64,000 nt of DNA. Origin: Pseudomonas alcaligenes (lineage in GTDB: Bacteria; Pseudomonadota; Gammaproteobacteria; Pseudomonadales; Pseudomonadaceae). The DNA lies in contig NZ_LZEU01000001.1 in assembly GCF_014490745.1 (NCBI RefSeq), positions 1,387,501-1,451,500 on the forward strand, read 5' to 3'. A program made the position numbers and the translations under genes. Under the pieces are notes generated by a model that did no database searches, was not told where the DNA came from, and saw nothing but the letters and a program-made list of their open reading frames with translations. Of the stretch, positions 1 through 64,000 are shown in pieces; positions within the stretch are counted from its first letter, which is position 1, and every line of letters begins with the position of its first letter.

Positions 1-892
1 GACCGGCATCGCCAACCTGCTGGTCAAGCAGCTGTCCACCGCCGGCGCCGATCCCGAGCAGCTCGCCGCGGCCACCGAGGCGGCCCGCTCGGCCCCTCTG
101 GCGCGCAGCTCGATCAGCGCCCGCCAGCCGCTGGCCAGTACCTGGCAGCGCAGCGTCGAGGTGGTCAGCCAGGCCTGGCAGCGCGGCAGCGAGGCGCTCG
201 GGCAACTGGTCGACAGCCTGATCCAGCACGAGTCGTCCGGCGATATCGCCGCCGTCTCGGCCAAGGGCGCCCGCGGCCTGATGCAGCTGATGCCGGACAC
301 CGCGCGGGAGATGGCGGCCAAGCTCGGCCTGGAGTTCGACGAGCAGCGCTTGACCCGCGACGGCGCCTACAACAAGCAGCTCGGCGTGGCCTACCTGAAC
401 GAGATGCTGGAGCGCTACGACGGCCACCAGGCGCTGGCCGTGGCGGCCTACAACGCCGGCCCGGGCAAGGTCGACGAGTGGCTGCAGAGCAACGGCGATC
501 CGCGCAGCGGGCAGATCGGCACCGAGGCCTGGGTGCAGCGGATTCCCTATGAGGAAACCCGCAACTACACCCGCAGCATCCTCCAGGATCTGCGCCGCGA
601 CGCGGCGGTCGGCACCCCGGCGCCGGCGGTGCAACCGCTGCGCCTGCCGGCAGGCATCGAAGCCCGCGAGGAGCGCCTGCGCGCCGGCGAGCTGCTGGGG
701 CTGGCGGCCAGTCGCCGCCCCGACCTGGGCGAGCCGACAGCGCGCGCCGGCGAGCAAGGATTTAAGCCGCAGGCCGATTCCGTCGCCTATCTGCAGAGAA
801 CGGCGGATTCGGCGCCGACGCTGCAGCATCAGTCGCGTTCCGCAGCCTTCGCCCAGCCGATCCGCATAGAGCCTAAAGGGAGCCTGTCGTGA
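1..892 (+). CDS. flgJ: Flagellar protein FlgJ with a soluble lytic transglycosylase domain (5' truncated by window)
   Basis: The reading frame is open from base 2, so the true start lies upstream. The first visible residues (GIANLLVKQL) look like the end of the FlgJ rod-binding domain. After a linker comes an SLT-type transglycosylase domain with the catalytic HESSGD motif, the AKGARGLMQLMP segment and the AVAAYNAGPGKV segment. This is the Slt70-like lysozyme fold. It is not the glucosaminidase domain of enterobacterial FlgJ. The protein should open the peptidoglycan in the periplasm so that the flagellar rod can pass. About 95 residues after the domain are Ala/Arg-rich and unassigned. The stop overlaps the GTG start of flgK by 4 bp, so translation is probably coupled. 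The flgK and flgL neighbours support the FlgJ assignment. Confidence 0.88.
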   Translation, partial: TGIANLLVKQLSTAGADPEQLAAATEAARSAPLARSSISARQPLASTWQRSVEVVSQAWQRGSEALGQLVDSLIQHESSGDIAAVSAKGARGLMQLMPDTAREMAAKLGLEFDEQRLTRDGAYNKQLGVAYLNEMLERYDGHQALAVAAYNAGPGKVDEWLQSNGDPRSGQIGTEAWVQRIPYEETRNYTRSILQDLRRDAAVGTPAPAVQPLRLPAGIEAREERLRAGELLGLAASRRPDLGEPTARAGEQGFKPQADSVAYLQRTADSAPTLQHQSRSAAFAQPIRIEPKGSLS

Positions 893-2253
893 CCAATTTG
901 ACCCAGATCGCCTACAGCGGCGTGCGTGCCTCGCAGATCGCCCTGTCGGTTACCGGGCAGAACACCGCCAACGTCAATACTCCCGGTTTCAGCCGCCTGA
1001 GCACGGTGATGAGCTCCGTCTCCGGGCAGGGCAGCCGCAGCGGTGGTGGGGTCGAGGTGACCAGCATCCGGCGCATCTCCGACGACTTCCTCAACCAGCA
1101 GTTGTGGCGCGCCAGCACCTCGCAGAACTACTACAGCACCTCGCAGCAGTACCTGACGGCGCTGGAGGAGCTGATGGCCGGCGACGGTTCGAGCATCAGC
1201 AACGGCCTGGACAACTTCTTCGCCGCCCTCAGCGAGGCCAGCGCCACCCCGGATTCGGTGGCCCTGCGCCAGCAAATCATCGGCGAGGCCGGCAACCTGG
1301 CCCAGCGCTTCAACACCCTGGGCAGCAACATCTATACCCAGCTGCGTTCGCTGCAGGAGCAGCGCAGCGCAATGGTCAGCGAGATCAACGGCCTGACCAG
1401 CAACATCGCCCTGCTGAACAAGAAGATCGTCGCCACCGAGGCCGCCGGCGCCGACACCTCGGCCCTGCAGGATCAGCGCGAGAGCCTGGTTACCCAGCTC
1501 AGCAAGTTCGCCAGCATCCGCACCAACAGCGCCGCCGACGGCTCGCTGTCGGTGTCCCTGGCCAACGGTCAGCCGCTGGTGGCGACCGCCTCGGCGGCGC
1601 AGCTGAGTGTCAGCCTGACCGCCACCGGCGAGCAGGAGATCGGCCTGTCGTTCGCCGGCACCACCTTCTCCCTCAGCCAGGACAACCTCGGCGGCTCCCT
1701 CGGCGCGCTGTACGACACCGAGTACCAGGTGCTGCGTCCCAACCAGGACGCCTTGAGCGAAATGGCCGAGCAGCTGGCGCAGATGGTCAACGACACCCTG
1801 GCCACCGGCTATGACCTGAACGGCAACCCCGGCCAGCCCCTGCTGCTGTTCAGCCCCGGCAGCAGCGCCAACATGCTCAGCCTCAGCGGCCTGCAGCCCA
1901 GCGAGCTGGCGCTGTCCGACACTGCCGGCGAGACCGGCAACAACGGCACCCTGCTCGAGCTGCTGGAGCTGCGCAACCAGAGCATCACCGTTAGCGGCAA
2001 CCTGGTCAGCGTCAACGACGCCTATGCCGGGCTGATCGGCCAGGTGGCCAGCGTCAGCCGGCAGAACGATGCCGACCTGACCACCGCCACCACCGTGGCC
2101 AGCCAGGCCCAGGCCCAGCGCGACAGCGTCAGCGCGGTGAACCTGGACGAGGAGGCGGTCAACCTGATGACCTACCAGCAGGCCTACCAGGCCAACATGA
2201 AGGTCATCAGCACCGCCAAGGATCTGTTCGACACCATGCTCGCGGCCTTCTGA
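889..2253 (+). CDS. flgK: Flagellar hook-associated protein 1 FlgK (short form)
   Basis: FlgK forms the first hook-filament junction ring. The N terminus (LTQIAYSGVRASQIALSVTGQNTANVNTPGFSR) has the rod/hook family signature with the N-TPG-S motif. The C terminus (VNLDEEAVNLMTYQQAYQANMKVIST) is the conserved FlgK coiled-coil end. At 454 residues it is shorter than E. coli FlgK (547) and much shorter than polar Pseudomonas FlgK. This is typical of lateral-flagellar forms and means a reduced surface domain. The start is GTG, inside a GTGA overlap with flgJ. flgL follows after 39 bp, which indicates one operon. Confidence 0.94.
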   Translation: MTNLTQIAYSGVRASQIALSVTGQNTANVNTPGFSRLSTVMSSVSGQGSRSGGGVEVTSIRRISDDFLNQQLWRASTSQNYYSTSQQYLTALEELMAGDGSSISNGLDNFFAALSEASATPDSVALRQQIIGEAGNLAQRFNTLGSNIYTQLRSLQEQRSAMVSEINGLTSNIALLNKKIVATEAAGADTSALQDQRESLVTQLSKFASIRTNSAADGSLSVSLANGQPLVATASAAQLSVSLTATGEQEIGLSFAGTTFSLSQDNLGGSLGALYDTEYQVLRPNQDALSEMAEQLAQMVNDTLATGYDLNGNPGQPLLLFSPGSSANMLSLSGLQPSELALSDTAGETGNNGTLLELLELRNQSITVSGNLVSVNDAYAGLIGQVASVSRQNDADLTTATTVASQAQAQRDSVSAVNLDEEAVNLMTYQQAYQANMKVISTAKDLFDTMLAAF

Positions 2254-2292
2254 ACCGCGCCCCTGGTCTAACCCCCTTTACCGAGAACAGCC

Positions 2293-3207
2293 ATGCGCAT
2301 CAGCAACTCCCAGACCACCTCCGTCATGCTCAGCTCGATGAACCGCAACTCGTCCGAGCTGGCCGAGCTGATGCAGCAGATGTCGAGCAGCGAGCGCATT
2401 CTCAAGCCCTCGGATGACCCGATCGCCAGCGTGCGCCTGCTACGCATCCAGCGTGCCGAGGCGAGCCTGACCCAGTACGGCAAGAACATCACCAACGTCT
2501 CCGGCAACCTGTCGATCCAGGAAGCCAACCTGCAATCGAGCTCCGACACCATGCTGGAGGTGCGCGACCTGCTGCTGTGGGCGGCCAACGGCGCGAACGC
2601 TGCCGCGGATCTGAGCGCCATGGCCGGCGAGCTGTCGAGCCTGGAAGGCACCCTGCTGAGCTACCTCAATGTGCGCGACGAGGAGGGCCGCTACCTGTTC
2701 TCCGGCACCCTCACTGACCGCCCGGCGGTGGTCTACGACAGCGTCACCGGCACCTACAGCGCCAATGGCAACGACAAGACCCGCCAGGCGGCGGTGGCCA
2801 ACGGCGTGCTGGTCGAGGAGAACGTCGCGGTCAGCGCCATCTTCGGTTCCAGCATGGACTTCCTCAATGAGCTGCACGGCGTGGTCGCCCTGCTGCAGGA
2901 TCCGGCCCTGGATCCGACCGATCCGGCGACCAAGCAGCAGATCCGCGATGCCATCGACCTGCTCGACAGCACCCACGGCAGCGTGCTCGGCAGCATCACC
3001 GAACTCGGTGGCCGGCAGAACACCCTGACCCTGCTCAACACCAGCAACCAGGATGTCTCGCTGGTCAACCAGCAGATCGAGGGCGAGCTGTCGGAACTGG
3101 ACTATGCCGGTGCCAGCATCGACCTGAACAACTACCAGCTGGCGATTCAGGCGACGCAGAAGACCTACCTGAAGATCAATGACCTGTCCCTGTTCGATCT
3201 CCTCTAA
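2293..3207 (+). CDS. flgL: Flagellar hook-associated protein 3 FlgL
   Basis: FlgL is the second hook-filament junction protein, exported through the flagellar secretion channel. The N terminus (MRISNSQTTSVMLSSMNRNSSELAELMQQMSSSERILKPSDDPIASVRLLRIQ) is the flagellin/FlgL D0-D1 helix with the KPSDDP motif. The C terminus (DLNNYQLAIQATQKTYLKINDLSLFDLL) is the matching helix. The length of 304 residues is close to the usual size. It lies 39 bp after flgK and 9 bp before the next gene, in the same operon. No cysteines are seen, as is normal for axial proteins. Confidence 0.94.
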   Translation: MRISNSQTTSVMLSSMNRNSSELAELMQQMSSSERILKPSDDPIASVRLLRIQRAEASLTQYGKNITNVSGNLSIQEANLQSSSDTMLEVRDLLLWAANGANAAADLSAMAGELSSLEGTLLSYLNVRDEEGRYLFSGTLTDRPAVVYDSVTGTYSANGNDKTRQAAVANGVLVEENVAVSAIFGSSMDFLNELHGVVALLQDPALDPTDPATKQQIRDAIDLLDSTHGSVLGSITELGGRQNTLTLLNTSNQDVSLVNQQIEGELSELDYAGASIDLNNYQLAIQATQKTYLKINDLSLFDLL

Positions 3208-3216
3208 GGACGCGCC

Positions 3217-4260
3217 ATGAAGGTTGAGAAGCCGCTCTCGGCGATTGCCGCCCTCGATCCCCAGGAACGCCGCCAGGCGGTACTGCGCGACGCGCCGGTG
3301 CCGCGTGCGCGCCAGGCCGAGAGCAGCCAGAACGAGGTGCCGCAGGGCGAGCGCACGCGCAGCAAGGGTGCCGGTTTCAATCTGCAGCTCAACCAGCAGT
3401 TGTCGTCCATGCAGTCGGCGCAGAGCTACCTGGACGACCTCAGCGGGCGCCTGCGTCAGCTCAAGCTCAGCCTCAGCCGCGAGCTGACCACGGCCCAGTC
3501 CGGCGGCGACAAGGAAGCCCTGCAGCAGGCCATGCAGCAGGTCAACCAGCTGCTCGAACAGCGCAGCCAGCGTTCGGCCAACACCCTCGACGCCAACCTC
3601 AAGCTGCGCCTCAACGAACCGGTGCGCAGCCGCTTCAGCCTGCAGGGCCTGGAGTCGCTGCAGAACGTTCAGGAATCCGGGCGCGAGACCCTGCTGTTCA
3701 GCGCCGGGCGGCAGTCGTCCGAGCCGATTGCGGTGGTGCTCGATGACAACCTGAGCCCCGAACAGGTGCTCCGCCGCTTCAACGCCGGACTCGGCCAGCT
3801 CGGCATTCGCGCCGAGCTGGAGCAGGGCGGGGCGCTGAAGTTCTCCGCCCGCGAGAGCGACTGGCAGGAACTCAAGGGCCAGCTGAGCGTGCAGGGCGAG
3901 GACAAGCTGTTCACCAAGACCGCCAGCCAGCGGGTGCAGAGCACGGAGGAGCAACTGCTGAGCTTCCCCGCCGAACTGAATGCCGAGACCTACCGCGAGC
4001 TGCGGCGCATGCTCGACTCGGTGGTGGCGGCGCTGGACAAGGTCGGCGCGGTGCGCGACCAGCTCAACCACCGCCAGCAGGAAATCCGCGAGTTCCTCGC
4101 CCGCCAGGCCGACAGCGACGAGCGCCAGTGGGCGGCGGACTATGCCAATTCGGTGTTCAATCTGATGAACCGCGCGCCGTCCAGCTACTCGGCGGTGACC
4201 CAGACCGTGGTGGCGCAGGCCAACATCAGCCGTTTTGCCGTGGTCAGCCTGTTGTCATAG
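3217..4260 (+). CDS. Unrecognised flagellar-operon protein, coiled-coil rich, with a flagellin-IN-like segment
   Basis: This 347-residue protein follows flgL by 9 bp and so belongs to the flagellar operon. It has no signal peptide or membrane helix. Residues about 50-120 are Gln/Leu-rich and predicted coiled coil (LNQQLSSMQSAQSYLDDLSGRLRQLKLSLSREL). Residues about 155-225 (LLFSAGRQSSEPIAVVLDDNLSPEQVLRRFNAGLGQLGIRAEL..GALKFSA) have the pattern of a flagellin hook-IN motif: a beta pair, a helix with N/FNA, then strands. The C terminus is again helical and contains QEIREFLARQ. I do not recognise the family. A structural or chaperone role in the filament/hook export pathway is an inference from position and pattern only. 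Confidence 0.7.
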   Translation: MKVEKPLSAIAALDPQERRQAVLRDAPVPRARQAESSQNEVPQGERTRSKGAGFNLQLNQQLSSMQSAQSYLDDLSGRLRQLKLSLSRELTTAQSGGDKEALQQAMQQVNQLLEQRSQRSANTLDANLKLRLNEPVRSRFSLQGLESLQNVQESGRETLLFSAGRQSSEPIAVVLDDNLSPEQVLRRFNAGLGQLGIRAELEQGGALKFSARESDWQELKGQLSVQGEDKLFTKTASQRVQSTEEQLLSFPAELNAETYRELRRMLDSVVAALDKVGAVRDQLNHRQQEIREFLARQADSDERQWAADYANSVFNLMNRAPSSYSAVTQTVVAQANISRFAVVSLLS

Positions 4261-4359
4261 GGCGGCTGGCCACGCGTTTTATTCACCCGGTTCTAAAGAA
4301 CTATTGCGTCAGTCCGGGGGCGCGCCGATGCTCGGGGTGAGCTAGCCCGGCCTGCGCCC

Positions 4360-6792
4360 ATGCACCCAACATCCCCGCTCTGTCCGCCGTCCCTGTCGGT
4401 GCCCCTGTGGCACCGGCAGGCCAACGGCTGCCTGGTCGGCGCCGTGCAGCAGCCCGGTGCGGCGCGGGCCGCGCTGATCGTCGAGGTGGCGGCTGGCAGT
4501 CACGACGAGCCGCCGGCCTGGCCGGGGCTGGCGCACTTGCTCGAGCACCTGCTGTTTCTCGGTGGCGCCGGCTACCTGGCAGAGCAGCGCCTGCTGCCCT
4601 TCGTCCAGGCCTGCGCCGGGCGGGTCAACGCCAGCACTCGGGCGCGCCACAGCGAATATCACTGCGAAGTGCCGGCGGCCCTGCTCGAGGAAGCCGGCCT
4701 GCGTTTGCTGGATATGATGGTTCGGCCGCGCCTGGCGGCAGACGAGCTGGTCGGCGAGAGCCAGGTGCTCGAGGCCGAATACCAGGCGCGGGCTGCCGAC
4801 CCCCAGCAGCAGGGCCTCAGCGCCCTGCTTGCGGGCCTGGCCGATAGCCACCCATGCCGGGCCTTTGTCGCCGGCAACGCGGCCAGCCTGGCGCCCCGGC
4901 CGGCGGAGCTGCAGCAGGCGTTGAGCGACTTTCACCGGCGCTTCTACCGGGCTGGTGCCTGCCGTCTGCTGCTGGTCGGCCCGCAGGGCGCGGCGGATCT
5001 GCTGGCGCTGGGAGAGCGTCTGGCGCAGCAGCTGGACGGAGCGGCGGCCCCCGCATGCGAGGCTGTGCCGGCCCTGTTGCCGCTGCGCGCGGCGCATTGG
5101 CAGCTGGGCCAGTCCGGCGGGCCGCCGCGGATCTGGCTGGGGCTGGTGTTCGAGAAGCGGGATGCGGACTTGCGTGCGCACCTGCAGCTGCTGGGCGAAC
5201 GCCTGGCCAGCGCGCTGCCTGGCGGCCTGCTGCATGGCTTGCGCCAGGCCGGGCTGGCCGATGAGCTGCGGGTGCTGCCGGCCTACCAGCATGCCGGGCA
5301 GGCGCTGCTGGCCCTGGAGCTGTTGCCGGGCGTGAGCGGTGCGCAGCGCTGTGCCCGGGTGCGTGGCGCCGTGCTGGACTGGCTGCGCCAGGGCGCCGCC
5401 GCAGAGTCCTGGAGCGCCTGGCTGAGCGCTCGCGCCCAGGCCTTGCCCTGGCGCCTGGCCAGCCTGGCGCCGCTGGAGCTGGGGCGCTTCTGGCTGACCG
5501 AAGAGAGGGGGGCGTTGGCGCCCGATGCGGCGGGCATGGCTGCACTGCTGCAAGGCTTCACCCCGCAACAGTTGCTCAGCGTGCAGGCCGAGACCGGCCT
5601 GCAGCTGGATTCGAGCGAGGCCTGCGGTTTCCACCTGCCGCTGCAGGCGGCGACCCTGGCTGAACAGACCGGCGCGCTGCCGCTGCTGCCCTGTGGCGGC
5701 AATCCGCTGCTGGCGCCGGTCAGCTTCAACGCCGTGGCGCCCGCGCCGGCGCTGCAGCAGGTGAGCTGTGCAGGCACGCAGGCGGTGCTGCTGCTGCGCT
5801 GGCAGTTCCGCGCTGCGGCGCCAGGACTGGCGGCCCAATTGCTGCTGCGCGAGACCCAGGAGGCGGCCCGCGAGCTCGGCCTGCAGCTGGCCGGTCAGCC
5901 TTGCGCCACGGCCTGGCAACTGCGCATCCAGGGCGCCGCGGCGCTGTTGCCGCAGGCCCTGCAGCAGTCCCTGCAGAGCCTGCGCGCCAGCGTGCCGGCA
6001 GCCGAACTGGCGCGCCTGCAGACGCAACAGGCGCTGCGCACGGCGGGCGAGATGCCGATCCGTCGCCTGCTGCAGTGGCTGCCGCAGATATTGCTGGCGG
6101 ATGCGGCGGACACTGGTGCGTTACCGGCGGACTGGGATACGGCACGCTGGCAGGGTCTGCTGGTGGGGCCGCAGTCGATCGGCCCGGCCTTGCCGGCGCT
6201 GCCAGGAGTGCCTGAACCCGGTACGCCGCGTGCGCTGCTTGCCAGCGGCCGCCACTGGCACCAGTTGCCGGCCACGGCGGGCGACTCGGCGCTGCTGCTG
6301 TTCTGCCCACTGCCGAGCCCCCAGGTGGCGGACGAGGCCTGCTGGCGCCTGCTCGGGCGCCTGCTGGCGCCGGCCTTTCACCAGCGCCTGCGGGTCGAGC
6401 TGCAGCTGGGCTACGGGCTGTTCTGCGGTTACCACGAAGTCGATGGGCAGGGCGGGTTGCTGTTCGCCGTGCAATCGGCCAAAGCGGTACCTGCGGAGCT
6501 GCTGGCGCAGATCGAGGCGTTTCTCGCCTCCCAGTGCGTGCGCCTGGCACTGTTGTCGCTGGATCAGCTGCACAGTGTTAGCCGGCAGCTGCAGCAGGAT
6601 CTGCAGGCCCAGGGCGCCGTCGAGTTGGCGGCGCTGCTCTGGCCGCACTGCCTGGCCGGCCACGGCCCGGCACGCCTGGCCGCCTTGTGCGCGGCACTGC
6701 CGGCACTGACAGCGACAGCCCTGGCTGAGGCCCTCGCGGCCCTGATCCAGGAGCAGTCGCCCTGGCTGCTGCTGGCCTGCCCAACGATCTGA
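4360..6792 (+). CDS. pqqF: PQQ biosynthesis peptidase PqqF (M16 family)
   Basis: PqqF is a zinc protease of the pitrilysin/insulinase family that, in Pseudomonas, helps cut the PqqA peptide during PQQ synthesis. The inverted zinc motif HLLEH is at residues 59-63, followed by the family FLGG segment. A downstream Glu in VGESQVLEAEYQ is the likely third ligand. The length (810 residues) fits a two-domain bacterial PqqF. The second half (about 400-810) is divergent and Ala/Leu-rich, as is usual for the inactive half of M16 enzymes. The gene starts 99 bp after the flagellar operon. It lies about 28 kb from pqqA, so it is not in the pqqABCDE operon. The start has only a weak ribosome site. Confidence 0.87.
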   Translation: MHPTSPLCPPSLSVPLWHRQANGCLVGAVQQPGAARAALIVEVAAGSHDEPPAWPGLAHLLEHLLFLGGAGYLAEQRLLPFVQACAGRVNASTRARHSEYHCEVPAALLEEAGLRLLDMMVRPRLAADELVGESQVLEAEYQARAADPQQQGLSALLAGLADSHPCRAFVAGNAASLAPRPAELQQALSDFHRRFYRAGACRLLLVGPQGAADLLALGERLAQQLDGAAAPACEAVPALLPLRAAHWQLGQSGGPPRIWLGLVFEKRDADLRAHLQLLGERLASALPGGLLHGLRQAGLADELRVLPAYQHAGQALLALELLPGVSGAQRCARVRGAVLDWLRQGAAAESWSAWLSARAQALPWRLASLAPLELGRFWLTEERGALAPDAAGMAALLQGFTPQQLLSVQAETGLQLDSSEACGFHLPLQAATLAEQTGALPLLPCGGNPLLAPVSFNAVAPAPALQQVSCAGTQAVLLLRWQFRAAAPGLAAQLLLRETQEAARELGLQLAGQPCATAWQLRIQGAAALLPQALQQSLQSLRASVPAAELARLQTQQALRTAGEMPIRRLLQWLPQILLADAADTGALPADWDTARWQGLLVGPQSIGPALPALPGVPEPGTPRALLASGRHWHQLPATAGDSALLLFCPLPSPQVADEACWRLLGRLLAPAFHQRLRVELQLGYGLFCGYHEVDGQGGLLFAVQSAKAVPAELLAQIEAFLASQCVRLALLSLDQLHSVSRQLQQDLQAQGAVELAALLWPHCLAGHGPARLAALCAALPALTATALAEALAALIQEQSPWLLLACPTI

Positions 6793-7107
6793 GCTGCTGT
6801 TGCGGCGGCTCATTGCACCCCGCGCCTTGACCCTTCTCCCTCCCTACGCTGCGCCCCGGCGGGCCCGCGGTCGGGCACTTTGCGTCTGCCGCTCTACGAC
6901 TTCGGTGCTGCCCCTGTCTGGAGGTCTTACGACCGAGGCCTTGGCCGTTCCGGCCGGGTGGGAGCGGGTCGCAATGCGCGCGCCCCCGCGACCCTGCCAA
7001 AGCACGAGATAACCGCGGCCATGGCAGCCTGTGGCCGCTGCCGGGCGCTTTCGATAATCGCCTCCGCCACGACTCACAGAAGTCGTCCCCACACTGCGGA
7101 GAGCGAT
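6793..7107 (+). other. Intergenic region between pqqF and the porin gene
   Basis: No gene is seen in these 315 bases. A weak copy of the island's regulatory box (CTTACGACCGAGGCCTTGG, 6926-6944) lies about 180 bp before the porin start. It deviates at the CCAA core and is not counted among the good copies. The porin promoter should lie in the last 150 bases. Confidence 0.5.
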
Positions 7108-8310
7108 ATGAACAACAACAAGACAGCCCCAACCCGATTCCTGCCCCTGGCGTTGGGTGCCGCCGTTGCCCTGGGCCTGGCCCAGCAGGCAGCCGCCGAT
7201 ATCATGCTGTACGACAAGGACGACACCACCTTCTCCACCGACGGCTATATCAACGCCTTCTACGTCAACAGCGACGTGGATCGTGACGACGATGTCTTCG
7301 ATCGTCGCCAGTCGCGGGTGAAGATGGGCTTCCTGCCCAACTGGATCGGCTTCAACTTCGGCAAGCAGGTCGACGACCTCAAGCTGGGCGGGCGCTCCTC
7401 GTTCTGGGTAACCATCAACGATGGCGAGCAGAACGGCACCGACACCGCCATCGACGTGCGCCAGTTCTACGGCACCGTGGCCAACCCTGAGTGGGGTGAA
7501 GTGCTGATCGGCAAGGACTTCGGCCTGTTCTCGCGCTCCAACATCTTCCTCGACGAGCTGCTCGCCGGCTTCGGCAACTCCAGCGACACCCTCGGCCTGG
7601 TGGATGGCAGTGGCGTGTCCTTCGGCAACATCGGCACCGGCTACCCCTATCCGTTCCCCACCTCGCAGATCACCTACCGCAACAACAATCTGGTGGAAGG
7701 GCTGCGGGTGGCGGTTGGCATCATGGATCCGATCGACTCCAACCAGATCGACCAGGACGCCAGCGACGGTCTGGACGACAAGGCCTACCAGGACAACCCG
7801 CGCTACGAGTCGGAAGTCAGCTATCAGTTCGATGTCGGCGACGCCAAGATCTACTCCTGGGTCAACGGTGGCTACCAGACCTCGGAAAACACCAACGACG
7901 AGGTCGACAGCGTTACCTCCAAGGGCCTCGGCTACGGCGTGCAGGCCAAGCTCGGCGGCCTCTCGCTGACCGGCTCCGGCTTCCAGGCCAAGGGCATCAA
8001 CCCGTTCTTCACCAACAACGCCGGCGAGGCGGTGCTGCGCGAGATCGACAGCGACGGCTACCTGCTGCAGGGCTCCTACACCTTCGGCAAGAACCGCGTG
8101 GCGCTGTCCTACGGCAAGACCGAGGACGACGGCAACGGCCTGGGTACCGCCGCCGACTACGAGACCCGCGGCATCGCCTATTTCCGCACCATCAACGACA
8201 ACCTCAAGCTGGTCGCCGAGTACAACCAGTACGAGATCGACGCCAGCGAGGGCAGCGGGCTGAACGAAGACACCGACACCTTCGCCGTGGGTGCGGTGCT
8301 CAACTGGTAA
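7108..8310 (+). CDS. Outer-membrane porin (general-porin-like beta-barrel)
   Basis: This 400-residue precursor has a signal peptide (MNNNKTAPTRFLPLALGAAVALGLAQQAAA). Alternating amphipathic strands rich in Tyr, Gly and Asp follow, as in Gram-negative trimeric porins. Examples are DGYINAFYVNSDVD, RRQSRVKMGFLPNWIGF and the C-terminal FAVGAVLNW. The last residue is aromatic, as expected for a barrel-assembly signal. The ATG at 7108 was chosen because it begins the signal peptide; the frame is open further upstream. The A-rich tract right after the start codon looks like a Crc/Hfq target. A strong terminator follows. Its place in the alcohol island suggests uptake of alcohols or small substrates, which is inference. 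Confidence 0.85.
   Translation: MNNNKTAPTRFLPLALGAAVALGLAQQAAADIMLYDKDDTTFSTDGYINAFYVNSDVDRDDDVFDRRQSRVKMGFLPNWIGFNFGKQVDDLKLGGRSSFWVTINDGEQNGTDTAIDVRQFYGTVANPEWGEVLIGKDFGLFSRSNIFLDELLAGFGNSSDTLGLVDGSGVSFGNIGTGYPYPFPTSQITYRNNNLVEGLRVAVGIMDPIDSNQIDQDASDGLDDKAYQDNPRYESEVSYQFDVGDAKIYSWVNGGYQTSENTNDEVDSVTSKGLGYGVQAKLGGLSLTGSGFQAKGINPFFTNNAGEAVLREIDSDGYLLQGSYTFGKNRVALSYGKTEDDGNGLGTAADYETRGIAYFRTINDNLKLVAEYNQYEIDASEGSGLNEDTDTFAVGAVLNW
7111..7125 (+). promoter_or_regulatory. A-rich AANAANAANAA tract at the porin start (candidate Hfq/Crc site)
   Basis: AACAACAACAAGACA follows the ATG directly. Hfq with Crc binds AANAANAA motifs at translation starts in Pseudomonas and blocks translation when preferred carbon sources are present. 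Similar tracts occur at exaB, pedH and ercA in this window. Confidence 0.5.
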
Positions 8311-8340
8311 GCGCCAGACCAGCATTGTGATGTTCCGTTT

Positions 8341-8365
8341 GGGAGGACTCGATCCTCCCTTTTTT
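8341..8365 (+). terminator. Rho-independent terminator after the porin
   Basis: A perfect 7-bp stem GGGAGGA/TCCTCCC with a 5-base loop is followed by six T residues. It lies 30 bases past the porin stop, so the porin is probably monocistronic. The next gene starts only 16 bases further on. Confidence 0.9.
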
Positions 8366-8380
8366 GTCGGGAGACAACCC

Positions 8381-8782
8381 ATGCTTGGACTCTGGAGTGC
8401 CTACAGCCAGACCTTTCTGTTCTGGCTGTGCCTGGGCACCACGCTGGTCTTCGCCCTGCCGATCTTCTGCTGGCCGCTGCACTGGGCCCGCCTGATGGGC
8501 TGGACGATTCCGCAACACACCCACCTGGCGATCTACTTCGGACGCTGTCTGGGAGCCTTCATTCTGATCGTGGAAGCGCTGATGCTGCGCGCGGCGCTGA
8601 CGGGGGAAGCCATGAATGTCGTGTTCGAGATGCTGGCGGCGGTAGCCGTGCTGATGATCGCGGTGCACCTGTATGGCGCCATCCGCCGTATCCAGCCGCT
8701 CAGCGAGACGCTGGAGATAGGTTTCTACAGCGGCATGCTGGTGCTGGTTCTGCTGTGCTGGCCGCTGGCGACGCACATCTGA
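8381..8782 (+). CDS. Hypothetical membrane protein, four predicted helices
   Basis: This 133-residue protein is very hydrophobic. About four transmembrane segments can be seen (FLFWLCLGTTLVFALPIFCW, YFGRCLGAFILIVEALMLRAAL, VVFEMLAAVAVLMIAVHLYG, FYSGMLVLVLLCWPLA). The start at 8381 follows the terminator closely. The frame continues upstream, but ATG 8381 gives the most sensible N terminus. I do not recognise a function. Its position between the porin and the FIST/kinase pair suggests a link to the alcohol island, comparable to the small hypothetical genes in the PA1974 region of P. aeruginosa. Confidence 0.7.
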   Translation: MLGLWSAYSQTFLFWLCLGTTLVFALPIFCWPLHWARLMGWTIPQHTHLAIYFGRCLGAFILIVEALMLRAALTGEAMNVVFEMLAAVAVLMIAVHLYGAIRRIQPLSETLEIGFYSGMLVLVLLCWPLATHI

Positions 8783-8838
8783 GTGGTGAGGTAGGGGGCG
8801 TACCGGCCGGCGCCGCTACTTTCGGACGAGGCGCCTCG

Positions 8839-8881
8839 CTACCCAAGTAGCATGGGGGCGGGTGCCCGGCCTTTCTAGAAT
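8839..8881 (+). promoter_or_regulatory. Candidate promoter of the FIST gene with the TACCCAAGTAG box
   Basis: The box GCTACCCAAGTAGCATGG (8839-8856) contains the dyad CTAC-CCAA-GTAG. A -10-like TAGAAT starts at 8876, 33 bp after the CCAA core. The FIST gene start is at 8916. This is one of at least eight related boxes in the alcohol island. Confidence 0.55.
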
Positions 8882-8915
8882 GACCCCGTCGACAATAGGT
8901 GTATGGGGTAGCCCG

Positions 8916-10079
8916 ATGCAGCAACTGCAATCTGCCGGCGTGGTCACGGCCGTGTCCCATGCCCGTGATGCGGAAACGGTGGCCCAGGAGCTGGCGCGGC
9001 AACTGATCCACCCGCACCTCGGCTTCGTGCTGTTCTTCTGCTCCGCCGAGTACGACCTGGCCAGCCTGGGCCTGGCGCTGCAGCAGTATTTCGGCGGCAT
9101 CCGCGTGGTCGGCTGCACCACGGCCGGCGAGATCACCGTGCAGGGCTACGGCCAGGGCTGCATCAGCGCGGTGGGTTTCGATCACCGCAATTTCTCCATT
9201 GCCAGCGCACTGATCGACGAGATGGATCGCTTCAACCTGATCGATGCCCAGCAGCTGGTCGAACAGCTGGTGGGCGACTGCCGCGGCAATGCCCTGGCGC
9301 CGATCAAGGATCACAGCTTCGCCCTGACCCTGCTCGACGGCCTGTCCAGTCGCGAGGAAGTGGTGTTAGCCGCGCTCAGCGCGGCGCTCGGCGATATTCC
9401 GCACTTCGGCGGCTCGGCCGGCGACGACAATCATCTGACCTGCACCCACGTGTACTACGACGGCGCCTTCCACAGCGGCGCGGCGGTGGTGGTGCTGGTC
9501 AATACCTGGCTGGACTTCGAGGTATTCACTACCCACCACGTCGAGCCGCGCGGCGAGAAGCTGGTGGTGACCCGCGCCGACTCCGAGTCGCGGCGGGTGC
9601 TGGAGCTCAACGCCGCGCCGGCTGCCGAGGAGTACGCGCGGCTGATCGGCGTGCCGCTGGCCGAGCTGGACATGCGCACCTTCGCCGCTCATCCGCTGGC
9701 CGTGCGGATCAAGGATCAGTACTACATACGCTCGATCCAGCAGGTCAACGCGGATCGCAGCCTGACCTTCTACTGCGCGGTGGAGAACGGCATCGTCCTC
9801 ACCGCGATGGAACCGGGCGCGCTGCTGCCCAACCTGCAGCAGCAGTTCCAGCGCCTGCGTGCGCGCCTCGGCCCGCCGCTGCTGACCATCGGCTGCGATT
9901 GCGTGCTGCGCCGTCTGGAGCTGACAGGTGGCAGCGGCCTGCAGGAGGTCTCCGCGTTCCTCTGCGAGCAGCGGGTGATCGGCTTCAACACCTACGGGGA
10001 GCAGTTCAATGGCATGCATATCAACCAGACCTTTACCGGGGTCGCCATTGGACGTCCCGACCATGGCCAGGGAAGCTGA
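8916..10079 (+). CDS. FIST domain sensory protein
   Basis: FIST proteins are sensory modules thought to bind small ligands next to signalling proteins. Residues about 1-200 contain the N-terminal FIST domain (FVLFFCSAEYDLASLGLALQQYFGGIRVVGCTTAGEIT). The C-terminal FIST_C part includes FAAHPLAVRIKDQYYIRSIQ and LTIGCDCVLRRLEL. The protein has 387 residues. ATG 8916 was chosen over an in-frame ATG at 8862 because it follows a purine-rich site and gives the usual N terminus. The end overlaps the next kinase gene by 17 bp. Co-translation suggests that it is a ligand-binding partner of that kinase. The pair matches PA1975-PA1976 of P. aeruginosa. Confidence 0.88.
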   Translation: MQQLQSAGVVTAVSHARDAETVAQELARQLIHPHLGFVLFFCSAEYDLASLGLALQQYFGGIRVVGCTTAGEITVQGYGQGCISAVGFDHRNFSIASALIDEMDRFNLIDAQQLVEQLVGDCRGNALAPIKDHSFALTLLDGLSSREEVVLAALSAALGDIPHFGGSAGDDNHLTCTHVYYDGAFHSGAAVVVLVNTWLDFEVFTTHHVEPRGEKLVVTRADSESRRVLELNAAPAAEEYARLIGVPLAELDMRTFAAHPLAVRIKDQYYIRSIQQVNADRSLTFYCAVENGIVLTAMEPGALLPNLQQQFQRLRARLGPPLLTIGCDCVLRRLELTGGSGLQEVSAFLCEQRVIGFNTYGEQFNGMHINQTFTGVAIGRPDHGQGS

Positions 10080-12642
10080 ACTGGAGGCGCGCATCGCCGA
10101 GCTGGAGGCGCAGAACGCCCGCCTGCGCACGATCAACGCGGCGCTGATCGAGCGGGTCGAGTCCGGCCATTCGCTGCGCTCCGACGGCTACGCGGCGTTC
10201 CAGTATTCGGTGGTACTGGCCGAGCAGGTGCGCGAGCGCACCGACGCGCTGAACCAGACCCTGACCGAGCTGAAGTCCAGCAACCAGCTGCTCAGCGCCG
10301 CACGCCAGCGGGCCGAGACGGCGCACCAGCACCTGATCGATGCCATCGAGAGCATTTCCGATGCCTTCGTGCTGTTCGACAAGGAGCAGCGCATCGTCCT
10401 GTTCAATAGCCGCTTCAAGGAGTTCTGGTCGCGCACTCGCGCGCGCATCGGCAGCGGTACCCGCCTCAGCGAGATCAAGCGCCTGGCGCAGAGCACCGGG
10501 CTGATAGTCGAGGAACAGCGCGGCCGCGGCGACGGGCACATGGTCTACCGCCTGATCAACGGGCGCTGGGTACAGGTCAGCGAGCGCGCCACCCGCGAGG
10601 GCGGCCTGGTGATCCTCTACACCGACATCACCGAGCTCAAGCAGAGCGAGACCCAGCGTCGCGAGCAGGCCCTGGCGCAGAAGTCGCGGCTGCTGCAGCG
10701 GGCGGTGGACAACCTGTCCCAGGGCGTGGCGATGGTCAACGACGAGGGCCAGCTGGAGCTGTGGAACCATCGCTTCCTGCAGCTTTGCGGCCTGGCGCCG
10801 ATCGAGGCGCACCGGCCCTTCGCCGAGGTGATGGCCGACAGCGAGCTGCGCCTGCTCACCCCGGACAGCCGCGACGAGCAGGGCGCGCCACTGCACGAGT
10901 GCGAGCAGCGCCTGTTCGACGGGCGCATGCTCGAAGTGCGCACCCATCCGCTTCCGGCCGGCGGCTTCGTCAACACCTTCACCGACATCACCGAGCGCTG
11001 CCGCCAGGCCGAGGCATTGAGCGAGAGCGAGCGCTGGGTGCGCCTGATCACCGACCAGGTACCGGCGCTGATCGCCTACCTGACCGCCGACCTGGTCTAC
11101 GAATTCACCAACAAGGTCTACGAGGAGTGGTACCACTGGCCGCGCGGCAGCCTGCTCGGGCGCAACCTGCGCGAGGTGCACAGCGAGGAGCACTGCCGGC
11201 GCCTGCAGCCCTACATCGACCGCGCCCTGGACGGCGAGAGCGTCAGCTTCGAGGTCACCGAAACCAACCTCAGCGGCCAGGAGCGCGGCATGCTGCGCTC
11301 CTACGTGCCCAACCGCCTGGCCAGTGGCGAGGTGGTCGGCATCTTCGTGCTGATCCGCGATATCACCGAGCGCCGGCGCACCTCCGAGGCCCTGCACCAG
11401 GCCTACCAGAACCTCGAGCAGCGGGTGCGTGAGCGCACCGCCGAACTGACCGCGCTGAACAGCCAGCTGCGCCGCGAGATCGATGAACGCAGCCAGGCCG
11501 AGGCACGCCTGCGCGAGGCCAAGCGCGAGGCCGAACTGGCCAACCTGTCGAAGACCAAGTTCCTTGCCGCCGTCAGCCACGACCTGCTGCAGCCACTCAA
11601 CGCCGCGCGGCTGTTCACCAGCGCCCTGCTGGAGCAACAGCAGGCCTCGGGCGGCGGGCTGATCCGCAATATCAGCAATTCGCTGGAAGACGTGGAGAAC
11701 CTGCTCGGCACCCTGGTGGACATCTCCAAGCTGGACGCCGGGGTGGTCAAGCCGGATATCTCCAGCTTCGCCGTCGGCGACCTGCTCGGCAACCTGGCCG
11801 CCGAGTTCCGCCAGCTGGCCGGCAGCGAGGGCCTGGAGTTGCGCTTCGTGCCCAGCTCGGCCTGCGTGCGCAGCGATATCCAGCTGCTTGCGCGGATCCT
11901 GCGCAACCTGCTGACCAATGCCATTCGCTACACCGCCAGCGGACGCATCCTGCTCGGTTGCCGGCGCCGCGGGCAGAGCCTGTCGATCGAAGTGTGGGAC
12001 ACCGGCATGGGCATCGCCGAGGACAAGCTCGGCGAGATCTTCCAGGAGTTCAAACGTGGCGATAACCAGTGCCACCAGGATCGCGGCCTGGGCCTGGGCC
12101 TGGCCATAGTCGACAAGATCGCGCGCATGCTCGGCCACCGCGTGCGGGTGGCCTCGCGCCTGGGGCAGGGCACCCTGTTCGCCCTCGAGGTGCCGCTGAC
12201 CCGCCGGGTCAGCCTGCTGCAGCAGCGCCAGGAGGTATTGCCGCTGGCCGGCGAGGCGCTGCAGGGCGCACGTATCTGGGTGCTGGATAACGATGCGGCG
12301 ATCTGCGCCGGCATGCGCACCCTGCTCGAAGGCTGGGGCTGCCAGGTGGTCACCGCGCTGTCCGAAGACGACCTGGCGCGCCAGGTCGACAACTACCACG
12401 CCGGCGCCGACCTGCTGATCGCCGACTACCACCTCGACGACGGCCGCGATGGCGTGCAGGCGGTGACCGCCATCAACGCCCGCCGCGGCGAACCGCTGCC
12501 GGCGCTGATGGTCACCGCCAACTACAGCAACGAGCTCAAGCAGAGCCTGCGCGAGCTGGGACATACCCTGCTGCACAAGCCGGTCAAGCCGCTGAAGCTG
12601 AAGACCACCCTGAGCCACCTGCTGCTGCAGGGGCGGCGCTAG
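10063..12642 (+). CDS. ercS': Soluble PAS hybrid histidine kinase, ErcS'-like
   Basis: This 859-residue cytoplasmic hybrid kinase has no membrane segment. A coiled-coil N terminus is followed by three PAS-like domains (about 100-200, 220-320 and 330-440), separated by helices. The HisKA domain has KFLAAVSHDLLQPLNAARL with the phospho-accepting His near residue 506. An HATPase follows (NLLTNAIRYTASG, DTGMGIAEDKLGEIFQEF, GLGLGLAIVDKIA). The C-terminal receiver domain has its Asp near 788 (LLIADYHLDDG) and a conserved Lys (LLHKPVKP). It overlaps the FIST gene. By similarity and context it is ErcS' (PA1976), part of the sensory network controlling ethanol oxidation. It has the same HDLLQPLNAARL and DYHLDDG motifs as ErcS in this window. 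Confidence 0.9.
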   Translation: MAREAELEARIAELEAQNARLRTINAALIERVESGHSLRSDGYAAFQYSVVLAEQVRERTDALNQTLTELKSSNQLLSAARQRAETAHQHLIDAIESISDAFVLFDKEQRIVLFNSRFKEFWSRTRARIGSGTRLSEIKRLAQSTGLIVEEQRGRGDGHMVYRLINGRWVQVSERATREGGLVILYTDITELKQSETQRREQALAQKSRLLQRAVDNLSQGVAMVNDEGQLELWNHRFLQLCGLAPIEAHRPFAEVMADSELRLLTPDSRDEQGAPLHECEQRLFDGRMLEVRTHPLPAGGFVNTFTDITERCRQAEALSESERWVRLITDQVPALIAYLTADLVYEFTNKVYEEWYHWPRGSLLGRNLREVHSEEHCRRLQPYIDRALDGESVSFEVTETNLSGQERGMLRSYVPNRLASGEVVGIFVLIRDITERRRTSEALHQAYQNLEQRVRERTAELTALNSQLRREIDERSQAEARLREAKREAELANLSKTKFLAAVSHDLLQPLNAARLFTSALLEQQQASGGGLIRNISNSLEDVENLLGTLVDISKLDAGVVKPDISSFAVGDLLGNLAAEFRQLAGSEGLELRFVPSSACVRSDIQLLARILRNLLTNAIRYTASGRILLGCRRRGQSLSIEVWDTGMGIAEDKLGEIFQEFKRGDNQCHQDRGLGLGLAIVDKIARMLGHRVRVASRLGQGTLFALEVPLTRRVSLLQQRQEVLPLAGEALQGARIWVLDNDAAICAGMRTLLEGWGCQVVTALSEDDLARQVDNYHAGADLLIADYHLDDGRDGVQAVTAINARRGEPLPALMVTANYSNELKQSLRELGHTLLHKPVKPLKLKTTLSHLLLQGRR

Positions 12643-12649
12643 AGCTGGT

Positions 12650-13483
12650 TCAGGCCCTGGCCTTGGCCAGCAGGATCAGGGCAATCCCACCCAATACCGC
12701 CACTGAGGCGAGCAGCAGGCGCAGGCTGAAGGCTTCGCCCAGCAGCAGGTTGCCGGCCACGGCGGCGATGATGGGGACGCTGAGCTGCACGCTGGCCGCC
12801 TGCATGGCGCGCAGATGGGGCAGGGCGGCATACCAGATGGCGTAGCCGATGCCCGAGGCCAGCGCACCGGAGAGGATGGCGTAGAGCGCGCCGAGTCCGT
12901 CCCAGCCGAGCTGGTGCCGGTACAGCGCGATGAGGGGCAGCAGGGCCGGCAGGCTGCGCAGGAAGTTGCCGGCGGTGGCGGCCAGTGGGTCGGCGTTGCC
13001 GCGCCCGAGCAGCGAGTAGAAGGCCCAGGCCACGCCGGCCAGCACCATCAGGCCGGCAGCCTGGGGTGAAGGTGCGCTGGCGCCGGGCAGCAGGAGAAAC
13101 AGCAGGCCGCCGAGGGCGCTGGTCAGGCCGAGCAGTTGCAGCGGACGCAGCCGTTCGCCGTGCAGCCAGCCATAGCCGAGCATGCTGGCCTGCACCGCGC
13201 CGAACAGGATCAGTGCGCCGCTGCCGGCATCCAGCTCGACGTAGGCAAAGGAGAAACCGGCGGCGTAGCCGAACAGCGCCAGGGCCGAGCGCCAGTCGCC
13301 ACGCAGCGGCCCCTGGCGGCGCAGCAGAACCAGCAGGGCCAGCACCAGGGCGCCGGAGCACAGGCGGATGGCGGTGAAGCTGGCCGGGTCGAGGGCGCTG
13401 TCACGCAGGGCCGCGCGGCACAGCAGGGAGTTGCCGGCAAAGGCCAGCATGGCCAGTGCCGTGAGCACTACGACACGCAGCAT
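12650..13483 (-). CDS. EamA/DMT-family inner-membrane transporter
   Basis: This 277-residue protein has ten predicted hydrophobic helices in two EamA repeats. The first starts AMLAFAGNSLLCRAAL. The second starts LAGVAWAFYSLLGRG and carries the typical SVQLSVPIIAAVAGNLLLGE segment near its end. Such proteins export or import small metabolites across the inner membrane; the substrate is unknown. The start overlaps the erbR stop by one base (TGATG), so the two genes are an operon. It corresponds to PA1977 in the P. aeruginosa order. It converges with the ErcS'-like gene, leaving only 7 bp between them. Confidence 0.87.
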   Translation of the reverse strand: MLRVVVLTALAMLAFAGNSLLCRAALRDSALDPASFTAIRLCSGALVLALLVLLRRQGPLRGDWRSALALFGYAAGFSFAYVELDAGSGALILFGAVQASMLGYGWLHGERLRPLQLLGLTSALGGLLFLLLPGASAPSPQAAGLMVLAGVAWAFYSLLGRGNADPLAATAGNFLRSLPALLPLIALYRHQLGWDGLGALYAILSGALASGIGYAIWYAALPHLRAMQAASVQLSVPIIAAVAGNLLLGEAFSLRLLLASVAVLGGIALILLAKARA

Positions 13484-14148
13484 CAGCGGCGCAGGTAGGC
13501 AGCGAAGTCGATGTCACCGGCGCTGAGGATCGCCTGCACCCGGTTGTGCACATTGAGTTTGCGCAGGATTGCCGAGACATGCGCCTTGACCGTGGTCTCG
13601 GCGATATCCAGGTTGTAGGCGATCTGCTTGTTCGACTCGCCCTTGGTCATCCGCTCCAGCACCAACAGCTGCTTGCGGGTCAGCGCCTGCAGCAGTTCCG
13701 GGGGGATGCTCGGCTCGTCGTGGCCGTGGCGGCGCGGGCTGCTCTTCTGCGTGCGGATGATGTCGGAAGGCAGGTAGACGTTGCCGTTGAGGATCTGCTC
13801 GATGGCCTCGGTCATCTGCGCGCGCGGCGAGGACTTGGTGATGAAGCCGACGGCGCCGTAAGTGATGGCCTGCAGCACGATCTGCTTGTCCTGCTCGGCT
13901 GAGACGATCACCACCGGGATGGTCGGCGCCTCGTTGCGCAGGTTGATCAGGCCGTTGAGGCCGTGCATGCCGGGCATGTTCAGGTCGAGCAGAATCAGGT
14001 CGAGGTCGTCATGCTCCTGGGTCAGTTCCAGGGTGCTGTCGAGATCGGCGGTCTCCATCACCGCGCTGCCGGGGAAACCATCGCTGACCACGTTGTGGAT
14101 GGCCTCGCGAAACAGCGGGTGATCGTCGGCGATGAGGATCTTGTACAT
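13483..14148 (-). CDS. erbR: LuxR-type response regulator ErbR (AgmR)
   Basis: This 221-residue NarL/LuxR-type response regulator has a receiver domain with the acidic DDH at 8-10, the phosphorylation site Asp55 ([10 protein letters not shown]) and a conserved Lys (FITKSS). After a linker comes a C-terminal helix-turn-helix ([43 protein letters not shown]). ErbR/AgmR activates genes of PQQ-dependent alcohol oxidation in Pseudomonas. It is called PedR1 in P. putida. It is the only LuxR-type regulator in this island and therefore the first candidate to bind the recurrent TACCAAGG-like box. No partner kinase is adjacent. Confidence 0.92.
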
Positions 14149-14202
14149 GGCCTTTAGACCTCGTTCTTATGATGGTTGTGCAGGCTGCCCGAGGGCGTCT
14201 GC

Positions 14203-14763
14203 TCACGGCAGTGCAACAGGCTCGGCGGGGTTTAGCGGCAGGCCGGCCTGTTGCCAGGCATCGATACCGTCACGGTACCAGTAGAGGTTGCTGTAGCCCA
14301 GCGCACGGGCGCGTTTGACCGCGTTCCACGATAGCCAGCAGTCGGATTTGCAGTAGAACACCAGGGCGAGGTTGCTGCGCTGGTCGCTGGCGCGCGCCAG
14401 GTTGTCGGCGAAGTAATCCCGCCACAGCGGCTCCAGGTTGCCGTCGCCGGTGTTGGCCAGCCAGATACTGCCGGGCAGGTTGGCGTGTGGCGGCTGGTCG
14501 GGGACAAAGCGCTGGTTGAGCCATTGCTGGCGGAACACATCGACCAGCACGGCTTCCGGGTGCTCGTGCAGCAGACGCAGCAGGGCGGCGGTATCCAACG
14601 TGCGGGCACCCTCGGCGCTGGCCGGGGTGGGGCTGCGGTACTGGCTCTGGCGATAGCCCTCGGCGTTGAACAACGCTTCCGGTTCGGCCATGGCCGGGCC
14701 GTGCAGCAGGCACAGGGCGAGCAGGGGTGGGGGCAGCAAGGTGGTGAGGATCGACTTCCGCAT
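14203..14763 (-). CDS. PQQ-associated rhodanese-like periplasmic protein with a CxxxCW motif
   Basis: This 186-residue precursor has a signal peptide (MRKSILTTLLPPPLLALCLLHGPAMA). Its fold pattern is rhodanese-like (LLRLLHEHPEAVLVDVFRQQ). The motif YCKSDCWLSWNAVKRA contains C138, C142 and W143. This matches the family named PQQ-dependent catabolism-associated CXXCW motif protein. In this sequence the spacing reads C-x-x-x-C-W. Family members co-occur with the PQQ-linked ABC system encoded just downstream here. A periplasmic redox or thiol role is likely but unproven. A copy of the regulatory box lies upstream on the minus strand. Confidence 0.87.
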   Translation of the reverse strand: MRKSILTTLLPPPLLALCLLHGPAMAEPEALFNAEGYRQSQYRSPTPASAEGARTLDTAALLRLLHEHPEAVLVDVFRQQWLNQRFVPDQPPHANLPGSIWLANTGDGNLEPLWRDYFADNLARASDQRSNLALVFYCKSDCWLSWNAVKRARALGYSNLYWYRDGIDAWQQAGLPLNPAEPVALP

Positions 14764-14797
14764 GGCAGGCTCCCGGGTCGATTTTATTGCCTCATTA

Positions 14798-14840
14798 GAG
14801 CCACAGCGCCCTACTTGTGGGAATGCTACGTTGGGGAGGG
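14798..14840 (-). promoter_or_regulatory. Candidate promoter of the CxxxCW gene with the CCCCAACGTAGCAT box
   Basis: Read on the minus strand, TCCCCAACGTAGCATTC has its CCAA core at 14834-14831. TCTAAT follows 35 bp downstream as a -10-like hexamer. A second half-site, CCACAAGTAGG, lies between them. The gene starts at 14763. The box is close to the one upstream of the FIST gene. Confidence 0.45.
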
Positions 14841-14922
14841 AAAACTAAGACCTAAGTACTGGTTTTGCCTCCCGCAGCCTGTTGCGGATTGCCCGTAGAG
14901 CGTATGGCGCAGCCTAGGCAGC

Positions 14923-15716
14923 CTAGGCAGCGTTGCGGCGCAGGGCGGCATGCTGTGGGTTGAAACTGAGCACGGCGAGCACGCCGAACAGCAGGGTCAG
15001 GCCCAGGCAGACCGCAGCGGCCAGCAGATTGCAGCGCAGGTAGAGGGCGTAGCGCACCAGCTCCACGGCATGGCTGAACGGGTTGAGCGCACACAGCCAG
15101 TACAGCCACTCGCTGGCCTCGCGCATCTTCCACAGCGGGTAGAGCGCCGAGGACAGGAAGAACAGCGGGAAGATCACGAAATTCATCACCCCGGCGAAGT
15201 TCTCCAGCTGGCGGATGCCGTTGGACAGCAGCAGGCCCAGGGCCGCCAGCAGCAGCGCCACCAGCAGCAACGCCGGTAGTGCGGCGAGCAGGCCCCAGGC
15301 CGGCGGCTGCACGCCATAGAGCCAGGCCACGGCGAGGAAGGCATACACCTGCAGCAGGGCGACCAGCGCCGTGGCCAGCAGCTTGCAGGCCAGCAGGAAG
15401 GCGCGTGGCAGCGGGCTGGTCAGCAGCACGCGCATGCTGCCCATCTCGCGGTCGTAGACCATCGCCAGCGAGCCCTGCATGCCGCTGAACAGCAGGATCA
15501 TGCAGGCCAGGCCGGGGACTATGTAGGTCTCATAGGTGATGTAGGTGTCGTAGGGGGCGATGATGGCGATGCCCAGGGCGGCGCGGAAACCGGCGGCAAA
15601 TACCAGCAGCCACAGCAACGGGCGCACCAGGGCGCTGAACAGGCGGGTGCGCTGCTGGATGAAGCGCAGCCACTCGCGCAGCAGGATGCCGCGCAGGCAT
15701 TCGCCGTAGGCGCTGT

Positions 15717-15720
<4 letters not shown>
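14923..15720 (-). CDS. pedC: ABC transporter permease of the PQQ alcohol dehydrogenase system (PedC-like)
   Basis: This 265-residue ABC-2-type permease has six hydrophobic segments. They include LLWLLVFAAGFRAALG and MNFVIFPLFFLSSALYPLW, the latter with the typical ABC-2 P-L-x-F-L-S-S motif. It begins inside a 4-bp overlap with the ATPase gene. The set (ATPase, permease, beta-propeller, binding-like protein) is conserved next to PQQ alcohol dehydrogenases; in P. putida it is called pedABC and was proposed as an exporter. Two copies of the 9-base unit CAGCCTAGG span the stop codon (about 14911-14930). Confidence 0.88.
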
Positions 15721-16444
<724 letters not shown>

Positions 16445-16448
<4 letters not shown>

Positions 16449-17410
16449 GGCGTGACCACCACGCCCCAGGGGTAGCGGCCGACCTTGATCGACTTGCTGA
16501 CCTTGAGGCTGTCGACGTCGATCACCGAGACATCGCCGCTGATCCCGTTGGTGGCCAGCAGCAGTTTCTCGTCGGGACTGAAGGCCAGGTGCCAGACACG
16601 GCGGCCCACCAGCAGGTAGGCGAGCACCTCGTAGCTGTGGGCATCGACCACCGCCACATGGTTGGCCGGGCCTAGGGCGACGAAGGCGTACTTGCCATCG
16701 CGGCTCAGCTTGACCCCGACCGGCTGCACCTTGTCCGGGTGCACGCCCTTGATCTTGAAGCCGATCACCTTGAGCGGCTGGCGCGTGGCGACATCCACCA
16801 CGGTGACGGTGCCGCCGATTTCCGCGCTGGCCCACAGCTGCTTGCCGTCCTGGCTGAACTCGACATGGCGCGGGCGCTGGTCGACCAGGGTGCTGTCCAC
16901 CAGGCTCTGCGTGGCGGTGTCGATCCAGTGCAGCATGTTGGTGGTTTCGCTGGTGTTGACCGCCCAGCGGCCGTCCGGGCTGACGGCCATGCCTTCGGGC
17001 TCGACGCCAACGTCGATCTGGCCGAGCACCTTGTCGTCCACTGTGTCGACCACGGTGACCAGCGCATCGTCCTCGTTGGAGATGTACAGCCAGCGGTCGT
17101 TGGGGTGCAGGGCGAACTGCTCGGGGTCGGCGCCGGAGGGCAGGTTCTTGATGATCCGCCGGCTGGCCAGATCCATCACCTGCACGGTGTTGGAGTCGCT
17201 GGCGCAGATGTACAGCAGCTGGTTGTCGCGCGACAGCGCCAGGCCGCGCGGGCGCTCGCCGACCGCCAGGGTCTCGGTGACCTGCAGGGTGGCCAGGTCG
17301 ATCACGCTGATGCTGTTGTCCTTCTCGTTGGAGACGTAGGCAGTGGCGGCGTGAACCGGGCCGGCGAGCAGGGCGCTGGCGAACAGGGTGGCAAGCGGGA
17401 AACGGGGCAT
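16445..17410 (-). CDS. PQQ-dependent catabolism-associated beta-propeller protein
   Basis: This 321-residue protein starts with a signal peptide (MPRFPLATLFASALLAGPVHA). Seven YVTN-type repeats follow (NSISVIDLATLQVTETLAVGERPRGLALSRD, and VSVIDVDSLKVSKSIKVGRYPWG at the end). It should be a periplasmic seven-bladed propeller. The family is consistently linked to the PQQ ABC system. ATG 17410 was chosen because GAAGGA lies at the right distance. An ATG at 17431, in an ATGA overlap with the upstream small gene, is also possible. The substrate is unknown. Confidence 0.88.
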
Positions 17411-17427
17411 GGCGGCAATCCTTCGGG

Positions 17428-17694
17428 TCATGGGCGGGAGGGCGGAGTGCCCGGTTCAGCGGCGCTGCGCGCCAGCAGTTGCGCGGCTTGCCGGTCATTC
17501 CAGGCATTGGCGCAGTCCTCCAGGCGCGCCTGGCGATCCTCGCCCCGCGCAGCGGCCAGGCGGGCGTACAGGCAGGGCAGGCGCTGGCTGCTGACCAGGT
17601 AGGCGCTGCGCAGGGGCTGCTCCGGCGGCGGCAGGCTGACCGCCACGCCGCCGCCGAGCAGGGCCGGCAGCAGGCCGGCGAGAAGCAGTTTCAC
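17428..17694 (-). CDS. Small secreted protein of the PQQ ABC operon, unknown function
   Basis: This 88-residue protein has a hydrophobic N terminus (MKLLLAGLLPALLGGGVAVSLPPP) that looks like a signal peptide. Two cysteines (LPCLYARLAAARGEDRQARLEDCANAW) could form a disulfide. It overlaps the upstream gene by 4 bp and may overlap the downstream gene in the same way, so it is very probably real. I do not recognise a family. The first half of the mature part resembles a small helical hairpin. Confidence 0.72.
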   Translation of the reverse strand: MKLLLAGLLPALLGGGVAVSLPPPEQPLRSAYLVSSQRLPCLYARLAAARGEDRQARLEDCANAWNDRQAAQLLARSAAEPGTPPSRP

Positions 17695-18890
17695 AGCGCC
17701 GCCTCGGCCAGGTGGCAGCGGCTTTCCGGCTGGTCGTAGCCGAGGGTGTCGAGTTCGCTGAACGGGTGCAGGAAGCCATCCTGGGGCGAGGTGGTGACCA
17801 GTGCGCGCGGCTGCACCACGGGAATCGGCTGGCGCAGCTGGCCGTCCCAGCTGCGGTAGCTCAGCTTGCGACCCTTGAAACCGTCGATCGGCAGGTCGGC
17901 GGACAGCGCCAGGTTGCGGATTTGCGCGGCATCGCCGTTGCGCAGGCGGGTGACCGCCGTGGCGATGCTGCGCACGGCGATCCAGGCGGCGAAGTCGCGG
18001 TCGTTCATCCAGCGCCCGGCCAGGGCCTCGAAGCGCTTCTGCAGCTGCGCCGCGCCGTAGGTTTCCACCGTCTTGTGCCAGCCGGTGGGCACCAGGCCCT
18101 GGGTGCCGGCCACCGGGCGCGGGTACCAGGTCTGGTAGGGCACGTACTCGCCGAAGTCGCCACGCTCATCGGCCACCAGCACCACGTCGTATTCCTCGGT
18201 CTGGGTGAACAGCGGCATCTCGGCCTGGGCGCTGCGGCGCTGGTCATTGTCGAAGCTCCACGGCTTCTCGGCGACGATGCGCAGGTCAAAGCGCTTGGCC
18301 GCGCGGCGCAGGGCGGCGGCGTACAGCTGGTCGTCCGGCGTCTGGCCGACGATCAGCAGCAGGCGCGACCACTGGCGCAGGGCGAGGAACTGCAGCAGGG
18401 CGTCGGCCAGCATGGCGCGGTTGGGCAGGCTGTGCAGCACATTGGCCAGGCAGGCCTCGCTGCGCAGGCTGTCGTCGGCGCTGCCGGCATTGAACAGCAG
18501 GCTGTCCGGCAGGGCGGCGGAAAGAGCACGCAACTGCTCGGCCGGGGTGTTGACCACGAACAGGCGCAGCCCTTGCTGGTGCAGGCGCTGCGCCTCGGCC
18601 AGCAACTGCTCGGGGCTGGCGGCCGCGACGCTCTGCAGGCTGTAGCTGTGCTGGAGGAAACGCCCGGTGCTGTTGCTGTCGATGATCGCCAGCTCGGCGC
18701 CGCGCCGGCCGGCATCCTCCGGTTCGGGGATGACGTTGGACAGCAGCGGGCCACGCGCCTGTTGCCAGCTCAGGTAGGCGATCTGCACCTGCAACGCCTG
18801 CGCCTCGGCGGCCTGGCTCTGGGTGGCGACCAGGGCGGCGCTGGCGAGGGCGCACAGGTAGACCAGGGCATAGGTGACGAGCTGGCGCAT
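17691..18890 (-). CDS. ABC-type substrate-binding-like protein of the PQQ system
   Basis: This 399-residue periplasmic protein has a signal peptide (YALVYLCALASAALVATQSQA). Its fold is type-1 periplasmic binding protein, as in branched-chain amino acid receptors: QVQIAYLSWQQARGPLLSNVIPEPEDAGRRGAELAIID, then an open alpha/beta pattern. The family is known from PQQ alcohol-dehydrogenase loci next to the ABC ATPase. It is the first gene of the minus-strand set (binding protein, small protein, propeller, ATPase, permease), all overlapping by about 4 bp. Because the transporter looks like an exporter, the role of a binding protein is unclear. Confidence 0.86.
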   Translation of the reverse strand: MRQLVTYALVYLCALASAALVATQSQAAEAQALQVQIAYLSWQQARGPLLSNVIPEPEDAGRRGAELAIIDSNSTGRFLQHSYSLQSVAAASPEQLLAEAQRLHQQGLRLFVVNTPAEQLRALSAALPDSLLFNAGSADDSLRSEACLANVLHSLPNRAMLADALLQFLALRQWSRLLLIVGQTPDDQLYAAALRRAAKRFDLRIVAEKPWSFDNDQRRSAQAEMPLFTQTEEYDVVLVADERGDFGEYVPYQTWYPRPVAGTQGLVPTGWHKTVETYGAAQLQKRFEALAGRWMNDRDFAAWIAVRSIATAVTRLRNGDAAQIRNLALSADLPIDGFKGRKLSYRSWDGQLRQPIPVVQPRALVTTSPQDGFLHPFSELDTLGYDQPESRCHLAEAAL

Positions 18891-18970
18891 GGCAGGGACT
18901 CCGCGAGGGGTGTCGCCAGCATAGGAACAGAGCCTCAGGCCGCGAAATATGCAGAAAGTAGCGAGCGGGC

Positions 18971-19014
18971 GGTACCAAGGTAGTAGGTCGCGCGGCGGGG
19001 CGAGCCCCTAGCAT
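18971..19014 (+). promoter_or_regulatory. Candidate promoter with the GGTACCAAGGTAGTAGG box
   Basis: The box (18971-18987) contains the dyad TACC-AA-GGTA. A -10-like TAGCAT starts at 19009, 34 bp after the CCAA core. It points toward the small ORF at 19054. It could also act divergently on the minus-strand ABC gene set that starts at 18890. Confidence 0.55.
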
Positions 19015-19053
19015 GGCGGGCGAGCCTACCCCTGCCGGAGCTGCATCGCCGCC

Positions 19054-19185
19054 ATGCGCACCCTCAAGACCCTGGTTCTGCCGCTGCTGCTGATCGCCAG
19101 CATGATCGGTTTCGACAGCCTGCGCCTGGCCGGCGAACGGCTGCTCGGCGCAGTGGCCGGGGTGGCGGTGTTCGACCGCCGCTAG
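19054..19185 (+). CDS. Candidate small membrane protein of 43 residues
   Basis: The ORF MRTLKTLVLPLLLIASMIGF... ends in VAVFDRR. It has one hydrophobic segment with a positively charged N terminus, so it could be a single-pass membrane peptide or a secreted peptide. A ribosome site is weak (GGAG about 14 bases upstream). Support comes from the promoter-like box at 18971, which would otherwise lack a plus-strand target. The ORF sits where pedE/exaA lies next to the cytochrome gene in other Pseudomonas. No family is recognised. Confidence 0.45.
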   Translation: MRTLKTLVLPLLLIASMIGFDSLRLAGERLLGAVAGVAVFDRR

Positions 19186-19224
19186 GCCGCCAGGGCCCGT
19201 GGCGCGCGGTGCGCACCGCAAGAG

Positions 19225-19243
19225 CTAGTACCAAGGGAGGAGG
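19225..19243 (+). promoter_or_regulatory. TACCAAGGGAGGAGG box upstream of exaB
   Basis: CTAGTACCAAGGGAGGAGG lies about 129 bp before the cytochrome gene. The -10 element is not clear; CATTCT at 19262 is the nearest match. The core ACCAAGGGAG is identical to the pedH box. Confidence 0.5.
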
Positions 19244-19353
19244 GGCTGGCCACCAAAGCAGCATTCTGCGGGGCATGGCTGCTTCCTACCATGGGGCCAA
19301 GGCGCTCGTAGCGGGTGCCTGCCTTGCTCAGCAACTCGAAGAGGTTGGAAGTC

Positions 19354-19791
19354 ATGAACAACAAGAACGCATTGCATGCCCTGCTGGTCTGGGCCGGTTT
19401 GGGCTTTTCCGCCCTGGCCATGGCCCATGGCGATGTCACCCCGCAAGCGGTCAATACCGAAGGTCTGGAGCAACTGGGCAAGGAGTGGCGTGACGAGAAC
19501 CCCTACCGCGCGCCGTATGCCAACAACAAGCAGGCGATCGAGATCGGCACCTCGGCCTACACCCAGAACTGCGCCCGCTGCCACGGCCTGGAGGCGATCT
19601 CCGGCGGTATCGCACCGGATCTGCGCATGCTCGATCCGGGCATCGAGGGTGACGAGTGGTTCAAGGAGCGGGTAATCAACGGTGCGGTACGCGACGGTGC
19701 GGTGTACATGCCGAAAATGGCTGACTACATCAGCCAGGAAGGCCTCTGGGCGATCCGTACCTACCTGGAAAGCCTGCACGTGGAAGAGTGA
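19354..19791 (+). CDS. exaB: Cytochrome c550, electron acceptor of the PQQ alcohol dehydrogenase
   Basis: This 145-residue precursor has a signal peptide (NKNALHALLVWAGLGFSALAMAHG) and a single heme motif CARCH (C73, C76, H77). Axial Met candidates are in VYMPKM. It matches ExaB/PedF, the soluble periplasmic cytochrome that takes electrons from PQQ ethanol dehydrogenase. The ATG at 19354 begins the signal peptide, and the A-rich tract right after it may be a Crc/Hfq site. In P. aeruginosa and P. putida the calcium-type dehydrogenase gene lies directly beside this gene; here it does not. Three accessory genes follow with overlaps. Confidence 0.92.
   Translation: MNNKNALHALLVWAGLGFSALAMAHGDVTPQAVNTEGLEQLGKEWRDENPYRAPYANNKQAIEIGTSAYTQNCARCHGLEAISGGIAPDLRMLDPGIEGDEWFKERVINGAVRDGAVYMPKMADYISQEGLWAIRTYLESLHVEE
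19357..19368 (+). promoter_or_regulatory. A-rich tract at the exaB start (candidate Hfq/Crc site)
   Basis: AACAACAAGAAC follows the ATG directly and fits the AANAANAAG pattern. Similar tracts lie at three other starts of the island. Confidence 0.45.
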
Positions 19792-20678
19792 CCGCCATGC
19801 GCCTGCTCACGCTGTTGTGTGCCCTGCTGCTGTGCTGCGCCCAGAGCCAGGCGCAGGTGCGCACCTACGATGACATGCTCGCCTCGGGCGTGCTCAAGGT
19901 GGCGGTCTACGAGAACTTTCCGCCCTACAGCTTCGTGCGGGATGGTGAGGCGCGCGGCGTCGATGTCGACCTGGCGCGGCGTCTGGCCGAAGGGCTGGGG
20001 CTCAAGGCCGAGCTGCTCTGGGTCAGCCCCGGCGAGAAGCTCGACGATGACCTGCGCAACTTCATCTGGAAGGGCCATTACCTGCGCCCCGGGGTGCTTG
20101 CCGACGTGATGCTGCGGGTGCCTTACGACCGCGAGTACTCCAACCGGCGCAACGATGTCGGCGAGCTGGCCAACGAGCAGGTGGTGATGTTCGGCCCCTA
20201 TCAGCGCGAGCGCTGGCAGGTGGTGCACGACACCCGCCGGCTGCCGCAGGTCGACACCATCGGCGTGTTCCAGTACCACCGCATCGGCGTGGAGCTGGAC
20301 AGCGTGCCGTCGTTCTACCTGACCTCGGTGCTGGGTGGCCGCCTGAGCGCGAAGACCGAGCATTTCCCCAGCACCCTGGCGGCCTTTGCCGCGATGCAGG
20401 CGGGGCAGGTGGATGCGGTGATGGCCCTGCGCGGCGAGCTGGACTGGCTGTGCTTCGAGGCCGGAGATGCGCAGCTGCACAAGGCCGACAACGCCTACCC
20501 CAACCTCGGCCAGCCGGCCTGGGATATCGGCATGGCGGTACACGAGAGCAATCGCCAGCTGTCCAACGCGCTCGACGGCCAGCTCGAGGAGCTGATCCGC
20601 GGTGGCGAGATGGCAGCGCTGTATGGCCGCTACGGCCTGCACTACGAGTTGCCGGGGTTGTACCAGGACGTGGAGTAG
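19788..20678 (+). CDS. Quinoprotein dehydrogenase-associated periplasmic solute-binding protein
   Basis: This 296-residue protein has a signal peptide (RLLTLLCALLLCCAQSQA). Its fold is family-3 solute-binding protein (YDDMLASGVLKVAVYENFPPYSFVRDGEARGVDVDLARRLAEGLGLKAELLWV). The family occurs beside methanol and ethanol dehydrogenases; MxaJ is the best-known relative. It is not thought to serve an importer. The gene starts at GTG 19788, overlapping the exaB stop, or at ATG 19797. Continuous translation with exaB suggests that it helps mature or dock the dehydrogenase-cytochrome pair. Confidence 0.87.
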   Translation: MTAMRLLTLLCALLLCCAQSQAQVRTYDDMLASGVLKVAVYENFPPYSFVRDGEARGVDVDLARRLAEGLGLKAELLWVSPGEKLDDDLRNFIWKGHYLRPGVLADVMLRVPYDREYSNRRNDVGELANEQVVMFGPYQRERWQVVHDTRRLPQVDTIGVFQYHRIGVELDSVPSFYLTSVLGGRLSAKTEHFPSTLAAFAAMQAGQVDAVMALRGELDWLCFEAGDAQLHKADNAYPNLGQPAWDIGMAVHESNRQLSNALDGQLEELIRGGEMAALYGRYGLHYELPGLYQDVE

Positions 20679-20706
20679 GCGGCCGGCATACCGGCAGGGA
20701 GGCGTG

Positions 20707-21453
20707 ATGCACAGACGTGGAGTGCTCGGTGGCCTGTTCGGCCTGCCGCTGCTGGCCTGGGGCGCAACGCGCGACCCGATGCCTTCGGTGATGTGGGATT
20801 ACCACCGGCTGCGCCTGCTCGGCGACGGGCCCTTCGTGTTCGACGAGCGGGTGCGGGTCAACGTGCCGCCCTTCGCCGAAGATTCGCGACAGGTGCCGGT
20901 GGAAGTCGATGCGCGGGCCTTGCCCGGCGGCTTCAGTCGCCTGCTGCTGTGGGCCGAACTGAACCCCATTCCTCATGTGCTCAGCCTGTACCCGAGCGCC
21001 GAGCTGCTACCCGTGCTGGCGGTGCGTATCCGCATCGAACAGGCCACGCCGATCCGTGCTGCGCTGCTCGGCGAGGATGGCGTCTGGCATGTCGGCTCGG
21101 CCTGGATCGACGCTGCCGGTGGTGGCTGCACCGCGCCCAGCGTGGTGCGCGCCCAGCCCGGCTGGGAGGAGCGCCTGGGGCAGATCCATGCCGGCCGTTT
21201 CGAGCGTGCCGGCAACCAGCGCCTGCGCCTGCAGGTGGCGCACCCGATGGACAATGGCCTGATCGGCGGCGTGCCCGAGTTCTACCTCGACCGTGCCGAA
21301 TTGCGCAGCGCGGACGGCGAGGTACTGGCGCGCCTCGATCTGTTCCCGGCGGTCAGCGAGAACCCCACCCTGACCCTGGAGGTGCATGGCCATCGCGACC
21401 TGCAGCTGTGGCTGCACGACAACAACGGCAACGAATTCCTGGCGGCGCTATGA
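20707..21453 (+). CDS. Quinoprotein dehydrogenase-associated SoxYZ-like carrier
   Basis: This 248-residue exported protein has a short signal (MHRRGVLGGLFGLPLLAWG). Its N-terminal SoxY-like part ends near GGGCTAP, comparable to the SoxY carrier-Cys region, although the Cys is not at the very C terminus. A C-terminal SoxZ-like immunoglobulin-fold part follows (MDNGLIGGVPEFYLDRAELR). The family is a SoxY-SoxZ fusion found with PQQ enzymes. The ribosome site GGGAGG lies 8 bases before ATG 20707, which decides the start. The stop overlaps the next gene in ATGA. Its carrier function is unknown. Confidence 0.86.
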   Translation: MHRRGVLGGLFGLPLLAWGATRDPMPSVMWDYHRLRLLGDGPFVFDERVRVNVPPFAEDSRQVPVEVDARALPGGFSRLLLWAELNPIPHVLSLYPSAELLPVLAVRIRIEQATPIRAALLGEDGVWHVGSAWIDAAGGGCTAPSVVRAQPGWEERLGQIHAGRFERAGNQRLRLQVAHPMDNGLIGGVPEFYLDRAELRSADGEVLARLDLFPAVSENPTLTLEVHGHRDLQLWLHDNNGNEFLAAL

Positions 21454-22418
21454 CTTCTCGCGAACTGTTCGGCCCGTCGCGCCTGGGCGGCTGTCTCGCC
21501 CTGCTGCTGGTGCTCGTCGCCCCACTGGCGCGCGCCGAGCTCGCCTATCACCTGCAGCCGCGACAGATCGCCCGCGACACCTGGCTGGTGGAGGGCAGCA
21601 CGGAAAACTTCGCGCAGAGCAACGGCGGCAATATCGTCAACGTCGCCTTTATCGCCACCAGCGCTGGCGTGCTGGTGATCGACAGTGGCCCCTCCAAACG
21701 CTATGGCGAGGCCCTGCGCCAGGCGATTGCCGCCACCACCCAGCAGCCGGTCAAGCTGCTGATGCTGACCCACCACCATCCGGATCATGTGCTGGGCAAC
21801 CAGGCCTTCGCCGATGTGCCTATCGCTGCCCTGGCTGGCACCCGCCAGTTGCTCGAGGAGCAGGGCAACGCCATGGCGGAGAACATGTACCGCCTGGTTG
21901 GCGACTGGATGCGCGGCACCGAAGTGCTGCTGCCCAACCAGACCCTGGAGGACGGCAGTTTGCAGTTTGGCGATCACCACCTGCGCCTGCTGGCCCTGCG
22001 CGGCCATACCGGCGCCGACCTGGCGATCTACGACGAGAGCAGCGGGGTGCTGTTCGCCGGCGACCTGGTGTTCTACCAGCGCGCCCTGACCACGCCGAAC
22101 AGTCCAGGGCTGGATGTGTGGCAGGCCGATATCGAGCAGCTGCAGGCGCTGCCCTGGACGCTGATCGTCCCCGGCCACGGCCCGCTCGCCCGCGACCGCC
22201 AGCCCTTGATGCAGATGCGCGACTACCTCGGCTGGCTCGACCAGCTGCTGCGCGATGGGGCGGCACAGGGCGCGGACATGAACGACCTGCTGCGCGCGCC
22301 GATCCCCGAGCGCTTCAGCAGTATCAGCCTGACCCGCTACGAGCTGACCCGCAGCATCAGCCACCTGTATCCCAAGTACGAGCAGCAGGGCTGGCGGCGG
22401 GTGGATCAGCAGAAGTAG
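21450..22418 (+). CDS. Quinoprotein relay-system zinc metallohydrolase (SoxH-related)
   Basis: This 322-residue metallo-beta-lactamase-fold enzyme has a signal peptide (CLALLLVLVAPLARA). The zinc motif THHHPDH provides H108, H110, D112 and H113. Further ligands are likely in RGHTGAD, FAGDLVF and PGHGPL. It resembles SoxH and the zinc metallohydrolase 1 of quinoprotein loci. It overlaps the SoxYZ-like gene by 4 bp and ends 6 bp from a convergent gene. Such sets (binding protein, SoxYZ-like carrier, metallohydrolase) accompany PQQ dehydrogenases; the reaction is not known. Confidence 0.89.
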   Translation: MTSRELFGPSRLGGCLALLLVLVAPLARAELAYHLQPRQIARDTWLVEGSTENFAQSNGGNIVNVAFIATSAGVLVIDSGPSKRYGEALRQAIAATTQQPVKLLMLTHHHPDHVLGNQAFADVPIAALAGTRQLLEEQGNAMAENMYRLVGDWMRGTEVLLPNQTLEDGSLQFGDHHLRLLALRGHTGADLAIYDESSGVLFAGDLVFYQRALTTPNSPGLDVWQADIEQLQALPWTLIVPGHGPLARDRQPLMQMRDYLGWLDQLLRDGAAQGADMNDLLRAPIPERFSSISLTRYELTRSISHLYPKYEQQGWRRVDQQK

Positions 22419-22424
22419 GTTGCT

Positions 22425-22733
22425 TCAGACCGGCTCGTCGGCTTCTGGCGATACCTGGGATTTGTCCTTGAGCAGTAGCAGGATAAGCAGGCCAATGATG
22501 CTGAGGAACGGTAGCAGCACGCCGAGCCAGCCGGAGCGGCCCTTGGACTTGGCATAGGCCCAGAACATCAGCAGTACCGACAGGCTGGTCAGGTACATCA
22601 ATGCATGCGGCGCACCGCCGGGGCCCCAGACATTGCCGTTGAGTGAGCCTTGTCCCAGGTAGGTGATGGCCGCGAAGGACAGGAGGGTGCCGCACAGGGC
22701 GGCGTTGGCGATATTGCGGTAGGCGCGGATCAT
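22425..22733 (-). CDS. Hypothetical inner-membrane protein, about three helices
   Basis: This 102-residue protein has three hydrophobic segments (AALCGTLLSFAAITYLG, ALMYLTSLSVLLMFWAYA, WLGVLLPFLSIIGLLILLLL). The charged C terminus is LKDKSQVSPEADEPV. I do not recognise a family. It lies convergent to the metallohydrolase gene with only 6 bp between. Its place in the island does not by itself imply a role in alcohol oxidation. Confidence 0.65.
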   Translation of the reverse strand: MIRAYRNIANAALCGTLLSFAAITYLGQGSLNGNVWGPGGAPHALMYLTSLSVLLMFWAYAKSKGRSGWLGVLLPFLSIIGLLILLLLKDKSQVSPEADEPV

Positions 22734-22788
22734 GCAGGACTTCCTTGCTCGGGCTGAAGGGGGTTAGTGCAGTGCGTAGGGCGGGTGA

Positions 22789-22812
22789 AACCCGCGTGTC
22801 GATGCGCGGGTT
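22789..22812. repeat. GC hairpin AACCCGCG/CGCGGGTT beside the OsmC-YcaO gene
   Basis: A perfect 8-bp inverted repeat with an 8-base loop lies just past the end of the OsmC-YcaO gene. It is preceded by GTAGGGCGGGTGAAACCCGC, a common Pseudomonas intergenic repeat type. No T tract follows on either strand, so it is not a clear terminator. Confidence 0.6.
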
Positions 22813-22834
22813 GTTCTCTCCCTGAATGGCACGA

Positions 22835-25033
22835 TCAGCGGGCCGCCGCTTTGGCCCGAGCTGCGTGCAGCTTCTTGTAGCTGTCGATCAGGCGCAGGTG
22901 CTTGTCGAGGCCTTCCAGTTTCATGCTGGTCGGCGTCAGGCCATGGAAGCGCACGCTGCCGTCCACCGAGCCGATCGCCGCGTCCATCCGCTCGTTGCCG
23001 AACATGCGGCGGAAGTTGGTCTCGTAGTCGGCCAGCTCCAGCTCGTCGTCCAGTTGCACTTCCAGCACCGCGTTCACTGCCTGGTAGAACAGGCCGCGCT
23101 CGACGGTGTTGTCGTTGTACTGCAGGAACATCTCCACCAGCTCCTTGGACTCGTCGTATTTCTTCAGCGCCAGGTGGATCAGCAGCTTCAGCTCGAGAAT
23201 GGTCAACTGGCCCCACACCGTGTTGTCGTCGAACTCGATGCCGATCAGCGTGGCGATAGTGGTGTAGTCATCGACCTCGCTGTTCTCCAGGTTGCGCAGC
23301 AGGGATTTCAGACCGCGGTTGTCCAGGCTGTGCAGGTTGAGGATGTCGGCGCGGAACAGCAGGGCCTTGTTGGTGTTGTCCCAGACCAGGTCTTCCACCG
23401 GATAGATCTCCGAGTAACCGGGCACCAGGATGCGGCAGGCATTGGCACCGAGGTCGTCGTAGGTCGCTACGTACACTTCCTTGCCGAGATCCTCGAGGAT
23501 GCCGAACAGGGTGGCGGCTTCCTGGCTGTTGGAGTCTTCACCCTGGCCGGAGAAGTCCCACTCGACGAATTCGTAGTCGGCCTTGGCGCTGAAGAAGCGC
23601 CACGACACCACGCCGCTGGAGTCGATGAAGTGCTCGACGAAGTTGTTCGGTTCGGTCAGCGCCAGGCTGTCGAAGGTCGGCTGCGGCAAGTCGTTGAGGC
23701 CCTCGAAGCTGCGGCCCTGGAGCAGCTCGGTGAGGCTGCGCTCCAGCGCCACCTCGAAGCTGGGGTGCGCGCCGAACGAGGCGAACACGCCGCCGGTGCG
23801 CGGGTTCATCAGGGTCACGCACATCACCGGGAATTCGCCGCCCAGCGAGGCATCCTTGACCAGCACCGGGAAGCCCTGGGCTTCCAGACCCTGGATGCCG
23901 GCGACGATGCCGGGGTACTTGGCCAGCACCTCCTGCGGCACGTCCGGTAGGGCCAGTTCCTCTTCGAGAATCTCGCGCTTGACCGCGCGCTCGAAGATTT
24001 CCGACAGGCACTGCACCTGCGCTTCGGCCAGGGTGTTGCCGGCGCTCATGCCGTTACTGAGGTAGAGGTTTTCGATCAGGTTGCTGGGGAAGTACACCAC
24101 CTCGCCGTCGGACTGGCGCACGAACGGCAGCGAGCAGATGCCGCGCGCCTTGTTGCCGGAGTTGGTGTCGTACAGGTGCGAGCCGCGCAGCTCGCCCTCC
24201 GGGTTGTAGATGGCCAGGCAATGCTCGTCGAGGATTTCCTCCGGCAGCGCGTCCTTCGGCCCCGGCTTGAACCACTGCTCGTTGGGGTAGTGGACGAAGT
24301 CGGCATTGGCGATCTCCTCGCCCCAGAACTGGTCGTTGTAGAAGAAGTTGCAGTTCAGTCGCTCGATGAACTCGCCCAGCGCCGAGGCCAGCGCACTTTC
24401 CTTGGTCGCGCCCTTGCCGTTGGTGAAGCACAGCGGCGACTGCGCATCGCGGATATGCAGCGACCAGACGTTGGGCACGATATTGCGCCAGGAGGCGATC
24501 TCGATCTTCATGCCCAGGCCGGCGAGGATGGCCGACATGTTGGCGATGGTTTCTTCGAGGGGCAGATCCTTGCCGAGGATGCGCGTGCCTTCGCCTTCGG
24601 TCAGCGCCGGCATCAGCAGGGCCTGGGCATCGGCGTCGAGGTTGTCGACCTCCTCGATGATGAAGTCGGGGCCGGTCTGCACCACCTTCTTCACCGTGCA
24701 GCGGTCGATGGAGCGCAGGATGCCCAGGCGATCCTTGTCGGAGATGTCCGCCGGCAGCTCGACCTGGATCTTGAAGATCTGCTTGTAGCGGTCTTCCGGG
24801 TCGACGATGTTGTTCTGCGACAGGCGGATGTTTTCCGTGGGGATATTGCGCGTTTGGCAGTACAGCTTGACGAAGTAGGCCGCACACAGCGCCGAGGACG
24901 CCAGGAAATAGTCGAACGGCCCCGGTGCCGAGCCATCGCCCTTGTAGCGGATGGGCTGGTCGGCGATCACCGTGAAGTCATCGAACTTGGCTTCGAGACG
25001 GAGGTTGTCGAGAAAGTTGACCTTGATTTCCAT
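22835..25033 (-). CDS. OsmC-YcaO fusion protein
   Basis: This 732-residue protein has an N-terminal OsmC-like domain (about 1-140: RLEAKFDDFTVIADQPIRYKGDGSAPGPFDYFLASSALCAAYFVKLYCQTRNI). A YcaO ATP-binding domain follows (about 160-560). It contains KGATKESALASALGEFIERL and SEIFERAVKRE. The C terminus is helical and TPR-like. YcaO domains activate amides with ATP; E. coli YcaO supports RimO-dependent methylthiolation of ribosomal protein S12. OsmC-fused forms are common in gammaproteobacteria. The gene interrupts the usual order of PQQ accessory genes and pedH. It has no operon partner. Any link to alcohol oxidation is only positional. Confidence 0.88.
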   Translation of the reverse strand: MEIKVNFLDNLRLEAKFDDFTVIADQPIRYKGDGSAPGPFDYFLASSALCAAYFVKLYCQTRNIPTENIRLSQNNIVDPEDRYKQIFKIQVELPADISDKDRLGILRSIDRCTVKKVVQTGPDFIIEEVDNLDADAQALLMPALTEGEGTRILGKDLPLEETIANMSAILAGLGMKIEIASWRNIVPNVWSLHIRDAQSPLCFTNGKGATKESALASALGEFIERLNCNFFYNDQFWGEEIANADFVHYPNEQWFKPGPKDALPEEILDEHCLAIYNPEGELRGSHLYDTNSGNKARGICSLPFVRQSDGEVVYFPSNLIENLYLSNGMSAGNTLAEAQVQCLSEIFERAVKREILEEELALPDVPQEVLAKYPGIVAGIQGLEAQGFPVLVKDASLGGEFPVMCVTLMNPRTGGVFASFGAHPSFEVALERSLTELLQGRSFEGLNDLPQPTFDSLALTEPNNFVEHFIDSSGVVSWRFFSAKADYEFVEWDFSGQGEDSNSQEAATLFGILEDLGKEVYVATYDDLGANACRILVPGYSEIYPVEDLVWDNTNKALLFRADILNLHSLDNRGLKSLLRNLENSEVDDYTTIATLIGIEFDDNTVWGQLTILELKLLIHLALKKYDESKELVEMFLQYNDNTVERGLFYQAVNAVLEVQLDDELELADYETNFRRMFGNERMDAAIGSVDGSVRFHGLTPTSMKLEGLDKHLRLIDSYKKLHAARAKAAAR

Positions 25034-25177
25034 GGGGCAGTACCGGCGCGCGAAACAAAATGGCCGCCATTATCCGGGTTTTCCGGGGAAAGTCCTGCCC
25101 GAACCTGCGAGCGGTCATGTGGCTGGTGGCAAGGTACGGGCGCGAGGGTGGGTGGCAATCGGGCGCCAGAGCTCTGC

Positions 25178-25202
25178 GTAGGGCGCGCACGGCGCACCCT
25201 AC
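25178..25202. repeat. GTAGGG...CCCTAC hairpin upstream of the OsmC-YcaO gene
   Basis: GTAGGGCGC and GGCGCACCCTAC form a stem with a small internal bulge. It lies between the OsmC-YcaO start and the end of the next minus-strand gene. A related GTAGGGCGGG element lies at the other side of that gene. Confidence 0.5.
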
Positions 25203-25217
25203 AAAGGCGGGGCGAGA

Positions 25218-26462
25218 CTATTGCAGGGTCAGGTTGTCGCCGCGTTCCTGCTGCCAGTCGTCCAGGCTCGGCGCGGCCTGTTCGCCGGCCATGCGGTGGA
25301 TGACTTCGAAGTAGTCCTGCTTGTAGGGATCGCGCATCACTTCGGCGCGGCTGCGCACACGCACGGCATAGATGCTCTGCACGTTCTGGTGGTCGAAGGC
25401 GCGCCACTGCTGTTCGTCCTTGAGCAGGCTGTAGCTGTGATCCTCCAGGGCGCCGATCAGCTGTTCGCTGTTCAGGCTGCGGCTGCGGCTGCGCTGCACG
25501 GCGTCGGCCCACTGGCGGACGATGGCGTAGGCCGAGGCGGTGGTGCTGCCGGGGTACTCCTGGTACTCGGCGATGTAGCGCTCGACGAAGTCCTGGCCGA
25601 TAGGGTTGTTGTCCTGCCGGGGCAGATCCCAGGTCCAGGCCAGGGTGCCGATCACGCCTTCCATCACGACCGGGCCGGCCTGCTGCACCACGCTCTTGGT
25701 CAGGTTGGGCACTATCACCTGTACCTGCTTGTGCAGCTGCATGTTGTGCAGCATGCGCATGCTGCGCTGCAGGTTGTCGCCGAGCAGAACCAGCACCAGG
25801 ACGTCGGCCTTGCTGGCGGCGGCCTTTTCCAGGGCCTGGCGGTACTGCTCGTGGCGCACCAGGCCGCTGGGCAGGTTGCTGTGGCCGTGGCGGGCGCGGT
25901 CGGTGCTGCCGGTGGCGCGGCGCAGGGCGTCTTCCATGCTGCGGCCCCAGGCGTCGTCGATGCTGATGTAGTAGTAGTGCCGGCGCGGCATGTGCCAGCT
26001 GAGGTATTCGCCGAGTACGCGGGCGCTCATCCAGGCACTGTTGGATTCGCGGAACAGGTAGCGGTGGCCGTTGAGGCCGGTGACGTCGTTGGCATAGCTG
26101 AGGGTGGCGAAGTACAGCAGACCCAGCTCGCGGGCGCGCTGGCCGGCGGCGATGGCCTCTTCGCTGGTGGCGCCGCCAAACACCATGCGCGCGCCCTGGG
26201 CGACCAGGCGATCGACGTTGTCACGAGCCTGCTCGGCACGCGAGGCGGTATTGGCGCTGAGCAGTTCCAGCGGCTGGCCGAGCACGCCGCCGCTGCGGTT
26301 GATATCGGCGACGGCGAGCAGGGCACCGCGGCGCAGCTCCAGGCCCTCGTCCTTGTAGTTGCCGGTGCGCGGGTAGTTGAGGCCGATCTTCAGGCTGGGG
26401 GCGGCGTGGGCCGGCAGGCCGCAGAGGGCGGCGAGCAGCAGGCAGGCAAGCGGGCGAAGCAT
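25218..26462 (-). CDS. Orphan branched-chain-type periplasmic ligand-binding protein
   Basis: This 414-residue precursor has a signal peptide ([20 protein letters not shown]). Its fold is type-1 periplasmic binding protein, as in LivJ ([49 protein letters not shown]). It has no permease or ATPase nearby. The start at 26462 is fixed by AAGGAG seven bases upstream. It is divergent from pedH with 271 bp between. Possible roles are ligand sensing for a membrane partner or substrate capture. It differs from the shorter binding-like protein at 17691 but has the same fold. The function is inferred only at fold level. Confidence 0.83.
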
Positions 26463-26609
26463 GGGGCACTCCTTGTGCGTGGGGGAGTGCCGTTGTACGG
26501 AGGTGCGCCGCCTGTCGCCATGCGCCCTTGGGGGCGGCTGGCCGGCACTTAGGTCTTCGGTCACGCGGTGGAGGCGCATGCCGGGTGGCATGTTGCGCGG
26601 CGGGGTATT

Positions 26610-26627
26610 GCTACCAAGGGAGTATGG
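26610..26627 (+). promoter_or_regulatory. GCTACCAAGGGAGTATGG box upstream of pedH
   Basis: This is the best-matching copy of the island's box, 124 bp before the pedH start. No clean -10 is seen at the spacing found for the other copies; AATTGT at 26645 is the nearest. It shares ACCAAGGGAG with the exaB box. Confidence 0.55.
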
Positions 26628-26706
26628 AATTCGGCACTGCGGTCAATTGTTGAGCAGGCGCGGCGAACCAAGAATCTGCGGCAGACCGGGAAAATTTCCC
26701 GGGCAC

Positions 26707-26715
26707 AACAACAAG
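26707..26715 (+). promoter_or_regulatory. A-rich tract before the pedH ribosome site (candidate Hfq/Crc site)
   Basis: AACAACAAG lies 19 bases before the ATG, next to the ribosome site (GAGG). It fits the AANAANAA pattern bound by Hfq/Crc. Confidence 0.4.
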
Positions 26716-26733
26716 CCCGTAGAGGTAGCCGCA

Positions 26734-28515
26734 ATGAAACACAACGGTCTCACCCAGCCTTTCGTTTGCACGGCGCTGTTTGCCGCGATGAGCCTGGCCA
26801 GCCTGTCGGCCCATGCCGCGGTCAGCGATGAAGACATCAGCGCCAGTGGCAAGCGCACCGATCAGGTGGTGGTCAACGGTATCAACCAGCAGGGCCAGCG
26901 CTACAGCACCCTGGATACCCTGAACAGCAGCAACGTGCAGGAACTGCGGCCGGTCTGGGCGCTGTCCTTCGGTGGCGAGAAGCAGCGCGGCCAGCAGGCC
27001 CAGCCGATGATCAAGGATGGCGTGATCTATGTCACCGCCTCCTACTCGCGGGTGTTCGCGGCCGATGCGCGTACCGGCAAGAAACTCTGGCAATACGATG
27101 CGCGCCTGCCCGACGGCATCATGCCGTGCTGCGACGTGATCAACCGCGGCGTGGCCCTCTACGGCGACCTGGTGATCTTCGGCACCCTCGACGCCAAGCT
27201 AGTGGCACTGAACAAGGACACCGGCAAGGTGGTGTGGAAGAAGACCGTGGCCGACTACAAGGCTGGTTACTCCATCTCCGCGGCGCCGCTGATCGCCAAG
27301 GGCAAACTGATCACCGGCGTGGCCGGCGGCGAGTTCGGCGTGGTCGGCAAGATCGAGGCCTACGACCCGCAGAATGGCGAGCTGCTGTGGACCCGGCCGA
27401 CCGTGGAAGGCCACATGGGCTATGTCTACAAGGATGGCAAGGCCGTGGAGAACGGCATCTCCGGCGGCGCCCCGGGCAAGACCTGGCCGGGCGATCTGTG
27501 GAAAACCGGCGGCGCGGCACCCTGGCTGGGCGGCTTCTATGACCCGACCACCGATTCGCTGTTCTTCGGCACCGGCAACCCGTCGCCGTGGAACTCGCAC
27601 CTGCGTCCCGGCGACAACCTGTTCTCCTCCTCGCGCCTGGCGCTGAATCCGGAAGACGGCTCGATCAAGTGGCACTTCCAGACCACCCCGCACGACGGCT
27701 GGGACTACGACGGCGTCAACGAACTGGTGTCGTTCGACTACCAGGACGGCGGCAAGACCGTGCAGGCCGCGGCCACTGCCGATCGTAACGGCTTCTTCTA
27801 CGTGCTCGACCGCACCAACGGCAAGTTCATCCGTGGCTTCCCCTTCGTCGACAAGATCACCTGGGCCAAGGGCCTGGACAAGGACGGCCGGCCGATCTAC
27901 GACCCGACCCATCGTCCTGGCGCACCGGGCGCCGAGAAGAAGGGCAGCTCGGTGTTCGTCGCACCGTCCTTCCTCGGTGGCAAGAACTGGATGCCCATGG
28001 CCTACAGCCAGGACACCGGGCTGTTCTACGTGCCGTCCAACGAGTGGGGCATGGACATGTGGAACGAGGGCGTGGCCTACAAGAAGGGCGCGGCCTACCT
28101 CGGCGCCGGCTTCACCATCAAGCCGCTGAACGAGGACTACATCGGCGTGTTGCGCGCCATCGATCCGAAGAGCGGCAAGGAAGTCTGGCGCTACAAGAAC
28201 TACGCACCGCTGTGGGGTGGAGTGCTGGCGACCAAGGGCAACCTGGTATTCACCGGCAACCCGGAAGGCTACCTGATGGCCTTCGACGCCAAGAGCGGCA
28301 AGAAGCTCTACCAGTTCAACACCGGCTCGGGCGTGATCGCCTCGCCGATCACCTGGGAAATGGACGGCGAGCAGTACGTCACCGTGCTGTCCGGCTGGGG
28401 TGGTGCGGTACCGCTGTGGGGCGGCGAAGTGGCCAAGCGGATCAAGGATCTGGATCAGGGCGGGATGATCTGGACCTTCAAGCTGCCCAAGGCAGATGCC
28501 ATCGCCAAGCGCTGA
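26734..28515 (+). CDS. pedH: PQQ-dependent alcohol dehydrogenase, lanthanide-type (PedH-like)
   Basis: This 593-residue precursor has a signal peptide ending at AHA near 28. It is an eight-bladed quinoprotein with adjacent cysteines C132-C133 (PCCDV), which form the unusual vicinal disulfide over PQQ. Metal-site residues are E200, N282 and catalytic D324. D326, two residues after D324 in WDYDG, is the extra Asp that marks lanthanide-dependent enzymes. Calcium-type enzymes carry a small residue there. Length and sequence resemble PedH of P. putida more than ExaA/PedE (about 620-630 residues). It oxidises alcohols and aldehydes in the periplasm. The ATG at 26734 follows GAGGTAGC. A terminator follows the gene. 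It is the only PQQ dehydrogenase in the window. Confidence 0.93.
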
Positions 28516-28530
28516 TCGCACCTGACACGC

Positions 28531-28562
28531 ACAAGCCGGCCACGCGCCGGCTTGTTCGTTTG
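28531..28562 (+). terminator. Terminator after pedH
   Basis: A perfect 10-bp stem ACAAGCCGGC/GCCGGCTTGT with a 5-base loop is followed by a T-rich TCGTTTG. It lies 15 bases past the pedH stop. Confidence 0.8.
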
Positions 28563-28583
28563 TGCCCCGGCCAAAGCGGCCGT

Positions 28584-28629
28584 CTACGACCAAGGCACCA
28601 TGGCCCGCCGCTGCGGCGCGGCGCCTAAT
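28584..28629 (+). promoter_or_regulatory. Candidate promoter of the chemoreceptor gene with the CTACGACCAAGGCACCATGG box
   Basis: The CCAA core is at 28590. CCTAAT follows at 28624, 34 bp downstream, as a -10-like hexamer. The gene starts at 28685. Confidence 0.45.
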
Positions 28630-28684
28630 GCTGCGACAACCAGAACAGGGCCGACGTCTGCAGTGGCCCGATGCGAGGTGCGCG

Positions 28685-30328
28685 ATGTTCGCCCAACGAT
28701 GGCTTTCCCTGCTGCCCGGCCTGCTCCAGTTGCTCGGGCTGCTTCTGCTGCTGTACTGGCAACCGCGTGGCTGGCTGGCGCTGGCCGCCTGCGTGCCGCT
28801 GCTGATCCTGTTGCTCGGCCTGCCGGCGCTGCTTCGTGGGCGGCGCTCGCCGGAGCCGGCAAGCACGGCCGACGAGGCGCTGGCCGGGCTCAGCCGCGAG
28901 CTGTCGCAGACCACCACGCACAATGCCCTGTCGGCCGCCGAGGTGGCCTATGCGGTGAAGCAGCTGGCCGCGCGCCAGGCCTCGCAACTGCAGGGTGCGG
29001 CCAGCATAGTGGCCAGCGCCGAAGTGATGATCGCCACCGAGGAGCAGACCCGCGTGCTCGGCCAGCAGGCCCTGGCGGCTGCCTGCGCGGTGCGCCACAG
29101 CAGCGACGACGGGCGCCAGGTGGTGCAGCAGAGCATCCAGCGCATGCACCAGCTGAGCGAGCGGGCCAGTGCCAGCCGCGAGCTGATCGAGGCCCTCAGT
29201 CAGCGCAGCGAGGATATCCAGCGGGTTACCCAGGTGATCCAGGCGATTGCCAGCCAGACCAATCTGCTGGCGCTCAACGCGGCCATCGAGGCGGCGCGGG
29301 CCGGCGAGTACGGGCGCGGTTTCGCGGTGGTCGCCGACGAGGTGCGCGGGCTGGCCGGGCGCACCGCCAGCGCCACCGAGGAGGTCGGCCAGATGGTCGG
29401 CGAGATCCAGCGCCAGACCGCCGCCGTGGTCGAGCAGATCCGCCAGCTGGCCGTGGATCTGACGGCCGGGGTCGGCACCGCCGAGCAGGCCGGCAGCAGC
29501 CTGGAGCATATCGCCGGGCTGGCGCAGGGGGTGGAAAGCCAGCTCGGCGAAATCGCCCGTGGCACCGAGGTCAATCGCGAGCAGCTGGGCAGCCTGTTCG
29601 CCGCCGTCGAGCAGATGCGCGTCGAACTGCTCGACAGCGAGGCCGACACCCGCCGCCTGGGCGCCGCGGCCGAGCGCCTGGAAGGGCAGGCCGAGCAGAT
29701 CAGCGAACGACTCAGCAGCGTGGCCCTGGACGACTACCACCAGCGCGCCTATGACCTGGCCCGCGATGGTGCCGCAGCGATTGCCGCGCAGTTCGAGAAG
29801 GATCTCGATAGCGGGAAGGTCAGCCTCGACGATCTGTTCGACCGCCACTACCAGGAGCAGCCCGGCACCTTCCCGAGCAAGTACCGCACACGCTTCGATG
29901 CCTACACCGACCGCGTCCTGCCGGCCATCCAGGAGCCCCTGCTGAGCGGCCACGAGGGCCTGGTGTTCGCCATCGCCTGCACCGCCGAAGGCTATGTGCC
30001 GACCCACAACCAGGCGTTCAGCGCGCCGCCCACGGGCGACCGCCAGCGCGACATGGCGGCCAGTCGCAGCAAGCGCCTGTTCAACGATCGCACTGGCATC
30101 CGCTGCGGCAGCCACCAGCAGCCGCTGCTGCTGCAGACCTACACCCGCGACACCGGCGAGCTGATGCACGACCTGTCGGTGCCGATCCATATCCGCGGCC
30201 GCCACTGGGGCGGCTTGCGCCTGGGCTACAAGCCGCAGCAGGCGCTGCGCGGCGAGCCAGTGCGGGATGGGCTAGGGTCAACGGCGCGACCGCCGGCGCA
30301 CCGCTTCCAAACATCTACTACCAAATGA
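28685..30328 (+). CDS. Methyl-accepting chemotaxis-type receptor with a C-terminal sensor domain
   Basis: This 547-residue protein has two close transmembrane helices at the N terminus ([19 protein letters not shown] and [17 protein letters not shown]) with almost no periplasmic part. The signalling domain contains [35 protein letters not shown]. After about residue 390 comes a C-terminal domain ([50 protein letters not shown]) of the type that ends many Pseudomonas chemoreceptors. The likely sensor is therefore cytoplasmic. ATG 28685 was preferred because of GAGGTG upstream; the frame is open earlier. Its place between pedH and exaC suggests taxis toward alcohols or their oxidation products. 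Confidence 0.86.
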
Positions 30329-30332
30329 GGAG
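30315..30332 (+). promoter_or_regulatory. CTACTACCAAATGAGGAG box upstream of exaC
   Basis: The copy overlaps the end of the chemoreceptor gene and lies 126 bp before exaC. CATACC at 30352 is the nearest -10-like sequence. Confidence 0.4.
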
Positions 30333-30440
30333 CGCTTCTGGCCCTTGGGCGCATACCCGCGCCGCAGAGCGGCTGCAAAGATTCGACCATGACCTGTCCC
30401 ATGCCCGGTGCAGGCTCCAACAGTAGAAGAGAGGCCCATC

Positions 30441-31961
<1,521 letters not shown>

Positions 31962-31969
31962 TCGACCTT

Positions 31970-32009
31970 GGCTGCGGTCGGTGCCTGGCACTGTCCGCAG
32001 CCTTTTTTT
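31970..32009 (+). terminator. Rho-independent terminator after exaC
   Basis: Stem GGCTGCGG/CCGCAGCC with a 17-base apical part is followed by seven T residues. It begins 8 bases after the exaC stop. Confidence 0.9.
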
Positions 32010-32118
32010 CATCGTGCACAGGGACTGTGCGGATCGGTCGGCAGGCTGCACTGGGCGGCCGGCGAGCGGCGCATGCGCGGTTCGCTGGCAGCGTTTACCC
32101 GTCGACGGATCGTCATCG

Positions 32119-32146
32119 GCGCGGCCCATGGGTCGCGCTTTTTTTT
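32119..32146 (+). terminator. Second strong terminator between exaC and pqqA
   Basis: Stem GCGCGGCC/GGTCGCGC (one G-T pair) with loop CATG is followed by eight T residues. It is 110 bp after the exaC terminator with no annotated gene between, so it may end an unannotated short transcript or act as a backup. Confidence 0.85.
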
Positions 32147-32223
32147 ACCCGGAATTCCCCTGGGGGCAGCGCGCGCAGCGGCTTCTGCTGTCCGGATGCG
32201 CACGGCGTACAGAAGCCTGCGGG

Positions 32224-32289
32224 CCTACCAAGGTCAGCGCAATCTACTCCCAAAGTACCATTTGGCCGCCTGCCGTCCGGGGGCTTAAT
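32224..32289 (+). promoter_or_regulatory. Candidate pqqA promoter with two regulatory boxes
   Basis: CCTACCAAGGTCAGC (32224) and CTACTCCCAAAGTACCATTTGG (32244) lie in tandem. CTTAAT at 32284, 34 bp after the second CCAA core, is a -10-like hexamer. pqqA starts at 32334. Confidence 0.5.
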
Positions 32290-32333
32290 GGAGTTGCCGG
32301 AATGCCCCGGCGGCATAACAAGAGGAAGTTGCG

Positions 32334-32405
32334 ATGTGGACTAAACCCGCCTTCACCGACCTGCGCATTGGTTTCGAAGTGACCCTCTACTTCGCCAATC
32401 GCTGA
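32334..32405 (+). CDS. pqqA: PQQ precursor peptide PqqA
   Basis: The 23-residue peptide MWTKPAFTDLRIGFEVTLYFANR ends in a normal stop. PQQ is made from its Glu15 and Tyr19, which lie in the conserved E-V-T-L-Y motif. PqqE with PqqD links the two side chains, and peptidases then cut them out. A strong ribosome site (AGAGGAAG) precedes the ATG. The gene is followed by pqqB after 45 bp. Confidence 0.97.
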   Translation: MWTKPAFTDLRIGFEVTLYFANR

Positions 32406-32450
32406 GCCCCGTGCCCCGGTTCTGCCGGGGCCTTCCGTCGGTACCTCGCC

Positions 32451-33362
32451 ATGTACATACAGATTCTCGGCTCCGCCGCTGGCGGCGGTTTCCCCCAGTG
32501 GAACTGCAATTGCCGCAACTGCCACGGGCTGCGCAGCGGCAGCCTGAAGGCGCGGCCGCGCACCCAGTCGTCGATTGCCCTGTCCGATGACGGCGTGCAC
32601 TGGATCCTGTGCAACGCCTCGCCGGATATCCGCGCGCAGATCGATGGCTTCGCCCCCCTGCAGCCGGCCCGCGCCGTGCGTGACAGCGGCATCGCCGCGG
32701 TGATCCTGCTGGACAGCCAGATCGACCACACCACCGGCCTGCTCAGCCTGCGCGAAGGCTGCCCGCACCAGGTCTGGTGCACGCAGATGGTCTACCAGGA
32801 TCTGAGCAGCGGCTTTCCGCTGTTCAACATGCTACGCCACTGGCCGGGCGGCGGCCTGCACTGGCAGCCGATCGACCTGACCGGCAGCTTCATCGTCCCG
32901 GCCTGTCCGAACCTGCTGTTCACCCCGCTGCCGCTGGACAGCGCGGCGCCGCCCTATTCGCCGCACCGCAACGACCCGCGCCCCGGCGACAACATCGGCC
33001 TGCTGGTGCGCGACCTCAACACTGGCGGCACGCTGTTCTACGCCCCCGGCCTGGGCCGGGTAGACGAGGCGCTGCGGGCACGCATGGCCAGCGCCGACTG
33101 CCTGCTGGTGGACGGTACCTTCTGGCAGGACGACGAAATGATCCGCTGCGAAGTCGGCAGCCAGCTCGGCAGCGCCCTCGGCCACCTGCCGCAGAGCGGC
33201 GCCGGCGGCATGCTCGCGGTGCTCGACGGCCTGCCGGCGCGCAAGGTGCTGATCCACATCAACAACACCAACCCGATCCTCGACGAGAACTCGGCCGAGC
33301 GCGCCGAGCTGAGTGCGCGTGGCATCGAGGTCGCCTTCGATGGCATGAGCATCGAGTTGTAG
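32451..33362 (+). CDS. pqqB: PQQ biosynthesis protein PqqB
   Basis: This 303-residue metallo-beta-lactamase-fold protein acts late in PQQ synthesis as a hydroxylase of the Glu-Tyr intermediate. The N-terminal zinc cluster motif is in [12 protein letters not shown]. The [14 protein letters not shown] segment replaces the canonical HxHxDH. Family blocks such as [21 protein letters not shown] and HINNTNPIL are present. The length is typical. It lies 45 bp after pqqA and 84 bp before pqqC. Confidence 0.95.
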
Positions 33363-33446
33363 GGCATGCGGGGCCGCACTGGCCGCGCGCAGCAGAACCT
33401 AGACCGGATGAGCCAGGCGCAAGCCCGGTACCCGGCGGAGAAGACG

Positions 33447-34199
33447 ATGAACCAGACAGCCATGAGCCCCAGCGAATTCGAGCAGGCCCTGCGTGCCAAG
33501 GGCGCCTGCTATCACATTCACCACCCGTTCCATGTCGCCATGTACCAGGGCCGCGCCAGCCGCGAGCAGATCCAGGGCTGGGTGGCTAACCGCTTCTACT
33601 ACCAGGTGAACATCCCGCTCAAGGATGCTGCGATCCTGGCCAACTGCCCTGATCGCGACACCCGCCGCGAGTGGATCCAGCGCATCCAGGATCACGATGG
33701 CGCCCCAGGTGAGGAGGGCGGCATCGAGGCCTGGCTGCGCCTGGCCGAGGCAGTCGGCCTGCAGCGTGAGCAGGTGCTGTCGCAGGAGCTGGTGCTGCCC
33801 GGGGTGCGCTTCGCCGTGGATGCCTACGTCAACTTCGCCCGCCGCGCCAGCTGGCAGGAAGCGGCCAGCAGCTCGCTGACCGAGCTGTTCGCCCCGCAGA
33901 TCCACCAGTCGCGCCTGGACAGCTGGCCGCAGCACTACCCGTGGATCGATCCGGCCGGCTACGACTACTTCCGCAAGCGCCTCAAGGAAGCGCGCCGCGA
34001 TGTCGAGCATGGCCTGCGCATCACCCTCGAGCACTACCGCACCCGCGAGGCCCAGGAACGCATGCTGGAAATCCTGCAATTCAAGCTCGACGTACTGTGG
34101 AGCATGCTCGACGCCATGAGCATGGCCTACGAGCTGGAACGCCCGCCCTACCACACAGTGACCCGCGAACGGGTCTGGCACCGGGGGATCGCGCTATGA
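33447..34199 (+). CDS. pqqC: Pyrroloquinoline-quinone synthase PqqC
   Basis: This 250-residue enzyme, the exact usual size, makes the final oxidation and ring closure to PQQ. Family blocks are [47 protein letters not shown] and the C-terminal [19 protein letters not shown] 33447 was chosen by this length and by GGCGGAGAAG upstream. An in-frame ATG at 33366 would give an unusual extension. The stop overlaps the pqqD start in ATGA. Confidence 0.96.
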
Positions 34200-34561
34200 C
34201 TGCCGTGCTCGCCGACACCACTCGCCGCCCGCTGCCCGGGCCTGCCGAGGCACCGCCGCGTGCCGCTGACGGAGACTCGACCTTGAACGATTGCATCCTG
34301 CTCAAAGTGCCGAGCATCCGCCGCGGCTTCCGTCTGCAGTTCGAGCCGGTGCAGGGCTGCCACGTGCTGCTCTACCCGGAGGGCATGATCAAGCTCAACG
34401 ACAGCGCCGGCGAGATCCTGCGCGAAGTGGACGGCCGGCGCTGCGTGGCGACCATCATCGCCGACCTGCAGGGACGCTTCCCGGAAATCCCGGGTATCGA
34501 CGAAGACATCCTGGCGTTTCTCGAGGTGGCCCATGCACAGTTCTGGATCGAGCTTCAGTAA
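34196..34561 (+). CDS. pqqD: PqqA-binding protein PqqD (peptide chaperone)
   Basis: PqqD holds the PqqA peptide for the radical-SAM enzyme PqqE. The core [56 protein letters not shown] is characteristic. ATG 34196 in an ATGA overlap with pqqC gives 121 residues, about 29 more than usual. A TTG at 34283 would give the common length near 92. The Pro/Ala-rich extra part (residues 1-29) has no clear fold, so the real start is uncertain. The end overlaps pqqE by 29 bp. Confidence 0.9.
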
Positions 34562-35687
34562 GCCCGGGCATGAGCCCGGCCCGCCGTTCTGGCTGCTGGC
34601 CGAGCTGACCTACCGTTGCCCGCTGCAGTGCCCGTACTGCTCCAACCCGCTGGACTTCGCCCGCCAGGGCGAGGAGCTGTCCACGGCCGAATGGATCGAG
34701 GTATTTCGCCAGGCCCGAGAACTGGGCGCCGCCCAGCTGGGCTTTTCCGGTGGCGAGCCGCTGGTGCGCCAGGACTTGCCGGAGCTGATCCACGCGGCCC
34801 GCGAGCTGGGCTACTACACCAACCTGATCACCTCCGGCATCGGCCTCACCGAAGCCAAGGTGGCGGCCTTTGCCGAGGCCGGGCTGGATCATATCCAGAT
34901 CAGCTTCCAGGCCGCCGACGAGGAGCTCAACAACCTGCTCGCCGGCAGCGGCAAGGCCTATGCGCAGAAGGTCGCCATGGCCCGTGCGGTGAAGGCCCAC
35001 GGCTACCCGATGGTGCTCAACTTCGTCACCCACCGGCACAACATCGACCGCATCGAGCAGATCATCGAGCTGTGCCTGGAGCTAGAAGCCGACTTCGTCG
35101 AGCTGGCCACCTGTCAGTTCTACGGCTGGGCCCAGCTCAACCGCGCCGGCCTGCTGCCGAGCAAGGCGCAGCTGGAGCGTGCCGAACGCATCACCAACGA
35201 GTATCGGGCCAGGCTGGCGGCGCAGAATCATCCGTGCAAGCTGATCTTCGTCACCCCCGACTACTACGAGGAGCGCCCCAAGGCCTGCATGAACGGCTGG
35301 GGCAACCTGTTCCTCGACGTCACCCCGGATGGCACCGCGCTGCCGTGCCACAGCGCGCGCCAGCTGCCGGTGCAGTTCCCCAATGTGCGCGAGCACGACC
35401 TGCGCCATATCTGGTACGACTCCTTCGGCTTCAACCGCTTCCGTGGCGATGACTGGATGCCCGAGCCCTGCCGCAGCTGCGACGAGAAGGCCAAGGACTT
35501 CGGCGGCTGCCGCTGCCAGGCCTTCCTGCTCACCGGCGATGCCAGCAACGCCGACCCGGTGTGCAGCAAGTCGGCGCACCACGGCCAGATTCTCGCCGCG
35601 CGCGAGGAGGCCGAGCACGCACCGCTGGGGCTGGAGAGCCTGACGTTCCGCAATGAAAAAGCCTCGCGGATCATCTGCAAGGCCTGA
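34533..35687 (+). CDS. pqqE: PqqA peptide cyclase PqqE (radical SAM)
   Basis: This 384-residue radical-SAM/SPASM enzyme links Glu and Tyr side chains of PqqA. The [4Fe-4S] motif is C29-x3-C33-x2-C36 (RCPLQCPYC). FSGGEPL follows. The C-terminal SPASM part has many cysteines ([38 protein letters not shown]) for auxiliary clusters. The 29-bp overlap with pqqD fits the PqqD-PqqE partnership. The gene ends just before pqqH. Confidence 0.96.
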
Positions 35688-35694
35688 TGCCGGC

Positions 35695-37533
35695 ATGGGT
35701 AGCCATGACGCGCTCGAGCCATCCTGGTCGGCTTCCCAGGCCGCCGCGGCTGCGCGTGATTTCGCCGAGCTGCATGCCGCCCATGGCGGCCTGCTGTGGG
35801 TCGAGTTCGATCCCGTTCAGGCGCGCTGTGCGCTGCTGTGGTGGCACGTCGGCCAGCGCCGCGAGCTGACGCCGCCCGGCTTCTCGGTGCGCAGCAAGGT
35901 CTACGAGTACGGCGGTGGCGCCTGTTGCCCGACCGCCACGGGCGTGGCTTTCGTCAACGAGGCGGATCAGCAGGTCTACCACCTCGAACTGGCGCCCGGC
36001 AGTAGCCCGCAGGCGCTCGGCGGGCGCCCCGGTTGCCGCTATGGCGACCTGGCTTTCGTCGCTGCCTGGCAGGCGCTGCTGGCCGTGGAGGAAAGCCGCG
36101 AGGAAGGCGCAGTGCTGCACCGCATCGTGCGCCTGGGCCTGGATGGGCGCCGCCGGGTGCTGGTGGAGGGCGCCGACTTCTATGCCGCACCGACTGTCGA
36201 TGCACAGGCCAGGCGCCTGGTGTGGATCGAGTGGCAACGCCCGCACCTGCCGTGGACGACCACCCGCCTGTACCAGCGCCAGTTCGACGGGCAGGACTGG
36301 GGGCGTAGCGAATGCCTGGCCGGCAGTGCGGGCGGCGAATCCCTGCAGCAGCCGCGCTTCGATGCTCAGGGCCGGCTGTGGGTGATTTCCGATCGCCAGG
36401 GCTGGTGGCAGCCCTGGCTGTGCGAGCCGGGCGCCAGTAGCCCGCTGATGCCACCCCACGACCATGCACCGGCACCCTGGCAGCTGGGCGGGCGCAGCTT
36501 CCTTGCACTGGAGTCGGGCGGCTTGCTGGCCAGCCGCAGCGAGCAGGGCGACGCTGTGCTGGTGGAATACCTGCCCGATGGTGGCGAGCGCCGCCTGGCC
36601 GGCGAGTTCCGCCGCTTCCGCGCCCTGGCGGCGGATGCCGGGCATTTCTACTGCATCGCCGGTTCGCCGCAGCGCTTGCCGGCGGTACTGGCGATAGCCC
36701 GGGATAGCGGCCAGGTGCAGGTTCTTGCCGGCGGCGAGGAGCCGCTGGCGCCCGCGCAGCTGTCGTTGCCCGCGGCCTTCAGCTACCCCAGCGGTGCCGG
36801 CGAAACTGCCCATGGCTACTTCTACGCCGCCCAGGGCGGCGAGCCCAACCCGCCGCTGCTGGTGTTCCTGCATGGCGGGCCGACGTCGGCCTGCTACCCG
36901 GTGTTCGATGCACGCATCCCGTTCTGGACGCAGCGCGGTTTTGCCGTGGCCGACCTCAACTACCGTGGCAGCAGTGGCTTCGGCCGGGCCTACCGGCTGC
37001 GCCTGCAGGAAAGCTGGGGGCAGATCGAGGTGGAGGATATCCGCGCCGCCATCGCGCACCTGGCGGCAGCCGGGCACATCGACCCGGCGCGGGTGTTCGT
37101 GCGCGGCGCCAGTGCCGGTGGCTACAGCGCGCTGTGCGCCCTGGCCCGGCTACCCGGCCTGCGCGGCGGCGCCAGCCTGTACGGGGTCAGCGACCCGCTG
37201 GCGCTGCGCCGGGTTACCCACAAGTTCGAGGCGGACTACCTCGACTGGCTGCTTGGCGACCCGCAACGGCACCCCGCTCGCTACCGCGAGCGCACACCGC
37301 TGCAGCAGGCCGGGCGTATCCGCGTGCCGGTGATCTTCTTCCAGGGCGGGCGCGATGCCGTGGTGGTGCCGCAGCAGACCGAAGCCATGGTGGCGGCCCT
37401 GCGCGACAACGGCGTGGCGGTGGAGTACTGCCTGTTCGCCGACGAAGGTCACGGCTTTCGCCAGGCCGTGCACCTGGCCGAGGCGCTGCAGCGCGAGTGG
37501 CATTTCTACTGCGCGCTGCTGGCCTCGACCTGA
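35695..37533 (+). CDS. pqqH: PqqH-type S9 prolyl-oligopeptidase
   Basis: This 612-residue serine peptidase of the prolyl-oligopeptidase family has an N-terminal beta-propeller (about 1-370). The C-terminal hydrolase domain has the nucleophile motif GASAGGYSA, the Asp in FQGGRDAVV and the His in ADEGHGF. The equivalent gene (PA1990) follows pqqE in P. aeruginosa and is thought to degrade PqqA-derived peptides together with PqqF. ATG 35695 lies 7 bp after the pqqE stop. An ATG at 35653, inside pqqE, is also possible. Confidence 0.9.
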   Translation: MGSHDALEPSWSASQAAAAARDFAELHAAHGGLLWVEFDPVQARCALLWWHVGQRRELTPPGFSVRSKVYEYGGGACCPTATGVAFVNEADQQVYHLELAPGSSPQALGGRPGCRYGDLAFVAAWQALLAVEESREEGAVLHRIVRLGLDGRRRVLVEGADFYAAPTVDAQARRLVWIEWQRPHLPWTTTRLYQRQFDGQDWGRSECLAGSAGGESLQQPRFDAQGRLWVISDRQGWWQPWLCEPGASSPLMPPHDHAPAPWQLGGRSFLALESGGLLASRSEQGDAVLVEYLPDGGERRLAGEFRRFRALAADAGHFYCIAGSPQRLPAVLAIARDSGQVQVLAGGEEPLAPAQLSLPAAFSYPSGAGETAHGYFYAAQGGEPNPPLLVFLHGGPTSACYPVFDARIPFWTQRGFAVADLNYRGSSGFGRAYRLRLQESWGQIEVEDIRAAIAHLAAAGHIDPARVFVRGASAGGYSALCALARLPGLRGGASLYGVSDPLALRRVTHKFEADYLDWLLGDPQRHPARYRERTPLQQAGRIRVPVIFFQGGRDAVVVPQQTEAMVAALRDNGVAVEYCLFADEGHGFRQAVHLAEALQREWHFYCALLAST

Positions 37534-37622
37534 GCGCGGCAGCCCAGGCCGGACGCCGCTTCCCCATGGGGCCAAGGTCGCATTGCAAAGGTGGGGGATT
37601 TCAGTAGGCTGGAATCATCGCC

Positions 37623-37633
37623 AATAACAACAA
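37623..37633 (+). promoter_or_regulatory. A-rich tract before ercA (candidate Hfq/Crc site)
   Basis: AATAACAACAA lies 14 bases before the ercA start and matches AANAANAANAA well. It covers the region where the ribosome site should be. Confidence 0.5.
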
Positions 37634-37647
37634 TGCAGGCTGTGGTC

Positions 37648-38811
37648 ATGAGCCAACCCCTGAGCGCTCTGCGCAAATTCGTCTCCCCGGAGATCATCTT
37701 CGGCGCCGGCAGTCGGCATAGCGTCGGCAACTACGCCAGCAACTTCGGCGCGCGCAAGGTGCTGGTGGTGTCCGACCCCGGTGTGCAGGCCGCCGGTTGG
37801 GTGGCCGATGTCGAGGCCAGCCTGCAGGCCAATGATCTGGACTACTGCCTGTATACCCAGGTCTCGCCCAACCCGCGGGTGGAGGAGGTGATGCAGGGCG
37901 CCGAGCTGTACCGCAGCGAGGGTTGCAACGTGATAGTCGCGGTCGGCGGCGGCAGCCCGATGGATTGCGCCAAGGGCATCGGCATCGTGGTTGCCCACGG
38001 CCGCAGTATCCTCGAGTTCGAGGGCGTGGACACCATCCGCGTGCCCAGCCCGCCGCTGATCCTGATTCCCACTACCGCCGGTACCTCGGCGGATGTCTCG
38101 CAGTTCGTGATCATCTCCAACCAGCAGGAGCGCATGAAGTTCTCCATCGTCAGCAAGGCGGTGGTGCCCGATGTGTCGCTGATCGACCCGGAAACCACCC
38201 TGAGCATGGATCCGTTCCTCTCCGCCTGTACCGGCATCGACGCCCTGGTGCATGCCATTGAGGCCTTCGTTTCCACCGGCAGCGGGCCGCTCACCGACAG
38301 CCATGCGCTGGAGGCCATGCGCCTGATCAACGGCAACCTGGTGCAGATGATCGCCAACCCGACGGACATCGTCCTGCGCGAGAAGATCATGCTCGGTAGC
38401 ATGCAGGCCGGGCTGGCCTTCTCCAATGCCATTCTCGGCGCCGTGCATGCCATGAGCCACAGCCTCGGCGGCTTCCTCGACCTGCCCCACGGCCTGTGCA
38501 ACGCGGCGCTGGTCGAACACGTGGTGGCGTTCAACTACAGCGCCGCGCCGGAGCGCTTCAAGGTGATTGCCGAGACGTTCGGCATCGATTGTCGCGGCCT
38601 CACCAGCAACCAGATGCGCGAGCGCCTGGTGCAGCACCTGATCGGCTTCAAGCGCGCAGTCGGTTTCACCGAACACCTGGGCGGGCAGGGCGTCAGCCTG
38701 GCCGATATCCCGTTCCTCTCGCGCCACGCCATGGAAGACCCCTGCATCCTCACCAACCCGCGGCAATCCAGCCAGCGGGATGTCGAGGTGGTGTATGCCG
38801 AAGCCCTCTGA
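37648..38811 (+). CDS. ercA: Iron-containing alcohol dehydrogenase ErcA
   Basis: This 387-residue group-III (Fe-type) alcohol dehydrogenase has the NAD-binding VAVGGGSPMDCAKGIG block. Metal-site regions are TGIDALVHAIEAFVS, GAVHAMSHSLGG and DLPHGLCNAALVEHV. In P. aeruginosa ErcA belongs to the regulatory network of ethanol oxidation; loss impairs growth, so it may act on signals more than on bulk substrate. ATG 37648 gives the usual length; two in-frame ATGs lie upstream. Its stop overlaps ercS by 17 bp. Confidence 0.92.
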   Translation: MSQPLSALRKFVSPEIIFGAGSRHSVGNYASNFGARKVLVVSDPGVQAAGWVADVEASLQANDLDYCLYTQVSPNPRVEEVMQGAELYRSEGCNVIVAVGGGSPMDCAKGIGIVVAHGRSILEFEGVDTIRVPSPPLILIPTTAGTSADVSQFVIISNQQERMKFSIVSKAVVPDVSLIDPETTLSMDPFLSACTGIDALVHAIEAFVSTGSGPLTDSHALEAMRLINGNLVQMIANPTDIVLREKIMLGSMQAGLAFSNAILGAVHAMSHSLGGFLDLPHGLCNAALVEHVVAFNYSAAPERFKVIAETFGIDCRGLTSNQMRERLVQHLIGFKRAVGFTEHLGGQGVSLADIPFLSRHAMEDPCILTNPRQSSQRDVEVVYAEAL

Positions 38812-40465
38812 CAGCCGCAACGAGGCCCTGGCCGGCCTGCTCGGCCTGGGCAGCCAGTCGGTACGCAAGAGCCACTACCCGGAACTGCTGGCGCGCCTGG
38901 AAGAGCTGGAAACCGAGCGCAACCGCTACAAATGGCTGTTCGAGAACGCCGTGCACGGCATCTTCCAGGCCAGCCTGGGCGAGGGCCTGCAGGCCGCCAA
39001 CCCGGCGCTGGCGCGCATGCTCGGCTATGCCGATGCGCAGCAGATGCCATGGAGCCTGAGCGACCTGGCCGAGCAGCTGTTCGTTGCCGGCCGCGCCGAG
39101 ATGCAGCAGATCCGCGCCACCCTGGAGCGTCAGGGCAGCCTGCTGGGCTACGAGACCTGCCTACGGCGGCGCGACGGCAGCACCATCACGGTGATCATGA
39201 ACCTGCTGGTCAAGCCGGACGAGCCGGGGCTGTTCGAGGGTTTCGTCGCCGATATCAGCGAGCGCAAGCAGGCCCAGCAGCGCCTGCAACAGCTCAACGA
39301 CGAGCTGGAACAACGGGTGGTCGGCCGCACCGAGGAGTTGCGCCAGGCCCGCGATGCGGCGCAGGAGGCCAACCACAGTAAGGACAAGTTCCTCGCCGCT
39401 GCCAGCCACGACCTGCTGCAGCCGCTGAATGCCGCGCGCCTGCTGATCTCCACCCTGCGCGAGCGGTGCCTGCCCGACGCCGAACTGACCCTGGTGGAGC
39501 GCGCGCACCATGCCCTGGAAGGCGCCGAGGAGCTGCTGGCCGACCTGCTGGATATTTCCCGTCTGGATCAGGCCGCCGTACGCCCCGATCCGGCGGTATA
39601 CCGCCTCGATGAACTGCTGGCGCCGCTGGCCTCGGAGTTCCAGCCGGTGGCCGAGGCTGCCGGCCTGCGTCTGCGTCTGCGCCTGCACGCTCCGGCGCTG
39701 GCGGTGCGCACCGACCTGCGCCTGCTCTCACGCATCCTGCGCAACCTCTTGAGCAATGCCTGTCGCTACACCCGCGAGGGCGGCGTGCTGCTGGCCGCCC
39801 GCCGGCGCGGCGAGCATGTGCGCCTGGAGGTGTGGGACAGCGGCCAGGGCATTCCGGCCGACCAGCTGCAGGCGATCTTCCAGGAGTTCAAGCAGCTGGA
39901 GCTGGCGCGCGGCCAGGAGCGCAAGGGCGTGGGACTGGGCCTGGCGATTGTCGAGCGCATCGCTACCATCCTCGGCTGCCGGGTCGAGGTGCGCTCGCGA
40001 CCGGGGCGCGGCTCGGTGTTCGCCCTCGAGGTGCCGCTGGCCGCCACCAGCGAGCTGCCGGTCAAGACCGAGCGGGCCGAGCCGAGTCTTGGCGATCCGC
40101 TGCCGGGGCGGCGTCTGCTGGTGCTGGACAACGAGCCGAGCATTCTCGAGAGCATGGCCGCGCTGCTCGGCCAGTGGGGCTGCCAGGTGCTCACTGCGCA
40201 GGATCAGACCCAGGCCCTGGCCGTGCTGCAAGGCCAGGCGCCGGAGGTGATACTCGCCGACTACCACCTGGACGACGGGGTGACCGGCTGCGAAGTGGTG
40301 CAGGGGCTGTGTCAGCACTTCAGCCGCGACATTCCGGTGGTGATGATCACCGCCGACCGCAGCGAGCGCTGCCTCAGCGAGCTGCAGCACCGCAACATCC
40401 CGTTGCTCAACAAACCGCTCAAGCCAGGCAAGCTGCGCGCGGTACTCAGCCAGTTGCTGGGCTGA
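38795..40465 (+). CDS. ercS: Soluble hybrid histidine kinase ErcS
   Basis: This 556-residue cytoplasmic kinase has one PAS domain (about 40-170) and a coiled coil. The HisKA has KFLAAASHDLLQPLNAARL with His205. The HATPase has NLLSNACRYTREG, DSGQGIPADQLQAIFQEF and VGLGLAIVERIA. The C-terminal receiver has Asp489 (VILADYHLDDG). GAGGTG precedes ATG 38795, inside ercA. It resembles the C-terminal half of the ErcS'-like kinase at 10063 closely, so the two are paralogues. ErcS is needed in the cascade controlling ethanol oxidation in P. aeruginosa. Confidence 0.92.
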   Translation: MPKPSDSRNEALAGLLGLGSQSVRKSHYPELLARLEELETERNRYKWLFENAVHGIFQASLGEGLQAANPALARMLGYADAQQMPWSLSDLAEQLFVAGRAEMQQIRATLERQGSLLGYETCLRRRDGSTITVIMNLLVKPDEPGLFEGFVADISERKQAQQRLQQLNDELEQRVVGRTEELRQARDAAQEANHSKDKFLAAASHDLLQPLNAARLLISTLRERCLPDAELTLVERAHHALEGAEELLADLLDISRLDQAAVRPDPAVYRLDELLAPLASEFQPVAEAAGLRLRLRLHAPALAVRTDLRLLSRILRNLLSNACRYTREGGVLLAARRRGEHVRLEVWDSGQGIPADQLQAIFQEFKQLELARGQERKGVGLGLAIVERIATILGCRVEVRSRPGRGSVFALEVPLAATSELPVKTERAEPSLGDPLPGRRLLVLDNEPSILESMAALLGQWGCQVLTAQDQTQALAVLQGQAPEVILADYHLDDGVTGCEVVQGLCQHFSRDIPVVMITADRSERCLSELQHRNIPLLNKPLKPGKLRAVLSQLLG

Positions 40466-40478
40466 GGGCCGTCTTCGC

Positions 40479-41168
40479 TCAGTCCACCCGGTGCAGGGTG
40501 TTGAGATGGTAGAAGGTCACGCGGCCGCCTTCGCTGGCCGCGCCGTAGTTGTCCTGCACATAGGCGCCGGCCTTGAAGTACAGCTGCTGCCGGCCCCAGC
40601 TGCTGCTCAGCTGGCGGTAGTAGGAGCCGTTGTCATCGTCGCTGTCGATACGGATGCCCAGGCGTCCGCTGCGGGTGATGCGCAGCTGGTAGCTGAAGCG
40701 CTCGTCGAGCGTGACGTTCTCGACCAGGGTGATGTTCTGCACATCACTGTCGCCCGGCTGCTTGCGCAGCAGCGCCTCGATCCGGCCCGTGCCGTTCACA
40801 TAGTGATACTGCAGCTTGAGCAGGGGATCGTTGGCACTGCCCGGTTCGTCCTTGCTGTGGATCTGGCCGATCACCAGCTTGTTCTTGCTCGGCACCTGCT
40901 GCACCGACAGCACGGCGCTGAGGATGTTGTCGGCGTCGTCGTAGTACCAGTTGTGCAGCGTGCCGTCGCGGTGAGTCTCGCGCAGTTCGCTACGCGGGTA
41001 GCGGGCGCTGGCGGTACGCGAGCCGTTGACCGGCACCCAGAAGACCACGCTGCTGCCCTGGGGGCGGAAGTACTGGCTGCTGTAGCCGGCATTGAGACGT
41101 TCGGTGCTGATCAGGGTGGCCGAGGAAGTGGCGGGAACGCTGAGGTTCCAGGTCGTCAGGTCGAGCAT
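40479..41168 (-). CDS. Polysaccharide lyase family 7 (alginate lyase)
   Basis: This 229-residue protein contains the three PL7 motifs in order: RSELRE at 59-64, QIH at 102-104 and YFKAGAYVQD near 197-206. It covers a complete jelly-roll domain and should cut alginate by beta-elimination. No signal peptide is visible (MLDLTTWNLSVPATSS). It may be intracellular or exported by another route. The gene converges with ercS (13 bp apart) and has no polysaccharide genes around it. Confidence 0.92.
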   Translation of the reverse strand: MLDLTTWNLSVPATSSATLISTERLNAGYSSQYFRPQGSSVVFWVPVNGSRTASARYPRSELRETHRDGTLHNWYYDDADNILSAVLSVQQVPSKNKLVIGQIHSKDEPGSANDPLLKLQYHYVNGTGRIEALLRKQPGDSDVQNITLVENVTLDERFSYQLRITRSGRLGIRIDSDDDNGSYYRQLSSSWGRQQLYFKAGAYVQDNYGAASEGGRVTFYHLNTLHRVD

Positions 41169-41268
41169 GGTGGGCGCTTGCCTTGTCTGTCGAAAGTGAT
41201 TCCGACCGCTCTAGTCCGGCAAGTTCAGGCGTTGTGCAGATTCTGGACGAATGGTGCCGCTGCTGCGC

Positions 41269-41300
41269 CAGAAAGCAGAAGCCCTGCAGGGCAGGGCTTC
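41269..41300. repeat. Copy 1 of a duplicated hairpin (AAGCCCTGC...GCAGGGCTT)
   Basis: CAGAAAGCA is followed by a stem GAAGCCCTGC/GCAGGGCTTC with loop AGG. The same arrangement recurs at 41691-41726. On the minus strand it follows the 53-residue ORF but lacks a T tract. Confidence 0.65.
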
Positions 41301-41327
41301 GGGACGTTCGTTTGGAGTGGCGGGCGG

Positions 41328-41489
41328 CTAGGCGGCGGCCGAATTGCCGATCAGCATGCCGTGCTGCACGCGGAACAGGTGCCCGCTGATGCGCAGGGTG
41401 AACGGCTCACGGGCGACTATCACCGCTCCGTCCTGCAGCAGCCCTTCGATGTGTTGACGCAGCGCGAGAAACTTCCGTTGTTCCTTCAT
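41328..41489 (-). CDS. Small protein of 53 residues, unknown function
   Basis: The ORF MKEQRKFLALRQHIEGLLQDG... ends in MLIGNSAAA. A perfect ribosome site (GGAGG, 7 bases before the ATG) and a following hairpin support it as a real gene. The sequence has a helix followed by short strands (GAVIVAREPFTLRISGHLFRVQHGMLIG). No family is recognised. It stands alone between the alginate lyase gene and tRNA-Gly. Confidence 0.65.
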   Translation of the reverse strand: MKEQRKFLALRQHIEGLLQDGAVIVAREPFTLRISGHLFRVQHGMLIGNSAAA

Positions 41490-41690
41490 CGGAAACCTCC
41501 TGTGTGGGTTTAGATGAGCGTACCAAGCTTTGTGACGGATTCGACATATGTTGCCCGGCTAAAGCGTGATTTGTTTCACGTTTCTGGCTGGCTATCGGCC
41601 ATCTTCTGGGCTAGCAGCCGTGTAGGCGGTCGAGCGGGGGGCCGAAGAGGTAGGCGTGGCGGCCAGATTTTTCGCTGGACTAGATAGGGG

Positions 41691-41731
41691 CAGAAAGCAA
41701 AAAGCCCTGCAGGTGCAGGGCTTTTTGCTTT
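41691..41731 (-). terminator. Bidirectional terminator downstream of tRNA-Gly; copy 2 of the duplicated hairpin
   Basis: AAAGCAAAAAGCCCTGCA and its exact inverse flank a 2-base loop, giving an 18-bp stem with T tracts on both strands. It ends the tRNA transcript. The core and the preceding CAGAAAGCA are the same as at 41269. Confidence 0.88.
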
Positions 41732-41738
41732 GGGATTC

Positions 41739-41812
41739 TGGAGCGGGTGAAGGGAATCGAACCCTCGTTATCAGCTTGGGAAGCTGGAGTAATGCCATTA
41801 TACGACACCCGC
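41739..41812 (-). tRNA. tRNA-Gly (anticodon CCC)
   Basis: On the minus strand the gene reads GCGGGTG (acceptor) to CACCCGCTCCA, with CCA encoded. The D arm has GTATAATGGCATTAC. The anticodon loop is TTCCCAA with anticodon CCC. The T arm contains GAGGGTTCGATTCCCTT. A strong terminator follows 7 bases downstream. Confidence 0.95.
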
Positions 41813-41934
41813 TTTTGCGGGGGACTTTGTACCAGAATCGCCTGTGCAGGTGAAGCCGCAGCGCAAGAAAAAGCCGCTGTGCCTGGCGAGCGCCAGCCGG
41901 CAGCAGCGGGGCGGGCCGCTGCCGGTGCGCCGGT

Positions 41935-42816
41935 TCAACCGACCAGGGCGCTGTCTTCCAGAACCGCGGCCTGGCGCTGGCGGCTGCCGAGCGGTGGCAG
42001 CAGGAAGGCCAGCAGGGCGTCGCGGGTTTGCAGCCAGGCGGCCTTGTGTTCCATGTCGAGGAAGTGGCCGGCCTGGCCGATGGTGCGAAATTCGCAGTGC
42101 TGTACATGCTGGGTGAACATGCGGGCATCCTGCGCGGTGGTGTATTCGTCCCACTCGCCGTTGACGAATAGCAGCGGAATTTCAATCTGCCCGGCGAAGC
42201 TGATGCACGAACGGCCGCCGTTGTTCAGCACGTTTTCCACGTGGAAGCTCATCTGGTCGTATTCGTAGCGCTCCAGCCCGGTGACATGCCGGTGGTTGTA
42301 GCGTTTGAACAGTGACGGCAGGTGTTTGCCAATAGTGCCGTTGAGCACCATGCCGATGCTTTCACGGTCGTACTCGCGCATGACGATCAGGCCGCTGCGC
42401 AGGTAGCCGAGCATGGCCGAGTTGACGATGGGCGAGAACGAGTTGATCACCGCGCGTTTGATTCGCCGCGGTTTACGGGCCAGGGCTTGCAGGGTCGCGA
42501 TGCCGCCCCAGGAGAACGACAGCACGATGTCGCAGGCGAAGTGCTCGACCAGCTCGAGGAGGATGTCGGCTTCCTCTTCGCGGCTCATGAAGCGGGTGTG
42601 TTGATTGTGTTCGCGCGACTGCCCGGCATAGGGCAGGTCGAACAGCACCACGTTGAAGTGGGGGTGGAGATAACGCACCGTCTGCGCGAAGGATGCCGTG
42701 GTCGACAGCGAGCCATTGACCAGGATGATGGTCTGCTCGGCGCTGTCGGCGCGATAGAACTCCGTATAAACGCGGTATTGCCCCTGAATATCCAGCACAG
42801 CGGTTTCTGCTTTCAT
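41935..42816 (-). CDS. phaG: 3-hydroxyacyl-ACP thioesterase/transacylase PhaG
   Basis: This 293-residue alpha/beta hydrolase links fatty-acid synthesis to medium-chain polyhydroxyalkanoate by releasing or transferring (R)-3-hydroxyacyl groups from ACP. The sequence is strongly PhaG-like from the start (AVLDIQGQYRVYTEFYRAD). The nucleophile elbow is LSFSWGG (S102). Asp is in NGEWDEY and His in GHFLDMEHKAA. RhlA is the nearest alternative family, but similarity to PhaG is higher. The gene is alone. About 350 bp upstream are free of genes. Confidence 0.93.
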   Translation of the reverse strand: MKAETAVLDIQGQYRVYTEFYRADSAEQTIILVNGSLSTTASFAQTVRYLHPHFNVVLFDLPYAGQSREHNQHTRFMSREEEADILLELVEHFACDIVLSFSWGGIATLQALARKPRRIKRAVINSFSPIVNSAMLGYLRSGLIVMREYDRESIGMVLNGTIGKHLPSLFKRYNHRHVTGLERYEYDQMSFHVENVLNNGGRSCISFAGQIEIPLLFVNGEWDEYTTAQDARMFTQHVQHCEFRTIGQAGHFLDMEHKAAWLQTRDALLAFLLPPLGSRQRQAAVLEDSALVG

Positions 42817-43174
42817 CTTGCATGCCCCTGAGTACGGCGTTGCGGGCGCGCAGCCGCAATGGTTCGGCTGCGCGAGCGTAGACAGGTAGGCATATGCCTG
42901 GATAACGGGGCCTTGGTCGGCGGGTACTGGCTGGCCGACGATTGTTGTTAGCGGCGGGGTGTTTTTCCGATCCGGGGCATCGACCAGTCAGGCTCGATGT
43001 GGGCAGACCCGTTTGCGGCGCCGTGGCGCCTTCGATCTGGAAAAAAGCTTCTTAGATGTTTTGTGAGACTTATCGGTCACATAAAGACCGTTGAGTGGAT
43101 TCAAGCAGGCTTGTGTTACCGATGCAAGTCAGTCGTGCGGCTGCGCGCCGATCTTCTGCCGGACGGTCTATGCC
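42817..43174 (-). other. Intergenic region upstream of phaG
   Basis: This 358-base gap has no ORF I can support. An AT-richer stretch (43040-43095) stands out in the GC-rich background and may contain the phaG promoter. A GCCGCAATG.../CGGCTGCGC hairpin-like region lies near 42850. No sigma-54-type -24/-12 element was found. Confidence 0.45.
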
Positions 43175-43867
43175 TCAGACCAGAGCGATTTCCGCGGTGC
43201 TGAGCGGGCGGTATTCGCCGGGGCGCAGGGCGGGGTCGAGAGCCAGCGGGCCCATGCGTTCGCGGTGCAGGCCGATGACCTTGTTCTGGAAGTGGCCGAA
43301 CATGCGCTTGACCTGGTGGTAGCGGCCCTCGTGCAGGGTCAGCAGGGCGCAGTGGTCATCCAGTATCTGCAGCTCGGCGGGCAGGGTGGTGAGGTTCTCG
43401 TAGGCGAAGTACAGGCCGCGGGCGAATACCTCGGCGTACTCGGCGGTGATCGGCTGTTCGGTGCTGACCCGGTAGACCTTGCCCAGGCGGCTGCGTGGTT
43501 CGGTGAGGCGGCGCGACCACAGGCCGTCGTTGGTGATGAGCAGCAGGCCGGTGGTGGTCAGGTCGAGGCGCCCGCCGATATGCAGCTCGTGCTTGTCCGG
43601 CTCGTCGAGCAGGTCGAGCACGGTGCGGTGCTCGGGGTGTTCGGTGGCGCTGACCACGCCGGCCGGCTTGTTGAGCATGAAGTAGCGTGCCGGCTTGCCG
43701 GCCTGCAGCAGTTCGTCGTCCAGTTCGATGCGGCTGAACTCGCGCACCTCGAAGCGAGCATCGCTGACCGTCTGGCCATCCACCCGCAGGCGCCCGGCGG
43801 CCAGCAACAGGCGCGCATCGGCGCGGCTGAAGCGCGGCAGGTTGCTGAGGAAACGGTCGAGGCGCAT
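43175..43867 (-). CDS. rsuA: 16S rRNA pseudouridine(516) synthase RsuA
   Basis: This 230-residue enzyme has an N-terminal S4 RNA-binding domain (MRLDRFLSNLPRFSRADARLLLAAGRLRVDGQ). The pseudouridine synthase domain has the catalytic Asp in GGRLDLTTTGLLLITND and KVYRV, then YHQVKRMFGHFQNKVIGLHRERMG. The length equals that of E. coli RsuA. It follows the CWC gene by 2 bp on the minus strand, in an operon with the diguanylate cyclase. Confidence 0.93.
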   Translation of the reverse strand: MRLDRFLSNLPRFSRADARLLLAAGRLRVDGQTVSDARFEVREFSRIELDDELLQAGKPARYFMLNKPAGVVSATEHPEHRTVLDLLDEPDKHELHIGGRLDLTTTGLLLITNDGLWSRRLTEPRSRLGKVYRVSTEQPITAEYAEVFARGLYFAYENLTTLPAELQILDDHCALLTLHEGRYHQVKRMFGHFQNKVIGLHRERMGPLALDPALRPGEYRPLSTAEIALV

Positions 43868-43869
43868 GA

Positions 43870-44076
43870 CTACTCGGGCTGGCCGTGCTCGGCCAGGGCG
43901 CGCAGGCAGTTGGGGCAGAGGCAGCTCTGTTCGCGCCACTCGGCGGGCAGCTCGTCGAGGGCGCCGGGCGCGAGCGGGGTATGGAAGCACCAGCAGTCCT
44001 GCACCGGTGCGTCCTGCCCGGCCTGGGCGCAGTGGTTCAGCTGGCCGCAGCGCGGGCAGCGTGTCGCATCGCTCAT
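43870..44076 (-). CDS. Small cysteine-rich CWC protein
   Basis: This 68-residue protein has three pairs of cysteines (CPRCGQLNHC, DCWCFH, CLCPNC) that suggest a zinc-binding fold. The central C-W-C matches the cysteine-rich CWC family of unknown function. It overlaps the diguanylate cyclase stop by 4 bp and is 2 bp from rsuA. CWC genes often sit next to RsuA-type genes in Pseudomonas. Confidence 0.87.
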   Translation of the reverse strand: MSDATRCPRCGQLNHCAQAGQDAPVQDCWCFHTPLAPGALDELPAEWREQSCLCPNCLRALAEHGQPE

Positions 44077-45548
44077 TGCGCCAGCCCGAAGGGCTCTTCG
44101 CAGACGCGGTTGCGTCCGGACTGCTTGGCCCGGTACAGGGCGCGGTCGGCGCGGGCGATCAGGCGGTCGAGGCTGTCCTCGCCATGCACTTCGGTCAGGC
44201 CGATGCTGGTGGTGATGCGCAGGTTGACGCCGTTGAACTGGAACACGGCCTGCTCGGTCTGCTGGCGGATCTTCTCGGCCAACTGGCGGGCGGTACTGGC
44301 GCCGGTGTCCTTGAGCAGCAGGATGAATTCCTCGCCACCCCAGCGGCAGATGATGTCGGACTGCCGCAGGTTGTCCTGCAGGGCCACCGCGAAGCCGCGC
44401 AGCACCTGGTCGCCGGCCAGGTGACCGTGGGTGTCGTTGAGCTGCTTGAACAGGTCGAGGTCGATCAGCAGGGCACTCAGCGGGTGCTGGTTGCGCTGCG
44501 CCTCGTGCAGGGCCTGGCTGGCCAGCAGGTCGAAGCCGCGGCGGTTGGGCAGGCCGGTGAGCACGTCGGTGGTGGCCAGGGCGGCGATGCGCTGCTGATA
44601 GCGGCGGGTGGCCAGGTAGACCAGGGCCAGCACCACGTTGCTGATCAGGGCGCAGATCAGCAGGTTGAGGTAGAGGCTGTGGCGGATGCCGGCGAGGGCG
44701 CCTTCCTCGTGCTTGTCGACGAACAGGTACCAGTCCAGCTCGGGGATATAGCGTACGTTGAGGAAGTGGCTGCGATCATGTTCCTGGTAGCTGAAGCTGC
44801 CGCTCTGCGGCTTGGGCAGCAGGCTGTCCAGGCCGGTAATCTCGCTCAGCGCCTGGCCGCGGCGGGCCCCCTGCGGGCCGCCCTGGGCACCGGTCAGCAC
44901 CAGGCGGCCATTGGCGTCGGCGAAGTACACGCTGCGCCCGTAGCGCTGCTGATAGTCGTCCACCAGCTTGACCACCGCGTCCACGGTCAGGCCGACCCCG
45001 GCCACGCCAATGAAGTTGTTCTGGTAGTCGAACACCTTGAAGTTGATGAAGAAGGTCAGGCGGTCGCCGTTGGCCATGTCCGGGTCGACGCTGATCTCGT
45101 AGGGCTCGCTCATGCTGCGCACACGGAAGTACCAGGCATCGCGCAGCACGTCTTCGTGCACCTGCTTGAGCACGCCCTTGGCCTGGTAGTAGGTGTGGGT
45201 CTGTTCCGAGATAAAGAAGCTGGTGAAGGTGCCGTAGTGATCCTGGATCTCGCGCAGATAGCGGGTCATGGGCTCGGCATTCTGCTCGCCGGCCAGGGCC
45301 CAGTCGCGCAGGAAGGTGTCGCGCGACATCATCGAGGCGATCAGTGTCGGGCGGATCAGATCCTTCTGGATCTCCGAGTAGATATTGTCCGAGGTCAGCG
45401 GCAGCTCGGTGTTGACGATGTTGTGGCGGATGCTGTCGCGCGAGGCGTAGTAGCTGACCAGGCTGGTGGCGAGAAAACCGCCCAGCAGCAGAAACATCAG
45501 CAACAGAAGCAGCGTGACTTGAGCCTTGCGGGACGTGCTGAGCGGCAT
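44073..45548 (-). CDS. Membrane diguanylate cyclase with a periplasmic Cache domain
   Basis: This 491-residue protein has an N-terminal helix (VTLLLLLMFLLLGGFLATSLVSYY). A periplasmic dCache-type sensor domain follows (about 35-285, with YYQAKGVLKQVHEDVLRDAWYFRVR and FINFKVFDYQNNFIGVAGVGLTV). Then come a second helix (LNLLICALISNVVLALVYLA) and a GGDEF domain. The active loop is GGEEF (CRWGGEEFILLL), so it should be active and make c-di-GMP. No I-site RxxD is obvious before the GGEEF. An upstream ATG at 45578 is possible. The BcsA of the downstream cellulose operon carries a c-di-GMP-binding PilZ domain, a possible distant target. Confidence 0.9.
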   Translation of the reverse strand: MPLSTSRKAQVTLLLLLMFLLLGGFLATSLVSYYASRDSIRHNIVNTELPLTSDNIYSEIQKDLIRPTLIASMMSRDTFLRDWALAGEQNAEPMTRYLREIQDHYGTFTSFFISEQTHTYYQAKGVLKQVHEDVLRDAWYFRVRSMSEPYEISVDPDMANGDRLTFFINFKVFDYQNNFIGVAGVGLTVDAVVKLVDDYQQRYGRSVYFADANGRLVLTGAQGGPQGARRGQALSEITGLDSLLPKPQSGSFSYQEHDRSHFLNVRYIPELDWYLFVDKHEEGALAGIRHSLYLNLLICALISNVVLALVYLATRRYQQRIAALATTDVLTGLPNRRGFDLLASQALHEAQRNQHPLSALLIDLDLFKQLNDTHGHLAGDQVLRGFAVALQDNLRQSDIICRWGGEEFILLLKDTGASTARQLAEKIRQQTEQAVFQFNGVNLRITTSIGLTEVHGEDSLDRLIARADRALYRAKQSGRNRVCEEPFGLAQ

Positions 45549-45652
45549 GAAGGAGGTGCCCTGGTGGGAGTGCGCCATGCTAGCGTGCCGCGCGGGCCGG
45601 CGTCACCGACCGGCGCGGAATTTCCTGCTGGCAAATGGTCGCGGCCAGCGCC

Positions 45653-47458
45653 TCAGGCCTTGCTCTGCAGGTAGGCCTTCCAACCGCCGAAGCGAGTGAT
45701 GTCCTCGGCACCGGCCAGTCCATACGGCTCGCAGATAAAGCCGCTTTCCCAGCTGCCATCGGCCAGCTGCACCTTGCCCAGGCCCAGCGGTGCGGGGATG
45801 CCGGTGAGGAACGAGCCCAGCTCGGCGCTCGGCAGTTCCCAGACCTCCACGGCGATGGCCACGCCGCCCTCGGCGACGCGCACCATGCCTGGACGCAAGG
45901 GCGGGCCGCCGGCCAGGGCGTACAGCTGGTAATCCGGCGAGCTGTGGGTGGCCTGCAGCAGGCGGCCGCCGCGTTGCTTGAGTTGCCAGTTCAGCGGCAG
46001 GCCATCGAGGTGCGCACCGCACACCACCACGCGGGCGCGATCGTTGCGGGCGACGGTGGCCGGGGCTGGCGCATCCAGCGTGCGCGCGCCGGCCAGCGGC
46101 AGGCCGTGCTGGCGCTGCAGGCCGGCGGCCAGGCTGAGCAGGTACTGGTCGGTGAAGGCGCGGCCGAACAGGGTCACGCCCCACGGCAGGCCGTTGCCCA
46201 TAAAGCCGGCCGGCACCGCGACTGCGGCGTAGTCGAGCATGTTCATGAAGTTGGTGTAGTAGCCCAGATCCGAGTTGCGCTTGACCGGCTCGGCGTGCAG
46301 TTCGTCCAGCGTCACCGGGCGCGGGTAGGCCGGGGTGAGGATGCAGTCGACGTCGGCAAGGATGCGGTCGCAGATGGCCTTGAGTGCCTGCAGGCGGTAC
46401 TGGGCGCGGAAGGTGTCGACGCCGCTGACGCTTGGCGCCTTTTCCAGCACGGCCTTGATCACCGGCAGCACGGCGTCCGGCTGCTGCTCGATCAGCGCGC
46501 CGGCGACGCTGTAGCGCTCGGCGACCCAGGGGCCTTCATAAAGCAGGCGCGCGGCTTCGAGGAAGGGCGCGAAGTCGATTTCCACTGCTTCGCCGCCGAG
46601 GGCCTTGAGCTGCTCGATGCTCTGCGCGAACAGCGCCGGGCTTTCGTTGCAGCCGAGGAACTCCAGCTGCGCCGGTACGCCGAAGCGGAAACCGGTGCGC
46701 GGCTTGCCGAAGGCGCTGGCATCGTTCCACAGCGGGTTGGTACGGCTGTATTCATCGCGGGCATCCCGCTTGGCGGTCAGCGCCAGCAACTGGCTGGCCT
46801 CAAGAGCTGTGGCGGTGAAGTAGGTGACGCAGTCCAGGGTGCGGCATGCCGGCACCACGCCGGCGGTGGAGAGCAGGCCCTTGGTGGCCTTGAGACCGAC
46901 CAGGTTGTTCAGCGCCGCCGGCACGCGGCCGCTGCCGGCGGTGTCGGTGCCGAGGGCGAAGCTGGCTACGCCGAGGGCCACGGCCAGCGAGGAGCCGGCG
47001 CTGGAACCGCCGGACGGGTAGTCCGGGTGCACGCTGTTGCGGCATTCGCCATAGGGCGAGCGGGTGCCGTTAAGGCCGGTGGCGAACTGGTCGAGGTTGG
47101 TCTTGCCCATGGGCACGGCGCCGAGGGCGATCAGCTGGGCGACCAGGGTGGCGCTGGTTTCGGGCACATAGGCAAAGGCTGGGCAGGCGGCGGTGGTCGG
47201 CACGCCGGCCAGGTCGATGTTGTCCTTGATGGCGAAGGGCACGCCGAACAGCGGCAGCTCGGCCGGCGACTTGCCGTCCAGCGCAGCCAGGTAGGGTTCC
47301 AGTTCGGCCACGCTGAGCAGGTGGATGAATAGCTTGAATTCCGGGTTGAGCGCAGCGGCCTTGGCGTGCAGGGCGAGGATCAGCTGGCGCGGGGTCAGGC
47401 TGCTGTCGGTGTAGGCGGCTTTCAGGGCGCCGAGGCGCAGATCGAATTCGTGTTTCAT
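45653..47458 (-). CDS. atzF: Allophanate hydrolase (AtzF type)
   Basis: This 601-residue enzyme hydrolyses allophanate to ammonium and carbon dioxide, the last step of urea or guanidine carboxylase pathways. The amidase-signature triad is K78 (FAIKDN), cis-Ser in PSGGSSAGS (about 152) and the nucleophile near S175 (GTDTAGSGRVPA). The C-terminal ~150 residues form the AtzF-specific domain. It is the last gene of the minus-strand operon, 204 bp after the carboxylase. A dispersed repeat occupies that gap. Confidence 0.92.
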   Translation of the reverse strand: MKHEFDLRLGALKAAYTDSSLTPRQLILALHAKAAALNPEFKLFIHLLSVAELEPYLAALDGKSPAELPLFGVPFAIKDNIDLAGVPTTAACPAFAYVPETSATLVAQLIALGAVPMGKTNLDQFATGLNGTRSPYGECRNSVHPDYPSGGSSAGSSLAVALGVASFALGTDTAGSGRVPAALNNLVGLKATKGLLSTAGVVPACRTLDCVTYFTATALEASQLLALTAKRDARDEYSRTNPLWNDASAFGKPRTGFRFGVPAQLEFLGCNESPALFAQSIEQLKALGGEAVEIDFAPFLEAARLLYEGPWVAERYSVAGALIEQQPDAVLPVIKAVLEKAPSVSGVDTFRAQYRLQALKAICDRILADVDCILTPAYPRPVTLDELHAEPVKRNSDLGYYTNFMNMLDYAAVAVPAGFMGNGLPWGVTLFGRAFTDQYLLSLAAGLQRQHGLPLAGARTLDAPAPATVARNDRARVVVCGAHLDGLPLNWQLKQRGGRLLQATHSSPDYQLYALAGGPPLRPGMVRVAEGGVAIAVEVWELPSAELGSFLTGIPAPLGLGKVQLADGSWESGFICEPYGLAGAEDITRFGGWKAYLQSKA

Positions 47459-47524
47459 CGGGCTTCCTCGTGTCTTGCGAGTTCGTGCTGGATCGAGAGA
47501 GCGTGACCCAGCCTAGGGTTCGTT

Positions 47525-47613
47525 CCCTCTCCCTTTGGGAGAGGGTTAGGGGGAGGGGCCTGCGTCGCCGTCAACGGCCCCTCACCCCGGCCCTCTCCCG
47601 GAGGGAGAGGGGG
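47525..47613. repeat. Dispersed inverted-repeat element, copy 1
   Basis: The element starts with CCCTCTCCCTTTGGGAGAGGG and ends with CCCTCTCCCGGAGGGAGAGGG, joined by an internal GGGGCC/GGCCCC pair. A near-identical element is at 51367-51456, so one copy lies on each side of the carboxylase gene, in the same orientation. Such elements are common in Pseudomonas genomes. Confidence 0.8.
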
Positions 47614-47662
47614 TAGTCCGTGTAGGCGGATGGTGTTCTTCCGTCCACCACTCGGCTCAGCT

Positions 47663-50600
47663 TCAGGCTTCTTCCAGCACCACCACGCGCTGGCCGGCGC
47701 GCACCGGCGAGCCGGGTTGCACGCGCACCTCGCGCACCACGCCGTCGCGCGGGGCGGTGAGGGGGATTTCCATCTTCATCGACTCGAGGATCACCAGCAC
47801 ATCGCCGGCCTTCACCGAGTGGCCTGCCTCGACCTGTACCTGCCAGAGGTTGCCGGCGATATGGCTGTCGATGCTGTGCTGGCCGGCGGTGAGCGGGGCG
47901 TCATCGCCCAGATCGGCGGCTACTTCCTCGCTCTCGTAATGGGCCTGGCCGGAGGCGATCCAGCGCTGGCGTTCGGCGTCGAAGGCGGCGCGTTGCTGGC
48001 TGCGGAAGGCGTCGATGCCTTCGGCTTCCTCGGCGAGGAAGTCCTGGTAGTCGGCCAGGGCCAGTTCGCTGTCTTCGATGCGCAGTTCATAGCGGCCGAG
48101 GGGGAAGTCGCGGCGGATCTGCAGCAGCTCTTCGGCCCCCACCGGGTAGAAGCGGATCTGGTCGAAGAAGCGCAGCAGCCAGGGCTTGCCGTGGAAGGCG
48201 GCGACTTCGCGGTAGCGGTTCCACATCTGCAGGGTGCGGCCGACGAACTGGTAACCACCGGGGCCTTCCATGCCGTACACGCACATGTAGGCGCCGCCGA
48301 TGCCCACCGAGTTCTCGGCGGTCCAGGTGCGCGCCGGGTTGTACTTGGTGGTGACCAGGCGGTGGCGCGGATCCAGCGGCGTGGCCACCGGCGCACCGAG
48401 GTAGACATCGCCCAGGCCCATCACCAGGTAACTGGCGTCGAACACGGTCTTGTAGACCTCGTCGAGGTTGGGCAGGTCGTTGATCCGGCGGATAAATTCC
48501 AGGTTGCTCGGGCACCAAGGCGCGTCCTTGCGCACCGTGGTCATGTACTTGTCGATGGCCAGCTGGCAGGCCGGGTCGTCCCAGGACAGCGGCAGGTGGA
48601 CGATGCGCGACGGCACCTTGAGGTCCTGGGCGTTGCACACTGCGTCCCACTCGCCGATCACCACCGCCAGCAGGTTGGCCAGCGACAGGGTTTCCGGCTG
48701 GTAGTGCACCTGCAGTGAGCGGATGCCCGGGGTCAGGTCGATCACGCCCTTGAGGTTCTTGGCTTCCAGTGCCTGCATCAGCGCATGGCCGCGGAAGCGC
48801 AGCACCAGATCCAGCTCGGCCTGGCCGATTTCCAGCAGCAGGTGGGTGTCGCCGGAGAGGCGGGCGACCAGGCGCTTGTCCTGGCTGCCGATATCGAGAA
48901 TCACCGGCGGCTCCAGCGGGATCGGCTTCCAGTTCACTGCCACCGCTTCCAGTCCGGCGACTTCCGCCTTGCGTGCCTTGGCCAGTTGGCGCGCGGTGTC
49001 GATGTTGACGGGTACGAAGCGCAGCTTGTCGCCTGCCTTGAGCTGGCCGAGTTGCCAGAGGTCGGCCTCGATGATGGTCACCGGGCAGACGAAGCCGCCC
49101 AGGCTCGGGCCGTCCGGGCCGAGGATCACCGGCATATCGCCGGTAAAATCGACGGCACCAATCGCATACGGGTTGTCGTGGATATTCGACGGGTGCAGGC
49201 CGGCTTCGCCGCCGCTGTCGCGCACCCACTCCGGTTTCGGGCCGATCAGGCGCACGCCGGTGCGGCTGGAGTTGAAGTGCACTTCCCAGTCGGTGGCGAG
49301 GAAGGTGTCGATATAGGTCGGGGTGAAGTATTCCGGCGCGCCGTGCGGGCCGTAGATCACGCGGATTTCGCGGACGGCGGGCAGGGCGGTGCACAGCTCT
49401 TCGGGCAGCTGCGCGCCGTTGTCCGCATCGCTCAAGGCCGGGATATGCAGTACGTCGCCGGCACGCAGGGCGCGGCCGCCGTGGCCGCCGAACTGACCGA
49501 GGGTGAAAGTGCTTTTCGAGCCCAGGTATTCCGGCACCTGCAGGCCGCCGCGCAGAGTCAGATAAGACCGTGCGCCGCTACCGGCGATGGTGCCGAGGCT
49601 CAGGGTGCTGCCGGCCTTGATCAGCAGCGCGGTGTTCAGCGGTTGCGCCACACCATCCACACTCAGCGGGATTTGCGCACCGGTCACCGCCACCACCGCA
49701 TCGGTGTTGAAGCGCAGCAGCGGGCCGCTCATGGTGATTTCCAGGCCGGCGGCGCCTTCGGCGTTGCCCAGCAGGCGGTTGCCCAGGCGCAGCGCGCGGT
49801 CATCCATCGGCCCCGACGGTGGCACGCCGACTGCCCAGTAGCCGAGGCGGCCGGGGAAGTCCTGCACTGTGGTCTGGGTGCCGGCGGAGAGCACCTCGAA
49901 GGTATGCGCCTGGTAGGTCAGGCTTTCCAGGCAGCGAGTCCAGGGCGAGCCGCTGGCGAAGGGCGCGTCGACCAGGATCTGCCGCAGGTACTGGCTGTTG
50001 GTTTCCACGCCGTACAGCAGGGTATCGGCCAGGGCCTGGTTCAGCGCGGCGCTGGCTTCGGCACGGGTCGGTTGCCAGGTGATGACCTTGGCAATCATCG
50101 GGTCGAAGTAGGGTGGGATCTCGCAGCCGGCTTCGACCCAGGTGTCGATGCGCAGCGCCTTGCCGTCGGCCGCCGGGAATTGCACTGCAGTCAGCAGGCC
50201 GGGGCTGGGCTGGAAGTCGCGGCCCGGGTCTTCGGCGTACAGACGGGCCTGGATGGCATGGCCGCTGGGTTTCAGGTTCTTCGCCAGTTCGCTCAGCGGC
50301 GCCAGATCGCCGGCCGCCAGTTCGATCATCCAGCGCACCAGGTCGACGCCCCACACCTGTTCGGTGACGCCGTGCTCGACCTGCAGGCGGGTGTTCACTT
50401 CGAGGAAGTAGAAGCGCTCGGCCTCGCTGTCGTAGACGAATTCCACGGTGCCGGCGCTGCGGTAGCTGATTGCCTTGGCCAGCTTGATCGCTGCCGCGCA
50501 CAGCTCGTCGGCCATGCCGGCCGGCAGATTGGGTGCCGGGGTTTCTTCCAGCACTTTCTGATTACGCCGCTGCACCGAGCAGTCGCGCACGCCGAGGGCC

Positions 50601-51262
50601 AGCACTTCGCCGGCGCCATCGCCGAATACCTGTACTTCCAGGTGGCGGGCGCGCTGGATGTACTTCTCGATGAACACGCCGCTGTCGCTGAAGTTGTTCT
50701 GCCCCAGGCGCTTGACCGCCTCGAAGGCGTCGGAGAGTTCGGAGGCCGAGCGGCACACGCGCATGCCGATGCCGCCACCGCCGGCGGTGCTTTTCAGCAT
50801 CACCGGGTAGCCGACTTCCTCACCGGCCTTGAGTGCGGCGTCGAGGTTTTCCAGCAGCTCGGTGCCTTCCAGCATTGGCACGCCGTGCTGTTTCGCGAGT
50901 GATCTGGCGGTGTGTTTGAGGCCGAAGACGCGCAGCTGCTCCGGGGTCGGGCCGACAAAGGCGATGCCGGCGGCCTCGCAGGCCTCGGCGAAGGCGGCGT
51001 TCTCGGAGAGGAAGCCGTAGCCGGGATGGATGGCTTTGGCACCAGTCTGCTTGGCCACGGCGAGGATCTTGTCGACCACCAGATAGGTATTGGAGGCCGG
51101 GCCTTCGCCGAGGCTGAAGGCCTCATCGGCCTGCTGGATATGCAGGCTGGCGGCGTCGGCCTCGGAGTACACGGCCACGCCCTGGACGTCGAGCGCGCGC
51201 AGGGTGCGCAGGATGCGGCAGGCAATGGCACCGCGGTTGGCGATCAGGAGTTTGTCGAACAT
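47663..51262 (-). CDS. uca: Biotin-dependent urea/guanidine carboxylase
   Basis: This 1199-residue enzyme starts with a biotin carboxylase domain (1-450: LLIANRGAIACRILRTLRALDVQGVAVYSEAD, STAGGGGIGMRV, EVNTRLQVEHGVTE). A KipA-like domain follows (about 500-790) and then a KipI-like domain (about 800-1020). It ends in a biotinyl domain with K1163 (LESMKMEI). The family was annotated as urea carboxylase. Members next to ykkC riboswitches and DUF1989 genes act on guanidine, giving carboxyguanidine; this is the likely role here. The window lacks other urea genes. DUF1989 partners precede it and allophanate hydrolase follows. Confidence 0.93.
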   Translation of the reverse strand: MFDKLLIANRGAIACRILRTLRALDVQGVAVYSEADAASLHIQQADEAFSLGEGPASNTYLVVDKILAVAKQTGAKAIHPGYGFLSENAAFAEACEAAGIAFVGPTPEQLRVFGLKHTARSLAKQHGVPMLEGTELLENLDAALKAGEEVGYPVMLKSTAGGGGIGMRVCRSASELSDAFEAVKRLGQNNFSDSGVFIEKYIQRARHLEVQVFGDGAGEVLALGVRDCSVQRRNQKVLEETPAPNLPAGMADELCAAAIKLAKAISYRSAGTVEFVYDSEAERFYFLEVNTRLQVEHGVTEQVWGVDLVRWMIELAAGDLAPLSELAKNLKPSGHAIQARLYAEDPGRDFQPSPGLLTAVQFPAADGKALRIDTWVEAGCEIPPYFDPMIAKVITWQPTRAEASAALNQALADTLLYGVETNSQYLRQILVDAPFASGSPWTRCLESLTYQAHTFEVLSAGTQTTVQDFPGRLGYWAVGVPPSGPMDDRALRLGNRLLGNAEGAAGLEITMSGPLLRFNTDAVVAVTGAQIPLSVDGVAQPLNTALLIKAGSTLSLGTIAGSGARSYLTLRGGLQVPEYLGSKSTFTLGQFGGHGGRALRAGDVLHIPALSDADNGAQLPEELCTALPAVREIRVIYGPHGAPEYFTPTYIDTFLATDWEVHFNSSRTGVRLIGPKPEWVRDSGGEAGLHPSNIHDNPYAIGAVDFTGDMPVILGPDGPSLGGFVCPVTIIEADLWQLGQLKAGDKLRFVPVNIDTARQLAKARKAEVAGLEAVAVNWKPIPLEPPVILDIGSQDKRLVARLSGDTHLLLEIGQAELDLVLRFRGHALMQALEAKNLKGVIDLTPGIRSLQVHYQPETLSLANLLAVVIGEWDAVCNAQDLKVPSRIVHLPLSWDDPACQLAIDKYMTTVRKDAPWCPSNLEFIRRINDLPNLDEVYKTVFDASYLVMGLGDVYLGAPVATPLDPRHRLVTTKYNPARTWTAENSVGIGGAYMCVYGMEGPGGYQFVGRTLQMWNRYREVAAFHGKPWLLRFFDQIRFYPVGAEELLQIRRDFPLGRYELRIEDSELALADYQDFLAEEAEGIDAFRSQQRAAFDAERQRWIASGQAHYESEEVAADLGDDAPLTAGQHSIDSHIAGNLWQVQVEAGHSVKAGDVLVILESMKMEIPLTAPRDGVVREVRVQPGSPVRAGQRVVVLEEA

Positions 51263-51566
51263 TTGCTGGCCCTCGAAAGGGTTGGCGGGCCGTCCCGCCG
51301 CTATTCGGTCTGCACCCCGGTCGTCCGGGGTGATTTGCGGAGTTGGAGTCCGCGCTGTTCTTAATCCCCTCTCCCTTTGGGAGAGGGTTAGGGTGAGGGG
51401 CTTTCAGTGTTGGATCGGGCATCCCTCACCCCCGGCCCCTCTCCCGGAGGGAGAGGTGAGGAAGCGCTCAGACACTGCCCCGAGCGGCTCTGGCATAGCT
51501 GGTACAGCCACAGGCGCAGGCGAGCAGGGCCCCCAGCGCTCCGGACGGAGTCCGGAATAAACCGGT
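51263..51566 (-). other. Intergenic region inside the guanidine operon
   Basis: These 304 bases between the DUF1989 gene and the carboxylase gene contain the second dispersed repeat (51367-51456). No ORF or promoter can be supported. The repeat can fold in RNA and may separate expression of the two gene groups. Confidence 0.55.
51367..51456. repeat. Dispersed inverted-repeat element, copy 2
   Basis: CCCTCTCCCTTTGGGAGAGGG at the start and CCCTCTCCCGGAGGGAGAGG at the end are shared with copy 1 at 47525. The internal part differs (CTTTCAGTGTTGGATC instead of GTCGCCGTCAAC). A half-element with a similar hairpin lies at 54605-54628. Confidence 0.8.
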
Positions 51567-52202
51567 TCAGTCCCATACCAGCACCTCGGCCGGGGTCGGG
51601 TTCCAGCCGTTGCACGGGTTGTTCAGTTGCGGGCAGTTGGAGATCAGCACGATCACATCCATGTGCGCCTTCAGCTCGACGTACTTGCCCGGCGCGGAGA
51701 TGCCGTCCTCGAAGGTCAGGCCGCCCTCGGGCGTCACCGGCACGTTCATGAAGAAGTTGATGTTGGCGCCGATGTCACGCTTCTCCAGGCGGCCGTCGTG
51801 CAGGCTGGCGCGCAGGAAGTTGTCGCGGCAGCTGTGCATGTAGCGCTTGTCCAGGGCATAGCGCACCGTGTTGCTTTCCTGGGCGCAGGCGCCGCCGAGG
51901 GTGTCGTGGCGGCCGCAGGTGTCGGCCACTATGGTCAGCAGCGGATTGCCCAGGTTGGAGTAGAGAACGCTGCCGCTGGTGAGGTAGACATTGTTCTGCT
52001 TGCGCAGGGTGCGCTGCGGGTCGTAGCGCTCGCGCGGGTTGCGGGCGCTATAGAACAGGGTGTCGACCGCCTGGTTGCCTTCCAGGTCGAGCAGGCGCAG
52101 GGTCTGCCCGGCCTTGACCTCGAACAGGTAGGGCTCGCCGGCCGGGATCACATGGCGGAACACGGCGGTTTCGGGGTGCAGGGAGCTTTCGATCACGGAC
52201 AT
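51567..52202 (-). CDS. DUF1989 protein, urea carboxylase-associated 2 (carboxyguanidine deiminase subunit)
   Basis: This 211-residue protein belongs to the family named urea carboxylase-associated protein 2 ([73 protein letters not shown]). The pair of DUF1989 proteins has been shown in Pseudomonas to act as carboxyguanidine deiminase (CgdAB), making allophanate from carboxyguanidine. Conserved Cys residues ([13 protein letters not shown] and NCPQLNNPC) could bind a metal. It follows the partner gene by 10 bp. Confidence 0.9.
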
Positions 52203-52212
52203 GGTGCAACCC

Positions 52213-52941
52213 TCAGATATACAGGCGTTCGGTGTTGTGGAAGCCGCGGCCGTTCTCCGGGCGCGAGGTGCGGCAGAGCACGCTGATGCCGTCGCTTTCC
52301 ACCTTGCGCCAGCTCAGTTGTACCGGCTTGGGCGCGTACTGCGGATTGGGGTCGAGCGGGTGCTGCAGGGCGGTGAGCAGCACCAGGCAATCCATCGGCG
52401 CATACAGCTCGAGGTAGTCGCCGGCCTTGGAGTTGCCGGGCTCGAAGTGGAAGGCGCCGTTGCCGTCGACCGTCACCTTGCTGAACAGGTTGAGGGTCAT
52501 CAGCAGATCCTGCAGGTTGAGGTTCCACTTGCCCATTTCCACCAGCAGGTTGTCCACGCCGTTGCGGAAGAAACCGTTGCGCAGTTCCTGGTAGCGCCCG
52601 GCGCCGTACTTCTCGGCGACCTCGGCAGCCGACAGCACGCCGCCGAAGCTGTCATGCCAGCCGCAGGTGTCGGCGGTGATGGCGGCCAGCACGCGGCCCA
52701 TGTCCGAGTACAGGCAGTGGCCGGCGGTGAGCTTGGCGGTGTGCTGGCCCTTGAGGGTGTCCGGCAGGTTGAGGCGCTCGCTTTTCTCGGCGGCGCTGAG
52801 CAGTAGCAGGCTGACGTTGGCGCCACCTTCCAGATCGGTGATGCGCAGCAGCTGGCCGCGCTTGAGAACGAAGGAGGTGTGGCCGCCGCCGGGTACGACT
52901 TCCTCGTACAGGCTGGGCAGCAGACTCAGGGATGCGCTCAT
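52213..52941 (-). CDS. DUF1989 protein, urea carboxylase-associated 1 (carboxyguanidine deiminase subunit)
   Basis: This 242-residue paralogue has the same layout ([86 protein letters not shown]). The family is urea carboxylase-associated protein 1. It forms a heteromer with the other subunit in the known system. It starts 9 bp after the ABC ATPase gene. The combination ATPase-DUF1989-DUF1989-carboxylase-hydrolase is the conserved guanidine operon. Confidence 0.9.
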
Positions 52942-52950
52942 GGGATCTCC

Positions 52951-53769
52951 TTACAGGGCCGGTTGCAGCTTGCCGGTGACATGCGCCGGCAGCTCCGCGA
53001 CGGCTGCGCGGGTGGCGCGGCGGTCGCTGTTGAGGGGGATGTCGTAGGTGATGCGCGCGCCGAAGGCGTTCGGTGCGTGCGGGTCGATGCGGGTCTTGTC
53101 GAACACCAGCAGGCGGGTGCCGAGGCTGAAGCCCTCGGAGAGGTCATGGGTGACCATGAACACGGTCAGCTTGGTCTCGTGCCACAGCTCCAGCAGCAGG
53201 CTGTGCATGTCCTTGCGGATGCCCGGGTCGAGGGCGCCGAAGGGTTCGTCGAGCAGCAGCACGCGCGGTTTCATGATCAGCGCCTGGGCGATGGCCAGGC
53301 GTTGCTGCATGCCGCCGGAGAGCTGGCTGGGGTATTTGTCCAGGGCGTGGCCGAGGCCGACTTTGTTGAGGATCACTTCGGCCTGGGCGCGGGCCTCGCG
53401 CTTGGCGGCGCCGAACAGGCGACCGAGCAGCGGCGAGCGTGGCAGTTCCAGGCCGATGGCGACGTTGTCCAGCACGGAGAGGTGGGGGAACACCGAGTAG
53501 CGCTGGAACACCACACCGCGGCTGGCATCCGGCTCGGCCACCAGCGGCTGGCCGGCGAGGAGGATTTCGCCACGGCTGGCGCGTTCCTGGCCCAGCAACA
53601 GGCGCAGGAAGGTCGACTTGCCGCAGCCGGAGGCGCCGACCAGGGTGCAGAATTCGCCTTCGTTGATGCTCAGGTTTAAACGCTCAAGCACGACCTGATC
53701 GCCGTACTCCTGCCAGACGTTCTTCACCTCGATAAAGGCGCCTACTACGCCGCTCTCTGTAGGTTTCAT
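52951..53769 (-). CDS. NitT/TauT-type ABC transporter ATPase
   Basis: This 272-residue ATPase has Walker A GASGCGKST, Q-loop VFQRYSVFP, signature LSGGMQQRLAIAQAL, Walker B VLLLDEPFGALDP and a switch His (VTHDLSEG). It matches the nitrate/taurine-type class. It overlaps the permease stop by 4 bp. Its position in a riboswitch-controlled guanidine operon suggests import of guanidine or a related compound; the substrate is inferred. Confidence 0.92.
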   Translation of the reverse strand: MKPTESGVVGAFIEVKNVWQEYGDQVVLERLNLSINEGEFCTLVGASGCGKSTFLRLLLGQERASRGEILLAGQPLVAEPDASRGVVFQRYSVFPHLSVLDNVAIGLELPRSPLLGRLFGAAKREARAQAEVILNKVGLGHALDKYPSQLSGGMQQRLAIAQALIMKPRVLLLDEPFGALDPGIRKDMHSLLLELWHETKLTVFMVTHDLSEGFSLGTRLLVFDKTRIDPHAPNAFGARITYDIPLNSDRRATRAAVAELPAHVTGKLQPAL

Positions 53770-54581
53770 GCCTTGGCTCCTTCATACCAGGGGAAGCACA
53801 GGCGGGTGAGCTGGCGCAGGCCCAGATCCATCAGCCAGGCGAGCAGGGTGATCCACACCACGTACGGCAGGATCACGTCCATGGCCATGTAGCGGCGTAC
53901 CAGGAAGATGCGATAGCCGAGGCCGTCGGTGCTGGCGATGGCTTCGGCAGCGATGAGGAACAGCCAGGCCGAGCCGAGCACCAGGCGCAGGGCGATCAGC
54001 AGGCGCGGCAGCAGCTGCGGCAGCACCACGCGCAGGATCAGCGTCCAGGTGCTGGCGCCGAGGGTCTGCGCCTTGATCAGAATTTCCGTGGGGATTTCGC
54101 GGGCGCGCTGTTCCAGGTCGCGGGCCAGCACCGGGGTGATGCCGATCACGATCAGCATCACCTTGGACAGCTCGCCGAGGCCGAAGACGATGAACAGGAT
54201 CGGCAGGATCGCCAGCGGCGGAATCATCGACAGCACGGTCAGCAGCGGCGACAGCGGGGCGCGCAGCAGCGGCAGGATGCCGGCGGCGATGCCTAGGCAC
54301 AGGCCGGCCAGGGCGGCGATGCCGATGCCCAGGCCCAGGCGCGACAGGCTGGCGGTACTGTCTTGCCAGAACAGGTAGTGGCCGCTGCGCTTGTCCTCGC
54401 TGAAGGCCAGGCGATCGATGGCGCTGGCCATCTGGCTGGCGCTGGGCAGCAGCTTGTCGTTGGGGTTGTCCGTCAGCCGCGCCGCCGAGCCGGTGAAGTA
54501 GGCGAACAGCAGCAGGGCGAAGGGCAACAGGAGCAGCAGCAGGCGGCCGCCGCGATCCGGGTGTCGGTTGATCAGGCGCAT
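53766..54581 (-). CDS. NitT/TauT-type ABC transporter permease
   Basis: This 271-residue protein has six hydrophobic segments and the permease EAA-like loop (EILIKAQTLGASTWTLILRVVLPQLLPRLLIALRL). The N terminus begins MRLINRHPDRGGRLLLLLLPFALLLFAYFTG. It lies 63 bp after the binding-protein gene; that gap holds a hairpin like the dispersed repeats. It overlaps the ATPase gene by 4 bp. Confidence 0.92.
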   Translation of the reverse strand: MRLINRHPDRGGRLLLLLLPFALLLFAYFTGSAARLTDNPNDKLLPSASQMASAIDRLAFSEDKRSGHYLFWQDSTASLSRLGLGIGIAALAGLCLGIAAGILPLLRAPLSPLLTVLSMIPPLAILPILFIVFGLGELSKVMLIVIGITPVLARDLEQRAREIPTEILIKAQTLGASTWTLILRVVLPQLLPRLLIALRLVLGSAWLFLIAAEAIASTDGLGYRIFLVRRYMAMDVILPYVVWITLLAWLMDLGLRQLTRLCFPWYEGAKA

Positions 54582-54604
54582 GGCGTTCCTCGGGATTCGA
54601 CATT

Positions 54605-54628
54605 CCCCTCTCCCAGGGGGAGAGGGGG
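54605..54628. repeat. Half-element of the dispersed CCCTCTCCC/GGGAGAGGG repeat
   Basis: CCCCTCTCCCAGGGGGAGAGGGG forms a hairpin between the binding-protein and permease genes. It is followed by AAGAGC/GCTCTT (54631-54646) at the stop of the binding-protein gene. Such intercistronic hairpins can stabilise the upstream mRNA. Confidence 0.6.
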
Positions 54629-54644
54629 CTAAGAGCCAGTGCTC

Positions 54645-55712
54645 TTACAGCTTGCCGTCGGCCGCCATCTGCATGAACGTCGGGTCGAAGCGCAGCTTGA
54701 GGTTGCCCTTGTCGCCGGTGCTGACGTCCTTGGCGAAGGCCATGCCGACGGCGTCGGCGCCTTGTGCACCTTCGCCGAGCAGGCCGTGGGTGAAGGAGAA
54801 CTCGGCCACCTTGCTCATGGTCGCCGGCAGTTTCGCGCTGTTGGCGAAGGCCACCGCATCCTTGGCGCTGTAGAACATCTTGGTGGCGGCGAGCTGCGCT
54901 TCGTAGCCGGCCAGGTCGGTACCGGAGGCCTTGGCCATGTGCTCGCGGGCGGCCTTGCCGGCGGCCGAGTCGGCGCTCATGGTGGCCATGATTTCGTACC
55001 AGGCACCGGTCAGCGCCTTGCCCAGCTCGGGGTTGTCCTTGAGGGTCTCGCTGTTGACCACCATCAGGTCGATGATCTCGCCGGGAATCTGGCTGGAGTC
55101 GAACACCTTGGTCACCGCCGGGGTGGCTTCGATCTCGGCCAGCAGCGGGTTCCAGGTGGCCACGGCCTTGACGTCATCGGTGGCGAAGGCGGCAACCATG
55201 TCGGCGTCGGAGGTGTTGACCACCTTCAGGTCTTTCTCGGCCAGACCGGCACGCTCCAGACCGCGGGCCAGCAGGTAGTGGGACACGGACAGCTCGACCA
55301 GATTGACGTCCTGGCCCTTGAGGTCGCCGAGGGTCTTCTTCTCGCCCTTGATGACGATGCCGTCGTTGCCGTTGGAGAAGTCGCCGACGATCAGCGCGGT
55401 GCTGTCCACGCCACCGGCGGCGGGAATGGTCAGGGCGTCCATGTTGGTCATGGTGCAGCCGTCGAACTGGCCGGCGGTGTACTGGTTGATCGACTCGACG
55501 TAGTCGTTGAGCTGTACCACGTCGATGGCGATGTCGTACTTCTTCGCCCACTTGTCGACGATGCCCTGGGCCGCGCCGTATTCCCACGGCATCCAGCCGG
55601 CGTAGATGGTCCAGCAGACGTTGAAGTGGTCTTTCTTCTCGGCGTGGGCAGGGATGCTCAGCGCGGCAGCGAGGCCGGCGGCGATCAGCGAGGAGAGCAG
55701 GGGCTTGCGCAT
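54645..55712 (-). CDS. Periplasmic binding protein of the guanidine-operon ABC transporter
   Basis: This 355-residue precursor has a signal peptide (MRKPLLSSLIAAGLAAALSIPAHA). Its fold is NitT/TauT-type binding protein (FNVCWTIYAGWMPWEYGAAQGIVDKWAKKYDIAIDVVQLNDYVESINQYTAGQFDGCTMTNMDALTIPAAGGVDSTALIVGDFSNGNDGIV). GGAGG precedes ATG 55712. It is the first gene of the catabolic operon, behind riboswitch 1. It is clearly paralogous to the protein encoded at 56075. Confidence 0.91.
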   Translation of the reverse strand: MRKPLLSSLIAAGLAAALSIPAHAEKKDHFNVCWTIYAGWMPWEYGAAQGIVDKWAKKYDIAIDVVQLNDYVESINQYTAGQFDGCTMTNMDALTIPAAGGVDSTALIVGDFSNGNDGIVIKGEKKTLGDLKGQDVNLVELSVSHYLLARGLERAGLAEKDLKVVNTSDADMVAAFATDDVKAVATWNPLLAEIEATPAVTKVFDSSQIPGEIIDLMVVNSETLKDNPELGKALTGAWYEIMATMSADSAAGKAAREHMAKASGTDLAGYEAQLAATKMFYSAKDAVAFANSAKLPATMSKVAEFSFTHGLLGEGAQGADAVGMAFAKDVSTGDKGNLKLRFDPTFMQMAADGKL

Positions 55713-55782
55713 GGTGAACCTCCAGTTCAGGGAATACGGGCAGGAGCGGCGCGGCACTGGCCTGAATCATCAGGTGGCGCGT

Positions 55783-55884
55783 TCTCCCGGGCTTTTGTCC
55801 CGCCGTGTAACCCCGAACGAGGTCGCCGACTCTCGGACCAGCCACTCGCCTGTCTCTCTGGAGAACGGCGAGCCGGAACCCTAG
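55783..55884 (-). ncRNA. Guanidine-I (ykkC) riboswitch 1
   Basis: On the minus strand the RNA starts CTAGGGTTCCGG, then contains GGTCCGAGAG and the 3' block ACACGGCGGGACAAAAGCCC, ending GGGAGA. These are the conserved parts of the ykkC guanidine-I aptamer. It lies 71 bp before the binding-protein gene. No T tract is seen between the aptamer and the gene, so control may be at translation or by another mode. It would switch on the whole operon with guanidine. Confidence 0.93.
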
Positions 55885-56074
55885 TCAGCCATTGCAAGTT
55901 GTAGTGCCGCACCCCTTGCGGGGAGCTTCTGCATGTCTGCTGCAAAGCGAACATCGTGCCAGGTGTCGCGAGCCCCGCCGGGCAAGGCTTTGCCGGCGTG
56001 GAGGGGGCTGCATGCCCTGGCAGGGTGCGCACTTGTGGTGCGCGGTGTTCGCTGTTGGTGCTTGATGGTGGGGC

Positions 56075-57151
56075 TCAGAGCTTGTTGTCGGTGGCCATCT
56101 GCATGTAGGCCGGGTCGAAGCGCAGCTTGACCTGCGCCGAGCTACCCAGCACGCGGCTACCGCTGAAGGCGATGCCCAGGCTCTGCAGGCCGTTGCCGTC
56201 GCTGCCGAGCAGCTTGTGGGCGTCGGCGAAGTCGGCCACCCGCTCCATCAGTGCCGGCATCTTCTCGCTGCTGGCGAAGGCCAGGGCCGAGCGCGGGGCG
56301 TAGAACGAGCGGATGGTCTTCAGCTGCTCGTCGAAATCCGCCGGGGTGGTGTCGGCAGCTGCGGCCATCTGTGCCCGGGCGGCCTGGCCCTGTTCGTTGG
56401 GCAGGCCCATCAGGCGCATGCCTTCGAACCAGGCGCCGGTGAGGGCGCGGCCCAGTTCCGGGTGGGCGGCCAGGGTGTTGCTGTTGATCACCAGCAGGTC
56501 GAGGATTTCCCCGGGAATATGGTGCGAGCTGAACACCTGCACGCTGTCGCCGTCCTGGCGCAGGTCGGCGAGGATCGGGTTCCAGGTCACCAACGCATCG
56601 CCCTTGCCGCTGCGCCAGACCTGGGCCAGATCCTTGTCCGAAACGTTCTCGACGGTCACGTCGCTTTCGCTCAGGTGGGCCCATTCCAGGGCGCGGCTGA
56701 GCAGGTAGTGGGACACCGAGTTCTCCACCAGGAGGATGGTCTTGCCCTTGAGATCCTTGAGTTCCTTGTTGTTGCCGCGCACCAGGATGCCGTCGGCACC
56801 GGCGGAGAAGTCGCCGACTATCAGCGCGGTGGAGTCGACGCCGGCAGCGGCCGGAATCGTCAGGGCGTCCATGTTGGTCATGGCGCAGGCGTCGTACTGG
56901 CCGGCGGTGTACTGCTCGATGGAGGCGACGTAGTCCGGCACCTGTTCGACCTGGATCTCGATGCCGTACTTCTTCGCCCATTTGTCGATGATGCCCTGGT
57001 CGGCCATGAAGCCCCACAGCATCCAGCCGGCATAGATCGACCAGCACACCTTGTAGCGTGGGGTTTCGGCGGCCTGGGCGGGTTGTTGCAGAAGCAGCAG
57101 GGCGAGCAGGGAGCAGGCGGTAAGACGGGCAAACAGGGAGCGGTGCGGCAT
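56075..57151 (-). CDS. Second NitT/TauT-type binding protein, paralogue behind its own riboswitch
   Basis: This 358-residue precursor has a signal peptide (LTACSLLALLLLQQPAQA). It shares long blocks with the downstream binding protein (YKVCWSIYAGWM, GIIDKWAKKYGIEIQVEQVPDYVASIEQYTAGQYDACAMTNMDALTIPAAAGVDSTALIVGDFS). The C terminus RFDPAYMQMATDNKL is almost the same as RFDPTFMQMAADGKL. It arose by tandem duplication together with its riboswitch. No second permease or ATPase is seen, so both proteins probably serve one transporter. Confidence 0.9.
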   Translation of the reverse strand: MPHRSLFARLTACSLLALLLLQQPAQAAETPRYKVCWSIYAGWMLWGFMADQGIIDKWAKKYGIEIQVEQVPDYVASIEQYTAGQYDACAMTNMDALTIPAAAGVDSTALIVGDFSAGADGILVRGNNKELKDLKGKTILLVENSVSHYLLSRALEWAHLSESDVTVENVSDKDLAQVWRSGKGDALVTWNPILADLRQDGDSVQVFSSHHIPGEILDLLVINSNTLAAHPELGRALTGAWFEGMRLMGLPNEQGQAARAQMAAAADTTPADFDEQLKTIRSFYAPRSALAFASSEKMPALMERVADFADAHKLLGSDGNGLQSLGIAFSGSRVLGSSAQVKLRFDPAYMQMATDNKL

Positions 57152-57204
57152 GAAGACCTCGGGCGATAAGCGGGGGACAGGATGACGGCAGGGCTGCTGC
57201 GCGT

Positions 57205-57293
57205 TCTCCCGGGCTTTTGTCCCTCCGTGTGACCCCGTACGAGGTTGTCGACTCTCGGACCAGCCACCTGCCTGGGGCAGGTCGGAACCCTAG
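57205..57293 (-). ncRNA. Guanidine-I (ykkC) riboswitch 2
   Basis: The minus strand shows CTAGGGTTCCG, GGTCCGAGAG and ACACGGAGGGACAAAAGCCC, ending GGGAGA. It is slightly shorter than riboswitch 1 because one variable stem is smaller. It lies 53 bp before the second binding-protein gene. Confidence 0.93.
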
Positions 57294-57756
57294 TCGACCA
57301 TTGCATCATCTTGTCTGGCGAACACCCGCCATGGGCGGGTAGGTGCAGTCGGCTGCATAGCGAATGGCGTGCCAAACCGCTCTGGTGCGCTGTGCTGCGG
57401 CCTGCGGCGTGGTCAGCGGGAATTGTCGTGGCACGGCTGCGTCGAGTTGGTGCGGGCGTGCCTTGCAATGGTGCGGCCAGGGGCGAGGGGAGGGTGACGC
57501 GGCGCCGCGCAGGGCGTTTTTTCGCGGGGCGGTGCTGGTGGGTAGTTTGCTTTGACAGGCGCGGTCGGTTGTACAGGATTTTTCGGAAAAAACGCTCGTC
57601 CGGCTAGCGCAGTGGCGACTTGACATCAAGCGTTAATAACGCTGTAGAATTGACGCAATTCTAAAAAAGAATATTTGATTTGTTGATTTTTTGACACAAA
57701 TGGCTCCCTGAGCTGCCTTTTTAAACTGCCGTCACTCAGCCCAGCAGTGTGTAGAT
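57294..57756 (+). other. Intergenic region upstream of the cellulose operon, with a candidate promoter
   Basis: This 463-base gap separates divergent operons. The last 160 bases are AT-rich. A -35-like TTGACA (57620-57625) and a -10-like TAGAAT (57645-57650) are 19 bp apart. The perfect inverted repeat AGCGTTA-A-TAACGCT (57629-57643) lies between them. A second inverted repeat, GAATTG-ACG-CAATTC, is at 57647-57661. Both could bind a regulator of the cellulose genes. No ORF is supported. Confidence 0.6.
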
Positions 57757-58941
57757 ATGAGTAGTTCGAGCGATATCTCCAGTTTGTTCCAGCAGTTTGG
57801 CGGTGGTTCGAGTCAATATCAGGAAATCACCCAGGCCGAGAGCGAGCGCGCTTCCCGCGAACGCTGGCCGGGCATGGCCAGGGGCGCTGTGCCGGTACCG
57901 GCGCTGAGCCAGCCGGCCGTGAGTGCAGCGGCGGCGTCGGCTGCCGAGGCGGTCGACGTGGCGCCAGCCGCTGTGGTTGACGAGCCAGCACCTGCCGCTG
58001 TCGAAGTCGAAGCTTCTCCCGCTGTCTCCGCCTGGTCGGCCCAGGGCCTGCAGAGCCTGCTGGCCAAACTGGCCGAGGAAACCCGTGCGCCGCAGTCGCA
58101 GCCGGCTGCGCCAGTCGTAGCGCCGCTACAGCGGGCGCGCCCGCGGCTGGAGCAGATCAAGATCATCGCCGTGGTGTCGGCCAAGGGCGGGGTGGGCAAA
58201 AGCACCCTGGCCGCCAACCTGGCCGCGGCCCTGCAGAAGGCCGGGCGGCCGGTGCTGGCGCTCGACCTCGATCCGCAGAATGCCCTGCATCACCATTTCC
58301 AACCCGCTGCCGGGCAGGCGCCTGCGCCGCAGCAGGGCATCGCGCAGTTCGCCGAGGATTGGCGCGAGCTCGGCGTGCCGAGCAGCAACGGCGTGTTCGT
58401 GCTGCCCTACGGTCAGGTCGATGAGCCGCAACGCCGCGCCTTCGAGCAGCAGCTGGACAGCGATCCGCTGTGGCTGGCCCATCGCCTGAGCGACCTGCAG
58501 CTGGCCGAAGGTGCGCTGGTGATCATCGACACCCCGCCGGGGCCGTCGCTGTATCTGCAGCAGGCCCTGGCCGTGGCCAACCTGGCCCTGGTGGTCAGCC
58601 TGGCCGATGCCGCTTCCTACACCGCACTGCCGCTGATCGACGGGCTGATCAAGACCTACGCAGCGGGGCGCGACAGCTTCGCCGGCAGCGCCTACCTGAT
58701 CAACCAGGTCGACAACTCGCGGCAGCTGAGCAAGGACATCACCCAGATCATGCATGGCCTGCTGGGCCAGCAGGTGCTTGGCAGCGTGCACCGTGATCAG
58801 TCGGTGAGCGAGGCCCTGGCCTATAACCGCTCGGTGATGGATTACGACCCGCACGGTCGCGGCAGCCACGACATCCTCGAGTGTGCCCAGGCCCTGGTGG
58901 GCCGCCTGGTCAGCGTTTCCCGAGTCGAGCAGCCGGCATGA
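57757..58941 (+). CDS. bcsQ: Cellulose biosynthesis BcsQ-type ATPase with an N-terminal BcsR-like segment
   Basis: This 394-residue protein has an N-terminal part (SDISSLFQQFGGGSSQYQEITQAESERASRERWP) that resembles the BcsR/BcsP family pattern D-I-x-x-L...F-G...Y-x-E-I...R-W-P. About 90 residues of Ala/Pro-rich linker follow. The MinD/ParA-type ATPase domain starts near 135 with SAKGGVGKSTLA (K148) and has VIIDTPPG. BcsQ helps place the synthase at the pole and activates it. In E. coli BcsR and BcsQ are separate interacting proteins. The stop overlaps bcsA in ATGA. Confidence 0.9.
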   Translation: MSSSSDISSLFQQFGGGSSQYQEITQAESERASRERWPGMARGAVPVPALSQPAVSAAAASAAEAVDVAPAAVVDEPAPAAVEVEASPAVSAWSAQGLQSLLAKLAEETRAPQSQPAAPVVAPLQRARPRLEQIKIIAVVSAKGGVGKSTLAANLAAALQKAGRPVLALDLDPQNALHHHFQPAAGQAPAPQQGIAQFAEDWRELGVPSSNGVFVLPYGQVDEPQRRAFEQQLDSDPLWLAHRLSDLQLAEGALVIIDTPPGPSLYLQQALAVANLALVVSLADAASYTALPLIDGLIKTYAAGRDSFAGSAYLINQVDNSRQLSKDITQIMHGLLGQQVLGSVHRDQSVSEALAYNRSVMDYDPHGRGSHDILECAQALVGRLVSVSRVEQPA

Positions 58942-61118
58942 TCCGGCGACTCACGGAGGCTGGCGCCCTGGCGCCGGCCTCGGGCCTCTCTCGGCTGCTC
59001 GCCAGGCCACTGCTGCAGAACCTGCTGGCACTGCTGGCGCTGGCGCTGCTGGTGGTACTGATCGCCGCGCCGCTGGATCTCGAGCAGCAGATGCTGTTTA
59101 CCGCCGCCTGCATGGCGGCGGCGCTGTTGTTGCGCCGCCGTGGCAGCCGCCTGGCGATCCTGGCGATGATCGTGATGTCGGTGATCGCCTCGCTGCGCTA
59201 CCTGTACTGGCGCCTGACCTCGTCGCTGGGTTTCGACAACCTGGTGGACATGCTGTTTGGTTACGGCCTGGTGCTGGCCGAGCTCTACGCCATGCTGGTG
59301 CTGCTGCTGGGCTACCTGCAGACCGCCTGGCCGTTGCAGCGCAAACCCTATCCGCTGCCGGCGGATACTAGTCTGTGGCCCAGCGTCGATGTGTTCATCC
59401 CGACCTACAACGAGCCGCTGGACATCATCAAGCTGACCGCCTTCGCCGCCCAGGCCATCGACTGGCCGAAGGACAAGCTCAACGTCTACGTGCTGGATGA
59501 CGGGCGCCGCGCCGAGTTCCGCGAGTTCTGCGAGTCGGTCGGCATCGGCTACATCATTCGCCCGGACAACCACCACGCCAAGGCCGGCAACCTCAACTTC
59601 GCCCTGACCCAGACCGCGGGCGAATACATCGCCATCTTCGACGCCGACCACGTACCGACCCGTTCCTTCCTCCAGGTCGGCATGGGCTGGTTCCTCAAGG
59701 ATCCGCAGCTGGCCATGCTGCAGACCCCGCACTTCTTCTTCTCGCCCGACCCGTTCGAGAAGAACCTCGACACCTTCCGCAACGTGCCCAATGAGGGCGA
59801 GCTGTTCTACGGCCTGGTGCAGGACGGCAACGACCTGTGGAACGCCACCTTCTTCTGCGGCTCTTGCGCCATCATCAAGCGCGGCCCGCTGGAGGAGGTG
59901 GGCGGCATCGCCATCGAGACGGTGACCGAGGACGCGCACACCGCGCTCAAGCTCAACCGCCTCGGCTACAACACCGCCTACCTGGCGATTCCCCAGGCTG
60001 CCGGCCTGGCTACCGAGAGCCTGTCCGGGCATATCGGCCAGCGCATCCGCTGGGCGCGAGGCATGGCGCAGATCTTCCGCACCGACAACCCGCTGCTGGG
60101 CAAGGGCCTCAAGCTCGGCCAGCGGCTGTGTTACCTGAACGCCATGCTGCACTTCTTCTACGGCCTGCCACGCCTGGTGTTCCTCACCGCACCGCTGGCC
60201 TACCTGCTGTTCGAGGCGCAGATCTTCCAGGCCCCGGCGCTGCTGATCATGGCCTACGCGCTGCCGCACATCCTGATCGCCAGCGTCACCAACTCGACCA
60301 TCCAGGGGCGTTTCCGCCACTCGTTCTGGAACGAGGTCTACGAGTCGGTGCTGGCCTGGTACATCATGCGCCCGGTGCTGCTGGCGATGGTCAATCCCAA
60401 GTTCGGCAAGTTCAACGTGACGGCCAAGGGCGGGGTGATCGACGAGAGCTACTTCGACTGGAAGATGGCGCGGCCCTACATCGTGGTGCTGCTGCTCAAC
60501 CTGCTCGGAGTGGTAGTGGGCCTGGCCAAGCTGGGCTTCGACCCGCAGGCCAGCGCGGTCACCCTGCTGATCAACCTGACCTGGACGCTGTACAACATCA
60601 TCATCAGCGCCGCCGCCGTGGCGGTGGCCGCCGAGGCGCGCCAGGTGCGCGCCGAGCCGCGAGTGTTCGCCACCCTGCCGGCCACCCTGGGTCTGGCCAA
60701 CGGCAAGACCATCGTCTGCAGCACCAGTGACTTCTCCCAGCGCGGCGTCGGTATCAACCTGCCCGAAGGCGCACAGGTGCAGCGCGGCGAACAGGTGCAG
60801 GTATCGCTGTTCCGCGATCAGCACGAGGCCGTATTCCCGGCCACCGTGGTGTTCAGCCGCGGGCAGACCCTGGGCCTGAACTTTCTCGAGCTCGACCTGC
60901 AGCAGCAGAGCGAGCTGGCCCGCATGACCTTTTCCCGCGCCGACACCTGGGCCTCCACCTGGGGCAAGGGTGCGGTGGATACCCCGCTGGGTGCCCTGGC
61001 CGAAGTCTCCGGCATCGGCTGGCGCGGCATCCGCCTGCTGTCCCGTGCCTCGCTGCAGGTACTGGTTCTCCAGCTGCGCTCCCTGTTGACCGCCCGTACC
61101 AATCCGAGGAACTCATGA
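58938..61118 (+). CDS. bcsA: Cellulose synthase catalytic subunit BcsA
   Basis: This 726-residue inner-membrane GT2 glycosyltransferase makes beta-1,4-glucan from UDP-glucose and moves it through its own channel. The catalytic motifs are D187-D188 (VLDDG), D235-x-D237 (DADH), T-E-D332 and Q368-x-x-R-W (QRIRW). FFCGS binds the acceptor. Several membrane helices flank the catalytic domain. The C-terminal PilZ domain carries RAEPR and DFSQRG, so c-di-GMP binding is intact. ATG 58938 overlaps the bcsQ stop; a longer upstream frame is a shadow. Confidence 0.96.
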   Translation: MIRRLTEAGALAPASGLSRLLARPLLQNLLALLALALLVVLIAAPLDLEQQMLFTAACMAAALLLRRRGSRLAILAMIVMSVIASLRYLYWRLTSSLGFDNLVDMLFGYGLVLAELYAMLVLLLGYLQTAWPLQRKPYPLPADTSLWPSVDVFIPTYNEPLDIIKLTAFAAQAIDWPKDKLNVYVLDDGRRAEFREFCESVGIGYIIRPDNHHAKAGNLNFALTQTAGEYIAIFDADHVPTRSFLQVGMGWFLKDPQLAMLQTPHFFFSPDPFEKNLDTFRNVPNEGELFYGLVQDGNDLWNATFFCGSCAIIKRGPLEEVGGIAIETVTEDAHTALKLNRLGYNTAYLAIPQAAGLATESLSGHIGQRIRWARGMAQIFRTDNPLLGKGLKLGQRLCYLNAMLHFFYGLPRLVFLTAPLAYLLFEAQIFQAPALLIMAYALPHILIASVTNSTIQGRFRHSFWNEVYESVLAWYIMRPVLLAMVNPKFGKFNVTAKGGVIDESYFDWKMARPYIVVLLLNLLGVVVGLAKLGFDPQASAVTLLINLTWTLYNIIISAAAVAVAAEARQVRAEPRVFATLPATLGLANGKTIVCSTSDFSQRGVGINLPEGAQVQRGEQVQVSLFRDQHEAVFPATVVFSRGQTLGLNFLELDLQQQSELARMTFSRADTWASTWGKGAVDTPLGALAEVSGIGWRGIRLLSRASLQVLVLQLRSLLTARTNPRNS

Positions 61119-63394
61119 GCCGCATACGCAACGGAATGTCATCCGCCTGGTTTGCTTTGTCGCTGCCGCTGTTGCTGGCCGTGGCTGCTCCGGCCTGGGC
61201 CGAGGAAGCGGGCGAAGTGCCGGCCGAGGTGGTCGAGGAGAGCGCCGCTGCGGCGCCGGTCGAGTTCGTGCCGAGCTACAGCGCCACGCTCAAGCAGCTT
61301 GGCGCCAACTACCCGATGCACCTGCGCGGTATCGAGGGCAGCGACAGCGTCAGTTTCGACGTGCGTGCCGACCAGGTGGTGACCCGCGCCCGGGTCAACC
61401 TCGAATACAGCTACTCGCCGGCCCTGCTCAGCGACCTGTCGCAGATCAACGTGATGGTCAACGACCAGGTGGCGGCCAGCCTGCCGCTGCCCAAGGAAAC
61501 CGCCGGCACCCTGCAACAGCAGCAGGTGGAGATTCCGGCGCACCTGATCACCGAGTTCAACCGCCTGACCCTGCAGCTGATCGGCCACTACACCATGATG
61601 TGCGAGGATCCGCTGCACTCCAGCCTGTGGGCCAAGATCAGCAACAGCAGCCAGCTCGAGCTGGAGACCACCCAGATCGCCCTGCCGGACGATCTGAGCA
61701 AACTGCCGCTGCCGTTCTTCGATGGCCGCGATGCACGGGCGCTGGAGCTGCCCTTCGTATTCGCCGGCACCCCGGACAACCGTACCCTGGAGGCCGCCGG
61801 GGTGGTCTCCTCGTGGTTCGGCGCCCTGGCCAGCTACCGCGGCGCGCGTTTCCCGGTCAGCCTCGGCCAGCTGCCGGAGAAGGGCAACGCCATCGTCCTG
61901 CTCAGCGGCGCCACGCCCATCGCCGGTATCGAGGCGCCGCAGGGCGACGGGCCGAGCCTGAGCCTGCTGGCCAACCCCAACGACCCGTACGGCAAGCTGC
62001 TGCTGATCAGCGGCCGCGATGGCGAGCAGCTCAAGCAGGCCGCCCAGGCCCTGGTCAGCGGCAGCAAGCTGCTGTCCGGCGCCAGCGCGCGCATCGAGCA
62101 GGTGGCCAGCCTGCAGCCGCGCCAGCCCTACGATGCGCCGAACTGGCTGCCCAGCGACCGCCCGGTACAGCTCGGCGAGCTGAGCGAGGCCAAGCGCCTC
62201 AGCGTGTCGGGCTACGACCCGGGCACCATCAGCCTGCCCATGCGCCTGCCGCCGGATCTGTTCGACTGGCGCGCCAAGGGCGTGCCGCTGCACCTCAAGT
62301 ACCGCTACACGCCGCAGCCGGTGTCGACCAACTCGTCGCTGCTGATCAGCCTCAGCGGCAAGTTCATCAAGTCGCTGCCGCTGCCGTCGCTGGAGCACCT
62401 GAAGGACAACCAGTCGCTGCTGGCCAAGCTGGAAGACGACAGCCTGCTGCAGGAAAGCAACCTGCTGCTGCCGCTCAGCAGCCTGCCGCTGCAGGCGGAT
62501 CTGCAGCTGCGCTTCATGTATGACTACATCAAGCAGGGCGACTGCCGCGACATCATCATCGACAACATGCGCGGCACCATCGAGCCGGATTCCACCCTCG
62601 ACCTCAGCGGCTACGAGCACTTCATCGCCATGCCCAACCTGGGCGTGTTCCAGAGCAGCGGCTTCCCCTTCACCCGGATGGCCGACCTGGCGGAAACCGC
62701 GGTGGTCATGCCCAACGGCGCCGGGGCCGAGGAGTTCTCCCTGTACCTGGGCCTGCTCGGACGCTTCGGTGATTCCACCGGCCTGCCGGCCAGTGGCGTC
62801 AGCGTGACCCAGGGCGACGACGATGCCGCCCTGCAAGGCAAGGATCTGCTGGTGCTGGCCTCCGGTGCCAACCAGCCGCTGCTGCAGCGCTGGGCCGACC
62901 TGCTGCCGGCCAGCCTGGACGGGCGCTCGAGTTTCGAGCTGTCCGACCTGGTGCACCGCGTGCGCTCCTGGGTCAGCTCCGACAGCCGTGCCAACCTGCG
63001 CCAGGCGCGCAGCAGCCTGGCCCTGGGCACCGGTGGCGCCGGCGCCTACCTGACCGGTTTCGAGTCGCCGCTCGACAGCGGCCGCAGCGTGGTGGTGATC
63101 GCCGCCGCCAGCCCGGACAAGCTGGCCGATGTCGGTGCGGCCCTGCGCGGCGGTGAGGACTACGACCAGTCGATCCAGGGCAGCCTGGCGGTGATCAACG
63201 GCAAGCGCATCAGCTCGCTGGTGGCAGACGAGCAATACCATGTCGGCGAGCTGGGCTGGTTCCGCTATCTGCAGTGGCTGCTGTCGCGCCACCTGGGCTG
63301 GATGCTGCTGCTCACCGCACTGGGTGTCGGCCTGGTCAGCCTGCTGCTGTTCGTCAGCCTGCGTGCCCGTGCGCGCGCCCGTCTGAGCGATTGA
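61115..63394 (+). CDS. bcsB: Cellulose synthase regulatory subunit BcsB
   Basis: This 759-residue protein has a signal peptide (ALSLPLLLAVAAPAWA). Two pairs of carbohydrate-binding and flavodoxin-like domains follow (QLGANYPMHLRGIEGSDSVSFDVRADQVVTRARVNLEYSYSPALLSDLSQINVMVNDQ; HYTMMCEDPLHSSLWAKIS). A C-terminal membrane anchor (LGWMLLLTALGVGLVSLLLFVSL) ends in Arg residues. BcsB guides the glucan in the periplasm and is needed by BcsA. It overlaps bcsA by 4 bp. Confidence 0.95.
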   Translation: MSRIRNGMSSAWFALSLPLLLAVAAPAWAEEAGEVPAEVVEESAAAAPVEFVPSYSATLKQLGANYPMHLRGIEGSDSVSFDVRADQVVTRARVNLEYSYSPALLSDLSQINVMVNDQVAASLPLPKETAGTLQQQQVEIPAHLITEFNRLTLQLIGHYTMMCEDPLHSSLWAKISNSSQLELETTQIALPDDLSKLPLPFFDGRDARALELPFVFAGTPDNRTLEAAGVVSSWFGALASYRGARFPVSLGQLPEKGNAIVLLSGATPIAGIEAPQGDGPSLSLLANPNDPYGKLLLISGRDGEQLKQAAQALVSGSKLLSGASARIEQVASLQPRQPYDAPNWLPSDRPVQLGELSEAKRLSVSGYDPGTISLPMRLPPDLFDWRAKGVPLHLKYRYTPQPVSTNSSLLISLSGKFIKSLPLPSLEHLKDNQSLLAKLEDDSLLQESNLLLPLSSLPLQADLQLRFMYDYIKQGDCRDIIIDNMRGTIEPDSTLDLSGYEHFIAMPNLGVFQSSGFPFTRMADLAETAVVMPNGAGAEEFSLYLGLLGRFGDSTGLPASGVSVTQGDDDAALQGKDLLVLASGANQPLLQRWADLLPASLDGRSSFELSDLVHRVRSWVSSDSRANLRQARSSLALGTGGAGAYLTGFESPLDSGRSVVVIAAASPDKLADVGAALRGGEDYDQSIQGSLAVINGKRISSLVADEQYHVGELGWFRYLQWLLSRHLGWMLLLTALGVGLVSLLLFVSLRARARARLSD

Positions 63395-63401
63395 GGCAGC
63401 C

Positions 63402-64000
63402 ATGCGCAGACGTCTCCTGAGTCTGTGCGCCGGTGTGCTGGCCTTCCTGGCCAGCAGCGCGGCGCCGGCTGCCTGCACGGTCGACTGGCCGCACTGGCAG
63501 CGTTTCGCCGAGCGCTGGATCCAGCCTGACGGACGGGTGCTGGAGTCCAGCCTGGAGAAGAACCACAGCACTTCCGAAGGGCAGTCCTATGCGCTGTTCT
63601 TCGCCCTGGTGGCCAACGACCCGGCGCGCTTCGACAAAATCTGGCGCTGGAGCCGCGAGAACCTGGCCGGCAACGATCCGCAGAACATCCTGCCGGCCTG
63701 GCTGTGGGGGCAGGGCAAGGATGGCAGCTGGAAAGTGCAGGACGCCAACTCGGCCTCCGACGCCGACCTGTGGTTCGCCTACACCCTGCTCGAGGCCGAC
63801 CGCCTGTGGCACAAGCCGCAGTACCGCGCCGATGCGCTGAGCCTGCTGGGCCAGATCAAGAAACAGGAAACCACCGAGCTGCCGGGCCTGGGCCCGGTGC
63901 TGCTGCCGGGGCCGATCGGCTTCTCGCATATCGACCACCTGTGGCGCCTCAATCCCAGCTACCAGCCGCTGCCGCTGCTGCGCCGCCTGGCCGCCGTCGA
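63402..64000 (+). CDS. bcsZ: Periplasmic endoglucanase BcsZ (GH8), 3' end beyond the window
   Basis: The visible 199 residues start with a signal peptide (RRLLSLCAGVLAFLASSAAPA). The GH8 domain follows with the catalytic Glu in HSTSEGQSYALFFALVANDPARFDKIWRWSRENL. The second catalytic region ANSASDADLWFAYTLLEADRLW contains the Asp. BcsZ cuts beta-1,4-glucan in the periplasm and affects cellulose yield and packing. It begins 7 bp after bcsB. Confidence 0.94.
   Translation, partial: MRRRLLSLCAGVLAFLASSAAPAACTVDWPHWQRFAERWIQPDGRVLESSLEKNHSTSEGQSYALFFALVANDPARFDKIWRWSRENLAGNDPQNILPAWLWGQGKDGSWKVQDANSASDADLWFAYTLLEADRLWHKPQYRADALSLLGQIKKQETTELPGLGPVLLPGPIGFSHIDHLWRLNPSYQPLPLLRRLAAV

Follow-up and report, generated by a model that had tools for sequence, protein, structure and literature searches.

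The kind of regulatory system described here is already known from the ErbR/AgmR (PedR1) regulon of Pseudomonas; the operator box and extra target promoters are what is added. A study of four operons was reportedly made by Gliese et al. in 2004, and Trouillon et al. are said to have surveyed the response regulators of P. aeruginosa by DAP-seq in 2021. A binding motif for ErbR/AgmR was not found in the accessible portions of the literature searched, and the DAP-seq survey may contain one. The available part of one study places EraSR, cytochrome c550 and PQQ synthesis under ErbR (PMC8913705), and a second, also available in part, describes control of exaA by EraSR, itself under ErbR (PMC4686015). 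The ErbR-2 iModulon is given as PA1975-PA1990, beginning at nosP, in the accessible text of a third (PMC9023270), and the accessible text of a fourth identifies PA1975 as nosP (PMC12997753). The distribution of boxes reported here agrees with the published ErbR genetics, with exaB and pqqA both preceded by boxes and an eraR-like gene likewise preceded by one in three loci, while the common operator, its two-box form and the boxes of pedH, nosP-nahK, the chemoreceptor and a small ORF are additions to that regulon.

Two described DNA motifs are close to the box. NarL recognizes 7-2-7 sites of the form TACYYMT-N2-AKRRGTA, which the boxes (TACTACC-AA-GGnAGTA) equal in half-site length and spacing but from which they differ in half-site letters and in regulon. 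The ACTU motif of ErdR (CrbR), as presented in the available part of PMC5715377, is an imperfect inverted repeat located just upstream of the promoter with the same left half, TACnACyAA, but differs in its right half (GTC versus nAG) and in its association with acetate genes.

Gene content of the alcohol island

The window, meaning the whole 64-kb stretch of DNA that was analysed, comprises C1:1387501-1451500 of the 4.97-Mb genome G000. Family scans revealed nosP, nahK/ercS', a transporter, a LuxR-type response regulator, a CxxCW gene, pedC, pedB and pedA1, followed by exaB/pedF, a quinoprotein-associated SoxH-like gene, an OsmC/YcaO gene and a periplasmic binding protein and then a PQQ alcohol dehydrogenase, a chemoreceptor, exaC, pqqB and pqqC. 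The dehydrogenase matched 6zcv with 1124 bits and 6zcw with 1114 bits, versus 673 bits for 1flg; the first two we take to be PedH of P. putida and the last ExaA. The response regulator is encoded by erbR (13483..14148, minus strand), the likely reader of the boxes, and contains Response_reg and GerE domains with NarL (1a04) the best match among solved structures. The name erbR rests on the place of the gene and on orthologues of 85-95% identity beside these genes, the family scans giving no such name.

The OsmC/YcaO-domain gene (TIGR03549, 22835-25033) lies inside the alcohol island, and no relative of it was found in 80 pedF loci. The pedB frame (15717-17507) is long, the ABC ATPase model covering residues 357-590 only, and pedB is possibly fused to a further domain, or its start may have been called too early.

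Form and location of the boxes

The box has the form of a NarL-like inverted repeat, CTACTACC-AA-GGnAGTAG, of which the TACCAAGG sequence recognized in an earlier note on this DNA is the centre. The window contains four exact copies of TACCAAGG, at 18973, 19229, 26612 and 32226, all of them at sites listed in that note. The nine boxes that it had placed were confirmed, and boxes precede eight genes or operons: nosP-nahK, CxxCW-erbR, the small ORF, exaB, pedH, the chemoreceptor, exaC and pqqA. Two 7-bp halves around 2 bp, the operator form, are present, with the exaB consensus CTACTACCAAGGGAGTAG over 64 other loci; the inverted repeat is weaker at the nosP, CxxCW and pqqA boxes. Several promoters, those of exaB, pqqA and CxxCW-erbR, have two copies 22 bp apart, and pedH has a single box.

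The boxes were scored with a matrix built from the exaB boxes found in other genomes (50 unique distal and 50 unique proximal), the window being excluded. The proximal box of nosP-nahK (8836..8853, plus strand) scored 15.3, and only if read one base outside the CCAA register, with a -10-like TAGAAT at 8876 and a spacing of 33 bp from CCAA to the hexamer. The proximal box of CxxCW-erbR (14823..14840, minus strand), listed earlier as 14831, scored 1.1 (at 14834(-)) and is followed by a -10-like CTAATG at 14798 with a spacing of 36 bp; orthologues have a CTCCATCGTAGGAT-type sequence at this position. The distal box (14845..14862, minus strand) lies a further 22 bp upstream and is weak in the window, with a score of 6.7. 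The gap divergent from pedA1 contains the single box of the small ORF (18969..18986, plus strand), which scored 17.9, with a -10-like TAGCAT at 19009 and a spacing of 34 bp. The remaining boxes are all on the plus strand. The distal box of exaB/pedF (19225..19242) scored 24.2 and is kept in 64 other loci passing the filter described below; the conserved proximal box (19247..19264), new relative to the earlier list, scored 20.7 with a -10-like TACCAT at 19287 and a spacing of 34 bp. The pedH box (26608..26625), in the distal position, scored 25.4 and is followed by a -35-like TTGTTG at 26647 and a -10-like AAGAAT at 26670. The chemoreceptor box (28584..28601) scored 19.2, with a -10-like TAATGC at 28626 and a spacing of 36 bp. 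The distal box of exaC (30315..30332), which lies within the end of the chemoreceptor gene, scored 19.4 with a -10-like AAAGAT at 30377, and alignment of orthologues revealed a degenerate but conserved proximal element at approximately 30337-30354. The distal box of pqqA (32222..32239), listed earlier as 32224, scored 0.8 (at 32228), although its CCCTACCAA is conserved at a position 22 bp ahead of the proximal box (32244..32261), which scored 18.5 with a -10-like TTAATG at 32285 and a spacing of 35 bp. Comparison with orthologues identifies the 14831 and 32224 sites as the weaker members of conserved box pairs.

The small ORF (19054-19185) encodes 43 amino acids, and its box promoter is strongly conserved. 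Five other loci (L014, L016, L017, L018 and L021) have similar peptides (MRxxxxLxLPxLLxxSLxGFD) after the box, and a similar box in L029, L049 and L053 is followed by a LuxR-type regulator gene in place of the small ORF.

Promoter geometry

The earlier note had proposed that a -10-like hexamer follows the CCAA core by 33-35 bp, so that the box overlaps the -35 position. The spacing is roughly correct for promoter-proximal boxes, being 33-36 bp at nosP, the small ORF, exaB, the chemoreceptor, pqqA and CxxCW, but since the distal boxes are separated from the hexamer by 56 bp at pedH, exaC and exaB and by 57 bp at pqqA the rule is restricted to the proximal box. Overlap with the -35 position likewise holds for the proximal boxes and does not extend to pedH, where the single box sits upstream of a separate -35-like element; the conserved TCAATTGTTG plus AAGAAT of this promoter places TTGTTG 17 bp before AAGAAT, as in a conventional -35. 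If the -10 hexamer starts at -12, the centre of the proximal box would be near -42 and that of the distal box near -64.

Recurrence of the box

The boxes of the earlier note were picked by eye and two of the nine score near zero, consistent with a recurrence that reflects promoter composition or coding coincidence with no common regulator. When the held-out matrix was applied to both strands of the 64-kb window, however, the top eight positions (26608, 19225, 19247, 30315, 28584, 32244, 18969 and 8836) were seven of the nine sites plus 19247, the ninth-ranked position scoring 13.6. In 60 surrogates of the window generated from a first-order Markov model, an average of 0.18 positions scored at least 15, and the best score was 20.4. 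An Infernal profile of 62 boxes, with no sequence from the window, returned seven genome-wide matches at E ≤10, with 150 of 390 candidates scored; six are in the island and the seventh falls within the reading frame of an apparent enoyl-CoA hydratase. The nosP and CxxCW boxes of the window were not listed by this profile, and pqqA reached no better than E 0.66 in the search of the window alone. Among 3000 draws of random 380-bp stretches from the loci compared below, 3.1% reached a score of 12 with the true sites left in. The held-out ranking, the surrogates, the rarity of the box across the genome and the comparison of paired pqq operons given below all oppose coincidence, which is hardly credible as an explanation; the recurrence of the box is real and beyond chance.

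Conservation at orthologous promoters

The earlier note had advised a motif scan of related genomes, and orthologous promoters were found to be boxed. Eighty named pedF loci were compared, of which 64 passed a filter for mismatches and position; those that failed were mostly distant or ended by the end of a contig. Judged by PedF, the best-matching named relatives belong to Pseudomonas, with P. aeruginosa absent from the loci examined by name. In most of the 64 loci the exaB repeat is followed 22 bp downstream by a second copy, CCAAAGCAGnATTC, and then by a TAnnAT-type -10, the box pair being present in Pseudomonas, Stutzerimonas, Marinobacterium, Amphritea and Neptunomonas. A score of at least 12 was reached at exaB in 71 of 79 loci, a count that partly includes training data. 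Promoters outside the training data were also boxed: exaC in 29 of 33 loci and CxxCW in 13 of 18 (opposite strand, at the position of the distal box), both at a score of at least 12, and nosP in 22 of 30 loci, this genome among them, at a score of at least 10. The gap between pedA1 and the small ORF contained a box of at least 12 within 170 bp in 28 of 41 pedA1 loci. Four of seven chemoreceptor orthologues of at least 60% identity have the box and three are without it. The inverted repeat, the geometry, the conservation outside the training data and the specificity for the island support a shared operator of the LuxR (NarL) type, as the earlier note had supposed.

Two matches to pqqB were found in 17 of 119 genomes, which permits the copies to be compared within a genome. 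In 16 of these genomes the pqq copy beside pedF was boxed (16/16, scores of 11.5-15.9) and the other copy was not (0/16, scores of 6.9 or less). The counts for all 17 genomes are 17/17 versus 0/17, but the lower figure is preferred because in the seventeenth, G058, which shows the same pattern, the "island" copy is not on the contig of pedF. Across genomes, the pqqA box is present in 13 of 14 ErbR-positive versus 0 of 16 ErbR-negative genomes; since five of the 13 sites, located 55-56 bp before pqqA and downstream of pqqF, have no evident -10, the within-genome pairs are the preferred evidence.

Other elements were observed before pqqA. The sequence GCGGTACCCAAGTAGTAG occurs between pqqF and pqqA, 55-56 bp before pqqA and lacking a clear -10, in L169, L176, L178, L180 and L181, and a related sequence is present in some ErbR-negative genomes. 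Four ErbR-negative loci (L185, L190, L192 and L193) have in common a different element, TTAGTAACATAGC..., before pqqA that is perhaps the site of another regulator.

The candidate regulator

The boxes at the eight alcohol-island promoters are likely operators of ErbR, a predicted activator, a reading to which we assign a probability of roughly 0.84 on comparative sequence evidence. The earlier note had reached ErbR on the ground that it is the only such regulator encoded here. ErbR is indeed the sole match of the ErbR search inside the window; ErdR and other LuxR-type regulators are, however, encoded elsewhere in the genome, and because ErdR has nearly the same recognition helix the argument from the window does not by itself settle the reader. 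The co-occurrence of ErbR with the box adds to it. ErbR was found in 53 of 53 genomes with PedF and in 7 of 66 others. With stricter filters, the profile matched 48 of 60 ErbR-positive genomes (97 sites) versus 10 of 59 ErbR-negative genomes (13 sites), 12 of the 60 being without a match. Eighty-seven of the 97 sites are within 20 kb of erbR or pedF; this co-occurrence is confounded by the relatedness of the genomes and by the tendency of ErbR to travel with its targets.

ErdR, the acetate/ethanol regulator, is the closest paralogue of ErbR (44%), and its nearly identical recognition helix, together with the left half common to the published ACTU motif, is consistent with ErdR as the reader of the boxes. 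The ACTU examples in the accessible text of that report have a GTC right half (PMC5715377), however, whereas the boxes of the window, except the distal box of pqqA, have A for that C. The two ACTU-like matches of G000 are both outside the window. ErdR is encoded in all 119 genomes, yet the box matches track ErbR in the proportions given above. ErdR is thus an unlikely reader of the boxes, and ErbR is preferred.

The position of the boxes relative to erbR itself was also determined. The CxxCW gene, which a box precedes, ends 54 bp before erbR, and a forward box scoring at least 12 was not found within 350 bp of erbR matches in 40 loci, some of these matches being more distant regulators. A profile match occurs 255 bp before erbR in G051, a genome without PedF. 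In an ErbR-negative genome (L147; G042, contig 16), a strong match lies in the gap beside an undecaprenyl-diphosphatase-like gene and is perhaps the site of another NarL-type regulator.

Lanthanide-type and calcium-type enzyme promoters

The box was found at 41 of 57 PedH-type promoters and on the own strand of 0 of 41 other quinoprotein promoters (35 of the exaA/pedE type and six more distant). EraR (ExaE/PedR2) is a LuxR-type regulator of the same pathway and in that respect a candidate reader, but exaA-type promoters, its target in the available part of PMC4686015, are among those with no box. The helix of EraR differs, and the boxes are intact in G000 although an EraR orthologue was not found among the LuxR-type regulators of this genome (best 39% identity). 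Recognition of the boxes by EraR is therefore very improbable, more so than by ErdR. Chance similarity, and ErdR or EraR as main readers, were rejected on the evidence presented, leaving ErbR as the predicted regulator.

A box precedes an eraR-like or LuxR-type regulator gene in the three loci L029, L049 and L053. Among other LuxR-type regulator genes in the loci, only 3 of 31 are within 300 bp of a box, one such box being shared with CxxCW; a fourth listed row is an artefact of a contig end and excluded from this count. Because the box precedes an eraR-like gene in some clusters with the calcium-type enzyme and none faces exaA or pedE, ErbR would act on the unboxed exaA/pedE promoters mainly through EraR. 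In the divergent exaA-exaB gaps of some loci the exaB boxes are approximately 190-245 bp from exaA, and action on exaA from there is therefore possible. G000 has a single match above the cut-off to the methanol/ethanol PQQ-dehydrogenase family (window 26731-28515), which is of the PedH type, and is possibly a lanthanide-enzyme-only ethanol system.

Proposed mechanism and significance

In the mechanism proposed, a dimer of phosphorylated ErbR would bind the proximal box over the -35 position, with its centre near -42, and touch RNA polymerase. Where a second box is present, this dimer would be stabilized by another one bound some two helical turns upstream, near -64. At pedH, one dimer would act from the distal position, upstream of the -35-like element. 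Since boxes precede CxxCW-erbR and nosP-nahK, ErbR would raise its own level and that of the nosP-nahK sensor-kinase operon in a positive loop. The box-bearing nosP and nahK genes (8862-12642) encode a nitric-oxide sensor and kinase, and sensing of nitric oxide may be coupled to the alcohol regulon.

With somewhat better than even odds, one alcohol-responsive regulator would be wired directly, via a two-site, two-turn operator, to the lanthanide enzyme (pedH), the cofactor, cytochrome and aldehyde steps, its own operon and the nitric-oxide sensor nosP-nahK, the calcium enzyme (exaA/pedE) being unboxed and left to EraR/PedR2. The choice between lanthanide and calcium would then be written in the distribution of ErbR boxes, and G000, which has PedH and seems to lack both PedE and EraR, would operate with only the ErbR layer. 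For a regulon that has been known chiefly through mutants, the box supplies a DNA code that can be tested. The map of boxes indicates the promoters on which ErbR would act directly and distinguishes enzyme promoters of the lanthanide type from those of the calcium type. It also ties alcohol use to a nitric-oxide sensor operon and a chemoreceptor, and offers defined sites for the development of biosensors based on the ped system.
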